DNA of 64,000 bases from Bryoerythrophyllum caledonicum (taxonomy: Eukaryota > Streptophyta > Bryopsida > Pottiales > Pottiaceae), in contig OZ020514.1 in the NCBI GenBank assembly GCA_963971425.1, positions 25,346,602-25,410,601 of the forward strand. The letters run 5' to 3'. Shown in pieces: positions 1 to 64,000 of this stretch (its first letter is position 1; every line of letters begins with the position of its first letter). Under the pieces are notes generated by a model, which searched no databases, was not told the DNA's origin, and saw only the letters and a program-made list of their open reading frames with translations. A program made the translations under genes and the position numbers.

Positions 1-2600
1 ACCATGGGGACACTAAGAATTTTTCCAACTACTGAACACTCTAAACTGCTCACAAAATAATAACATTATGCATTTTTTTTAAATCTCCGAAAGGTATCAA
101 AGAGCATGTTTGAAATATTTTTTTACCCCAAATAGACCTGCCTATATAAAATGATTTGGTTTTTAAATGCAAATCATTGAGAAGAACTTTGCTTTCAACT
201 TTATAGATGAGTCCTATTTACATGCATTTTCACGGTCCTTAGCTGTATAGTCAAAAATCCAAAATATTCAAAATATTAGTAAATTGCAGTGAGATATCAT
301 TAGATGGGTTAACTCTAAACAATGGATCCTAAACCCTATATCCTATTTCCAAAACCCTAAATTCTAAACCCTATTGTATGGTGTGGTAGGGTTTAAGACT
401 TGATATTCTTTGCTTATCTCTCCCTTCTATCTTGTTATTATTATTTTTAGCTTTGTTTATTTAATCTCGTCTCACATCATCAATTTCAATTACATCTCAG
501 CTCATTGCTGCATTTCCTCTTCTTGTCTCACTTCTACAATCCTCACCTCCACTCTAATCTAACTCCTCATCTTTTACAAGTCATTTTCTCGTCATTTTCT
601 TGTCATTTTCTTGTCAATTTGTCAAAAATTATTTTTCCCTTGGATGATTTTTCTTTTTCTTTTTCTTTTCCTTTCAAATCTCTAATTTTACTATTTATTT
701 ATTTTGTAGCTTACCTTTTTTCTTCAATTTCCCCCTTCTCTTCATCTTAAATACATTTTTTTCACATACTAGTTATTTACTTTTGTGAAAACCTAGATAA
801 GCAATGATTTATAGCAACTTCTGACAAAATTTACTAGGAGTTCCCAATCATTTGAAATCATTCTTAATAGACAGTCTAAAATGACAACAATAATTAATGT
901 CTTGCCCTGCAATATAGTAACTGCACATGAGATTATGCGGTTTTAATACATGATCAGTCTCTTATCCGAACCGCCACTACTACATGTGTATTTACACACT
1001 TCAATTTGTCGCCAAATTGCAGCCAACATGCAAACATTCAAATACCTCATGGCTGTGCACATAGAGCATCACACTTTTTACGCTCTTGCACATTCTCGTA
1101 CTCTCGCTCATACAACAATTTCATCATCTGCTAAGTAGCTCACTAGTACTTCCTCTGTGCTCGCAGCTACCTTAGCAATGATAACACTTATGTCCACGGC
1201 ACATTGACCTTCCTCTCACGCAATACCTAGACCACGTCTATATTTCTTATTAACATTGTAGTCTAACATGGCTACTCCAAACTCACATGTTCAAAAAATG
1301 CCATATGCAAGCAAGGATCTCTTTGCTTAATATTTGATGATTGTTGAATGAGTAGTTATGCATGTTTTAACAATGGTGACATTACCATCGTTAAAACATT
1401 TAAGGTGACGTCAAGATGACTGTGGTCTGAAGATACCTCGTGCATACTCACTTACTTTACATTGATTTGTGGTTATTTTTGGGACTACTACAGGTGAGGA
1501 CCACATCTTCATCCCATTTAACATCATGACTGCTCGCCTTCACCAACAACTTACACCAATTCAAAGAGATCCATGTGCTTCAACTTTCCTTTCTAGATTC
1601 TTCATCTATCTTATTCTTACTTTATTGTCATTCTTCAATGTTTATATTTATCCAAATTACCACTTATCACATACTTGCCTTGTTATACGATCACTATTGG
1701 TTTTGATATGACACCTAGTCATACTAGTCTATATGCACTTATTTGCTCAGTTAATTCTCACCCTTTCAGATTTGATACATGATCAACTTTAAAAAATCAA
1801 CTATTGAATTAACCAATGGTAGTTTTTCTATCCGTAGCTTTCCTTGCACGTAAAAACATGCACCATTCAAAACTGCACTGATGTTCTTTGGAGTCCTTCC
1901 ATTTTATTTTTTGGTATTCTATTTTTTATTTTCATATATAGAAAAGTAAAAACTTTGAGCCAACCAACCACTAAACTCATGTTGTCGGTTGATAACTCCA
2001 GCATATTGAAAAGTCCAAATCAATATGGATGTGAACAACGATTCATCAAACATGGCACTCTTCACCACTTGTTACTAATAGTCTGTATTTTCCATGACTT
2101 TCCTTTCGATTAATTATCCTCACTATAAAAGTCTTGCTCTGGTCAGCCTAGTTAGATAACGTCCCGTTGTGGAATATTAAAGTACTGGGACCTAATTCTA
2201 ATCCTAACTTTCACCATTATTCTAATGATTATGTCTATACTCGTCATACCCGCAAGTGTATTCAAGGGAAATACTCATTCCTAAATTAGTCAAGCAGAGA
2301 ATCGAAGTAAAATTTCCTGTCGAGATTTCAAAATTGCATTATTTAAGGGGCTATTGAAAAGTTTTTTCCCGACATTATTGAAATCCTCCTCCCCAATTCA
2401 AACGTTCATGTATGCGTGACTGACCTCGGAAAACCTCGCCTTGTTTCTTTTTTTCTTTCCTCCTCAGTTTTGTTTGTGTACATGTGTGGTAGGTGGGAGG
2501 CTTGGAGGAGTTACAACTGCGAGAGGTTGAGGAGGTTAAGGTTTAGGTTGCGCACGGTTGAGTAGGGCACTTGCGCGAGGCAACAATGCAGCCGTTGACT
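1..2600 (+). repeat. Truncated upstream region of another element copy, inverted relative to 26130-26985
   Basis: Bases 1-400 match the reverse complement of about 26540-26985, and 2300-2600 match the reverse complement of about 26130-26420, both with many substitutions. Shared landmarks are the end ACCATGGGGACACT, the telobox tract near 330-390 and the TTGAGGAGG...GTTGCGCACGGTTGAG block near 2520-2560. The matching right-hand DNA is the region upstream of transposase B, so this is probably the promoter side of a further copy reading rightward. The roughly 1.9 kb between the two blocks (about 390-2290) is AT-rich, and I see no gene in it. Short open frames there look like chance. Confidence 0.6.
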
Positions 2601-2840
2601 AATTTATAAGGTAAACTAAGTATACTTTTTGCATTCACCGTGTATTCTAGCACTTAGGATTAGACACTGATGCTTATTGCTCTACTTTAAGTTTCTAGTC
2701 CAATTGTGAAGCATCACTGTCGGTTTCTCAATTTACTTTTGCAAGGATTTGTGTTCTAGTATACTGAAGTGGTCATTCATATGCAAAAGCATAGAGCCAT
2801 GTTATGCTCGAAAATAACGGAAATAAACCTAGAATGACAG

Positions 2841-2861
2841 TTTAACTCTACTCGAGCTAAA
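2841..2861. repeat. Element palindrome, B-type dialect, one decayed arm
   Basis: Imperfect dyad TTAACTCTACTCGAGCTAA inside GACAGTT...AACTATC. The flanks match the CAGTTTAG dialect of the array upstream of transposase B. It lies where the array should be in the truncated left copy. Confidence 0.6.
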
Positions 2862-2884
2862 CTATCTTATCGTTTTAAATACTA

Positions 2885-2935
2885 TAGATGTGACATTTAA
2901 CTAGATGTGACATTTAACTAGATGTGACATTTAAC
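2885..2935. repeat. Three tandem 17-bp units
   Basis: TAGATGTGACATTTAAC is repeated three times without change. A short local minisatellite just after the palindrome remnant. Confidence 0.9.
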
Positions 2936-3445
2936 TAAATCTCGACTTTCAAAAGTCCACATTGATGCCCAATTCAACTTTTTCCTAGACTATGAGCTGA
3001 ATTCTAGACTAAGGACTAAAATAAAGATCCGGAGATATGCTTGATAAAAGATAGTATGGCATAAAAGTCGAGGAGTTTAGAGTACTTTTCAAGCATTAAA
3101 TGCATGATTCACTAACGACACATATGCAGGAAAAAATGGCTAGAGCAACCAAATTTGAGTTTAGAGTGTATGTGAGTTTCCAACATGCAGGCGGATATCT
3201 CCGGTTCAATGTGAAAGTGGGCTTTAGAAGAAGAACTGAGTCTTCAAACAGAAATTGTTGGGCATATTGTACATCACAAGGGTGCCCATACATGAAATCA
3301 CATCTGTGGTTGGGAAAATTGGAACAGAGATGCCGACAGCAATTACTCACAATTGATTGAACAAGCAACCGGATATCTCCGGAAGAATTCAGAATAAGAA
3401 ATCAGTAGTTAATTGTTTCATTATAAAAAAGTGACATGCAATAAA
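2936..3445. other. Unassigned flank left of the giant element
   Basis: An 86-codon open frame on the plus strand (3100-3360) has no recognisable domain and an equally long frame opposite, so I do not call it a gene. The string GGATATCTCCGG occurs at about 3192 and again at about 3371. The last four bases, TAAA at 3442-3445, are the left target duplication of the element that starts at 3446. Confidence 0.5.
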
Positions 3446-3474
3446 AACACCATATTTGTATTAATGGGAGATTT
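3446..3474 (+). repeat. Left terminal inverted repeat of B/D
   Basis: AACACCATAT, a variable middle, then GGGAGATTT. It pairs with 44936-44964. The same end closes copy C at 59029-59057, which confirms it as the transposase-side terminus of the family. Confidence 0.85.
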
Positions 3475-4427
3475 AGAGACTCCCAAATTAACACATGTAG
3501 ATCATAAGAGCTCAAGTGCACATCTAAACTCTACAATATGGAGGGATACGAGTTTCCATTAAATTGAGAGGTAATGTTCACCACAAAAATCCCTAGAAAA
3601 ATAAATACTACGGATAATATAACATTACGAATCTAACTATAATATTGAAAAGAAGAACACATTAGTCGACACTTCTTTTATACCACATATGTTCATTGAA
3701 TATGAATAGCTAAATATTCACACTCGATCCTACTAACCTGGATTAACCCCATGCTCCAAGTTAGCTAAAAGTGAGCTAAATGACGGACAAATATCCACTT
3801 GTAAGAGTATTAGCTAAACACATTTTGATGAGCCTTTTTTTGATTTAAAATAATTTTAGTTTAACTTGTGGAATACACATTGGCTAAAAAAATATGTAAC
3901 GAGTTTCAAATGATGGTGTTCAGAAGTGGATAAAAAGTTGCACACACATTAGCTCTCTTCGAACTAAAGTGTCCCCATCACTTAGAGGTGCAATATACTC
4001 AAAAAAGCAATTCCACACACTTTAGCTCCACTTGACCTAAAGTGCGCACCATTACTAAGTGCACTGAACTAAACAAGAAGATTTGCTCACACTTTAGCTC
4101 TAGTAGAGCTAAAATGTAAACCAGCATTTACTTTCTATCATTCACCATGAAGGCAATTACTGGGATTATTGGTTTCAAGATTAGAAGCAATTTACCACAT
4201 TATTATTTAAAAAAGAAAATAAACATACTGCAAATTATCACCGATGCGCAAAAACAATGGAGAGAATATTTCATAGCAATCATTGGCATCACATATAGTC
4301 ATACAGAGGGTAATCAAATACAAATATTATTTGTAATCTCAGCACCAATGGATCTAACCATACACATGAAGTATTACGCATCATAATCCAAAATCTAGGA
4401 AAAGGAAAGTCCATTTCTATAAGTCTA
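3475..4427 (-). other. 3' subterminal region of transposase B with three palindromes
   Basis: Non-coding DNA between the transposase stop and the element end. It is an inverted near-copy of 58090-59028 in copy C. Palindromes stand at 3948-3968, 4021-4041 and 4093-4113 (arms TTTAGCTC / GAGCTAAA, flanks CACAC), all less perfect than those upstream. A 79-codon frame here also occurs in copy C, but nothing suggests it is a protein. Confidence 0.65.
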
Positions 4428-4541
4428 TTACGATTCGGACCTGACAAGTGCTTCCAAGGAGGCTTTAATAATCGCTACTTGCCCCTTCGGAATTTTTGTA
4501 GTTGAATCTTGTATATGACCTCCATCCCTCTTTGAAGACCT
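4428..4541 (-). pseudogene. C-terminal end of transposase B, cut off by insertion of element A
   Basis: This minus-strand piece encodes the last 36 or so residues of the family transposase, ending in the same stop as copy C (58087-58089). Copy C reads straight through CCTAGGTCTTCAAAGAG. Here that sequence begins at the right edge of element A's terminal repeat, and the other half lies at 22670 onward. The two parts are therefore one gene split by an 18.1-kb insertion. ACCT (4538-4541) is the target duplication. Confidence 0.85.
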
Positions 4542-4569
4542 AACACCATATTCATTATATTGGGAGATT
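4542..4569 (+). repeat. Left terminal inverted repeat of element A
   Basis: 28 bases identical to the reverse complement of 22642-22669. Corresponds to the D2-side end of the family (44936-44964 in B/D). Confidence 0.9.
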
Positions 4570-4910
4570 TCCAGGGATTTAGGAGGTACATGCTCTTGAG
4601 TAATCCAAATATTTTACCGTAGTGATGAAGCAAAACATGATTAGAATAGAAGTACAACACCATATTTGTAAGATAATATAAAGATGTTAGGCAAACAGTA
4701 CCCAAATGGGAGAATCAAATGAACTAATATCTTTAATTGCAGACTTTATTTATAAAATGATAGAAGTAATCCATATACAAAACATGCATCATCCTTTCCA
4801 TGCAGAAAAAGGCTTTTACTACGACCAAAAACATACACATTAATTACTAGTCAATGCACATTCAAGTATAGCCAAGCTGAATGTGCACTTGTACCACTGA
4901 GATCATAAAT
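4570..4910. other. Subterminal region of element A, no gene seen
   Basis: It contains AACACCATATTTGTA again at about 4655, a second copy of the outer half of the terminal repeat, possibly a subterminal motif. No convincing coding sequence. Confidence 0.4.
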
Positions 4911-5962
4911 CTACTTGATCTTCTCCACGTCACTAGAATTAGATTTACTCAGCTCATCCCTACCCCTCTGAAGTTCATCTTTGCGGCTGTAACCGATATA
5001 TGGCATTTGACTAGCACGTATATGTTCTTGCAGTCGTTGGCGTCGCATTCGTTGATTCCAAGTAACAACAGGCAGAGGAAGCGAGTGGCAACGGCGAGAG
5101 TGACGCTTCGAATTTTGGTTTAAACCATGCTTTGGGGAAGCACTTTGACGCTGCATAGTCGGTCGAAGCACCTAGCAAAAGAGACCACAAAAATCAGCTA
5201 AAACCAAGCTAAATATGTAGCCACACATGTCAAAAAAATACAAACACCATGACGTGGAATCCATTCAAATAATTATGTCCAATTTAGGTGTTCGTGAAAC
5301 ATGCAAAATCAAAACAATGTTGATTAAGAGGAGAAGATACAACACATTAAACAATAACAAAAAATATGACCAACCTCAATAGTCGAATGCGTTTTTCCAC
5401 TTAGAGATTGAAGCTTGTTCTCATCATTTCCGACCGTTGCAACAGGCCGACACGTAGTAGGAATTGTGGGCATTTTCTCTGATGGCACCGTCGTAGGTGG
5501 TTAAATTACACCAGCAAGTGTTTGAAGCGCGTGATCCTATGACGTAGGGTCAAAGGGAGTTAAAATGCAACTTGTGCATATTTAGCTCTATTCAAGCTGA
5601 ATGTGCACATTGCCAGAAAAAGACCTAGGACAAATACAGAGAAGGGGAGGGGGGAATACCATGCTTCTCGGGGGAAGAGACAATGATTCCTCACGTTCGC
5701 GAACAAGCACTTGGTCACCTTTCCCACAAATCCTATCAATATCGGGGGACCCCAAAATTTGACAAGGTTGAAGAATAGAACGGGAGGCAACCTTTCGAAT
5801 GCAAAATTTTGGTGGGGGGCTGTTTACTTCATCTTCTTCAATTGGAGCCATCGAAGAGTCCATCAAATAATCAGCTGCTCCGTGGGAGTACAAATCATTT
5901 TGATTTCTTGGAATTCGATATCCACAGTCTACAGACTTCAAAACAGGAATCCATGGTGGCAA
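4911..5962 (-). pseudogene. D2-like small basic gene of element A, likely two exons
   Basis: Two minus-strand open segments (5588-5962 and 4911-5171) lie downstream of the FCP1 exons, as D2 follows D in B/D. The first has an acidic stretch then NSPPPK...GSPDID, comparable with D2 NSPSPQ...GSPRLNPD. The second is strongly basic, with RRQRLQ near residue 43, comparable with D2 RRRGLQRLL. A palindrome (5581-5601) lies between the segments, as one lies in the D2 intron. Function unknown. A small DNA-binding accessory protein would fit but is inference. Exon borders were not resolved. Confidence 0.5.
5581..5601. repeat. Element A palindrome in D2-like intron, degenerate
   Basis: TTTAGCTC...GAATGTGC with an imperfect centre. 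Position equals the palindrome in the D2 intron of B/D (about 44252). Confidence 0.55.
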
Positions 5963-6156
5963 TACAATAGTTTACTTGAGAAAATGGTGAACGGCTCTTT
6001 TTCAAACATGTAAGCAATGAGAGAACAAAAACTTACAAACTCAACAATAACAAACAAACAATTACAATCAAATATCAAAGAACTGGCAACTGCCACTTGA
6101 ATTACAAGATATGTATAGTATAACACATCACGACAATTATGTTTGATACCAGTGAA

Positions 6157-6957
6157 CTACTTTGAATTTGCGAGCCCATCAAATATCATAATCGCGTGCG
6201 TTAATTCTATGTATTCTAAGCTATATGGATCCGAGCAAACTGTCGGACGACCAAAGGGATTCTCTTGCCAAAAAGATTGCAGCCCTAACTCTATAATACT
6301 ATGGAGCTTTTGGAGCCACGGAAGCAAGACATTGAGAAGGAACTTATCGTTCCATCCATCCCCTTTGTAGGACCAAGTCTCCGCAAGAAGCACATTCTCC
6401 GGATTATTCAGGACGTGCTTGTACGGGCTGTCATCTATGATGATGGTATTCTCCTTCGTAAAGTATCCATCCTTTTTCGTAAAAAGGTCTTTCGACAACG
6501 TCTTCAGAAATACCTCCTTATCCGAGTTCTTAACCTTTAGATATTGAGGTACATTATGTATCACAGCAGTTACGACTCTCCTACAATGCTCTTGTCCAAA
6601 TATAACTTTTGGTGAGACTGCTTTCGGGAAGAGGTAATTGACGATGCTACTAGTGGTGTTCAACTTCATCGAACTCCAGACCGATATCGATGCAAACTTG
6701 GAAACAACGTCCAAAAATGCCTTGCAGTCTGGACGAACATACACTAGCTTTGGGCCGACCTTGGCTGGAACTTTTACCGAGTGCGGTAGAGAACATGCAT
6801 TGAAGGCTTGTGTAGCAGACCTCAAGCGAAATTCCTCACACACACACAATATACCGTTCAAGTCAAACACAATGTTTAACCACGGTTTGACCACTCTAGG
6901 GGGTGAACGAGGAACATGAACTACGGCGCTATGAACGCTCTCCAGAGGCTCGACTAC
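6157..6957 (-). CDS. FCP1-like HAD domain exon of element A (last exon of a truncated DGQHR-FCP1 gene)
   Basis: The exon starts after a TTCCAG acceptor at 6958-6959 and ends at the stop 6157-6159, about 266 codons with no internal stop. FCP1/SCP-type HAD phosphatase features in order are FDLNGIL (motif I), ISVWSSM (motif II) and IIDDSPYKH (motif III). In FCP1/SCP enzymes motif I is DxDx(T/V). Here the second Asp is Asn, so ordinary phosphatase activity may be lost or altered. The upstream exon is 7107-7216, and everything further upstream has been lost at the inversion boundary 7531. The homologous last exon is at 42782-43576, in the same phase. It could be translated only if a new promoter serves it. 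Confidence 0.75.
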   Translation of the reverse strand, partial: VVEPLESVHSAVVHVPRSPPRVVKPWLNIVFDLNGILCVCEEFRLRSATQAFNACSLPHSVKVPAKVGPKLVYVRPDCKAFLDVVSKFASISVWSSMKLNTTSSIVNYLFPKAVSPKVIFGQEHCRRVVTAVIHNVPQYLKVKNSDKEVFLKTLSKDLFTKKDGYFTKENTIIIDDSPYKHVLNNPENVLLAETWSYKGDGWNDKFLLNVLLPWLQKLHSIIELGLQSFWQENPFGRPTVCSDPYSLEYIELTHAIMIFDGLANSK

Positions 6958-7106
6958 CTGGAATTCAGATGGGAAAGAGTGGAGGTACATGTTACTAAAC
7001 ATGAAACAATATATAACCAAAGAGCACATAATATTATACGAGAAGGAAGCACTGCAAAAGACATCACAATCAATAAGGCCATGAAGTGGTGAGATTAAAG
7101 TTATAC

Positions 7107-7216
7107 CTGTGAGTTGATGGCCAAAGTAGCATCAATGGGCTTTGCACCAACCATAGAAGGATGCTCAGAAGAGGCAGCATCATCTTTTATGAAATCGACT
7201 TCAAGGCTTAGGGCAT
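7107..7216 (-). CDS. Penultimate exon of the element A FCP1 gene
   Basis: GT-AG borders are visible (acceptor at 7217-7218, donor at 7105-7106), and the exon enters in phase 1, encoding (D)ALSLEVDFIKDD. Exon 4 of D (42363-42634) enters in the same phase with (D)LSFGDDAI, so the two are homologous. The intron to its left in gene order still holds one palindrome (7436-7456) before the sequence breaks at 7531. Confidence 0.65.
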
Positions 7217-7435
7217 CTGAAATTCAGCAAATTTGATTAAAGGTTATGAACAAACATGCCCAAAAAATGCAACGACAGTTGATACTAAACAAGATCAACA
7301 TACACCTCGACTCAAACTGATTGTGCAAGTTTATGAGTACTCAACAATTGGATGCACACAAGGGAGAGGACTACTTGAGATTTAACATGATGCACACAGA
7401 GGGTGAACAACAATATATATAGAAAGTAATGCATA

Positions 7436-7456
7436 TTCAGCTCGAGTCGAGCTGAA
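7436..7456. repeat. Element A palindrome in the remnant of intron 3
   Basis: Perfect dyad TTCAGCTCGAGTCGAGCTGA(A), extended to GCATA...TATGC (7431-7461). Same intron position as the D site at 42259 but with the A dialect TTCAG rather than TTTAG. Confidence 0.9.
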
Positions 7457-7530
7457 TATGCAATAGAAGTAACAATGACTTTAGGAGATAGATTGTAAAT
7501 CTTGAGAAAGATAGATTGTACAATCTATCC

Positions 7531-8904
7531 AGTAACAGAGATGGGCAACTTCATCAGACCATCCAAATGTTTCGTCTTGTGAGAGAGGACAGGAGATGCA
7601 GTCTTTGAGTGATCCATCTTGTCGTGCATAATCGTAACACATTCATCTGGCAACTCTTGAGAGCGGTAACGGTTGGAATAATACAACTCTCGATGAGCCC
7701 ATGCTGAATCCAAATGGAGATTCAACCTCTGCTGCCACAATAGCGCAGCTTCTGTTCCAGGCTGCTGCAATCTCCGATGGGAATGGTACTTATCACACGT
7801 TGAACAACGAGCAAAGTTATCCCCAGGTCGTTTTGCATCGTAATCGGAAAAATGGACCCGCCTAATCTTACTCAGCCCTGAAGTGGAAATTTGGGAAAGC
7901 CCACAATTAACTAAATGGGCATCAATTGCAGGAATTTGATCTTTCCACTTGAAATTTGCGGGAAGAACTTTGGCCACAGATGTCTCACCCGAAGGCAAGA
8001 TGCGGGACTTGTGAGGCATGTGGTCAGCATTCCTATTAAGAATGACACGTAATGTTGCGGTAGCAACTACTATGTGATTTCTAGGTTTCCGTTTCCCTGA
8101 ATTACCATGGGGTTGCGCGACTACACCAGCCGATGCATCCTTGGCATATTCATAGAATGAGGTTTCACTGACGCCCATGATGTGCTGCCAGGCAGCTGCG
8201 CACACATCAACGCCGTCAATGGTCACCACATTTCTACCGTTATTGTCCACATGAAACTGTCCGTCAACATCTAGCTTCATATGCCTTCTAAATTGAACGG
8301 AGGTTCCAAAATACATCCTCATCTGCAATACCTTAATCTTCAATCGTGAGAAGCGTTGAACATAACTCCTAGAGCAACAGCGGTTTCCAGCAACAGAGTT
8401 GATAGATTCGTCAGAGAGGAGAATTGATGATTTTGTTGAAACCATGGTTGAAGGGATCCTAGATGAGCTTTCATAAGACCGAGTCCTCTCTCCAAGAGAC
8501 CGGGTTCTCATTGCCATTACAGAATTGTAAGTATCACGTTGCAGGTGATGCAAGAGACTGACACTATTATAGAAAACTTGACTAATAGGCCAAATCTTAA
8601 CACAATAACGCCATTCGTCCGGTGCTTCATCTTCAACTAATGTCCTGGAGACCTGAATGGCAACGTGCGTATCACCTAATGGAGCATCAGTCCCAGAAAT
8701 AGCCGTGGCGTGAAAGTTACGAAGTATTCCAGTGGCAATTGTAACACCGGACAGGTTTTTCATTTCGACTATCTTACCAACCCAAGAATGCCTTGGGAGA
8801 ACTTCGAATTCCATCACATTAGCATCTACTGGATTGTGGAAAGACGAGTTGTCACTTGACAAATCAAAATCATCGTCGATTGAGGCACTGGTTGAAGTGT
8901 CCAT
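7531..8904 (-). pseudogene. Truncated DDE transposase, inverted copy in element A
   Basis: 458 codons identical, but for one residue, to the N-terminal half of the transposase at 19157. The frame stops one codon past the duplication border. It contains the N-terminal WVGK...DEWRY region, the VCAAAWQHIMGVS helix-turn-helix-like segment, CSTCDKY and the first acidic motif IMHDKMDHSKTASP. It lacks the second and third acidic motifs, so it cannot catalyse transposition. If expressed it would be an N-terminal fragment. Confidence 0.85.
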
Positions 8905-9037
8905 CTCGGCACTGCAAAGTTAAGGCGAAAGTGTAAATAATTGTCGTAGTATGATAGAACTCCAAGGTTCATCCCACATCAATCAAAGTAAACAAAAAAA
9001 AGCATAATTGATCATCTCCATGATTAGGTGAAGACAA

Positions 9038-9311
9038 AGCACATTCAGCTGGAGTCGAGCTGAATGTGCACTGCATATTTAGCTCGAGTCCAGCTGAATA
9101 TGCAGTGCACATTCAGCTCGACTCCAGCTAAATATGCACTCCACATTTAGCTCGGGTCGAGTTGAATCTGCACTACACATTCAGCTCGGGTCGAGCTGAA
9201 TATGCACTGCACATTTAGCTCGGGTCGAGCTGAATCTGCACTACACATTCAGCTCGGGTCGAGCTGAATATGCAGTGCACATTCAGCTCGACCCGAGCTG
9301 AATGTGCACTG
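9038..9311. repeat. Tandem palindrome array, 8 units, 34-bp period (left arm)
   Basis: Eight consecutive dyads of the form GCACATTCAGCTCG(G/A)(G/C)TCGAGCTGAATGTGC lie immediately upstream of the truncated transposase start. Units vary at TTCAG/TTTAG and at the centre (GGT, ACC, AGT, ACT). The partner array in the right arm has seven units. Confidence 0.93.
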
Positions 9312-10070
9312 CTTCAAGCTAGAGTACTAAATCAAAACCTGAAGCACTCATACCAACAAAAACTACGCATTTTGACAGTTGTAAGAACATATATGTCATA
9401 GTGACGTACAAATAATAAAATGAAGCCCTAAACCTGTACTACGGAGGCAATTGTGTTGACGCCGAAGTATCACCTCCTTCCTACAACTTTTTCATTAGGC
9501 CAAAATCTATGCATGTCTTTTAAAGTTGACCTAGAATAATGTATCCACTTCTTGCTAGAGTACTGAATCAAAACCTGAAGCACCATACGAAGAAAAACTA
9601 CGCCTTTTGACAGTTGCATGAACATATATGTCATACTGACGTACAAATAATAAAATGAATCCCTAAATCAGTACTAAGAAGGCGATTATGTTGACGCCGA
9701 AGTATCACCTCCTTCCTACAACTTTTTCATTACATTGAAAATGATAGTATCAAATGTGCAAATCAAATGCCAAGTAAATCACCATAAAGTTTAGACAGAA
9801 GTCACTTACAAATGGTCCGATTACGTGCACCAAAACGTCTTGAATGAGGAAGGAAGAGAAAACCCTACTCTTTGTCATGGCCACAGCAACCATTCACGAC
9901 CACACACCTTCGCATCTCTAGAAATTCCAAACACAACTAAGTTGACCTAGAATAATGTATCCACTTCTTGCACAGAAATTTGACTTCGAATGCAATAGGT
10001 CTTTCAAATGTCAAGGCATACTTCGAGACAGTATAGATTCACGAAGGCTTACCATATTAGAAAGGTGCAA

Positions 10071-10113
<43 letters not shown>

Positions 10114-11680
10114 AGGTTGGGGTGTATTGACCACGTCGAACAAGTTGCCGTTAAGAAAAGAGCGGGAATGACATCACGTTTAGTGGGGAGGAGCTGTTCT
10201 AAATAAAGCATCTTTCAAACTTGACCAAAAAATTAACAAGCACATAAGTTTCTCCTCATATCTCGATGTATTGGAAGTTTCTATTTACATGATCAATTTA
10301 AGGTTATCGATTGGGGTTATGGGTATCAATTTAAATTTGCAAGAATCAATTTAAATTTAAGGTATAGAATTATGTATCAATTTAAGGTTATCAATTTGGG
10401 TTATGGATAATTGATTACGGTCATTTATTTCCATATTAAGGATATTGATTATGACTAGATTATAAAAGTAAAGATTTAGGTTTAGGGTTCAAATTACATT
10501 TTGACATTTAGGGTTTAGGGTTTAAGGTTTAGGATTGCAAGTCCATGGTATGAAGTGTAAATTATAGGGTTTAGGGTTTAAGGTTTAGGATTGCAAGTCC
10601 ATGGAATGAAGTATAAGTTATAGGGTTTAGGGTTTCGGACTAGACAATTCTAGAATTAGATTTATGGATTTGGATTTAGGATTTAGGATTTTAGAATTTA
10701 GTGTTTGGGGTTTAGGATTAGGGTTTAGATTAGCATTGAGATTACCACTAAATCAAAATGTCCTTTCTATAAGACTGTTTATCGTATCAAAATTGAATTG
10801 TGCCTTGGTATTGATTTAAGAAAATTCATTACATATCACCTAAAGATAAGATTTAACCCCTAAACGTCCCTGATGTTGAAAAACGACATTCCGGATGAGC
10901 TCGGGGAAGTTCAAATGGCTGCCATTTTTTCATCTGAAGTCCGTTTCATTCGTTTGTTTTTGGAAGTTACTGTAGACCGGGTGTAGTTTACTATGGAGTT
11001 ATTTCCTTTACCCCAAGCGATACTGTGATTTTTGTAGGGAGGTTTTAGATGGAGGAGGTTTTTGTTTTGAAGCAAGTTTTGCAATTTTTGGTGAAAATTT
11101 TGGCTGCCATTTTGAGTTGGGGCAGTAGGGATTAGTGCAAAGATGAAGAAAGAAATTATGCTGCCCTTGGTGGTTCACTTCAAGAAAAGTATGTTTTTAG
11201 AAAGATAAGTAATTAGAGCTACTAATTACTATTACAGGGTGGTTGGACAACCTCCAAAACGGGCTCCCTCATCAAATAGGGCAGATCTCAAGACAAGGAG
11301 GGGGAAGGACAAAGTGGCATTAAAAATTCAAATGTGCACACAAACTTAGACCTTCTTGTGCATTCAAAAAACCAAGTCATACAATACATTTCAACATTAT
11401 TGAGCCACCATTTCAACATCTCAGCAATCAAATTGCAAGATTCAAATCACAACCAACACCATCCCACCACCATCACGTAATAAATGCACATGGATTTCAA
11501 AATTCAAAATTCAAAACTCATGTACATGCTACATCAAATTCTAGAGGATTCCATTTACAAATTGGACTCAAATCAATTTGCCTACCAACATTTTACAAAT
11601 GAAAAACATCCAACAATTGAAATTTGAATCAGTTCTTCTAAACTGGGTTGCATATTGGATTCCATACTATGCCCCATCCG
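9312..11680. other. Upstream region of transposase (left arm): duplicated block, (AG)n, telobox tract
   Basis: A block with AAGCACTCATACCAACAAAAAC / TGACGTACAAATAATAAAATG features occurs twice (about 9320-9500 and 9560-9730). An (AG)n tract spans 10073-10109. A degenerate TTTAGGG tract spans about 10440-10745. The 66-codon frame over the (AG)n tract is not a gene. The rest has no coding signal. Confidence 0.6.
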
Positions 11681-11900
11681 CACTAATTGGGACCCCAACA
11701 ACAATAATTAGGGTCCCCAACATCAGCTAAAGGGGCCCCAACAACAGTGGTTGGGGCCCCTAGCAATAGCTCCTGGGGCCCCCAGCAACAGTCGGTTCCC
11801 AGCAATAGCTACTGGGGTCCCAACAACAGTCGTTGGGGCCCCCAGCAATAGCTGCTGGGGTCTCAACAACAGCTGCTAGGGCTCCTACAACAATGTCTTC
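11680..11900. repeat. GC-rich minisatellite (GGGGCCCCAACAACAGT type), left arm
   Basis: Roughly 20-23-bp units alternating CCCCAACAACAG and CCCAGCAATAGCT. Mirrored at about 16200-16410. Confidence 0.8.
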
Positions 11901-13708
11901 GTCTGTTTTAGTCGGCGACTGCTAATTGGTACCCCCAACAGTGCCGGCAAAATGTACGGGATTCTTTTGAATCGCTAACCTTCACTTGGAGCTAAATAGG
12001 TGGTAATGGGATGGAAGTCAGTTGAATATACCCTAATTTTATTGGTGTTGATTATGAGTTCTCATTGGATACTAGGGGTTACCTTATCCATTAGCTTCCA
12101 AAATGCAACTGAGTTAAAACTGTAATATGTGGGTTTTACACAAATCTCATCTTAGGAAGACCAAAGCAGCTAAAATTTGGATATCAGCCTAAAATTTCTC
12201 ATTTCAATTCATAATTTGTCTATTTGATTTGGTTCTTTAAAGTGAATTTTGGATTTTCAACCGTAAGATCTTAAAATAGACTTCCATATAAACATGCCTT
12301 AAACTTTTGGTTGCAATTCACCGTACAGATTGATAGATTTTAGTGTTTATAGTCAAAACAATGGTTGATTTTCTTCCCTGCGTTGAGTACATCAGCAGAC
12401 TTTGACTTCACTTTGTATCAAATTTTTGCATTGTACAAGGTCTAAATCTTTTACCATTTTCTTAGGCATGATGTTATTTCCCAACCCACCAATTTTTAGA
12501 GGTAGAAAAGGGGTGTAGCATATTCAAAACAAGTGTGCAAGGAGTGGAGGTTCAATGATTGCCATTTCACGTTTTATTTTGTGTACTACGTATGTATTCA
12601 AATGATAATCCAAACGGTCAATAAGAAGGTTTTCACCACATATTGTTGTTGAAAAAATAAAAAGTGAAAAATTTGAAGATCTCTAGGTCTTATGTAGAAA
12701 AGATGAAGAATTTTTCCCCCGTTGCCCGACAATGTGTGAAAATGTTTGACTTAGAATAAAATGCCTCTTTACATTAAAGACAAGATTTTTTATTGAAAAT
12801 TTCCAAAAAGGAAATATTCTTTATATGTGTGAAAAATCTCAATGTCAATAGAAACTTTTGTCAAAAAACTTTGAGGTGCCCGGTGTCTCTACTTTTGGCT
12901 TTAACTGATACTAACTTTCAAACCACAAATCTAAAAAATAAAATAAAAATATGTCTACAAAGCTCTTATCAGAGGCAATCTAGAATAAAAAAATTAGAGA
13001 AAAAAGAATTTTTTCGAATTTTAGGAACCTGCGCAAAATCAGAAATCCCCCGAAGGAGACTCTGGTCCTTTAGGGGTTAATACAAATGTTATTAATTCCT
13101 TCATAGTAGAATTTGGAAGATTATGGCTTTGAAGTGATGGTGAAGACTATTTTGGACATGTTGTTATTGAATGGGCCCATTGCAACTTTACATGATGAAT
13201 GACAATCTTACAATATGAAAAGAAATTGCCATTATTATATACAATTTGTGTTATATACATTTTGCACCTACTCTATAGGCTTGTAAATATCATACTCAAA
13301 AACTTCCTGTAGTGAACGCAAATCAAAGACACTGGGATTATACAATATATATTTTTTAATTTATTGTTTTTGGAAGATTTATGATTAAACAATTGAGTTA
13401 CAATATTTAATCTTCTTCTTTTTGTGATAGCACATATTTAAAAACCAAAAATATAATTTCAAAGTTTTTATATGTTCAAAACAATTAATATTATTTAAAA
13501 GACATGCATAGATTTTGGCCTAATAGCAATATCATGGATAAAATATTGAGTTTAAATAAATATCTAAGTAGATTGGAATCAAGTGAATGGATGAGGGGGC
13601 TTCAAATTAAAAATCTAATTTTGAAAAGTATCAAATATCTTTCATGGATTGAGAATCCTAATCTATTGTGAAACAAAACTTCAATAATGAGATTGTATTT
13701 TTAAATAC

Positions 13709-14515
13709 ATACTAGCAGTTGGCGCTTGCTTTGCAACGCATTAGTTCAACCATTTTAATGTAGTTTCTATATCACAAAATATATTAAAAAAAAAGGTAAC
13801 AACAATCTACATAAAATATAAATATGTCTTTGAAACCTATGCATGAATTTTAATAATGTAATAGAATAGAATAGAAAAAAATAAATTAGGTTTTAGATTT
13901 TTTGCATTTTAACATGGAATTTCAAAAATGTTATGAACGTCAAATTTGTAATCAAGAGTTTCAAATTTATTTTGGATAAGCACAAATTGCAACACACAAA
14001 TGCAAATTTCACACACCCACAAACTCAACTTTTAATTACAATCTCAAATTCACACATCCACAAACTCAATTTGTAATTTCAATGTCCACAACTTGAATAT
14101 GCAATTTTGGAACTCCAACTTTGTATGCCAACCTCCAAGATCACAACTCCAACTTCACAACTTTTTTACTCCGACTTTTCAACTCATCATTTACAATTCA
14201 ATCTTTTAGTGCTTAACTAAAAAAATATTTTGAACGTCAAATTTGTAATCAAGAGCACAAATTGCAACACACAAATGCAAATTCGTCACACCCAAAAACT
14301 CAAGCTAATGCTTTGCAACGCATGAGTCCAATTATTTTAATGTATTTTTATATATTACAAACTATATTTTTTAAAAAGTAACATGATTCACTACGCGGTT
14401 GGTTGCGCAATTAATTGCGCGGTTGACTATATCGCTCCTATAGTTCACTGCACGGCTGACTGCGCGATTGATCGCTGCGTGGTTCACTGCGAGGATTATG
14501 ATTTTAGTAGTATGA
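13709..14515 (-). mobile_element. Helitron-like non-autonomous element
   Basis: On the minus strand it ends GCGTTGCAAAGCAAGCGC-CAACTGCTAG followed by T: a GC-rich imperfect hairpin a few bases before CTAG, the usual 3' signature of plant Helitrons. An inverted relative lies at 29700-30548, sharing the ATTAGTTCAACC...TAATGTAG block and the GCGCGGTTGACT-rich block near 14390-14500. No Rep/helicase is encoded. The 5' TC end is not located. Confidence 0.6.
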
Positions 14516-15451
14516 TGCAATAAGTCATTGATTTTGAAATTGAAGGTTCTTCAATCATATCAAAGCTACCTCAAATGATCATTGTTTATTCCTAGGATAT
14601 ATCAAATTCCTACGGTTGGACAATAGGACTCCAAATTTCTTTGAAATTTAACTATAGATTTCTAAAAGGAAAAAATGTGCAATTGATCAAGAATTTATAA
14701 CCATTGAAATTTATCATTACCGTACCTAGTGGTGGCTTCAACACCTCTAAGTCAAAAGAATTATTTTCCTTTGTCCCAATGATTTGGACATAGTGGATTT
14801 CACCTAAGTATTACATGGGTATCACCTATGCATTATAGGGTAGCACCTTAACATTACATGGATAATCACTTGGACAAAAAGTTTATACTTTCATCCATTT
14901 TATATGAATTATGTACAAAAGCAACCACATTACATTGTTTTGGTCAAATTCAACAAATCATTTCCATTATTTGAATAATCTATATCATGATTTTTATTTT
15001 ATTTCAACACATTTGATTGTAGTATTGATAAATGAAAATATAAATAAAATTAAACTTGTTGTACACTTCTTTTTAAAGGTCATCTTTTAAATCCAAAGAG
15101 TCATTAATAATTACCATTTTGTTAGTTGAATATTTTTAAAAGATTAATCATTGAATATCTGAAAATATAATTTTGAAAATACATTAAAATATTTCAAAAA
15201 TATAATAGAAGCTTGATCATTAAGTATGAATTCTATGGATTAAATGTTATACATAGAATTGATAGTTATTCGCTTAAGATTTTGAAAATAAACTTAACAC
15301 TGAATATCTTTGAATGAATGATATTAGCCTGATGAACCTCCAAGTATTTAATTTCTATCAATTGACTCTACCAATATTTATAAATTTATATCATATCATA
15401 ATTTATCTCTATATATAACAATTTTCACTATATACTTAATGAAGCCAAAAC

Positions 15452-15994
15452 CTAAATGATACCCACATAGGGTCCCTTGCTAAGACAAGATATTACAATG
15501 GAGAACAATATTGATACAAAGAACATGTCGATAATTATTGAAGAATAAAAAATAAATCTTGTATGCATTGCAAAATCAGGATCTAGTGTCGGTTCACATA
15601 TAGAGCAACGTAAAGATTTTTGCGCACAATCATGGCATAGTTTGTGGCAATAATGGACGTAAACCTGTTGTTTTGTTATGGTCATGTCTACCCTAGATGA
15701 AGGATTGGTAAATATATTTTTGAAATACAGCCACGTTAGGGTTTTTTTACAAGGTATGGCATATAACCAGTCAAATGCTTTGTTGGTGTGCCCAACGGTT
15801 TTACAACCTCTACTCTTTGAATCGTATACCAACTCTAGGATTTGCTGATCTTCTATAAAATTTAGGGCAATAACTTGTCCTACTCTAGGTTTTTTTGCAC
15901 TCGGTTGTACAAGCTCAGCCATCTTCAGAATATAAGGCAATAAATATCTCGATATATTTTGATAATTATATGTGTTTACTCTATACAATAACAA
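15452..15994 (-). CDS. Hypothetical protein with Cys/His-rich segment
   Basis: A 180-codon frame. The best start may be the internal MAELVQPSAKKPR at residue 25. Around residues 114-133 it has HYCHKLCHDCAQKSLRCSIC, a spacing reminiscent of half a RING or other zinc-binding finger, followed by a hydrophobic stretch. Codon use is as AT-rich as its surroundings. I do not recognise the family. It may be a captured exon or a chance frame. Confidence 0.3.
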   Translation of the reverse strand: MLLYRVNTYNYQNISRYLLPYILKMAELVQPSAKKPRVGQVIALNFIEDQQILELVYDSKSRGCKTVGHTNKAFDWLYAIPCKKTLTWLYFKNIFTNPSSRVDMTITKQQVYVHYCHKLCHDCAQKSLRCSICEPTLDPDFAMHTRFIFYSSIIIDMFFVSILFSIVISCLSKGPYVGII

Positions 15995-16199
15995 TATTTT
16001 CTATTGTAAATAGTATTTATAGCTAACTTCTACAAGCTTTCACTTATTTTTGCTGTAATAATAAATTTACAATGTAAGTATCAGTTTGAATTTATAAAAA
16101 TATACTTTTTTTTCTAAAAGTATTAATATATAAAAATATGTTCAATTTTGAGTTGAAAGTAAAAGACAAAAACTCAAAGACAAAAAGACGAAGACATTG

Positions 16200-17981
16200 T
16201 TGTAGGAGCCCTAGCAGCTGTTGTTGAGACCCCAACAGCTATTGCTGGGGGCCCCAACAACTGTTGTTGGGACCCCAGTAGCTATTGCTAGGGACCCCAA
16301 CGACTGTTGCTAGGGGCCCCAGGAGCTATTGCTAGGGGCCCCAACCACTGTTGTTGGGGCCCCTTTAGCTGTTGTTGGGGACCCTAATTATTGTTGTTGG
16401 GGTCCCAATTAGTGCGGATGGGGCATAGTATGGAATCCAATATGCAACCCAGTTTAGAAGAACTGATTCAAATTTCAATTGTTGGATGTTTTTCATTTGT
16501 AAAATGTTGGTAGGCAAATTGATTTGAGTCCAAGTTGTAAATGGAATCCTCTAGAATTTGATGTAGCATGTACATGAGTTTTGAATTTTGAATTTTGAAA
16601 TCCATGTGCATTTATTACGTGATGGTGGTGGGATGGTGTTGGTTGTGATTTGAATCTTGCAATTTGATTGCTGAGATGTTGAAATGGTGGCTCAATAATG
16701 TTGAAATGTATTGTATGACTTGGTTTTTTGAATGCACAAGAAGGTCTAAGTTTGTGTGCACATTTGAATTTTTAATGCCACTTTGTCCTTCCCCCTCCTT
16801 GTCTTGAGATCTGCCCTATTTGATGAGGGAGCCCGTTTTGGAGGTTGTCCAACCACCCTGTAATAGTAATTAGTAGCTCTAATTACTTATCTTTCTAAAA
16901 ACATACTTTTCTTGAAGTGAACCACCAAGGGCAGCATAATTTCTTTCTTCATCTTTGCACTAATCCCTACTGCCCCAACTCAAAATGGCAGCCAAAATTT
17001 TCACCAAAAATTGCAAAACTTGCTTCAAAACAAAAACCTCCTCCATCTAAAACCTCCCTACAAAAATCACAGTATCGCTTGGGGTAAAGGAAATAACTCC
17101 ATAGTAAACTACACCCGGTCTACAGTAACTTCCAAAAACAAACGAATGAAACGGACTTCAGATGAAAAAATGGCAGCCATTTGAACTTCCCCGAGCTCAT
17201 CCGGAATGTCGTTTTTCAACATCAGGGACGTTTAGGGGTTAAATCTTATCTTTAGGTGATATGTAATGAATTTTCTTAAATCAATACCAAGGCACAATTC
17301 AATTTTGATACGATAAACAGTCTTATAGAAAGGACATTTTGATTTAGTGGTAATCTCAATGCTAATCTAAACCCTAATCCTAAACCCCAAACACTAAATT
17401 CTAAAATCCTAAATCCTAAATCCAAATCCATAAATCTAATTCTAGAATTGTCTAGTCCGAAACCCTAAACCCTATAACTTATACTTCATTCCATGGACTT
17501 GCAATCCTAAACCTTAAACCCTAAACCCTATAATTTACACTTCATACCATGGACTTGCAATCCTAAACCTTAAACCCTAAACCCTAAATGTCAAAATGTA
17601 ATTTGAACCCTAAACCTAAATCTTTACTTTTATAATCTAGTCATAATCAATATCCTTAATATGGAAATAAATGACCGTAATCAATTATCCATAACCCAAA
17701 TTGATAACCTTAAATTGATACATAATTCTATACCTTAAATTTAAATTGATTCTTGCAAATTTAAATTGATACCCATAACCCCAATCGATAACCTTAAATT
17801 GATCATGTAAATAGAAACTTCCAATACATCGAGATATGAGGAGAAACTTATGTGCTTGTTAATTTTTTGGTCAAGTTTGAAAGATGCTTTATTTAGAACA
17901 GCTCCTCCCCACTAAACGTGATGTCATTCCCGCTCTTTTCTTAACGGCAACTTGTTCGACGTGGTCAATACACCCCAACCT

Positions 17982-18024
<43 letters not shown>

Positions 18025-18780
18025 TTGCACCTTTCTAATATGGTAAGCCTTCGTGAATCTATACTGTCTCGAAGTATGCCTTGACATTTGAAAGACCTAT
18101 TGCATTCGAAGTCAAATTTCTGTGCAAGAAGTGGATACATTATTCTAGGTCAACTTAGTTGTGTTTGGAATTTCTAGAGATGCGAAGGTGTGTGGTCGTG
18201 AATGGTTGCTGTGGCCATGACAAAGAGTAGGGTTTTCTCTTCCTTCCTCATTCAAGACGTTTTGGTGCACGTAATCGGACCATTTGTAAGTGACTTCTGT
18301 CTAAACTTTATGGTGATTTACTTGGCATTTGATTTGCACATTTGATACTATCATTTTCAATGTAATGAAAAAGTTGTAGGAAGGAGGTGATACTTCGGCG
18401 TCAACATAATCGCCTTCTTAGTACTGATTTAGGGATTCATTTTATTATTTGTACGTCAGTATGACATATATGTTCATGCAACTGTCAAAAGGCGTAGTTT
18501 TTCTTCGTATGGTGCTTCAGGTTTTGATTCAGTACTCTAGCAAGAAGTGGATACATTATTCTAGGTCAACTTTAAAAGACATGCATAGATTTTGGCCTAA
18601 TGAAAAAGTTGTAGGAAGGAGGTGATACTTCGGCGTCAACACAATTGCCTCCGTAGTACAGGTTTAGGGCTTCATTTTATTATTTGTACGTCACTATGAC
18701 ATATATGTTCTTACAACTGTCAAAATGCGTAGTTTTTGTTGGTATGAGTGCTTCAGGTTTTGATTTAGTACTCTAGCTTG
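16200..18780. promoter_or_regulatory. Upstream region of transposase A: minisatellite, telobox tract, (TC)n tract
   Basis: A GC-rich minisatellite (about 16200-16410), a telobox tract of AAACCCTAA-like units (about 17345-17625), a (TC)n run ending at 18022, and a duplicated block (about 18375-18540 and 18600-18770) lie upstream of the start codon. Teloboxes and pyrimidine runs occur in plant promoters. A promoter role is inference from position. Confidence 0.45.
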
Positions 18781-18782
18781 AA

Positions 18783-19022
18783 GCAGTGCACATTCAGCTC
18801 GGGTCGAGCTGAATGTGTAGTGCAGATTCAGCTCGACCCGAGCTAAATGTGCAGTGCATATTCAGCTCGACCCGAGCTGAATGTGTAGTGCAGATTCAAC
18901 TCGACCCGAGCTAAATGTGGAGTGCATATTTAGCTGGAGTCGAGCTGAATGTGCACTGCATATTCAGCTGGACTCGAGCTAAATATGCAGTGCACATTCA
19001 GCTCGACTCCAGCTGAATGTGC
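18783..19022. repeat. Tandem palindrome array, 7 units, 34-bp period (right arm)
   Basis: Seven dyads, for example GCACATTCAGCTCGGGTC and its complement, ending about 135 bp before the transposase start codon. Centres are GGG, ACC, GAG or ACT, and variation is mostly T/C at the third arm base. Likely sites for a dimeric DNA-binding protein: transposase subterminal binding or autoregulation are the obvious roles. Confidence 0.93.
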
Positions 19023-19156
19023 TTTGTCTTCACCTAATCATGGAGATGATCAATTATGCTTTTTTTTGTTTACTTTGATTGATGTGGGATGAACCTTGGA
19101 GTTCTATCATACTACGACAATTATTTACACTTTCGCCTTAACTTTGCAGTGCCGAG

Positions 19157-22045
19157 ATGGACACTTCAACCAGTGCCTCAATCGACGATGATTTTGATTT
19201 GTCAAGTGACAACTCGTCTTTCCACAATCCAGTAGATGCTAATGTGATGGAATTCGAAGTTCTCCCAAGGCATTCTTGGGTTGGTAAGATAGTCGAAATG
19301 AAAAACCTGTCCGGTGTTACAATTGCCACTGGAATACTTCGTAACTTTCACGCCACGGCTATTTCTGGGACTGATGCTCCATTAGGTGATACGCACGTTG
19401 CCATTCAGGTCTCCAGGACATTAGTTGAAGATGAAGCACCGGACGAATGGCGTTATTGTGTTAAGATTTGGCCTATTAGTCAAGTTTTCTATAATAGTGT
19501 CAGTCTCTTGCATCACCTGCAACGTGATACTTACAATTCTGTAATGGCAATGAGAACCCGGTCTCTTGGAGAGAGGACTCGGTCTTATGAAAGCTCATCT
19601 AGGATCCCTTCAACCATGGTTTCAACAAAATCATCAATTCTCCTCTCTGACGAATCTATCAACTCTGTTGCTGGAAACCGCTGTTGCTCTAGGAGTTATG
19701 TTCAACGCTTCTCACGATTGAAGATTAAGGTATTGCAGATGAGGATGTATTTTGGAACCTCCGTTCAATTTAGAAGGCATATGAAGCTAGATGTTGACGG
19801 ACAGTTTCATGTGGACAATAACGGTAGAAATGTGGTGACCATTGACGGCGTTGATGTGTGCGCAGCTGCCTGGCAGCACATCATGGGCGTCAGTGAAACC
19901 TCATTCTATGAATATGCCAAGGATGCATCGGCTGGTGTAGTCGCGCAACCCCATGGTAATTCAGGGAAACGGAAACCTAGAAATCACATAGTAGTTGCTA
20001 CCGCAACATTACGTGTCATTCTTAATAGGAATGCTGACCACATGCCTCACAAGTCCCGCATCTTGCCTTCGGGTGAGACATCTGTGGCCAAAGTTCTTCC
20101 CGCAAATTTCAAGTGGAAAGATCAAATTCCTGCAATTGATGCCCATTTAGTTAATTGTGGGCTTTCCCAAATTTCCACTTCAGGGCTGAGTAAGATTAGG
20201 CGGGTCCATTTTTCCGATTACGATGCAAAACGACCTGGGAATAACTTTGCTCGTTGTTCAACGTGTGATAAGTACCATTCCCATCGGAGATTGCAGCAGC
20301 CTGGAACAGAAGCTGCGCTATTGTGGCAGCAGAGGTTGAATCTCCATTTGGATTCAGCATGGGCTCATCGAGAGTTGTATTATTCCAACCGTTACCGCTC
20401 TCAAGAGTTGCCGGATGAATGTGTTACGATTATGCACGACAAGATGGATCACTCAAAGACTGCATCTCCTGTCCTCTCTCACAAGACGAAACATTTGGAT
20501 GGTTTGATGAAGTTGCCCATCTCTGTTACTCGAATGCTTGCACATGGTCATGGTGATGTTCGATATGCTCATTATGGCTTGGATATTTACCCATATGATG
20601 TCAACTATACAGTGGGATCTTTTGCTAGATTGTTGCGAGATTTAGAACAACCTTCGAAGACATCATCCCGACAATTATTTCAGGGTTCGGGGAGAACTGC
20701 ATTGTTTCGAGCAATTTTGTAAGGAGCTTCAGATACTTGTGTCCCATTCCTCTGTGCCGCACCTGAGTCTCTAGCTACTGCAAAACCTTTGCCGCCTATT
20801 TTGCATGTGCAAATGGACAATGTGGTGAGTGACAACAAAAATAGATATGTGTTTTGTTTTTGGTCTCTTCTTGTTGCAAAGGGTATCTTCCGAGAGGTTT
20901 ATGTTAATTTCATGCTTGTTGGCCACACATATGATGACATTGATGCATTATTCGGTCAATGGAGTATGGCTTTGAAGAAGGAGAGTTTCTCCACGATCCC
21001 TTTGCTCATGAGATCATTTATGGAGAACGAAAGTGTGCCAACAATCCTCCACTTGATTGAAGAATTCCCGGACTTCAAGTCCTTTATTAGTGAAGGTATT
21101 GCAGGTGGAGACGAAGCATTACAGGGCCACGCAAAGGCTCACCAATTCAAATTCTTTGTTGATTCCAACGGATGTCCCATGATGAAATACAAGATTCTTT
21201 GTCATCAAGATGATTGGCTTCCAAGAGAAGGGGGTGGGATCAAATTGTGGAAGGAGGATTCAAATGGGAGGTCTTTATGGCCACGTGGAGAACCACCTTC
21301 ATTGCAGCCACAGGCAATGCGCAATCTTTCTGAAGTGATTAAAGGTCTTTCTGGATTCATTTCATATTGGGAGCATCAAGCACGTGAGGATCGTACAGGT
21401 GAATATCGAAGGCGATATGAGCCTTTGAGCTACTATTGGCGGGCAGTTAGAGAGTCACTTAGTCAACCAATGGACTTGCCCACCTCTCTACAGGATGGTT
21501 TTTGGCCTTCTAGTCGTATTGGTCAGACAATCGAGGACCAATTCACTAGTGTGGGCGCTGTTCGTGAGGATCATGATGAAGATGACCACTTTGTTGGGCA
21601 GAGTCGAGATAGGCCAGCCCCTTCTTTTCGGATTAATCGAGACGTTTACTCAGGCTATTTTGTTGCATTAAGACCGTGTGATGGAGATGAACATCCTGTT
21701 TGGATTGCACAAGCTCTCTCGGGCCCTAATTCGGATCTGGAAAGGCCTAATTCTATCAAAATATAGTACTTCCGGCCCACTTCACGCGATGCAAATGTCC
21801 AAAGATGCTATAATGGATGGGCCTCTTCCAACGGTCTACAATGGACAATTGATGACGAGCAACTTCCGCAATGGGAGGATACGGGATCTCTGTTGACTGC
21901 ATGGAAGTCTAGAAGTAGGAGTGAATTTCCTGTTGTGAAGATACCTAGAAATCAAGTTCAAATCATCCAAGATAGTTTGATCAGGGATACCGAGCCGTCT
22001 TCTTCGCAATGTTTTTTTAGTACAAAGATGTTACTCTTATACTAG
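19157..22045 (+). pseudogene. DDE transposase of element A (DUF7869-like), two in-frame stops
   Basis: One continuous 963-codon frame broken only by TAA (20720) and TAG (21764). The TAG aligns with Gln in copy C. Seen in order: N-terminal WVGK...EDEAPDEWRY (about 40-105), the helix-turn-helix-like VCAAAWQHIMGVSETSFYEYAKDA (about 234-257, shown in parts by the motifs VCAAAWQ and GVSETSF), CSTCDKY (about 373), IMHDKMDHSKTASP (about 430), VQMDNVVSDNKNRY (about 547) and GHTYDDIDALF (about 591). The last three resemble the D, D, D/E motifs of an RNase H-like integrase fold. I recall the family as DUF7869-type from plants, animals and oomycetes. Palindromes flank it on both sides. Confidence 0.82.
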
Positions 22046-22641
22046 TATCCAAGAATGTGTGCATAAGATCGAAATTTGTTGGCGTGATTTTAGCTCGAAT
22101 CGAGCTAAAGTGTACACCCATTTCTTGTGGAGATTAATACATTTCAAAGTTTTGATATTTTATTATTTGCTATGCTGAATGGTTTATCGCACAGGAATTG
22201 CTTGGGCACATTCAGCTCAAGTCGAGCTGAATGTGTATGGCTTTCTTCTTGGAGAGAAGTGAATTCTGGGCTTGATGATTTGCCGTTTGATATTTACTAT
22301 TCTGAATGTTTTATCGCATAGGAATTGTTGGGTCACATTCAGCTCGACTCGAGCTGATAGTGTGTTTCGATTTGAGAAATGCATTTTCGTACCTTGACAT
22401 TTGATCTTTTGTTTTTGAATGATATTTGGAGTTGTAAGTGTTGCTTGCTTTCAGCTTGATTGAAGCTAAAAATGTACTTTAATTTCTTTCAAGCCTAATT
22501 TTACATTGAAAATAATTCCGCACCTCCCATTTTAGTGGACACCAAACTCGAAAGATAGTATTCAAAGGTTACTATGCAAATCACTAAAGATTTGCATATT
22601 TAGGTTTGCTCATGCTTTTCATATTATTTTGGGAGGCTCCT
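22046..22641. other. 3' subterminal region of element A with four palindromes
   Basis: Palindromes at 22089-22109, 22211-22231, 22338-22358 and 22450-22470, spaced about 115-125 bp. The middle two use the TTCAG dialect, the first TTTAG, and the last is degenerate. No coding sequence beyond short chance frames. Confidence 0.8.
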
Positions 22642-22669
22642 AATCTCCCAATATAATGAATATGGTGTT
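22642..22669 (-). repeat. Right terminal inverted repeat of element A
   Basis: Reverse complement of 4542-4569, followed at once by ACCT (22670-22673) and then B transposase coding sequence. Confidence 0.9.
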
Positions 22670-22670
22670 A

Positions 22671-25382
22671 CCTAGGTTTCCATGCTGTCAAGATTGAATC
22701 GGTACTCTCCCATGTTATGGCTATCCCCTTTTCAATTGTCCAACAAAGGTTGCAATCAGTATACCAAACTTTATAGAACTTCAGAACATCCCGATTGCGC
22801 AATATAAGGCAGAAGAATTGGATACGGACGGTGTTTGGCATATCCATGTTAGAGTTAGAATCTGAAATTGCTAGAGCAATCCAAAATGGGCGCTCGTCTC
22901 CATCACAAGGGTGCAATGCAACAAAGTAGCCAGAAAAAAGATCACGACCAACTCTAAAAGAAGGAGGTGGACGATCGCGTCTCTCGCCAACAAAATGCTC
23001 ATCTTCACGGTACTCCTCGCGAACCTCACCCTCCGCTGAGAACTCATCTTCAATGGCATGGGCAATTCGTGTCGTTGGCCAAAAGCCGTCTTCCAATGAT
23101 ATCCACATATCCATTGGAAGTGTCAGAGCATCTCTAACATTGCGCCAATAGTACGATAGCGGCTCAAAACGCGAACGGGCTTCAACAGACTCCCGCGATG
23201 ATTGCTCCCAGTGATCGATGAATCCTGAAAGTCCCTTCACCACCTCATGGAGATGCTCCATCATAGAAGGCTTCAATGCATCAAGTTCTCCGCGAGGCCA
23301 TAAAGACCTTCCTTCAGAATCCTCCTTCCACAATTTGATGCCACTGCCTTCTCCTCCCTTAGGAAGCCAATCCTCATCATGACAAAGGATTTTATACTTC
23401 ATTACCGGACAACCACTACAATCCACATAAAACTTGAACTGATGAGCCTTTGTATGACCCTGTAAAGCTTCATCACCATCCGCAATCATATCTCCAATGA
23501 ACTTCTTAAAGTCAGGAACCTCTTCAATAAGATGCGGGATTGTGGGAAGACTCTCATTTTTCATGAACAACCTCATGAAGAAAGGAATGGTTGGAAAACT
23601 CTCCTTCCTCAGTGTCATACTCCAACGACCAAATAATGCATCTATATCATCATGTGTATGACCAGCTAGCATGAAATTAACATATACCTTGCGGAAGATG
23701 CATTTTGCAACAAGGAGAGACCAAAAACAAAAAACAAATCTATTTTTGTTATCACCAACAACATTGTCCATTTGCACGTTCAATATTGGAGGCAAAGGCC
23801 TCCCTGGAACTGGGATATCTGGAATCGGCCCTAATGGATCCAAACACATCTCTGAACCCCGTAATACCACCGCATACAATGGATGAGAACTAGATTCTGG
23901 AAAGAATTGCCGAGACAATGACTTCGGAGGTGCCTCCAGGTCAGGCAATAGTTTTGCAAACGACCCGACCGTGTACTTGGCATCATGGGAGTATAAATCA
24001 AGGCCGTAATGGGCGTAACGCTGGTCCACATGACCATGGGCAAGCATGCCTGTGACTGCAAGAGGCAACTTCATAAGCCCATCTAAGTGCTTTGTTTTAT
24101 GTGAAAGAACCGGGGAGGCGGTCTTTGAGTGATCCATCTTATCATGCATGATGGTTAGAACCTCCTGGGGCGACGACTTTGATCAAAATCGGTTTAGATA
24201 GTACAAGTCTCGATGTGCAAAAGCAAAATAGATGTGAACCTACATCTTCTTCTGTCATAGCAGTGATGCTTGTGTTCCAGGTTGAGTAAGCTTCTTCTGA
24301 TCCTGGTATTTGTCACACGAAGAACAACGGCCAAAGTTGTCTCCACCTTTTTTAGCATAGTACTCAGGGAAGCTCACTCACCGAATCTTACTGAAGCTTG
24401 AAGTTGAGATTGGCGGCAATCCACAATCAGCGAGATGATCATCAAGAAGCGGTATCTGCTACTTCCACTTAAAACTTGCAGGAAGGACCTTTGCCACAAC
24501 CTTCTCGCCAGATGGGAGAACACGAGACTTGTGAGGCATGTGGTCCGCATGTCTATCGAGGATGGCTCCAAGAGCGGCAGTAGCCACAACCGTATGACCT
24601 CTAGGCTTACGCAAACCGGTATTCCCATGGTGTTGAGCCGCATGACCAGCAGCAGCGTCCTTCGCATTCTGATAGAAAGTACTTGAACTCACACCCATGA
24701 TTTTCATCCAGGCATGGGCACAAACGTCCACACCCTCTAGAGTCACAACCTTCCTACCCGCAGAGTTTCTATGAAACTGTCTATGAACGTCGAGTTTGAT
24801 ATGATTTCTAAATTGCACAATGTTCTCACTGTAGAAGCGCGTCCGGAGGGCTTTTATTTTATCTCTAGGGTAGTGTTGAACACAGTTTTGACTGCAACAA
24901 CTATTGCTCGCAACTGCGTTAATGGAATGAGGGGTCATGAATAATTCAACATTCCTGGACAGTGTTGGACGAGTATTCCTTGAGGAATTGTTGTACGAAC
25001 GGGAGCTCCCACCTAGAGGTCTGTTACGCTCAACCAACCAGACATTATAAACGTCCCTAAGGCAATGATGGAAGAGACTCACACCGTTTAAGAAGACTTG
25101 TTGAATATGCCAGGACTTAAACGAGTACCTCCATTCATCAGGAGCTTCTTCCTGAACAAAAATACTCGACACCTGTACTACAACATTAGAATCCTCAAAA
25201 GGACCTAGAATTGCACTGGACCGGACATTGCGAACCAACCCCTCCGCAACGTGAACACCCGAACCATTGTGAAGCGAGACAGTCATCCCAACCCAGAGAC
25301 AGCACGGAATAACATCAAACTCAGGAAGGTCTGGGTTCACGGGAGCGTCAACATTATCATCGTCGCCCTCTGAAGACGACAT
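22671..25382 (-). pseudogene. DDE transposase of element B, main part (split by element A)
   Basis: The start codon is at 25380-25382 (MSSSEGDDD). About 904 codons run without frameshift to 22671, where element A interrupts, and the last 36 codons are at 4428-4537. In-frame stops: TAG 24459, TGA 24378, TGA 24255, TGA 24183. Comparison with C and A shows CGA to TGA and TGG to TGA changes. The TAG after FKWK and the TGA after NRF are shared with copy C. The same motifs as transposase A are present (HDKMDH, VQMDNVV, GHTHDDIDALF). It is far closer to C than to A. A palindrome remnant at 25563-25583 and the array at 25761-26025 lie upstream. Confidence 0.82.
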
Positions 25383-25562
25383 CCTGCATTCCAATGAGAT
25401 AAGTATTATATAATCCTGCACAATAAGAATGGGTGAATACCTTGTAGGAATAGACATCAATGAAGAAGCATATGAAGAGGGTGATTGGGCTCCAATCGAG
25501 GTAAGGTCTGGGGCTTGAAAATAACTTGCATTCAACTGAATTGACATTGTAGAACAGACAAA

Positions 25563-25583
25563 TTTAGCTCGACTCGAGGTAAA
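25563..25583. repeat. Palindrome upstream of transposase B, slightly decayed
   Basis: TTAGCTCGACTCGAGGTAA: one mismatch between arms. About 180 bp upstream of the start codon. Confidence 0.75.
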
Positions 25584-25760
25584 CACATATGGTATTATAT
25601 GATAAGAATGTTGTTTCATGCGATCAGTTTTAATCCGAATATGAAATAATCTCACCCTTGACAATGTTATTTTAGCATGGCCCGACCTGAAATGTCGACT
25701 ATTAGACGGTATGACAATTGATATCGAGCTTAGGTAAACAGACATATTAAATAAGGTATC

Positions 25761-26025
25761 ACAGTTTAGCTCAAGTCGAGCTAAACTGTCCTTGGAAATA
25801 AGGTAAGATAGTTTAGCTCGAGCCGAGCTAAACAGTCGTTATCAATTTAGTGCGATAGTTTAGCTCGAGTCCAGCTAAACTCTCTTACTTTATTTCAAAG
25901 GACAGTTTAGCTCGAATTGAGCTAAGCTTTCAGTACATAATATGGGCTGATGGTTTAGCTCGACTCGAGCTAAACTGTCGTTATTATTATGGAATGACAG
26001 CTTAGCTCGACACGAGCTAAATTGT
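25761..26025. repeat. Palindrome array upstream of transposase B, 6 units, about 48-bp period
   Basis: Six dyads of the form GACAGTTTAGCTCGAnTCGA with symmetric completion, begin near 25761, 25808, 25855, 25902, 25950 and 25996. The outer flank GACAG/CTGTC is symmetric too and distinguishes this dialect from A (CATTCAG) and D (CACTTTAG). Unlike A, units are separated by unrelated AT-rich spacers of about 18 bp. Confidence 0.92.
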
Positions 26026-26039
26026 CCTTCCGTGATTCT

Positions 26040-26990
26040 TCAAAATCACAGTAGCAACTGGAACAAGCGTAGTAACCCTAAACACTGTCACATCCTAATT
26101 GCTAGAGTGCACGAAGAATGCAAGAAGTATACATTGTGTACCTTATGAAGAAGAAAACCGGTGCGTTGTTGCCTCGCGCAAGCGTCCTGCTCAACCGTGC
26201 GCAACCTATAGATAATGCCCTCCTCAACCTCCCACAGTTGTACCACCTCGAAGCCTCTCTTCGCCAACCTTGCAGAGCAACCAAACTGAGACGGATAAAA
26301 ATGAAGAAAGTTTACGAGGTTCGGCGAGGTCACTCACGGACACACAACCGTTTCAAAATTGGCGGGAGAAAACTTTTCCACAACCCCTGAAAAAGTGCAA
26401 ATTCGAAATCTCGGCGGGAAACTGAATCAACCACTTTCCGGTTGACTAAAATAAGGAAGAGTACATACCTCGAATATACTTGCACATGCGAGTAATATAC
26501 AAGATTTTAGGGTAATGCTTAGGGTTAGGGTTAGGATTAGGGTTTAGGATTTAAATTTAGGATTTAGGGTTTGGAATTTATATTCAGGTTTAGGTTTCAG
26601 GGTTTAGGGTCCTTGGTTTAGGTGTTATACTTCTGATGTCATTTCATTTCAATTTAATAATACTTTGAATATTCCGGATATTGACAATTTGACAGAGGTA
26701 TAGCAAAATGTAGAGAAGATATTGGGATGATTAGAAAGAATTTGTATTACAATCCAAATAGGACTTATCTATATAGTTGAAAGCAAAGACCTTAATAAAC
26801 AAGTAGCATTAAAAAAAACAAAAAACATATTATATATGCATGTGTATTTTTAGCAAAAAAGTATGTATTCAAACATGCTTTGGACATCATTTCTTTGGGG
26901 TTTTATAAATGTGCATAATGTTACTCTTTTGTAATCAATTTAGAATGTTCATTCTTTTGCTAGAATCCCAAGTGTCCCCATGGTTTGGAT
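26040..26990. promoter_or_regulatory. Upstream region of transposase B with telobox tract
   Basis: Diverged inverted relative of 1-2600. A TTTAGGG-rich tract at about 26515-26620 lies roughly 1.2 kb upstream of the start codon, in the same orientation relative to the transposase as in element A. Short frames at 26088-26390 overlap on both strands and are not called genes. Confidence 0.5.
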
Positions 26991-27314
26991 TTGGAATTGA
27001 AATTGGTTTAGGGTCCACTTAGAGGTACTCAAAGACTTGAAATGTGCGCAAACTAATAGTTGGATTAAAATATCTTATTCGTGAGTTCACATTGTATTAT
27101 CATGAGTTTAGAGTGTGGCAATCTAAGCATGACATGAAAGATGGAAGGATTCTTGACCATACACAATTTATTTCATGTTTTGACGTGAAATTAAAGACTT
27201 TGTCATTTGTAAAACATAGAGAGTGGAACAATATTAAAAGATTTAAAAATGAAACGGAGAGACCTCCTCATGACAAAAAAACGATAATCAAAATATAAAA
27301 TATAACTAATACAA

Positions 27315-27412
27315 AGTGTATCACTTAGTGCATCAGGCATAATTAAATGTTTGTAATGTAAGTAATTTTGAATTTATTTATACATGCACAAAAAGAATAA
27401 TTAGTTTTTCAG
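27315..27412 (+). repeat. 98-bp direct repeat, copy 1
   Basis: Identical by eye to 27905-28002. The pair starts AGTGTATCACTTAG and ends AGTTTTTCAG. The copies are separated by 492 bp. Confidence 0.93.
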
Positions 27413-27904
27413 CACGTTCTAGTGATCGCAAATTATATTTTAAATTCTCAAAATTTTGTAGAAGAATGATAGAAGTCATGAGGCATATTTATAAGTAATT
27501 TATTTTCTCAATGAACGTCTTCAATAAAAGTTATGCTAGCCAAAAGAGAAACTTCTCGATAGCCGGCACGTTGAGCAACTTAAAAACCTTTTGCTATGAC
27601 ACAGTATGGAATGTAAATTGTAATCTTTGGCTATATAATCGTGTGATTTTTGGAAATTTCAAACCCAAATTCCTCCAAAAATTCTCCGATTTAAATAGAA
27701 GAGAAGTTCTAATATTTTTCCCTTTTATTGTCAGAGTTATTTGGATGGGCCCAATTCATACATTTTCACACATTGTCACATATTATTGATTTAGGGTACC
27801 AAGAATACTTAGACTTCATATCCACTGAAGACTAGGGGATCGTCATATTTTTTTGCTTTTCAATATTACTATTTATTAGAAGCTTTTCAATATTACTAAT
27901 AATT

Positions 27905-28002
27905 AGTGTATCACTTAGTGCATCAGGCATAATTAAATGTTTGTAATGTAAGTAATTTTGAATTTATTTATACATGCACAAAAAGAATAATTAGTTTTTC
28001 AG
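27905..28002 (+). repeat. 98-bp direct repeat, copy 2
   Basis: See copy 1. No primer-binding site or TG...CA ends, so not called LTRs. Confidence 0.93.
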
Positions 28003-29589
28003 TATACATAGGATGGCTTCTAGTGTAGTGGATACAAAATAGGAATCCATACACTAATTGTAAAATTTTCAATAAGTGTAGTGACAAAACTATATTACAC
28101 TAAATGTCAACTACTACTCTAAATGTCAATCCTAGTAAATAGTGGAATATAAAGTTTTTTACTTGTGGACAGTTACCGTAGGAAACCTTAATCATGATTT
28201 GATTACATCTTGAGCATCATAGTTAAGAAGGGTTGAGTGCATGTAGAAAAACAAGAATTTGCAAGAAAGAGCTTAGGAATAATCGGACGTAGGTATGGAG
28301 CAAAAGGAAATTAACAAAAATTGGACAAAGTAGAATGTAAAATATGGAGGGAAAATGTAACTACAAGTAGAAGATTAGAAATATAAGAGCATTCTTCTGG
28401 TAACGAAAGTGAGAAAAGAAAGGAATATTGGAAAAAGAAAAAACTTAAACTTACAATAAATATAGAAATACAAGTAAAATACTCATTAGATATCCATCAC
28501 ATATGCATTCAAAGTGCATTATATATAAAGTAAATATTCATTAAATACTCATTGAATATTCAAATACGCATTGATTTTACATTAGAAATTTATGCACTAT
28601 TCATTAAGTATTCATTAAGTATTCATTAACAATACATTAAGTACTCTATAAATAATCATTAAATATACAAATATTAATTAAACTATCATAAAATATACTT
28701 TTAAAACTTTAAAGATTCATTAAATAATATTTAAATATTCTTTAATTGTGCATAAAAGTTATAGATATACAAATATACATTAAATATCCTATGAAAATTC
28801 GTTACAAATTCATTAGTTATTGGCTAAATATATGATTACACATTAAATACTCATTAGATAATATTAAATAATTTACAGGAAATGCAAGAGATGGGAATGA
28901 GAATAGTTGTGGATAAGGCTTTAAGAATTTGAGGTTGAAGATTAGACGAAGAATAAATGCATGGCGACTTATAGGCAGAAGATTCGAAGCTAACAATATT
29001 TATCAAGTAACAAATTTATGTGCTAGGGTAGAGTTTTGATTAAGGGCAATTACAAAAGAAACTGCAGTAGGTGAATGAATGAGGGATAATATTCAGGACA
29101 ATGGTGGCTAGAACTAGTTGCCAACTTGTTGACAAATAGTGTACTAGAAAAAGAGAATCTCCACCGGGATAGAGGGACCGAGATGCAGGAATAAACACGG
29201 TAAAGCCCACTTCGTGCAGCCTAGGCTGGTGTCCCGGCCCATTGGGGTGGTGGCGTCGCTTCTTCTGAATAGTAAATTTACGAAAAGTACAGGGGACACC
29301 AAAATTCCCCGAGAGCATGTGTTCAATCATGTAATGACACGAGGGAATTAAGAAAAACAATAAAAACCCCCAAAAAAATTAGCCAACTACGGTGTCAGTG
29401 CTGAGCGCTGGAGTTCCCTCAGAGTGGCCAATTCGGGGACGGTGTGGGGGGAAAAGGGTAACCCCCCTCCTGTCATCTCAAACTTGGGCACCTTCCCACT
29501 GGCGTGGAAAATTCCCCGTCAGGGGTGGAGATGCTCTAACTACAGTATTTGTACCGTTACACTAAAAGCAAAATGAAGTGAAAAAAAAG

Positions 29590-29700
29590 AAAAAATTCAT
29601 TCTTTAGCTCTATCAGAGGTAAAGTGTGCACCATGACTAAATGTAGGGAACTAAGAAGAAAATATGCACACTTTAGCTCCAAAAGAGCTAAAGTGTACAC
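29590..29700 (-). repeat. Fragment of a transposase 3' subterminal region with two palindromes
   Basis: Palindromes at 29603-29623 and 29671-29691 with the connecting text GTGCACCATGACTAAATG resemble 4015-4125 of element B (GCGCACCATTACTAAGTG). A second, separate fragment of the same subterminal DNA, adjacent to the Helitron-like element. Confidence 0.65.
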
Positions 29701-30547
29701 AACCATTATACTACTTAAATCATAATCCGCGCAGTGAACCACGCAGCGATCAATCGCGCACTCAACTATGCAGTGAACTATAGGAACGGTGCAGCCAAGC
29801 GCGCAGTTAACTGCGCAGCCAACCGCGTAGTGAATCATGTTAACTTTTTTTTAATATAGTTTGTAATATAAAAACTACATTAAAATGGTTGGACTAATGC
29901 GTTGCAAAGCATTAGCTTGAGTTTTTGGGTGTGACAAATTTGCATTTGTGTGTTGCAATTTGTACTCTTGATTACAAATTTGATGTTCAAAATATTTTTT
30001 GAGTAAAGCACTAAAAGATTGAATTGTAAATTATGAGTTGTAAACTTGGAGTGAAAAAGTTGTGAAGTTGAAGTTGTGATCTTGGAGGTTGGCATACAAA
30101 GTTGGAGTTGCAAAATTGTATATTCAAGTTGTGGAGATTGAAATTACAGGTTTTGAGGTGAGATTGCAAGTTTTGAGATTGTAATTGCAAATTGAGTTTG
30201 TGGGTGTGTGAAATTGAGATTGTAATTGCAAGTTGAGTTTGTGGATGTGTGAAATTTGCATTTGTGTGTTGCAATTTGTGCTTATCCAAAATAAAATTGA
30301 AACTCTTGATTACAAATTTGATGTTCATTACATTTTTGAAATTCCATGTTAAAATGCAAAGAATCTAAAACATAATTTATTTTTTTCTATTCTATTCTAT
30401 TACATTATTGAAATTCATGCATAGGTTTCAAAGACATATTTATATTTTATGTAGATTGTTGTTACCTTTCTATTTTTATATTTTGTGATAAAAAAACTAC
30501 ATTAAAATGGTTGAACTAATGCGTTGCAAAGCAAGCGCCAACTGCTA

Positions 30548-30548
<1 letters not shown>
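29700..30548 (+). mobile_element. Helitron-like non-autonomous element
   Basis: Ends ATGCGTTGCAAAGCAAGCGC-CAACTGCTAG|T, a hairpin plus CTAG terminus. It is an inverted relative of 13709-14515. The middle (about 29950-30340) is rich in TTGCAATTTGTG / GTTGTGGAGATTG-like text. No coding capacity. Confidence 0.6.

Positions 30549-30585
<37 letters not shown>
30549..30585. repeat. (TA)n microsatellite at the Helitron 3' end
   Basis: Uninterrupted TA dinucleotides directly after CTAG. Helitrons insert between A and T, which fits. Confidence 0.9.
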
Positions 30586-30587
<2 letters not shown>

Positions 30588-30619
30588 TAAGCATCAAATT
30601 CATGCGAGAAAAAAATCAA

Positions 30620-30941
30620 GTTGCAATTACTTAAGGTGTTTGGGGCCCAAAATCAAGATGTTGGGTGCCAAACCCTAAGAGTTTGGGTTCAAACCCAAGA
30701 AGTTGGGGTCCAGAATCAAGATGATTAGGGCTCAAACTAAATAAGTTTAGGCCGTGACCGAAGATGATTGGGGCCCAAACATTTTAAGTTTCGGCCCAAA
30801 CTCCAGATGTTAGGGGCCCAAACCCAAGACGTTTGGGCTCAAACTCAAGATGTTAGGGGCCCAAATCCGAGAAGTTGGGGCCCAAACCCGAGAAGTTGGG
30901 GCCCAAACTCGAGATGCTAGGAGCAAGCGCCAACTGCTAGT
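30620..30941 (+). repeat. GGGCCCAAAC minisatellite closed by a second Helitron-type end
   Basis: Around a dozen variable 20-30-bp units (GGGGCCCAAACYCRAGAAGTTG-like), then GCAAGCGCCAACTGCTAGTTT at 30922-30942, repeating the last bases of the Helitron at 30528-30549. A read-through product ending at a new terminus would look like this. Confidence 0.65.
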
Positions 30942-32640
30942 TTATTTTATAATTATACTATTGCGTGGTCTTAACATACTTATTGTCTGTTCGATTCTCA
31001 AAGTAAAAAATATCAAACTCACAAAGAAACAAAACTTGAATTCAAAGTAATAGAATCTTAAAATCGTAGCTTTAAAACTCTCTTGAATGTGCTTCACTTA
31101 ATAACTGGTGTAGGAGGAACTTATATATATCGATGGTAATGAATTTACTCCTTGTGTAATGCAGAAATTGAAATTGAGTCAAGTGAAAGCCAGCTGTTCC
31201 ACTCAAAGCATGAAAGAAAACTAAACACTATAATCCTGTTTCTAATACTAAACACTATAATCGTTCACTTCCGTGCAATCTAAGTTTGTGTATTATTGAG
31301 AAAATGTCAATTTATAAGTTTTAATTGAGATTATACGAATGAAATTGGAAATTATCACTTTTCCTTTGCTTTGTGCTCGTTGCCTTAGAATAAGCAAAAT
31401 TGTAGTGTAAATGGCTCGGATAAATTGTGTAGGAAATTTATGAGTACGGAAACACTAAACGCGCATAATATCTTGAACTTATTCTTGTAAGATTAAATTG
31501 ACTTTTTGAAATTCCGGGTATCAATAACGAAGGTGAAAGATTTGTGGTGCATTCACATTTAATACCCGAGGGTCTCACACCAATATCGCGAAGGATATCC
31601 CGAGGGTATCTCGGGAGCACTACGCGGCTACAGGGTTTCGACCCTCCACGGCTTTAGGTGCCCCAAAAAGTACCCCACGAAATCGTGGTGCGAGCTTTTT
31701 TTTTCCTCTTTTCGTTGTTGTCCAAGCTTTCACTTTGTTCTTCCATGCGTTGTTGTTCTTCCAGGCGTTGTTGTTGTTGTTTTGTTCATCGTTGGGTCTT
31801 TACGGTTTGTATTAGTTTCGTTATCTATAGGGTTTGTTAAGTTTGTGTATACTCTAGCGTTGCAATTTTGGCTTTCGTGCACAATTTACTGGACTTTAGG
31901 GTTTTCTGCGGATAGGGTTTGTAGGACGTGCGATTCTGGTTGTGTGAGTTTGTGTATACTGTAGCGCTAGAGTTTAGGGTTGTTTGTGTGAGATTGTGTG
32001 AGAATGTGTGAGTTTCTGTGAGTTTGTGAGAGTTTGTGTGAGTTTGTGTGAGTTTGTGTGAGTTTGTGTGAGCACGTAGAGTCTGAAACGGCCGTGCGCG
32101 GAGGATTGACGTGAATGAGGAACAAGACTTGCAGCTTTTTCAGTCAGATTTCTCAGTTTTAAAGGTAAGTGCACTCATTCAGTCTTGCATTTCTTTTGAA
32201 ATTTGTGTAGTATTGCTTTCGATGTGATGTGTTGAAACATTATATATGTATACCATTGCTTTTGATGTATGTGTGAGCACGTAGATGAGTTTGTGTATTC
32301 AATGTGCTGGTTTCAATGTGCTGGTTTCAATTTGGTGGTTTCAATGTGGTGGTTTGTGGTGTTTAGTGGTGTTTTGTGGTGGTTTGTGCTAGTTTAAATG
32401 TGCTCCTTTGTGTTGGTGTCTATATGCTGCATTCTGCTAGTTTCAAAGTATTGGTTTCTATGTGCTGGTTTGTGCTCGTTTATATGTGCTGGTTTGTGCT
32501 GGTTTGTGCTGGTGTCAATGTTCTACTTGTGCTAGTTTCAATGTGCTAGTTTCAATGTGCTGGTATCAATGTGTTGGTTTCCATGTGCTACTTTGATTGA
32601 TTGTGTCTGTCGGTTTGTTATTGTTCTTGTAGGACGTCTA
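30942..32640. other. Non-coding centre of B/D with TG-rich minisatellites
   Basis: Minisatellites: GTGAGTTTGT units at about 31985-32075 and GTGCTGGTTTCAAT units at about 32290-32600. Open frames (31658-31964) are low-complexity and not convincing. 31090-31640 shows nothing recognisable. Confidence 0.5.
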
Positions 32641-32799
32641 GTTCCAGCAGAATTTGTCTGGGATTCAAGTTCATAATCAATGGCTGAAAGGTAAAATCCA
32701 TACTCTCACCCAGGAGCCCTCAATCCTACGTCTTGAATATCATATAACGAAAGACAAATTTGCACAAACTGCAATAAATATGCTATTCAATGAACACCT

Positions 32800-33213
32800 T
32801 TTAGCTCGACTCGAGCTAAAGTGGGGCCACCACTGTGCAATATGGGCCACACTTTAGCTTGAGTCGAGCTAAAGTGGGCTCTCCAGTGTGCTCTTTTGGC
32901 TGCACTTTACCTTGACTCAAGGTAAAGTGTGGCGAATATAGCATACTTTAGCTCGACTCGAGCTAAAGTGCGCAACAACATGCATTAGACCAGTTCACTT
33001 CAGCTCAAGTAGAGTTGAATTATACAGGACTAGTGCATCATTTTTTGCACATTAGCTCGAATGGAGCTAAAATGTACAACTAAATGCGTCTATAGTCGCA
33101 CTAATGCCCGTCTCCAGCAAAAGAGATCATAATATCTACGCTAACACTCAAGGTCTCAAGAAATCTCATTCTATTTATCAAAGCCAACACAATTTACCTC
33201 GAATCGAGCTAAA
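32800..33213. repeat. Palindrome cluster in the centre of B/D, 7 sites
   Basis: Sites at 32800, 32853, 32906, 32947, 32999, 33051 and 33193 (21 bp each), mostly CACTTTAGCTCGA...TCGAGCTAAAGTG. The site at 32906-32926 reads TTACCTTGACTCAAGGTAA: both arms changed in concert, so symmetry is kept. The dialect matches gene D. An eighth, weaker site is at 33551-33571. Confidence 0.9.
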
Positions 33214-33306
33214 GTGTAAAACAATATACCTAAAACACATCTCAAACACCTCTACTTTTTGACCTAAAACATTCCAAAAGTAAAGTTTACCGATGATATC
33301 GATGAC

Positions 33307-33773
33307 CCAACTCATGTCCACTTCTCGTTCACCTCTCTGAAATTGTGCATGAGCTTAAGTCCCGCTCCAACCACTTGAGAACCTCAGATAGTGAGCTTCG
33401 TGAGTGATTGGATCGGTTCGTAAGATTTTTCACAGTTTCGGGAGTTGAACAGGAAGTAGTCATGAATTGAATAAACAAATCTAGGAAAGTCTTCTAAAGG
33501 AATATTGAATAATTTAGAGCTATACTGATATACATTCTATATTATAATACCTTAGCTCAAATCGAGCTAAAGTGAAGCATTAGCTTGAATACAACAATGT
33601 TACCATCGTGTAATTACAATCTAGTATCTCAACTCATGTCAACTTCTCGTTCAGCTTTCTGAATCGTGAATGAGCTTCAGTCCCGTTCCAACCACTTATG
33701 AACCTCGAAGCGTGAGGTTTGTCAGTGATTGGATCGGTTCGTAAGATTTTCCACAGTTTAAGGAGTTGAACGA
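33307..33773 (+). repeat. Diverged direct duplication of about 145 bp
   Basis: 33307-33451 and 33628-33773 share CAACTCATGTC...GTGATTGGATCGGTTCGTAAGATTTT...GTTGAAC with around 15 percent differences. The decayed palindrome at 33551 lies between them. Confidence 0.85.
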
Positions 33774-33784
33774 TTTATAGGCAA

Positions 33785-34430
33785 GAATTTTATGGGACTC
33801 CGTTTCCACATGGTGCCGGAAGTTAACCTTAAAATCCGGCTAAAACAAAAAAAAATAGTAAAATAGTTATGATAGTTCACGCTAGGACACAGCCTACAGT
33901 CGTCAGGTAAGAGTAAAAGAGGACAAGCCGGACTGCAAACCCTAATTAAGCCAAAAGGTATTAAAATCGAAGCCAGAGCAGTTACCGGAATTCCGTAGCA
34001 GTCAGTTATCCGGAACCGTCAGCCGGAACCGTCGCCATCAACTGTCATCATGACTTCGTACTAACGGCCGGACTACTTAAGGCTGGGGTTCGGGGGGGGG
34101 AAAACTCTTTCTTCTCCATTTCTTCCTCGCATATTGGGGTTTCGCGTTAGGGTTTTCCTCTTTTCTCTCTCTCTCTTACAGTTTACTAACTGCTGGGCAT
34201 TAAATTTTAAAGCTTAGACGGTTAGAACGGACGTGCATCCGTTAGGGAGAGCTTTTGTGAGGACGGTGCGTGCAGGGACAACCTCGAGAGATTGTGAGGT
34301 GATAGGCAGGTCTCATGAAGTCTGTGCCGATGGCCAAAAAGAAGCGAACGGACAAAGACGGCGCGGCCGGAGAGACGAAGAGCCGGCAGTTGTGCTCCCA
34401 CCCTTGGCCCGAGTTCTTTTGGACATTCCA
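33785..34430. other. Start of a GC-rich inserted segment
   Basis: Base composition jumps to GC-rich with frequent CCGG. TGGTGCCGGAAGT at about 33811 could be a primer-binding-like site, but no LTR pair was found. The AAAACTCTTTCTTCTCC...CTCTCTCTC stretch near 34100-34180 looks like a plant 5' untranslated leader. Confidence 0.35.
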
Positions 34431-36382
34431 AAGGACCTGGACGAGTTTAACCTACTGAAGTCGAGCCTGAAGACTATGGGCTGTGGGGGTTTACTCGAAG
34501 TCCCCTACGGCATGCGGGAGAGGTCTACGTCCGGGAATTCATAGGCACCCCGGACGAGAAGTACAAGGAGTTGATGAGAACCCATTCGGAGAACTGGGGA
34601 ATCTCGGAGTGGTCTTAGGCATACGACTTCCGGGGCGGCCGCACCAAGGTGGTAGAACAACGGGACGAGTTCCTGTCCGACGAGTTTGCCGAACCGGCGG
34701 ACCCGAAGGATGGCTACAACCTGCAAGATCTTAAGCACCTAGACGCCCTGCTCATGCTAGGGTTTTTAAACCCTATCTTCCATCCGGAAAAGCCGAAGAG
34801 GGTGGTGGCAAAGTGGGCCTGCACCTTCCTCGGGGCACTTCGGGAGAAGATAGTCGCAGACTGGGGGACGCTCATGACAAACATGATCAACCGTCTTGTA
34901 GCCAACCTCCAGAGGGTGAAGAAGACGGCAACACCCCTGGCATTCTATATGGTGCACCTCTACGCGCACCACCAGCAGCTCACTCCGGCAGAAATCCGGA
35001 AGTATGATGAAGTCTCCAATTTCCAGAAGTACGGAGGGGACGAGTCTGAAGAGGAAGAATCCGGAGAGGGGGAGCTTGCTCCGGAAGCAGCCACCACAAG
35101 CACTCCGGAAGGCCGGAAGGCCCCGAAGAGACCTCGGGGGAAAGAACCCGAGACGTAGAGTCCGGGCATCCGCAACTCATCCGCGTCGTCCGGAGAAGAC
35201 GAGTCCGGACCCTCGGCAGGGACCAGCCGGAAGAAGAAGAAGGTGGCCCAGGACGACTCCAAGGGTCAGCTCAAGCTAATGGACGAGCTCATCCGCAACA
35301 TTGGCTGGAGAGTTGGGCTACTTAAGGAGACCAACTACATCATCACCAGCAGCGTGGAGCAAATCTTCCGGAGTCCGGGCGTCGAGCGGCTGGAGGATGC
35401 CATCAACAAGGTGGAGGAACTCCGGAGCCGGGAGGTGGGCGTAAAGGCGCTGCACACCCAGATTGCTTCTCTGTACAAGGCCAGTAATGATATGGAGTAG
35501 AAGATGAAGTAATACCTTGCGGAGGCAGCTCTGGCAGTGACGGCCCGGAAATTGGCCGAGGAGAAGGCCAACGCTTCTGCAGCTGCCTTGCTTGAGGTCT
35601 GGGCGGCCCTGGATATTCCGGTTGACCACGTCAACCGGAGCCGGCTCTTCACCGAACTGGTGGAGAAGAAGGAAAAGGTCACCCGGGCCAACATCATCCA
35701 GTTCCTCCTCGATCAGGCGGATAAGATGGGACGGACCTGGGAGCAGATGAAGTTGTTGGTCGACAACATCGTCGTGGAGTTTCCGGAAGAACTAGCAGCA
35801 CCTGGACCGGAAGGCACTCCAACCACAACCCGAACCGCAACCCCTCCGGAACCACCGACCAAGACCACTCCAGCTCCGGGAACCTCCGCAAATCCGGAGT
35901 CCCTGGACACTCCGCCACGGACGCCGACGGAGGGTATGGTACTCCCCAATCCGAGTACGAGTAAGATCTTGAAGACACTTCCGGATATCCTATCGCCACC
36001 AAATATGCAGCTGCCAGATCCTCCGGCGGAAGGCGGCCTCCCGGTGCCATCCAGGTCCATGTCCCGGAGGTTGGCGCCCGGACCCAGGAGTCCGTCCGAA
36101 AGCTACAAGGACTTGGTCCAAGAGACCGGGTCAGCTTCCGCTGCGGAGATACCAGCACCTCTGGTTCCGGAAGGATCACCGCAACATCCCCCTCCACCGC
36201 CGGACGCTAGGACTCCAGTAACTGTTCCTCCTCTAGCGACCGGACCATCGACTTGGAAGACCAACCTTTTGTTGGCAACATCGAAGAAGGCGAAGGGCAA
36301 GGCGCGCGTTCCAATGGAGATCTTCCCCTCCCGCCGGAGTGGGAGAAATTGGGGCCCAAGTGCTCGACTTAGGATTAGTTAG
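34430..36382 (+). pseudogene. Retroelement gag-like polyprotein, GC-rich, four in-frame stops
   Basis: A single frame reads from about 34430 (FNLLKSSLKTM in a neighbouring frame, then EVYVREF) through 36382, crossing TAG 34616, TAG 35156, TAG 35498 and TAA 35510. VYVREFIGTP...EWS-AYDFRGG and HPEKPKRVVAKWACTFL resemble the N-terminal gag-like domain of plant LTR retroelements. This is followed by an acidic, Pro/Gly-rich region, a coiled coil (about 35250-35760) and a Pro-rich tail. No protease or reverse transcriptase follows. The frequent CCGG and GC-rich third positions are unlike its AT-rich surroundings, so it is probably an insertion in the centre of B/D. Confidence 0.5.
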
Positions 36383-37770
36383 GCTTTGTATTTCTTTTTC
36401 TCCTTTTCTCAGGGTTAGAGTCCGGATTAGCAACGACTAACGATGGGGCCCCAAGTGCACCCGACTGCTGCCGGAATCAACAGCCAATTTTGTAGTTAGA
36501 GTAGGAATTCCGAAGACGGAACTGTTCCGTGATTTCTGGATCTGAGATCCGATCTGGAACTTTTCTGGATTTCTCGGATCTTTTAGATAAGATCTAGCGG
36601 ACTTCCCGTAGGCGGCTAGGAGGAAAGCTATGTTTAGTCATAACTTAGTTAGTACTTAGTTGTTGGGTCTTGGGCAAAACCTATTGTTCTTGTTCTTCTC
36701 ACTAGGAAATATATGTGACCTATTTTCACTAGATTTGCTATCTTGTGTCTTGGTGTGACGTGTAGAACCTGTGAGTGACGGATCCATTCTAGAGGGTATG
36801 GTTGTATGAGTGATTCTTCCGGAAGAGTGTACTTCAGTTGTCTTGCTGGTGGGGGAAATTATCTAGGTCGGGGTCAGGAGATCGCCTGGGAGAGCTGGAG
36901 AAGAGCTATTGCAGAGGTATTCCTGGTAGTCTCCAGGGTCCGGAAGTCCAGGGTCCAGGAGGGGAGGAGATGAACTGCAGAGGTGTTCCTAGTAATCTCT
37001 AGTTCACAATAGAAACCGTGCTAAATTGGGTTCCGGTCAATATCGGGGTTCTCCCCCAAGATAGGAAAAAAGCCTGATACCAATAGCTAGACGGAATAAC
37101 CATAGTGAACAGTGAGTCTCTTTTCCGGAGAATTGCAACCGTACCCACCGGAATGTCGTTGTAGTCCGGAGTTGTCTTTGTGTGACCGCATCCGGAAGGC
37201 CTTCCGGATGTCGTGAGAGTCGACGTCCGGCAACAACAATCAAATCACCAGTTAGCAGAGTAGGGAGAGTGGTGTTCGGTCACTATAAGTTCCGAATAGT
37301 GGGTGCCTAGCCACTTTAAGTCACAAGGCACTGGGAAACCCAACCACTTACACAAAACAGGGTCAGTGGACTCCGGCCACTTGCTTAAAAACTCCAAGAG
37401 ACTCTCTGAGGAAGAACAGAGACAAACCAAAACTACCCTCCAGATTTCCGGAAAGTAATTTCCGGAAATCTTTGTACATAATCCAGACTCTAGAAGGATC
37501 CGGATCTACCCTACGTAAGTAAAGATTTTAGCTAACTTATGAACGGATTGCTGGGATAAAGTTTAGTAATCCGGAGTATTGGAAAAAGAACATTAGGTCT
37601 CTGTAGGAACGAAACCGGAGCGGTTACTTTGGAAAGCACTTAATGACGATTGGGTGCATTCCGAAGGGATACTGTCTCTACGAACTGCAACAAATTAATT
37701 GAAAGGGTCTGTGAGAATTCTCCAATTGACTAAATTTTGTTGCACAGTATTATTGACATACTATGTATTC
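36383..37770. other. Remainder of GC-rich segment and upstream region of gene D
   Basis: CCGGA-rich, with no coding frame that I can support. 37680-37745 holds an imperfect inverted repeat built on GCAACAAAnTTAATTG / AAATTTTGTTGC. The retroelement border probably lies here. Confidence 0.35.
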
Positions 37771-37778
37771 AGTTACAC

Positions 37779-37799
37779 TTTAGCTCGAGTCGAGCTAAA
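37779..37799. repeat. Gene D palindrome, upstream site
   Basis: Perfect 21-bp dyad around TTAGCTCGAGTCGAGCTAA, preceded by CAC. About 95 bp upstream of the likely ATG at 37892. Counterpart of E site 59063. Confidence 0.92.
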
Positions 37800-39340
37800 G
37801 GGAAACCTCTCCATCCTTGTTGGATGATCAATTTAGCAATCTAATATTTGTGTGCTCGGTCTGGTGTGTTAGCAGATCTGAGAGGGACAGGATGGTGACT
37901 CAGCTGCAGCACTTTTTCCAGCAAAAGGCCGTTGACATTGATGATGACGATGGAGACGACAACAACCACTTGGATTGCTGGGAGCTCAAGGACCCATCAA
38001 TGACATTGAAGTGGACGCTTCTATGGGCGACCTATAAAGATCATTTAGTGTTTGTTCAGACCTTCGCTAGTGCTATCGTCGATCCCCAGCACGTCGACTT
38101 CAAGACCAAAATTACTGATGAAATAACGATCACGTTAAGTTGTCGTGTGAGACAACCACTGAGCCCGTAGATCCGTATTTGTTTACTATTGTAGTGGACA
38201 ACAGTTCATCTCCCTTCTGTATCTAGGATTTAGTCGATTCTCTTAGGTCGTCCAAATTTGATGAAATAGTGACTCAGGTCGACCATGAAATCTCTCTAAA
38301 GAAATGGGAGACTAGTAGCGGTTAGCCGCTGAAAGCAAAGGCTGTAGCTAATAAACTCCGCGTCATTCTATCGAGAATGAATACATTTGCCGCTCTAGAG
38401 AAGGCCAAATTAATCGCGGGGAGGCGCCCAATAGAGATATCGATAGTTTCTGGGGCCGTGGCTGGTAGCCAGGATATGAGTCAAGCGTCGGTACCGATTA
38501 GAACACCAGGTGCAAGAACAAGTCGAAGCACCCTGCGCAACACGCTGTCTGCTTCCCCCATCAAGAAGCGCTCAGCTGCCAAGAAGCCAGAGATCTCTTC
38601 GAGAAAGAAGACGAAGCTCGTTTTAAAGGAGGAGTTGGCCAATTCGATGGCCTCTGCACTCTCAGAGCTCCCTAAGGCGCTCTGGTTTGGAGAGGCAATC
38701 GACTACAACAACGTCCAATAGATTTACCTAAAACTCTGGACGGAGTGTCAGAGCTGCTTCTTCCAAGGAGACAGAGGGATGAAGATCGAGCTTGACGTGA
38801 TGAGGCTGCATAATGCACCGCCAGAGTGGACGATCCGGGCATTCAAACCTCGGAGTATGGAGGAGTTGAAGCATTATTACCTCGAAATGCCCGACAAGAC
38901 GCAGAAGCAGACTCTCTATGTCATGCCAAAGCTCAATGCTATGCCGACGACTATTGAGGAGCTCAGCGACTGCGACTTCTACATCATCAACGGCCAGCAC
39001 AGCATTGCTGCATCAAAAGAGATGATCAACGGCAACGTCCCAGAGGTGATGAGAAGGCACTTCCGAACATGGCAGTGTTACATTGTCTTGACGTAGGATC
39101 CGGAGAAGCTGAGGAAGATTTCCGCGTATTATAATCGCGTGAATCACTTGGTCTAGTTCAAGCCGACGTGGGCAACCAATATCCTTGGCTCTCGGGCTTT
39201 ATGGATGCAAGCTGGGAGACCAATGTCGAAGCACTCCGCCATGGCCATTCGCGGGTCTCACAAGTCAGGTCGGAGAACATCGTTGGACATTGCCAATGAC
39301 AAGAGGTTTGAGGTAATTTATCTTAACCAAGGTCATGCAC

Positions 39341-39361
39341 TTTAGCTCGAGTCGAGCTAAA
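39341..39361. repeat. Gene D palindrome, intron 1 site 1
   Basis: Perfect dyad extended to CATGCACTTTAGCTCGA and complement (39334-39368). Inside intron 39313-39565. Confidence 0.92.
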
Positions 39362-39437
39362 ATGCATGTTTGCTCACTATCTATATAGTGTTGTATTTAG
39401 ATTAAAATCACTTTCATTGTCTACTTTGTGATTGCAG

Positions 39438-39458
39438 GTTAGCTTGACTCGAGCTAAC
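39438..39458. repeat. Gene D palindrome, intron 1 site 2
   Basis: GTTAGCTTGACTCGAGCTAA with symmetric CTGCAG-like flanks (GCAG/TTGCAG). One arm substitution. Confidence 0.88.
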
Positions 39459-40924
39459 TTGCAGTTGTTGGATCCTACTGGACATGAATATTTTTCTACT
39501 TTAGTTGTAAACTCAATCGACCCTGTTTATGTCCTGCGCTGCCGTTTGTTAACGCCGTTCATGAGTGCTTTGCAGTGATCAACGTTGCAAAGAGTGAGGC
39601 AGCGCTCAAGAAAGCCGGCAAGGCGAAGGAGCTCTCAATTACGAACGAGGTGAAGATCATCACCTCGACCGATGAGACCTTCAAGCTCTGGTTGGATGTC
39701 ATCTCTTTGGCGGCGCATGGCGTCCTCATCAACGTTGATTCGACATCGACGTCCTTGGCAAAGTTCAAGGACGCCAAGTCTTGGGTGCCTGAGAAGGATG
39801 GGGTTTTGACGCACGAGTTCTTCAAATTTTTCGGCAACATGATCGAGGCTGATCACGCAAAATTGTGTAAGCACATTCTCAATCGATCAGGGCCATCGCG
39901 GAAACTACCTTATCGTAAGGTGGTTGTGAAGCAGCCGCAATCTGTGCTAGAGGATTGCTACAACACCCGGGACTGGGTCGATCGAAGGAAGAAGAAAGAG
40001 GTCGCTCGGACGGAGCTTCAGCTGATCAGGCCGGAGCTGGCCTTCTTCAACAACTCTCGAGCGTACAATCGTTCCAACTGGCGGACGCTTAAGAAGAACT
40101 ACAATGTCAACAAGGCATCAAAGCGTGCCCTCCTGGATTGTGGTCCACCGGATTTGTACTACAAGGATTCAAGGCAGACACAGTTTTGCAACTGCAAATG
40201 TAAAGATCTCTCTCTGTATCCTAAGGAGTTCTTCAGAGTCTTCATCGATGTGCAGTCACGGTTCGTTCCACCTTAGGGAGCCCTGCACTTTCGTTCGTAC
40301 AAGGCGGCGACAAATTTGCTCGGGACGTGGCCTTCCGATTCCTGGAGCAACTTGGGCTGCAATGTGAAGCTCGGCATCATTGACTTCCGGAATGTCCCTG
40401 GTCTCTCTAGGAAGGCAACATCGTCGTTGGAGAAGCCCTTCTTCGACGAGTTCATGACTATGTTCGCATCGAAAGGGCAACCTCCCTTCAACGATCTTCC
40501 AGCCTAGCTCTTCATTTGCGGCGAGGAGCAGTCACACCTTCAAGTGACAGCGTTTGCTGAGGGCCCGTCAATGTACCATGCTTACGATGTACTGCAGTCA
40601 AAGTATCTTCCCTCCGAAAACGAGCGCTTAGGAGGATTCGCGCCGAAGAGCAGCAACGCTCTCGACCCTGTTCGCCTCCTCTTTCTCTTCAAGAAAGAAC
40701 TTAAGCAGATCCCGGCCGTGAAGAAGACCTACGTAGCTCTGGAGCATGTGTTGCACACCAAGCTGCGCAAGTACAACGAGCTGGCGTACTCGATGAACAT
40801 GAACGAGCTGAGGATGGAGTTCTTCATCAAGGTCCTGGAGTTGTTCTGCAAGAGGGGGGAGGCAGTTGTCCAGCTGTTTGGCACGAGGAAATTACTGATT
40901 GCGAGTGTGGTAAGTTTCCTGCAG

Positions 40925-41163
40925 TTTAGCTCGACTCGAGCTAAATTGTTGATACCCTCTCTGTTTGTGCATAGATTGTTTCAGAGAGGTCGTCTCTTAT
41001 GCTTTTGTAGCGTGGCACTTTAGCTCGGGTCGAGCTAAAGTGTCGGCTTATACTTATATGATTTTCTTGCAGTCATCAACCGCGTCGTTCCCTTTTAAGT
41101 TTAAATAGCTGAGTTTTCGTACCATTGTTCCTTTGTATTCACTTTAGCTCGATTCGAGCTAAA
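40925..41163. repeat. Gene D palindromes, three sites in intron 2
   Basis: Sites 40925-40945 (centre ACT), 41019-41039 (centre GGT) and 41143-41163 (centre ATT), all perfect or near-perfect TTTAGCTCG...CGAGCTAAA, in the 284-bp intron 40910-41193. Gene E has three sites in the homologous, same-phase intron. Confidence 0.93.
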
Positions 41164-42258
41164 GTGTAACTTGTTCATTACTTTTGTGTCCAGATGTTGG
41201 ATCAGGAGGCATTCTGCATATCGCACGACACCGATGAGCAGGACCTCCACGACACCGATGAGCAGGACCTCGACGACACCATGGAGGTCGCGTTGACGTT
41301 GGATCGGGCCGATTTTGATGTTGCTGCATATCATGTCAACGCGGAGATCTTCCCCGAGCTTGGAGAGGTCGTTGCTAAGGAGAAGGGGAAAACAATTGTT
41401 GACCTCGGTGATGAGGAGGAAGATGACAAACCGAGAGCTCAAGCACAGCCACTCCGGATGATGAGTCCCATGACGATTTCGGTACCACCACTCCGCCGGA
41501 GTTTCAGAGTGCCTCTCAATCTGAAGTAGGAGACACAATCATTTCCTCGCGGCAACGACAAAAACCTGGAGTTGGATTCTCTGGAGATTTCTGACAGGCC
41601 TTATTCAGCTCTCACCTTGGGCGGGTCATCCGCTCGGCCCGCTGCCGTGAAGACGAAAGTCGCTAGCGCGAGCGGCCGGTCTTCGTTGGCTACTGTGAGT
41701 AGTGCACATGACGACAACACATTGATCTCCCTCGAGAAGAAGCTCGAAGAGGAGGCCGCCCAGAGGAGGTTGATAGAGCAGCGGCTGGCGAAGCGTGACC
41801 TCGAGCTCAGGGATCTGCAGCGGAGGCGTGACGAAGAGATGAAGAGGGACCAAGACCAGAGGCATACCGACATGATGCTCATGATGCAGAGATTCATGAC
41901 GGCAACTTTGCCTCCTGTCGCCACGACACCCCCCGTAATTAATACTGCAATTCCCCAGCCTCCTCTCTCAGCGGAAGAAGGGACTGGGAGTCTGTCCCGC
42001 GGTGCGCTGATGCCGTCTCCGGCGGGTTCCGACCCCCCGTCTCCATGGGGGTTCAATCGCTACTTGTTCCCCCATCCCCGCCGACCCGCCCCTCTTCCCC
42101 TCTGAAGTCTCCCGCTCATGACGTATCTATCGCAGATGTCCCCAGCTCATTGTCAGGTTAGTGTAACGTAGTTGCGAGCGTAAAGAGGCAGAACATTTTG
42201 TAAATGTCCAATTCTGTACTCCAATATTTTTGTTAATATTACAGTGCTCAGCGAGCAC

Positions 42259-42279
42259 TTCAGCTCAACTCGAGCTAAA
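42259..42279. repeat. Gene D palindrome, intron 3 site
   Basis: TTCAGCTCAACTCGAGCTAA in intron 42157-42362. The element A counterpart is 7436-7456. Confidence 0.85.
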
Positions 42280-43576
42280 CTGCTTGACATCTGACGACTC
42301 TGACTTGTATCACTGTCCTATGTGCGCATCTGCTGATAGGTTGAAATGTTGAATTTTTCCAGATCTAAGTTTCGGTGATGACGCGATCGCTCATCCAGTC
42401 ACAGATGAGGTCGTCCACACTGCAGTCCCAGTCGTAAAAGAGGTCGTCCAAGCTTCGGCCGTGCTCGTAGACGAGATCAATCATGATTCTGCTGACCTAG
42501 AGCCACCTCTTCTTGTCTCTGAACCGTGCCCCCATATGGTTGTGGGGCACTCGGAACCCGTTGACACCATGCAAGGTTCGTTGGGATCGATGGGGGTCCG
42601 AGAGGAAATGCAACAAGACGATGAAGTTCTTGAGGTACTCTTCTTACATTTTTCACACTCCACTCTCCTCCCCTCATGACGCCTCTCCCCCGTTTGCCTC
42701 TTTCGTTCTACATTTTGTTGACCCGTTGTTGTTAATGAATCTTTAGTAATGTTGTTCGTTCTCTTGGCGATTCCGAACCAGGTCTACGAGGCATCAATAA
42801 GTGGTGCCAATAATCTAGAAGAAACACCTAGAGTCCTATCAGATTTCGAGGGCAGGTGGTTGAATGTTGTCCTGGACCTCAATGGGATTCTATGCACGTG
42901 TGAGCCTACCTGGCAGGCCAAAGGATCCAAGAACTCTCACTCCTCCATTCACTCGGCTATGCAGCCAGACGAAGTAGGCCCTAAAGAAGTCCGAGCGCAC
43001 CCTGGTTGTGCTGAATTCCTTACGAAGTTGTCTAAGATTGCCACCTTCACGATCTGGAGTTTGATGATGGAATCCACAACATGTCAGATCTGTAAATATC
43101 TTTTTCAACATAGTTCTTCGTACCCTCTCAGGATCTTTGGTCCGGAGAGTTGCGATAGGGTTCCTGGGCGTAGAGTCGGTAGCAAAACAATCTACATGAA
43201 AGAATATGGCACTCAGAAGGACATCTTCTTGAAGACCTTATCGAACCATCTCTTCAATAGGTTGGGTCGTGAGTATACTCCGGCGAATACGCTTGTCATT
43301 GACGACAGCCCGATTAAGCATATGCTCAATTTGCCGAAGAACGTCCTTCTTCTTCCATCATGGTCGCACAATCATGATGGCGCGAGAGATGATTCTGTAT
43401 TGCTAGAGGAATTGCTGCCATATCTCTCTGACCTTCATCTGTTTCCGGGTGGCCTAGCGCAATACCGAGCCGAACATCCCTCGGGCCGGGAGATGTTCTA
43501 TAATGATCAGAAGACTTGTGGTCAGTCTGCAAGTATCTGGAATGCAATCCAAGCGTCTCTGAATCTCCGCCCTTAA

Positions 43577-43956
43577 TGCCGTTGGAAACGCTTAGATGCT
43601 TATTACACTTTAGGTCGGATAGAGCTAAACTGTATCAATTGACTGAAGTTCTATTTGGTAAATTTTGTTGGGCCATTTTTTGTGTATATATTTTTTGATA
43701 AATGAAACCGAGATGTTTCACCACTTTGTTTTTTGTGGGGATTGGATACCTACTGCTGATGGAATTTCGTCTTGTTTTGAATGATTGGAGTATTCATCTA
43801 TTGTTTTTGAGGTATGTGAGTGTCACTTTGGTTGCAAATTCTATAGGACTGTGACTGTCGGGCTTCATTGGATTCCTTGTTGGGCCCAAGGAGTTCACCC
43901 TTTCCCTTCGGAGTAAAGGGCTTTTGTTGCACTCTGCTGCAACCGCGCAGTCAACC
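43577..43956. other. Gap between gene D and D2
   Basis: Holds a decayed palindrome (about 43602-43625, TTTAGGTCGGATAGAGCTAAA in two halves), otherwise AT-rich. Probably the terminator of D and promoter of D2. Confidence 0.45.
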
Positions 43957-44626
43957 ATGGATTATTCGACCATGGCAATGGACGACGGAGTTGTTGAAAG
44001 CCCTATTGCGCGGGAGCCAATTCATGAAAGGAACAACTCACCTTCGCCACAGTGGCCTCGTTCGGTTCCAGGGTCTCCGCGTCTAAATCCGGATAATTGT
44101 ACCACTCCATGTTATTGCACTATTGAGTCGTTCTTGCCTAGGCAATCTTGGTTTCTTGTTGAGCTACATTGCACTCATGTAGTTTTGGTTCATTTGAGCT
44201 TGTTTTTATTCGTTGGATGTTAAATGTGGTATGTGAATTTACCGTTCAGCATTTTAGCTCCATTCGACGTAAAGTGCACTAGGATGGATCTTAATGATAC
44301 AGTTTTCATGTGTGCCGTGTAGGATTTTTTGATCTAAAGTGTATTTGTTTGGATTGTATGTGGCGCCTATTGTGCAGGAACCATCTGGTAAATGTCTCTG
44401 CCCCCATATTCTCTCAGGAAATGCTGCTAGAAACCAATGCTCTCCTTCTGCTCCCACCCGCCGACACTCGCTGCCCAAATCAAACACTGACGAGGTGCGT
44501 AGGCGGGGTTTGCAGCGTCTTCTAGAGAGTCCATTAATGCAAGAGGATGGCGCAACATGGACTAGACAGCGTCAGAGGGCTTTTTTGAAGAGGCGTATAG
44601 AGGCTTATGGAGGAACTCCCTAGACC
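43957..44626 (+). CDS. Small gene D2: Ser/Pro-rich first exon, basic C-terminal exon
   Basis: The first exon begins MDYSTMAMDDGVV and runs to a GT near 44099. The last exon, from about 44378, ends at the stop after EAYGGTP (44624-44626). The C-terminal part is strongly basic with TDEVRRRGLQRLL and RQRQRAFLKRR. The phase of my proposed junction does not fit, so at least one border is wrong. The intron carries a palindrome (44252-44272). A likely homologue lies on the minus strand of element A (4911-5962) at the same distance from the element end. Unknown function. It is the last gene before the right terminal repeat, so an accessory DNA-binding factor is plausible. Confidence 0.45.
44252..44272. 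repeat. D2 intron palindrome, slightly decayed
   Basis: GCATTTTAGCTCCATTCGACG...AAAGTGC: recognisable dyad with two arm mismatches. A further remnant at about 44663-44685 follows the stop codon. Confidence 0.6.
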
Positions 44627-44935
44627 ATTCGATTAGTTCTAGGACGCTTAGATCTCTATTACACTTTAGGTCAAATAGAGCTAAATTGTATTGGTTGACA
44701 GAGTAAATGCTCGGGATAAATGAGTGTTGTGTGAGTTTTTATCATGAAGTTTTGAATAAAGCTTGGATTAATGGTATTTGCTTCTTTTACCGTTACCATT
44801 TTTTTGGACATTCGGCTAATTTGGTCCATCCATGGAATGAAATATAGTATTCTTGGTACATTGTCTTTATGCTTTGCACCTAGAAATATCTATATATATT
44901 GATACTTCAAAGATCATATATCTTCAAAGTCATGG

Positions 44936-44964
44936 AAATCTCCCAATATAACTAATATGGTGTT
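44936..44964 (-). repeat. Right terminal inverted repeat of B/D
   Basis: AAATCTCCCAATATAACTAA then TATGGTGTT. Followed by TAAA (44965-44968), matching 3442-3445. Confidence 0.85.
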
Positions 44965-45822
44965 TAAATATAGGGTGGTCGTTGTTAATAGCTGCGTGTA
45001 ATCTACAAAGAATTGGTACAACTATTCTAATATAAGAGCTTTACAAATGCCCGCTATCCGTCATGTATGGTGTCTCCCAAATGTTAGATAATGGACTATA
45101 GCCTTCCTGGGATTCTTGAATGGATCTAGATCTGCAACGACACATTTAGGCCCCATATAATGCCTTGTTCTAGCATTAAATGAGGCCTTTCTAGTAATGT
45201 GGAGAAACATAACATAGCGAGGCATTTGAGTCTATTTGCTGGCATAGAGAAAAAGAATATCTGATAAGATGTCTGGGGGCAATATCACTTGGGCCGCCTC
45301 CATGAGCCTATCTAGACGCATAGGGGACCAAATTCCAACATTGAAATACCGCAGTAATACTTCAATAACATATGCCGTGTCATCAAAGGAAGGTAGCTGC
45401 GCGGAGCGGGACTTGGCCGAGTCAACGACCCCGTTGGAGCAAAGAGGACGGCGGAGAGATATGATTATGACCTACAAATAGCAAGGCACGACCATTGAAT
45501 TAGAAATTGAACATGGGAATGAAGAGAAAATAAGGTGTGAGGTTGCCAAGTGAAAGGAAATCGACCGGAGATCTCCGGTTGCCGGTCCTAGACCGACGTT
45601 TCGTAGTCGAAAAGGTTAGGGGAATATTCAATAGTGTTCAAGGATAGTGAAGGGTGAAGTTTGGGGGCGAGACACTAACAATAACAATTCGAAGGAAGGA
45701 CCTCAACAAATTACGTTATTCACAACATTTATCTTCAAAATTGAAAGGTCAATATCCCACAAACATTCTTGAGTTGACATTTACAAAGCATAGAGTAATA
45801 AATTCTAGTTTATCTCAATGTT
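44965..45822. other. Region right of B/D, no gene seen
   Basis: A 70-codon frame (45269-45481) has no recognisable features. I looked here for a left terminal repeat of a further copy (AACACC preceded by ATAC) and did not find one. Confidence 0.5.
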
Positions 45823-46542
45823 CTAAGGCACCGGAATTATGCCCGCCACCACGGCGAGAGTCGTAGGGGAAGATTTGTCTACTGCTCCCTGGCCATGCTT
45901 CAGGGGATTCCGTCTAACATAGTCGAGAACATCCTCATTTGATGCTAGCAGTCCGGCGAGCCATGGGCAAAACGTGGAGACCAAGAAGTTGTCATTCAAA
46001 AGCCCAATCCAAGATGGCGGATGAACTACACTAAAGGGATCGTTAAGGATGTTCTTTAGTGGGGTATCGTCTACAAGCAAGACATCCTTGGGAGACTTGG
46101 GCATTGCCTTGGAATTATAAACTGTGAAGTCCTTCAAAAAATTTGGCTTCTTTGGATGGGATGGGAGCACAAACGATGTTTTATAGCAATCGGCCTGCGT
46201 CAGGACAGTGACGTCTTCCAAAATGGCAGCACCTTTCTTGCGCAACTCCTTAAAAATATCTGTGATATTTTTCTCCAACACACTGCTCTAGAATGAGACA
46301 GTAGCCTTCTTCCCGATGAAGTTAAGAAGTTCTGTGCAACGAGGCCTTACTTTGATGTCCCTCGGTTGTCCCACTTTGAATTCCCCCTTGTGCACAGGAA
46401 CTCCATTTAAGTCAAACAGGACATGATAAACCCGATGTGTTGTTACCTGATCCTTGTTTCTAGGCTCACGGACAATCCTAGTAAGCATCTTTGGACCTGA
46501 ACCCAAAATACGAGTACGTAGGCTAAGATGAGGAACTTGCAC
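45823..46542 (-). pseudogene. FCP1-like HAD domain remnant (F)
   Basis: Minus-strand frame with HVLFDLNGVPV (motif I), ATVSF-stop-SS (motif II) and VLLVDDTPLKN (motif III), about 240 codons. The stop at motif II (TAG near 46289) replaces Trp of the WSS seen in A and D, a TGG to TAG change. An upstream exon with KMLTRIVREPRNKDQ ends before 46447. It is more diverged than the FCP1 exons of A and D, and no palindrome was seen nearby. It may be the left half of the element whose transposase is C, since the two would then be divergent as in A and B/D. Confidence 0.6.
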
Positions 46543-46844
46543 AGCTTAGAAAAAGTGCAAATATACATACACAAGTGTTCCGCACTGACAATCCTGAAAT
46601 GCTCGGTGGAAGATTGAGCACTATAAAGACGATGGCACATAAGTATGAATGTACACATTAGATACCTGGGACAGTAGGTGGAGTATCTCTAGAGGTCTGA
46701 GCTACACTAGCGACTTTTGCATTCTGCGTGGGGTTTTTGTCACCGACATCCTTCGACTGTGCTGATCCTTCCAAAACCTGAATACCAATAATGAAGTAGT
46801 CAGAATATGGTCTACGTAGAGTGAACTGTCCCCACTCAAATGCT

Positions 46845-48190
46845 CAACAAAGATATCTAAATATTTCTCACCATTCTCTGGAGATCAATTTTTTGGTTCA
46901 CTTGGTAAAGCATTTGATTACAAATGGGGCGGCATTGAATACGCACATCCATACAATAAAGAAGAAGCCTAAAAAGCCTTACACTAGGATAGACTTGCAG
47001 CCAAACATAATCCAAGAAATGGAATGTGTCTTGCACTTCTAGAAGAAGACTGGTAGCAAAATCCTACCTACCATATGGGACCATATTCAGATTCTCACAT
47101 CATATTTTTATTCCCAGCAGATACCATAGCTTATTTTGAACCAACCATACCAAAAGAACTAAACAAAAAACCCTGAACAGAAAAATCCACCTTACAAATA
47201 ATATGTGTGCATCAACAGAACAACACAATAGGCACCCAAATAAATATAGAACAACTAAATCATTAACTAATACCCTAAACATAAAACAATTATATGCCAA
47301 TTTAGCCCCATCAACACCCTCATCCAACACAGTTAACCGCAACAAACAATGGTCCAAAGCCAAATATCAAAACCTATGTCAAACACCCATCGTTATCTCA
47401 ATACCACTCCCACCCTATAACACAAATCTATCTCTTAAATTTAATCCAAAATATAGCTATTACACTGATGGATCATTTAAAGAACCAGAAGATGTAAGCC
47501 CATGACATTGGCATAGAGAAAAAGTTGGCTTTAGCATATACAATGCACCAAAAGACATTAAAATAGCCAAACGACTCCAATGACTACAAAACATCATTAG
47601 AGCCGAAATGATGGCTGTCCATAAAACACTACGAATCCTAAATGCTAAATACCCAAATGAGCCCACATACATATTCACAGAGTGCATCAATGTTTTATAC
47701 CTTTTAGACACGCAAATTCAACATCCTACTCTGCACAATGGCCACCCCGATAAAACTATTTTAGCACCAATGGTGCAAATGCTACAAGCACGTACCCAAC
47801 CCATATCATAACACAAAGTAAGAGCTCATGTGAACATTGAAGGCAATAAAAGATACGACTTGGACAACAACTTAACAAAACTAGCTAGTAATTTTTCAAA
47901 TATTGAAAATGGACAGGAAATAGAAACACTGACAAGGAACTCTCCAATGAATTTTGGACAAACCCTCTTATAATAGACTTAGAGAAAACATGTATTATAA
48001 AATTTGGAACATGCCAGAATATGGAAAATGCACAAAAACAATCATTCTTTGGCCGAGAAGATCCCCCTCTATTACATGTCCCATTTGTAACTCCACTGAA
48101 CCAAACATATGGCTACATGTATTATTCAAATGTCAACAACTACACATCTACGCACTGATTGTCAAAAGACATGACAAAGTAATATGAAAA
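46845..48190 (+). mobile_element. LINE fragment: RNase H domain and C-terminal zinc knuckle
   Basis: The frame from about 46845 reads SPFSGDQFFGSLGKAFDYKW, then a linker. From about 47455 an RNase H domain follows: YYTDGSFKEP, RAEMMAVHKTL, ECINVLYLL and VRAHVNIEGN, the D, E, D-like residues of an RNase H. It ends with CPICNSTEPNIWLHVLFKC (CCHC-like) and HIYALIVKRHDK. Reverse transcriptase is absent, and stops TGA near 47503 and 47579, TAA near 47809 and frameshifts break it. The layout matches RNase H-carrying non-LTR elements of streptophytes and algae. Confidence 0.7.
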
Positions 48191-48951
48191 ATCAGAGAAC
48201 TACTTGTATTCTTGTAGTTATCGTTTTGGTCGGATTCAAAATAAACCCTAAGCACCATATCAATATAGGTGGATTTGTTCGCAGGGAAATACTGTTCATA
48301 TGAATGCATCATGTTATTGTCACGATTGATTATACACCTGCTTTCTAACTTCACTTAACAATTATAATCACTCAATTAATCTCTTGCATCACTCCATACC
48401 TAAACACTCTCCAATTATCCATTCTTCATGATCTCATAATCATGTCAATTTCTCTCTTCTTCATTGTACTTACAGTAAATTATATTCAATTATTCGTGAT
48501 CAACTTCCGTAATCACATTCAACAACCAATTGTGTCACATAGATTACAATCTCTTCACGTATATCATTCAACTATCTAACTTTTCTATCTCCACAATTCT
48601 CATACAATGTTCATAAACTTCACTATCAATCACACAATCACACTTCTTTAATTCCAATTTTATTAATACTTCATACTAATCACAATTCTACACAAAGAAA
48701 TAGAAAAATCCAAAGAAAAACAAGAGGTAGCACCAAGCTTGCCTCGGCTTACGACTATCACAGTCTGGCCTCAAATTCATCTTCCTCAAAGTCTTTATCC
48801 AAAAACGAGATTCTAATTTCTAACTACCAGGTTCCAAGAGTCACATGCTTCTTCACCTCTTAACTAACTTCTCATGTAACTTTTCAATCTCACTACTGAA
48901 CTACAAAACTACCATGCAAACTGCCGAGTTTAACCATTTCTAAACCGTATG
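48191..48951. other. AT-rich stretch, no gene seen
   Basis: Pyrimidine-rich with CTTCTCTTCATTG-like text. It lies 3' of the gypsy element on its strand and might contain LTR sequence, but no second copy was found to prove it. Confidence 0.35.
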
Positions 48952-49896
48952 TTAACACAAAAAATAATTACATATTCTACATATTAGTAGAATGGGTTGA
49001 ACAACCGAACTACCCAACGGACGACCTAATACTTGCAACGAAGAGCCAATATCTCGTTGCTCAAACCCTGCTGCTCTACGACATTCTGCCATACCTGGTG
49101 CAACTTTGAACGATTGGATTGGCATTAAGATTGGTTGCTTCCTCTTTTCCGTAACAGGTATCACTACCGCTTGTACGCTCTTTTGAGTCCCCTCCGCCTG
49201 CTTCAATCCATACTTGATTGCTTCACTCACATAATTGGCACAGAGCAACGTCGTCACCTTCCCCATCTTCCTCTTTGCTTCGAGCTCGACATGGATCCTC
49301 GTCGCTACAAAAGCCACCCAATTAAACACCATCCCTTCCAATGTAGCTACCGTCAAAAGCAACAACTTCTTTGCTATGTACATCATGTGTCGATTCAGCG
49401 CCAACCTCTTATGTACAAAGCGCATCCACTCTTCCAATTCCGGCGTAAGAGCTTCTCCAGTCTTCCATCCTTGGCCCTTCTCAAACTCTCTATCAAATGT
49501 CTTGAAATAATTGCCCGGTACAAAATCCGATTCCAAATCTCCTGACATTGGCAGTTCATCCATCAAAAGATACAAGACCTTGTTCAGTACCGTCTCATCA
49601 ATGCCTATAATCTTGCCCTTCACTACACTCGACCCATCTGAAGGATCATAATTCTTCAAGAACTTCTCCAACAATTCTACATCAATCAATGGCAGATTCT
49701 ATGACATACGTACAAACCCATGCATGTACGACTCTTGAAAACACTGTTGCTTCTCCTTCGACCAACAAACATCTAAACGAACAGGCTCCATATTCGTCAT
49801 GATGATACACTTCAATGGCGGCAGCTCTTCCTTACGCCTCACATTGCGTTGTCTCTCTTCTCTGTTCGACTGTCCCTTGCTACTCTCCATCGCCAT
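48952..49896 (-). pseudogene. Extra open frame downstream of gypsy integrase
   Basis: About 314 codons broken by one TAG (near 49697): MAMESSKGQ...VRRKEELPPLK, then VELLEKFLKNYDPSDGS and AKKLLLLTVATLEGMVFNWV. Same strand as pol, past the integrase. It resembles the gag-like/putative plant transposon domain found in some retroelements, but I cannot assign it. Confidence 0.45.
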
Positions 49897-50225
49897 TGTG
49901 TACTACAACAAGTTTACGCACATAACTATTCTCTCGAACACAACTCCAATTGACACAAACACACAATGCTCACAAGAGTCCCACTCCTTACTTCTACGAT
50001 GGATCTGTCTTCTTCTTCCTCACGATACGTCATAATGAATTGACCTACTAAATTAAACTTCAATAGCTTGCTTTACTCTAACTGTCTCAATTCTCATTAT
50101 TACCACCTCTTTCTCTCACTTCACACTTACTAATCTACCATCATGACTAAACTGCCTATCTCTCCGTTAAGATAAAACCCGTTCCGGGTTTTTATTTTTA
50201 TTTTTGATTTAGTTCCAATTTCTCA

Positions 50226-51121
50226 CTATGTGTTATAAAGCCGTAACCGATTACCATTAATACGCGTAGTAAACTTAGTTCCCATAAAATCTTCCAATTC
50301 CACCGAACCATTGAAAAATCCTTCAATAACGCGATATGGGCCATGCCAACAAACCTGAAATTTGCCCTGAAATTTTTTAAAACGACTATCATAAAGTAAG
50401 ACTAAATCATTGGGCATAAAGACTTTGGCCGTAATTCACTATCATAATAATTCTTCCTCCGTTTTTGAGTAGTTTCCATTGTGAATAAAGCATTCACACA
50501 AACTTCATCCAATTTTTTCAATTTGGCTAACCGATGACCTAATGATTCGGAATCCCCTAATCAATTATCAATAGCAATTTGTTAACTGGGAACTTCCAAT
50601 TCAATTTGTAATATTGCTTCTTGTCAATAAACTAGTTGAAAAGGTGTAGCATTGGTAGTAATTTTATATGCAGTACGGTATGCCCATAAAACATCAAACA
50701 ATTTGGTGTCCCAAATAGTGCTCGCTCGTGAAACTGTCTTCGTTAAAATCTTGCATAAAATACCATTGGTCTTCTTTGTCTGTCCAATTGCTCGTGGAGG
50801 ATACCGAGTAGTTTTTTGATGTTTTATCTCATATTTTGTTGTGAATGCTTCAATTGTACTATTAATAAAATGAGTTCCTCGATCACTAACCAATTCCTTT
50901 CGGCACTCTAAACGGGTAATAATACTTTTATATAAAAATGTTGCAACTATTGTGGCGTTATTAGTCTTTGTAGCAGAAGCTTCGGCCCATTTTGTAACAT
51001 AATCAGTGGCTACCAAAATATAGCGTTTTTGTCCAATCCAAGAAGTAGGTGCAATTAGGCCAACAAAATCAATACCCCATTTTTCAAAAGGTGCATGGGC
51101 AAGAATTAGTACTAACGGCAT
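50226..51121 (-). pseudogene. Gypsy integrase
   Basis: The catalytic core at 50624-51121 has WGIDFVGLI and LVSDRGTHF (the two Asp). The Glu motif reads PRAIGQTKKTN, with Lys where Glu is expected, so it is inactive. After a frame break, the C-terminal GPY module (KFQVCWHGPYRVIEGF) is at 50226-50417. Downstream of RNase H on the minus strand. Confidence 0.8.
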
Positions 51122-51274
51122 TGCTGAAGTACCTGTTGGTTGTACAATTCTTTGACATGGGTCACAACGCCTTACAAATTGGTGCGCATCCGCGAATAAT
51201 ATTGGCCACCAGTATCTAGCCTATAAAGCTTTTTGTGCAAAACTGTCTCCGGCAAAATGCCCACCACAACTATC

Positions 51275-52576
51275 CTAGTGACAGCCTTCCAATATTGTAC
51301 AAACGTCATGCTGATAAATACAACGGTTTAAAATTCCATCCAAGCCTTGCTTATATAAAGCTTCTCCAATCATGATATATGGTGCACTCATTAAAATAAG
51401 ACGGCGTATAAGTTTCTCCGTAAAATGGAAAGGAAAAATTTGAAATGTCAAAGACTGGATCAACTCACTATATTCCTCTGAAATTATATCTAATGCAAAT
51501 AATTGCGTATCAGGTAACACATTGTCAATTGATTCATTACCCAGTACATTCGTTAAACGAGACAAATGATCAGCATTGGCATAAGCCTTCCCAGGGCATA
51601 CATTGATAGTAAAATCAAATTCTTGTAATAGCAGCATCCTTGTCAAGAAATCAAAATCCTTGTCATCTTTTTGGCTTAAAATAGACCCAATAGCGACATT
51701 GGATGCATCCACATAAACATGAAATGGGGTTGTCCAGCACGGTGCCACCAAAATTGGTGCACTCGCCAATTTTTGTTTCAATGTCTCAAAAGCCAATGTC
51801 CATTTCTTGGTCCAATTGGACTGGTTCCATCTTTTGGAGGTTTCTTTATAAGATTAGTTAATGGCTGACAGATAACTGCAAAAGAATGAATAAATATTCG
51901 ATAATAACTGAAAGGTCCAACAAAGCCACGCAAATCGGATACATTTAAATTGCGGTAAATTTAATATGAACTTAACTCTATCAAGGTTCATAGCAATACT
52001 AGCGATCAAAACTATATGACCCAATAATTTACTAGAGGGTACCCCGGATTGACATTTGTCTATATTTAGTGAGATTCCATATTTTGCACATTGCTCTAAA
52101 CAATTTCTCAAACATACTAAATGTTTTGCTCTTGTACTAAATGTACAAAAGTCATCTAAAAATATCTCCATAGAAATTCTCAAGTACTCCTGAAAAGCTT
52201 GTGTCATCACCCGTTGAAATGTAGTAGGTTCTTTACAAAGCCCAAATGGCATTACTTTGTACGCAAATGTTCTTCAACAAGTCGTAAAAGTGGTCTTCAA
52301 CTGATCTTCTTTAGCAATTTTCACTTGATTATTAGTCGAGAATCCATCTAAAAACAAATAACATTCATGTCCAGCTACGGCATCTAATATACTATCCGTA
52401 AATGGTAAAGGAAAATAATCCTTCTTAGTCGCCGCATTCAATTTTCGAAAGTCTTGACAAATACGAATTTTCCAATTTTTCTTCGGAACCATAACAATTG
52501 GTGAAACCCATTCACTATAGGGTACTAGATATATAAATCCCACATCCAATAGCTTATCTAATTCCTCTTTAACCAA
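51275..52576 (-). pseudogene. Gypsy reverse transcriptase and RNase H
   Basis: Reverse transcriptase at 51854-52576: WVSPIVMVPKKNWKIRICQD, KTTFTTC-stop, MPFGLCKEPTTFQ and IFLDDF, where active members have YxDD. RNase H at 51275-51796: PFHVYVDASNVAIGSIL. The stop before MPFGLC sits where EWGTFAYK is normal, a TGG to TGA change. It cannot give a full polyprotein. Confidence 0.82.
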
Positions 52577-53143
52577 TTACGAATATTTTGGATTAAGACG
52601 ATGTTGCCTTTGGCAAACTCGTATAGCAATATCTTTCAATATGATTTGATGTTCACAGACTTCACCTGGAATACCTTTCAAATCCGCATATGACCAGGCA
52701 AAAGCTAATTTATGCTTCATAAAATAGGAATGCCAAATTGCTTTTTTGTCACCCGTTATACCATCATAAATTCAAATATTTTTAGGATTAGTTTCATTAC
52801 CCAAGTTAATGGATTGGCACTTTGGAGTTTTTAAAATTTCTTGAATAACCTTATGCTCTATATCAGATTCTTTTATAAAGTCGGACAAACTAGAACTTTC
52901 CCATTCACGTTCCATAACACTCACTTGCTGAACTTCATACAGATTCATCCATTGTACAATCATATGATCACAATCATCAATAACAACTGGGTCAATTAAA
53001 TATTCACCCGGTCCTACACATTGATATTCAACTGTACTTTCCTCGGTGATTACCGGTTTATCAATATGAATGTAATTGAAATCTTCCAATTCATCTTCTA
53101 AAGATTCATCTTTATAGTCGGACGTGAATTCAAAATTAGCAAC

Positions 53144-53617
53144 CTATGTTTCCCCATGATATTGAACTGGATACATCTGAATCACAATTTTATCTATACC
53201 GGCCCCAATTGTCAATGTACCTCGACCCCAATCATTACGAGCTTTTGCTTGATGTAACCATGGTCTTTCCAGCAAAATTGGGTAGGACAACATTGAACTT
53301 TGCACTCGGAAGACAATGTAATCAATTTTGTAAGTAATGCTTGTAATAACTGTATCAATACTCCATAGTGTACCCATAGGTTTAACTCGGCTGGAATCTG
53401 CCATTCGTAACATTACCATTGTGGGCAACAATTGGATCAAACCCAATTCGTCCATTGTATCAACATTCATGAGATTTACACTAGATCCACCATCAACTTG
53501 TACACCTAGAACTAGCACACCATCAATAGAAACATCAATGGTTGGAGCTCCTAGATCAGGATTCAAACTGATTTCTCTAATTTCTTTATTACGGGATCTG
53601 CGTCTAATTAACGACAA
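53144..53617 (-). pseudogene. Gypsy retropepsin-like protease region
   Basis: GVQVDGGSSVNLMNVDTM corresponds to the retropepsin active-site loop, with D-G-G where D-S/T-G is usual, followed by LLERPWLHQAKA. The linker to reverse transcriptase (52580-53143) is open in pieces (52772-53089). Confidence 0.65.
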
Positions 53618-54399
53618 GTGTAATGAAGTATGACAATCCGGTGCAATTGCGTTTCATTGAAATTGTAGGTTGAATTGTACTTAAATCCTTTAAATTATCA
53701 TACGGTTCCGGATTGGTTGTAATATCCAATGCCCATTTCTTCTTTCCAATTTTGGATCCCATTTCTAGTAAATTGGTCTTTCCAATTTTTGGAACTGGTT
53801 CTTTACCTAGTTTCGGCGAAACCCGTAACATAGGTTCTTCGAGAGCATAAGATTGGTTTGTCAACTAGGACAATATTGGTTCTTTGGGAATTGGTGAGCG
53901 ACCCAATATAGTAGTTGGATTGATGCGGGAGATCATCCCCGTTTCCGGAATTGGTCCCCCACTCAAAATTGGTAATGGCTCGTTGTTTCCCTAAATTGGT
54001 ACTGGTTGCTCTTCAGTTATTGGTTTTTCCAATATTGCAACTCATTCGTTATTCTTCTGCTGATTCCTTGTAAGTACAGCTTAGACCACTTCCACTCTAT
54101 GCACTGGTGATTCTTGGATACTCTTAGGATTCTCTTCCACAATTTGTACAGTAGATGGCATCTGTTGATCGCTGTTATTGGGATTAAATGGAGCATTACA
54201 TCAGTAATATTGGTGACCGGACTGCTTACAATTTCCGCTGACTAGAACATAATATTCCACAAATTTTGGATTTGGACAATCACTAGTGTATTGTCCTAAT
54301 TGCCAACATAAAAAACAACGAACTAACTTCCTTCGTGAGCCACTTAGCAAATTGGGCGTCTCAACGAGTATATATCGTCTAGGTTGATTCCGTGTAGCT

Positions 54400-55620
54400 T
54401 CAGTATAGGATCTTGGTTGACCAGTCGTGATAAATGTGTATTGGGCAGTTGATTTGGCATAACTTGGAAATTCCCTTGTTGGTTATTGCCACAATTTGGC
54501 ATATTGGCCCCATAATTCGGGTTAAAATTTGGATTTTGAAAATTTCCACCACCTCTATTTTGTCAATTGGAAAGATTGCCTTTCCAACCACCCATATTTC
54601 CGGTTTGCACTTGATTAATGTCCCACTGAGTTGGTTGAATCATTGTCTAAGTGCCAAACTGTGGTTGACCTTGTAAATACCAATATTTAGCAGTAGGATG
54701 TTTTCCACCGCAACACTTGCATTGTACTCCTGTTTGTCGTGGTGACGGACATTCTGTATCAAAATGACCTTGCCCCTTATAGTTATTACACCATACATTG
54801 GGTCTCGAATTAGTAAGTTTCCGACGTTTTTCTTTATCTTTGGCCATATTAACCGCCAATTCCTCCATTTTCTTCGTAAGATTTAATAACAATGTCTCAT
54901 TCAAATTTGTTCCCGCGGATGAATCTGGTAATTCATGCTGGGGACAAGTCAATGCTGAAGCATACAGTACCACTGCTCTGGAAGGTACTAATTGCAACGG
55001 TGTCGCATTGATTACTCCTTGTAAATTGGCACCTCCTTGAGCTGCATTAACAGCCCATGGATAACTTCCCATTAACATATTTCCTCTTGCGGATTCACAG
55101 AATAGGGAATCATCGTGGGGCCTACAGTCAGCAATTGATCGTAATGGCATTCTTCCCATATCTTTGCACGTTCTAAAGATGCTCCTACTGTAACTGCTTG
55201 AGCCTCCTTAACAAACATTTTTAATTCCTATGGATTTAAACCATTCATTATTATTGACAATATAAATGATTCAGGCATTTGATTATTCAACCATTTGCGA
55301 AGTATATCCGCAACTCTACTATAATATGGTTGCACTAGTTCGCCCACGAACATCTTGCTTGTCATCAAACTTTCTCGAACCCGAGTTTCAAAACCAATTG
55401 GCCTAAAATGTGTTAGAAAAGCGTTTTGCAAAGCTACCCAATTCGGAAATTGACCTACTGTTTGACGATTATACCATTCAAATGCCGTGTCTTTCAACGT
55501 CGCTGGAAACCATCTCAGCCATATAACTTCAGTTCTTCCATTATTGGCTACACACGCTGTCAAAAATTGGGACAAATGATGATCCAGATCAGAACTTGGC
55601 CATCCACTAAATGTTGGCAA
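54400..55620 (-). pseudogene. Gypsy gag with CCHC zinc knuckle
   Basis: 55228-55620 has a retrotransposon gag core: PTFSGWPSSDLDHHLSQF, WYNRQTVGQFPNWVALQNAF and RPIGFE. 54647-55159 has WCNNYKGQGHFDTECPS and QCKCCGGKHPTAKYW, CCHC-type knuckles. The N terminus is cut off at 55635. Confidence 0.8.
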
Positions 55621-55634
55621 TGGCGCAACAGTGT

Positions 55635-58089
55635 AGGTGGGAGCTCCCGTTCGTACAACAATTCCTCAAGGAATACTCGTCCAACACTGTCCAGGAATGT
55701 TGAATTCCTCGTGACCCCTCATTCCATTAATGCAGTTGCGAGCAATAGTTGTTGCAGTCAAAACTGTGTTCAACACTACCCTAGAGATAAAATAAAAGCC
55801 CTCCGGATGCGCTTGTACAGTGAGACCATTGTGCAGTTCAGAAATCATATCAAACTCGACGTTCATAGACAGTTTCATAGAAACTCTGCGAATAAGAAGG
55901 TTGTGACTCTACAGGGTGTGGATGTTTGTGCCCATGCCTGGATGAAAATCATGGATGTGAGTTTGAGTACTTTCTATCGGAATGCGAAGGACGCTGCTGC
56001 TGGTCATGCGGCTCAACACCATGGGAATACTGGTTTGCGTAAGCCTAGAGGTCATACGGTTGTGGCTACTGCCGCTCTTGGAGCTATCCTTGATAGACAT
56101 GCAGACCACATGCCTCACAAGTCTCGTGTTCTCCCATCTGGCAAGAAGGCTGTGGCAAAGGTCCTTCCTGCAAGTTTTAAGTGGAAGTAGCAGATATCGC
56201 ATCTTGATAATCATCTCGCTGATTGTGGATTGCCGCCAATCTCAACCTCAAGCTTGAATAAGATTCGGCGAGTGAGCTTCCCTGAGTACTATGCCAAGAA
56301 AGGTGGAGACAACTTTGCCCGTTGTTCTACGTGTGACAAATACCAGGATTAGAAGAAGCTTACTCAACCTGGAACACAAGCATCACTGCTATGGCAGAAG
56401 AAAATGCAGGTTCACATCGATTCTGCTTTTGCACATCGGGACTTGTACTATCTGAACCGATTTTGATCAAAGTCGTCGCCCCAGGAGGTTCTAACCATCA
56501 TGCATGATAAGATGGATCACTCAAAGACCGCCTCCCTAGTTTTTTCACATAAAACAAAGCACTTAGATGGGCTTATGAAGTTGCCTCTTGCAGTCACAGG
56601 CATGCTTGCCCATGGTCATGTGGACCAGCGTTACGCCCATTACGGCCTTGATCTATACTCCCATGATGCGAAGTACACGGTCGGGTCGTTCGCAAAACTA
56701 TTACGTGACCTGGAGGCGCCTCCGAAGTCATCGTCCCGGCAACTCTTTCCAAAATCTAGTTCTCATCCATTGTATGCGGTGGTATTACGGGGTTCAGAGA
56801 TGTGTTTGGATCCATTAGGGCCGATTCCAGATATCCCAGTTCCAGGGAGGCCTTTGCCTCCAATATTGAACGCGCAAATGGACAATGTTGTTGGTGATAA
56901 CAAAAATAGATTTGTTTTTTGTTTTTGGTCTCTCCTTGTTGCAAACCGCATCTTTTGCAAGGTATATGTTAATTTCATGCTAGCTGGTCATACACATGAT
57001 GATATAGATGCATTATTTGGTCGTTGGAGTATGACACTGAGGAAGGAGAGTTTTCCAACCATTCCTTTCTTCATGAGGTTGTTCATGAAAAATGAGAGTC
57101 TTCCCACAATCCCGCATCTTATTGAAGAGGTTCCTGACTTTAAGAAGTTCATTGGGGATATGATTGCGGATGGTGATGAAGCTTTACAGGGTCATACAAA
57201 GGCTCATCAGTTCAAGTTTTATGTGGATTGTAGTGGTTGTCCGGTAATGAAGTATAAAATCCTTTGTCATGATGAGGATTGGCTTCCTAAGGGAGGAGAA
57301 GGTAGTGGCATCAAATTGTGGAAGGAGGATTCTGAAGGAAGGTCTTTATGGCCTCGCGGAGAACTTGATGCATTGAAGCCTTCTACGATGCGGCATCTCC
57401 ATGAGGTGGTGAAGGGACTTTCAGGATTCATCGATCACTGGGAGCAATCATCGCGGGAGTCTATTGAAGCCCGTTCGCGTTTTGAGCCGCTATCGTACTA
57501 TTGGCGCAATGTTAGAGATGCTCTGACACTTCCAATGGATACGTGGATATCATTGGAAGACGGCTTTTGGCCAACGACGCGAATTGCCCATGCCATTGAA
57601 GATGAGTTCTCAGCGGAGGGTGAGGTTCGCGAGGAGTACTGTGAAGATGAGCATTTTGTTGGCGAGAGACGCGATCGTCCACCTCCTTCTTTTAGAGTTG
57701 GTCGTGATCTTTTTTCTGGCTACTTTGTTGCATTGCAGCCTTGTGATGGAGACGAGCGCCCATTTTGGATTGCTCTAGCAATTTCAGATTCTAACTCTAA
57801 CATGGATATGCCATACACCGTCCGTATCCAATTCTTCTGCCCTATATTGCGCAATCGGGATGTTCTGAAGTTCTATAAAGTTTGGTATACTGATTGCAAC
57901 CTTTGTTGGACAATTGAAAAGGGGATAGCCATAACATGGGAGAGTACCGATTCAATCTTGACAGCATGGAAACCTAGGTCTTCAAAGAGGGATGGAGGTC
58001 ATATACAAGATTCAACTACAAAAATTCCGAAGGGGCAAGTAGCGATTATTAAGGCCTCCTTGGAAGCACTTGTCAGGTCCGAATCGTAA
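55635..58089 (+). pseudogene. DDE transposase copy C, 5' truncated
   Basis: Frame equivalent to B from residue about 120 (LGGSSRSYNN) to the stop at 58087-58089 (ALVRSES). In-frame stops: TAG 56188 after FKWK and TGA near 56464 after NRF, both shared with B, plus TAG near 56350 where B has CAG (Gln). No frameshift. MHDKMDH (56500), MDNVVGDNKNRF and GHTHDDIDALF are intact. It retains the uninterrupted CCTAGGTCTTCAAAG that marks the empty site of element A in copy B. The 5' end abuts the gypsy gag at 55634. Confidence 0.85.
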
Positions 58090-59028
58090 TAGACTTTCCT
58101 TTTCCTAGATTTTGGATTATGATGCGTAATACTTCATGTGTATGGTTAGATCCATTGGTGCTGAGATTACAAATAATATTTGTATTTGATTACCCTCTGT
58201 ATGACTATATGTGATGCCAATGATTGCTATGAAATATTCTCTCCATTGTTTTTGCGCATCGGTGATAATTTGCAGTATGTTTATTTTCTTTTTTAAATAA
58301 CAATGTGGTAAATTGCTTCTAATCTTGAAACCAATAATCCCAGTAATTGCCTTCATGGTGAATGATAGAAAGTAAATGCTGGTTCACACTTTTGCTCCAC
58401 TAGAGCTAAAGTGTGAGCAAATCTTCTTGTTTAGTTCACTGCACTTAGTAATGGTGCGCACTTTAGGTCAAGTGGAGCTAAAGTGTGTGGAATTGCTTTT
58501 TTGAGTATATTGCACCTCTAAGTGATGGGGACACTTTAGTTCGAAGAGAGCTAATGTGTGTGCAACTTTTTATCCACTTCTGAACACCATCATTTGAAAC
58601 TCGTTACATATTTTTTTAGCCAATGTGTATTCCACAAGTTAAACTAAAATTATTTTAAATCAAAAAAAGGCTCATCAAAATATGTTTAGCTAGTACTCTT
58701 ACAAGTGGATATTTGGCCGTCATTTAGCTCACTTTTAGCTAACTTGGAGCATGGGGTTAATCCAGGTTAGTAGGATCGAGTGTGAATATTTAGCTATTCA
58801 TATTCAATGAACATATGTGGTATAAAAGAAGTGTCGACTAATGTGTTCTTCTTTTCAATATTATAGTTAGATTCGTAATATAATATTATCTGTAGTATTT
58901 ATTTTTCTAGGGATTTTTGTGGTGAACATTACCTCTCAATTTAATGGAAACTCGTATCCCTCCATATTGTAGAGTTTAGATGTGCACTTTAGCTCTTACG
59001 ATCTACATGTGTTAATTTGGGAGTCTCT
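58090..59028 (+). other. 3' subterminal region of copy C with three palindromes
   Basis: Inverted near-copy of 3475-4427. Palindromes at 58390-58410, 58462-58482 and 58535-58555 are imperfect TTTAGCTC-type. No gene. Confidence 0.75.
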
Positions 59029-59057
59029 AAATCTCCCAATATAACGAATATGGTGTT
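59029..59057 (-). repeat. Terminal inverted repeat at the end of copy C
   Basis: AAATCTCCCAATATAACGAA then TATGGTGTT. Next bases are ATAC, the expected target duplication. The matching left end was not found in this window. Confidence 0.8.
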
Positions 59058-59062
59058 ATACC

Positions 59063-59081
59063 TATCCTCGACTCGAGGATA
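59063..59081. repeat. Gene E palindrome, upstream site (dialect TATCCTCGA)
   Basis: Perfect 19-bp dyad TATCCTCGACTCGAGGATA, 62 bp upstream of the ATG at 59143. Counterpart of D site 37779. Confidence 0.93.
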
Positions 59082-60531
59082 ATGATACTTGTAATCATCT
59101 AACTCGTTTTCCGAATGTCTCCACGCAAATAACCTCATCACAATGGATCCCGTCGACGACTATGACTACTCGGGGTCAACATACTTCATCACGGAGTTCG
59201 AAAATCCCGTCGCCCTGTTGCCTTTCATCAATGATGTCGTCGAGAACTACGGGAAGCTGTGGTCGTTCAACCTCGACATCATTGGCTGGTCCATCTTCAG
59301 GTCGGAAAAGAACGTTCTTTTTTCATTCAAATTGAAAGAGGAAATTCCATATGTTCCATTGAACAGAACTGAAAGAGTGACGTTTCTGGAGCAGCGTTGA
59401 CACAATTACATCGTTCTCGGTATCTAGGCCGTGAACAATGTTGGGGAGGACCTTCCGCACTTTCACTCGATTGCTGTAAAAGTGGGTGACACTTTTGGGC
59501 AATTCGACTTCAACGAATTGCTTGAGAGTGCCGACAAAAATGGCCAGGGGGTGTTGCGTCAAGCGTTTGAAAAATAAGGTCCGTGGTCAAACGACGACGC
59601 TGAGAAGGTAAACAAGAGACTGGTACGTATTCACCAACTTCTGACGATTTTTGAGGCCCGTCAGGTTCCGGTAGCTCCACCTCCACGACGTCGGCCCAAG
59701 CAGAAGAGCGCAACAGCCGGCGACGTTACTACAGAAGCGGTAGATGCGACTCGAAGCACAAGTCGTGGTGCTCCACGGAGGGCTTCTGAGATGGCCTTCA
59801 GTTTAGGCGAACCCTCCAAACGGAAGAAGACTGCTATGGCCGGTGAGAGATCGACCTCGACTGTTACGAGGGCTGCGACTCCGATAAAATTGCTCAATGA
59901 CCCCCAAGTAGACTTCGAGAAGATAACGGAGTCCCAAAGATTGTTTTGGGAGGAGTGCAATTCTTGCTTTCCGTTCGAGTCCACATTCACCGTGAACATC
60001 GAACAGTGTGTGCCCGCCAAAGCCTAGTTCGTGATTTGTGGGATGGAGGAGGGCATTGTCCGGAACTCCATGGACTTTGTGGTCCAACTTGGAGAGGTAA
60101 ACCAGCGGTAGAAGATTTGCATGTGCCCGATCGATAACACTGGAGAATCGATAACGCGGAAGCCCAATCCCTGGGACGATATCAAGGGTGGGAAGTTCAT
60201 GCTAATCAACGGACAATACAACGTCGAAGCTTCCAGAAGACTTCAACGTGTTGAACAATGCGGGGAGCAGTGCAAACGGGATCTGTGCCATTGGGATGCA
60301 TATGTTGTGTGGACAACGGATCCTCTGAAGTTGCAGAGGATTTCAAAGTTCTACAACGACACCAACTACCTTGATCATGCCCAACCTACGTGGGGGAACC
60401 AAATTTCAAGCTACATGGGAATCTGGCTCAACTCTGGTAGATCTAGCTACCAACATGACGAGGGCGACTTGTGAATGAATGGTGCCAACTTCAACCAGGA
60501 GAAGTACTTGGTAAGGTTCCAGATCTTTAAG

Positions 60532-60627
60532 TATCCTTGAGTCGAGGATAATCTTCCATGCCTTTTTGTGTATCCGCTAGTTGATATGTAATATACTCCT
60601 TGTTAAAGTATTCTCGAGCCAAGGACA
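60532..60627. repeat. Gene E palindromes, two sites in intron 1
   Basis: 60532-60550 reads TATCCTTGAGTCGAGGATA (one arm change). 60610-60627 reads TATTCTCGAGCCAAGGA (decayed). Both in intron 60511-60716, where gene D also has two. Confidence 0.85.
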
Positions 60628-62034
60628 CTCTTCCATGCGGTATCCATGATTAATTTCTCTAATGTTGTCTTACTGTGTTGCAATTGTTTGCGAAGTTGAT
60701 TGTAACGTGCTTCTAGAATATCGACCCCACGAGGGAAGGAAAGCAAGTGAACAAGTAATCGGATCTTACTAATGAGATTAAGGTCATCACTCTTCCGGAT
60801 GACATTTTCAACCTCTGGGAAGAATTCCTTGATTAGCACAGCGGCGGAGACATTGTAAACCTCGACACAACTTGTCTACATAAGGACGCTAGAGGTTTCA
60901 AGCCTTCGCCAATCCACCATGAGTTTTTTAAGAGGTTGGGTCATCTGTCCGACCAGGATTTAAGAGATTTGTTCACTTACCTGGTTGATAGTGATCGCGG
61001 ACAAGGTTATCCAAAGGTCACGCTTCGTAGGACTGGCGTGGTACATGAATCGTGCTACCACTACAAGGAGTGGGCTGATCGAAGGAAAAAGAAGCGCGTC
61101 GTCATGCAGGAGCTGGTGCACATCGACCCATCTTTATTGCTTCTACTTCCGAATGGGTCGATTGACGACGCAATGTGGAAGGAGTGGAAGGAGAAACACC
61201 ATGTGTCTTCTGCTACTTACAACATGCTCCTCTGTCAACCCGACAAGGAGTTCTGGTCGATGAGGTTGACCAATGCGGGGAAGCTGAAACGAGCATCACA
61301 TCTGCTAGAGAAGTTCCCGAACGTTCTTCCGTTCTTCAAAAAGTTTCTACATTTGAAAAACTTGTTCACCCCGCACGATGGATATGTGAAACTTCGCGAG
61401 TTTAATGCAGAGAATCTAGAGTTTGGTGATTACTTCACCGCTCCAGATGATTCTAAGGAGTTTACACTAGGACTTCTCGACCTCCGTGAGGTACCCAGTT
61501 GGTTGTCCAAGGACGACTCCCTGGACGAACCATACTTTGCAGACTTCATGAATGCCATGAAGTTGCAAAAAAGTACCCTAAACATGAGCACTCCTCATGT
61601 TTGGATCTAGATCACCTCCTCTGCCAATTGTGCGTTGCAAGCTGCAAAGTTTGCCGAGAAGCGGATGGCCCGGTATTCGCCCATCTCCTTGGTGTACCTT
61701 TTGTCAGCCAATGAGCGCCTGTATTATGGGACGTCCAAGGCTAAGGTTACGGATGTCAACCCACTCTTCTTAGTGAAGAAGAGTCATCCCGAGGCTTCTG
61801 TGCTCATTAACAAAGTGAGGCTGTTCTACTCTGCACCAGATACATTCTTCTACAAAGAGAAGAATAAGTATCTAGATGTAGAATTCTCCGTCCACGGCTC
61901 GGAATTACGGATGGAGTTTTACTTGGAGCTACTCCGAGACTTCTGCAACCAAAAGGTGAGGGTTTTTGGAGTTTTCTATGGTTCCAAATTTATGCTGGCC
62001 AATCTGGTATGCTCTCATTTGTATCAATGTAGTG

Positions 62035-62165
62035 TATCCTCGAGTTGAGGATATACCATACGGTATGCTGTCGTCTGTATCATTGTAGTCTATCCTCGAG
62101 TCGAGGATAGACAATTATGTTTGTTGTCATTAGTTTCAGAGTGGTTTATCCTAAAGTCGAGGATA
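62035..62165. repeat. Gene E palindromes, three sites in intron 2
   Basis: 62035-62053, 62091-62109 (perfect TATCCTCGAGTCGAGGATA) and 62147-62165, spaced 56 bp, in intron 62007-62238. The intron interrupts the same codon position as D intron 2 (after KFMLANL / KLLIASV). Confidence 0.93.
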
Positions 62166-63618
62166 GACAATTGATTATATTTCAGATTTTTTTTTCCATT
62201 ATCCAGTTTCTAATCTCGATTTCTCCTGTCTCATGCAGATGTTTGGAATGTCTTTCTATGGACTCATTGATGAATCCTTCCGGCTTCGGTACAAGAATCA
62301 AATGCAGCGCATTTTTGAGTTGGACATGAATGATTTCATCCACAAAGACTATGTCTACCTTCAGCCTTTGCCTTCCAACGTTGGAGGTGCATCTACATCG
62401 ACGTCTCAGGCTGCACCTCTGGAACGCGTTCCAAGGGCCCGAATATTGCCAAGGAGGGCTGAACGTGTTCGCCAACGTGCTCAATGCTCTAGTGCTGGAT
62501 CGCGGCATGACTCCCTCAAGACCTAGAGGGCATCTGGTAGAGGTGCACCGACTCAACAACCTCCTCAGGATGACTCTCCCTTGCTCGTCAATCCATATGG
62601 GAGCAATGACGGCGTCAATCTTTTGATCCTCAGCTTGGATGATAGTGAGCCGTCATATCGATCTCGTAGTAGATCGCCTCCTCGCCGACCTCATGTGCTC
62701 GTGCACGAAGACTTTCCGGTGAACAACGGAGCCGTTCATATGGAAGTTCAAGGTGGTCCTGACATATCTCCTTTGGTTGGTTATGCCCCTGCAACAGATG
62801 TTCCCGTCGCTCATACCGCCCCGGCAACAGATGTTCCCGTCGCTGGTAACGCTCCTGCAGCAGAAGTTCCCATCGCTGGTACCGTTGTGAGATATGTCCC
62901 TATCATCCTGCTCTCCAACTCCAGTGATGATGAAGGTGGAGATCTTCCCAGTACATCTCAGAATGTGGGGGCACCCACCGTGATGACAATGATGGTTACG
63001 ATGGATGTGGAGGTCGCTTCCCTACCTGATGCCGCCTCCGCAAATGCAGCTGGGCATGCTCCGGCCCCTCGGCCGCCTGTGGAGGGCGCTTCTTTACCTG
63101 ATGCCGCCTTCGCAGATGTAGATGGGCATGCTCAAGCCCTAGGGCTGCCTCTGAAGTATGAACTCGGTGCTAACTTTTATCAGCACCAACGCAACCAACG
63201 CCTTTAGGAGCGGCAAGAGAGGCAGACAATCTTGGCACAGTTAGAGGCTACCCAAAAGAGACAGGCTGAGATGGAATTTGCTTTCGAGAAGCAGCGGGTG
63301 GAGTCTGAGCAAGAGAAGGAGAGGATGGCGGCGTCAATCCGCGCGGAGATCCAAGCGCAGATGTTGGTGGAACTCAACCGACGTCTTGCTGAGCAAGCTC
63401 ACATTTCGGTTCCAGTCCCCACTGCTCCATCCGAATCCGTCGTGTCTCATCCCTTCACATATCCTCGCACCAAGGATAACACTGTGGTTGTGCGTCAATC
63501 TCTTTCAACTGGATTGCAACCTTGCTTTTCATCTCACCCAGTTGGAGAAGCCGCCATTTTGGTTGAGGCGCCAGTTCTGCTTGGGGATATCCCCTCTTCA
63601 TCGTCCGGGCCTTCTGAG

Positions 63619-63637
63619 TATCCTCGACCCGAGGATA
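63619..63637. repeat. Gene E palindrome inside coding exon 3
   Basis: Perfect dyad TATCCTCGACCCGAGGATA, translated in frame as YPRPED. D has its equivalent site in intron 3. Confidence 0.9.
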
Positions 63638-63888
63638 CTTTGCCTTTTAATCCAACTCCGATTTATCCTACGGCAGAAGGGGTCGGCGCTGCTGTTCGTG
63701 AGCGTGATGTCCATGCTGGTGGTGCTCCTCTTCCTAGCGGTTTGACTCCATCGGTCCCTGCTCAACTTGGAGAAGAGTCGTCTCATGTGGAAGATGCGGT
63801 GGAGGGAGAGGAGGTCTGCATGGAGGAGCGCATCGACTACGAGTCGTCTCCAGAGCCTCGCGGACCACAATCATCGAACGTGGATAAG

Positions 63889-64000
63889 GTTGGCTAGCTT
63901 TTTAATACATTTTTTGCTCGTTTTATCATGAAGTGTAGCCTTGATTTTTTGGAATGACTGTACTCAGCCTCAGACTCAGTAGGTTTTTTCTTGGATGTGT
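63889..64000. other. Probable start of gene E intron 3
   Basis: GTTGGCTAGC after GATAAG. AT-rich, with no further coding seen before the window ends. Confidence 0.4.

Follow-up and report, generated by a model that had tools for sequence, protein, structure and literature searches.

Clade-specific palindromes in moss transposons as candidate recognition sites for an element-encoded ParB-fold protein

The window, a 64-kb stretch of moss DNA, contains palindromes that sit in DNA transposons of 18-20 kb with terminal repeats (TIRs; AACACC...GGTGTT), 4-bp target duplications (TSDs) and two divergent genes, DGQHR-FCP1 and DUF7869 (Table 1). Element A is nested within element D, where it is inserted in the DUF7869 gene (the uninterrupted site is present in a copy at 57975), and element E represents a third lineage. 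The length of D includes the nested A and an apparent insertion of ~3.9 kb, judged from the site spacing in other copies, which separates the promoter array of D from the palindrome at 37779. All three elements with both ends visible have 4-bp TSDs (TAAA for D, at 3442-3445 and 44965-44968; ACCT; TGAA), and a further D-type element whose end at 59057 abuts the E promoter is read as an insertion into E. The Sola1 superfamily has 4-bp TSDs, a length that agrees with those seen here, and in the Pfam scan the DUF7869 product matched only PF25273.

Table 1. Elements, genes and palindromic sites in the window
Feature	Position	Strand	Remarks
Element D	3446..44964		TTTAG dialect; TIR to TIR, 41.5 kb; from TIRs, flanks, and site order and spacing versus other copies
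Element A	4542..22669		Mainly TTCAG; 18.1 kb; TSD ACCT; from TIRs and TSD
TIR of D, DUF7869 side	3446..3474	+	
TIR of D, FCP1 side	44936..44964	-	
TIR of A, FCP1 side	4542..4570	+	
TIR of A, DUF7869 side	22641..22669	-	
TIR of further D-type element	59029..59057	-	Ends the element; DUF7869 part 55634-58089
D gene	37892..43576	+	Exons for ParB-fold (DGQHR), methyltransferase-fold and FCP1-like domains
E gene	59143..63897	+	TATCC lineage
FCP1-like exon of A	6157..7029	-	
DUF7869 gene of D	22668..25745	-	Divergent from DGQHR gene; cut by A
DUF7869 gene of A	19157..21766	+	Two reading frames; second frame PF25273, E 2e-35
D array before DUF7869 gene	25563..26021		TTTAG; mostly ~47 bp apart
D promoter array	32800..33571		TTTAG-type; mostly ~52 bp apart; similar spacing in other copies
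D palindrome, upstream	37779..37799		
D palindrome, intron 1	39341..39361		
D palindrome, intron 1	39438..39458		Outer base altered on both sides (GTTAGC..GCTAAC)
D palindrome, intron 2	40925..40945		
D palindrome, intron 2	41019..41039		
D palindrome, intron 2	41143..41163		
D palindrome, intron 3	42259..42279		Hybrid TTCAG..CTAAA; same hybrid here in other D-type copies
D palindrome-like site	43609..43629		3' of FCP1 exon; 3 mismatches
A palindrome	7436..7456		TTCAG; within 39-bp near-palindrome
A array	9044..9302		8 TTCAG or hybrid sites; 34-bp period; before DUF7869 fragment
Inverted copy of A array	18793..19017		7 sites
A sites past DUF7869 gene	22089..22358		22089 exact TTTAG; 22211 and 22338 TTCAG-type
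E palindrome, upstream	59063..59081		
E palindrome, intron 1	60532..60550		
E palindrome, intron 1	60609..60627		4 mismatches
E palindromes, intron 2	62035..62165		62035, 62091, 62147; one per 56-bp tandem repeat unit
E palindromes, exon 3	63460..63637		63460 (3 mismatches) and 63619

The product of the DGQHR gene combines three domains: one of predicted ParB fold, one with the predicted fold of a beta-class DNA methyltransferase, and one that is FCP1-like. The first has the predicted ParB/sulfiredoxin (CTPase) fold of the ParB N-terminal domain (Foldseek E 3e-3, with none below 1e-3), KorB is among its fold matches, and the motif conserved in this part is NGQHS, not DGQHR; the methyltransferase fold is predicted for exon 2 residues 239-458. 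Alignments of 24 and 26 sequences underlie the structure models, and neither part is named in the family libraries. Beta-class methyltransferases carry the catalytic motif IV (D/N/S)PP(Y/F/W), such as DPPY, and the SAM motif FxGxG. In an alignment that took 26 of the 52 exon-2 relatives found, motif IV is replaced by D[FL]x in all 26 and the SAM motif by [FY]xGxK in all 25 relatives covering that region, and with both motifs replaced catalysis by this fold is not expected. The FCP1-like domain matched the NIF profile PF03031 above the curated cut-off (E 3.9e-14 for D and 7.9e-17 for A). The DxDx motif is catalytic in FCP1/SCP-type phosphatases; here it reads DLNG, with the second Asp replaced, in 11 of 11 motif matches from a search that allowed D or N and matched 10 of the 12 sequences scanned (none in L063 and L066).

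The FCP1-like exon of A is 61.6% identical to that of another copy (L037) whose sites are also TTCAG, that of E lies in the next 1.1 kb past the window end (L058), and in the TTCAG element exon 1 and exon 2 are about 11 kb apart. A near-identical copy (at 56500) of D's DUF7869 gene matches PF25273, and DUF7869 is our candidate for the transposase. The nearest named protein relative comes from Physcomitrium patens (P0041). In-frame TAGs and what looks like a frameshift in exon 1 disrupt the D gene, and many copies have in-frame stops (the E exon-2 stretch used for stop counts begins after a TAA outside its count). Recoding of TAG as glutamine was considered as well: the frames are open under TAG=Q, yet decay in which TAG happens to be over-represented is the simpler account, as some own-genome exons are stop-free and others have TAA or TGA.

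The original prediction gave the D and E genes seven palindromes each and held that number, position and symmetry were kept while both arms had been rewritten together. Thirteen of these 14 sites start at the predicted base, the exception being the one put at 60610, which starts at 60609 and has 4 mismatches, and both sets of seven proved incomplete, as D also has 43609 and the promoter array at 32800-33571, while E also has 63460, and a fuller E-type element has a promoter array of 7-8 sites. The TATCC pattern gave 22 sites in the E-type element, in which an unbiased palindrome scan found no CTCGANTCGAG site with another spelling. Palindromes also precede the DUF7869 genes, which had escaped the original prediction.

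The palindromes are real and far beyond chance. The window has 8 exact TTTAG sites (one of them, 22089, in A) against 0 in 100 shuffles, 7 TATCC sites at up to 3 mismatches against 0, and, counting all palindromes with a GC of at least 0.35 over its whole length, 50 against 5, 3, 3 and 1 in four second-order Markov sequences. The exact spellings number 3707 (TTTAG), 914 (TATCC) and 674 (TTCAG) in the same 437-Mb genome, with 0 for the reversed controls, and the sites are laid out as arrays in promoters and recur in introns. In viral contigs the core pattern matched 36 DNA stretches, the full TTYAG pattern none of these, and no relative of the DGQHR-gene protein was found in 60 candidate viral stretches.

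All three dialects have CTCGANTCGAG in common, such that of the proposed rewriting of the arms only the outer 4-5 bp bear it out. One base in each arm separates TTTAG from TTCAG, and slight mixing of the two was observed: A mainly shows the TTCAG predicted as its spelling, but 22089 is exact TTTAG and several array sites are hybrid. Mixed spelling occurred in 1 of 19 site clusters, among the matches listed and within part of one contig (C1; 93 of 5295 exact sites). The prediction of one spelling per element and another in other lineages mostly holds: within an element spelling is nearly uniform, and lineages differ, both in own-genome copies and in two contigs from another source. The unit of these dialects is nevertheless the deep clade rather than the single element: spelling tracks the protein phylogeny, and two changes suffice to explain the 28 labelled rows of the exon-2 tree (35 of 52 relatives plus 12 window and own-genome copies; 19 of 47 rows unlabelled and left uncounted) and the 19 labelled rows of the exon-1 tree (33 of 68 relatives, each of at least 330 residues, plus 8 copies; 22 of 41 rows unlabelled), for which the program warned of long branches meeting. 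Tail labels taken from predicted proteins admit slightly degenerate forms (P0010, P0014, P0033). The covariation has few events behind it, as only two dialect changes are seen and in one of these each arm differs by a single base. Support for a factor co-varying with the element, one of the two causes originally proposed, comes from the way spelling follows the protein tree and from the ParB-fold and methyltransferase-fold domains of the gene. No such palindrome was found in the stretches read of two divergent, open copies (L067 and L068), and the protein family is therefore not always accompanied by sites. The tails of P0086, P0088 and P0089 hint at a fourth spelling, TTAGATC.

Contigs and predicted proteins of other origin have the same spellings, which would allow for a conserved host DNA-binding protein as the reader, with the element lineages adapted to different host factors. 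We regard this as quite improbable, since spelling goes with the protein tree of the element itself and a single genome harbours lineages that spell their sites differently.

Sites diverge less than their flanks, in a count whose sites were drawn from the majority sequence and which thereby favours conserved sites. The symmetry that was said to be kept is often imperfect at single sites, the 201 D-type sites carrying 188 one-arm changes besides 29 paired and 19 unpaired two-arm changes. These two-arm changes exceed the chance expectation of 16.2 because of inherited site classes, which are marked by the two positions at which 25 of the 29 paired changes fall. Replacement of all sites by conversion, the other cause originally proposed, is not supported, as most within-dialect changes affect one arm and the GTTAGC..GCTAAC variant persists at the second intron 1 site across other D-type copies. 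Active arm-to-arm correction was likewise considered and is not supported, one-arm changes prevailing. It seems very improbable to us that the sites have no reader at all and were inherited and homogenised by tandem duplication, gene conversion or arm-to-arm template switching: the E intron 2 sites do lie within a 56-bp tandem repeat, the A arrays do have a 34-bp period and two-arm changes are in excess, but the spelling is common to sites at unrelated places (promoters and introns) with differing flanks, the paired changes cluster at the inherited-class positions while one-arm changes dominate, and the sites are less diverged than what surrounds them.

A role for the palindromes as RNA hairpins, within introns and leaders, is highly improbable in our view. 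Pairing of the arms could form a hairpin with an AnU loop, and C is favoured as the centre base on the sense strand in introns 1 and 2 (C 23, G 12, T 4), but the arrays are located upstream of genes, the centre bases of promoter-array sites differ little between strands (G 30, C 24, A 8), and the A and T flanking the centre are retained as a pair in 188 of the 201 D-type sites, though they would be loop positions.

We consider it somewhat probable that the palindromes are recognition sites for a transposon-made protein, most likely the DGQHR-FCP1 product, that keeps both genes expressed or unsilenced. This protein would bind duplex CTCGANTCGAG plus the lineage-specific outer bases as a dimer, at the arrays of both promoters and at the intron sites of its own element, which it would control or protect through an anti-silencing or activating effect comparable to that of Arabidopsis VANC, and protein and target spelling would diverge together to give clade-specific dialects. 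The dialect itself is common to both genes of an element and is thus silent on which protein reads the palindromes.

TNPA-type proteins read the subterminal repeats of CACTA elements, and the DUF7869 protein, as candidate transposase, could read the palindromes, with the promoter arrays helping to assemble a transposition complex. Arrays precede the DUF7869 gene too, a second palindrome class (CTCTANTAGAG) occurs in D-type elements, both centrally and close to the DUF7869-side end, and DUF7869 diverges with dialect, its identity to the E-type copy being 54% for the C part (D-type query) and 44% for the N part (A query). We nonetheless find this reading rather improbable, as the main class lies in promoters and introns rather than at ends, none was found at up to 2 mismatches in the E-type end stretches (L063, L064), and the introns of another gene are an odd location for transposase sites. 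It is also unlikely, to our mind, that the product of the DGQHR gene just represses or activates the two genes as an ordinary autoregulator and plays no part in epigenetic silencing. The arrays do lie directly upstream of both genes, KorB is among the fold matches and the ParB-like DndB represses transcription of its own operon (PMC12704722), but the conservation of sites in introns and the large number of sites in each element would exceed what simple promoter control needs.

The preferred reading, recognition by the DGQHR-FCP1 product, has a bolder form that we put forward tentatively and hold to be possible but doubtful, an address system in which a degenerate methyltransferase with a ParB clamp would read the palindromes of its clade, load at promoter and intron arrays, spread along its own element and block silencing, while the FCP1-like domain would act on transcription. 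Protein and address would co-diverge, letting several such systems coexist in one genome without cross-talk.

One close likeness is to Ectocarpus Sola1-1_Ec32, a 21.5-kb giant TIR DNA transposon with green and red algal relatives, in which an accessory gene for ParB and a methyltransferase (of the N4C/N6A DNA type) lies on the strand opposite the transposase (PMC12477816). The moss elements, too, are giant TIR transposons with a ParB-methyltransferase accessory gene and, on the opposite strand, DUF7869 as putative transposase; they differ from the algal ones in the loss of methyltransferase motifs IV and I, the FCP1-like domain, the DUF7869 partner gene and palindromic candidate targets with clade-specific spelling. 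The algal proteins were suggested to bind and modify, or mark, their own transposon, but no target appears to be named and no binding motif mentioned, and 'palindrom' is absent from the main text of that article (PMC12477816). In the moss family a single genome supplies thousands of candidate sites, spelled in three ways, along with the proteins that match them, and this makes self-recognition and its evolution directly testable. Phage ParB proteins fused to N6_N4 methyltransferases similarly combine a ParB/CTPase fold with a PF01555-type domain, often on mobile elements (PMC12704722), whereas the moss version resides in a plant-type nuclear genome, is degenerate and is joined to an FCP1-like domain. 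Searches of the open-licence literature found no report of the palindrome code, the lost methyltransferase motifs or the FCP1 fusion, and no paper on DUF7869.

VANDAL/VANC of Arabidopsis is alike in that an element-encoded protein is paired with short motifs in the non-coding DNA of the element, introns included, and these motifs differ between related elements and often stand in tandem repeats (PMC5735166, PMC10398659), and the moss elements share lineage-specific motifs in non-coding parts. The VANC motifs, YAGTATTAY and AGTTGTCC, are non-palindromic, unlike the moss sites (PMC5735166, PMC10398659), and VANC has DUF1985 and DUF287 where the moss protein has ParB and methyltransferase folds; neither DUF appeared in Pfam scans of the exon 1, exon 2 and FCP1-exon products. 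If true, our reading would make the moss system an independent counterpart to VANC anti-silencing. The fold predicted for exon 2 is that of beta-class N6-adenine/N4-cytosine methyltransferases such as CcrM, M.BceJIV and M1.HpyAVI, which have the DPPY and FxGxG that the moss protein has replaced. CcrM reads GANTC, and GANTC is the centre of all three dialects.

The palindromes of elements D and E (spelled TTTAG and TATCC, respectively), which the original prediction had placed at matching positions with rewritten arms, are present in the sequence, one of them a base away from where it had been put. A palindrome scan of the fetched copies revealed that D-type elements carry 5-12 sites upstream of the DGQHR-FCP1 gene (often spaced by ~52 bp) and 3-8 sites upstream of the candidate transposase gene DUF7869 (often by ~47 bp), and that introns 1, 2 and 3, where covered, contain 1-2, 1-3 and one site, respectively. 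An E-type element with 22 TATCC sites follows the same plan, its third group falling in exon 3, and the TATCC spelling recurs in 4/4 additional copies on contigs C1, C2 and C11. Among the 12 sites listed for a TTCAG element (L061, L062), the left arm is spelled TTTAG in one, and two further sites have an inner mismatch in one arm. Element A contains one exact TTTAG site and hybrid sites, a departure from uniform spelling within an element. Genome-wide, exact matches number 3707 for TTTAG, 914 for TATCC and 674 for TTCAG, with 0 for the reversed patterns, and 18 of the 19 site clusters in the fully listed part of C1 are pure. A second class of CTCTANTAGAG-like palindromes, with the same outer arms as the main class, was observed in L043-L057 and the window; in D-type elements it recurs at corresponding places, mid-element and close to the end on the DUF7869 side.

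These sites belong to larger elements (see table) in an assembly of 437,360,962 bases in 894 contigs, in which the window is C1:25346602-25410601. D- and A-type elements are bounded by a ~29-bp inverted repeat, AACACCATATTC..., and element A is inserted in the DUF7869 gene of D, an intact (uninterrupted) version of its target being present at 57975. Element D, D-type copies and the E-type element possess two divergent genes, DGQHR-FCP1 and DUF7869 (PF25273); the different relative order of these genes in two fetched regions (L043-044 and L056-057) is read as adjoining or broken elements. E has a single upstream site because another D-type element terminates at 59057, against its promoter. Element A also harbours a large inverted duplication (7517-11908 and 16182-20544, 96-99% identity) that takes in the 5' part of DUF7869 and its promoter array, and a minus-strand FCP1-like remnant lies outside element D at 45781-46545.

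Elements, additional palindromes and decaying genes (window positions unless a contig is named)
Feature	Position	Details
Element A	4542-22669	TSD 4 bp, ACCT
Element D	3446-44964	TSD TAAA
E-type element	C1:16261003-16281241	TSD TGAA; ends related to those of D and A, with 4 and 5 of 22 bp mismatched
CTCTANTAGAG-like palindromes	3948-4113, 29603-29692, 58390-58555	
GGGGCCCC-bounded near-palindromes of another kind	11731-11761, 16248-16276, 16334-16364	inside element A
TAG-rich decaying genes	37892-43576; 59143-62006	also own-genome copies

Where a gene prediction extends past exon 2 or exon 1 into the intron that follows (intron 2 or intron 1), the palindrome is readable in its translation (for example SSxRAK for TTTAG, QLxSS for TTCAG and SSxRG for TATCC). 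Using these translations and the genomic copies, we assigned dialects to 28 of 47 rows of the exon-2 tree and 19 of 41 rows of the exon-1 tree. Each tree requires two dialect changes, the minimum possible for three states, and none of 200 label shuffles was as low (means of 9.3 and 7.1 changes, inflated by near-copies). It follows that the dialects are ancient and shared across whole clades; a predicted protein, P0048, keeps the E spelling at 38% identity to E. The tails of distant exon-1 relatives (P0086, P0088, P0089) hint at a candidate fourth spelling, TTAGATCGANTCGATCTAA.

Overall the original observation holds once corrected. Of the two explanations originally proposed, a factor co-varying with the element is supported, as spelling tracks protein lineage with two changes per tree, whereas active conversion of the arms is not. 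Among 201 D-type sites, 188 changes affect one arm, 29 are paired two-arm changes and 19 are unpaired two-arm changes; two-arm changes exceed chance (48 observed versus 16.2 expected), but 25 of the 29 paired changes are confined to two positions diagnostic of inherited classes of site. Because within-dialect changes are mostly one-arm and most of the paired ones mark inherited classes, there is no sign of site-by-site correction of spelling. A/T positions deviate from the majority in 2.8% of cases within sites versus 10.1% outside, a difference favoured by choosing sites on the majority sequence.

The DGQHR-FCP1 protein comprises a predicted ParB-fold domain in exon 1 (modelled with good to very high confidence as 10-residue means over residues 271-400), a beta-class DNA methyltransferase fold in exon 2 and an FCP1-like last exon. 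In exon 2 the catalytic motif reads D[FL]x in 26/26 sequences, all 25 sequences that cover the cofactor motif have [FY]xGxK there, and in the last exon DLNG replaces DxDx in 11/11 matches found. Pseudo-enzymes with lost catalytic motifs frequently serve as binding modules, beta-class methyltransferases recognise short, often palindromic sites, and the target of one of them, CcrM, is GANTC, the centre of CTCGANTCGAG; for these reasons the DGQHR-FCP1 protein is the first candidate reader of the palindromes. The simplest account, and the probable one, is self-recognition, in which this protein would bind its own element at the promoter and intron arrays and keep both element genes active. The VANC proteins of Arabidopsis recognise their own element in this way, with other domains and non-palindromic motifs (PMC5735166). 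Nearest in kind are the ParB-methyltransferase accessory genes that brown, green and red algae carry in giant transposons (PMC12477816). The system is of interest because it provides both a predicted reader and its targets.

Decaying copies (12 exon-2 and 9 exon-1 stretches) contain 30 TAG, 3 TAA and 9 TGA in-frame stops. This TAG excess fits CAG-to-TAG decay under CHG methylation and suggests that element copies have undergone silencing. In D-type exon 2, CG and CHG positions show roughly double the C-to-T change frequency of CHH positions, and the non-coding parts had no comparable CHG excess. An exception to the general pattern is formed by two divergent copies with an open methyltransferase-fold exon (L067, C1:29000-32300; L068, C9:29300-32200), each located ~31 kb into a large contig, counted from its start; they lack palindromes of this kind in the stretches read and are perhaps domesticated.

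Other than bacterial bins, the sole relative from a named organism is P0041 of the moss Physcomitrium patens (40% identity), which makes a moss the probable host. GTDB files two contigs (L037 and L038) under the cyanobacterium AVDCRST_MAG81, probably through contamination; they encode this eukaryotic-type transposon gene with its introns, and their TTCAG or ATCAG sites lie both before the gene and within introns.
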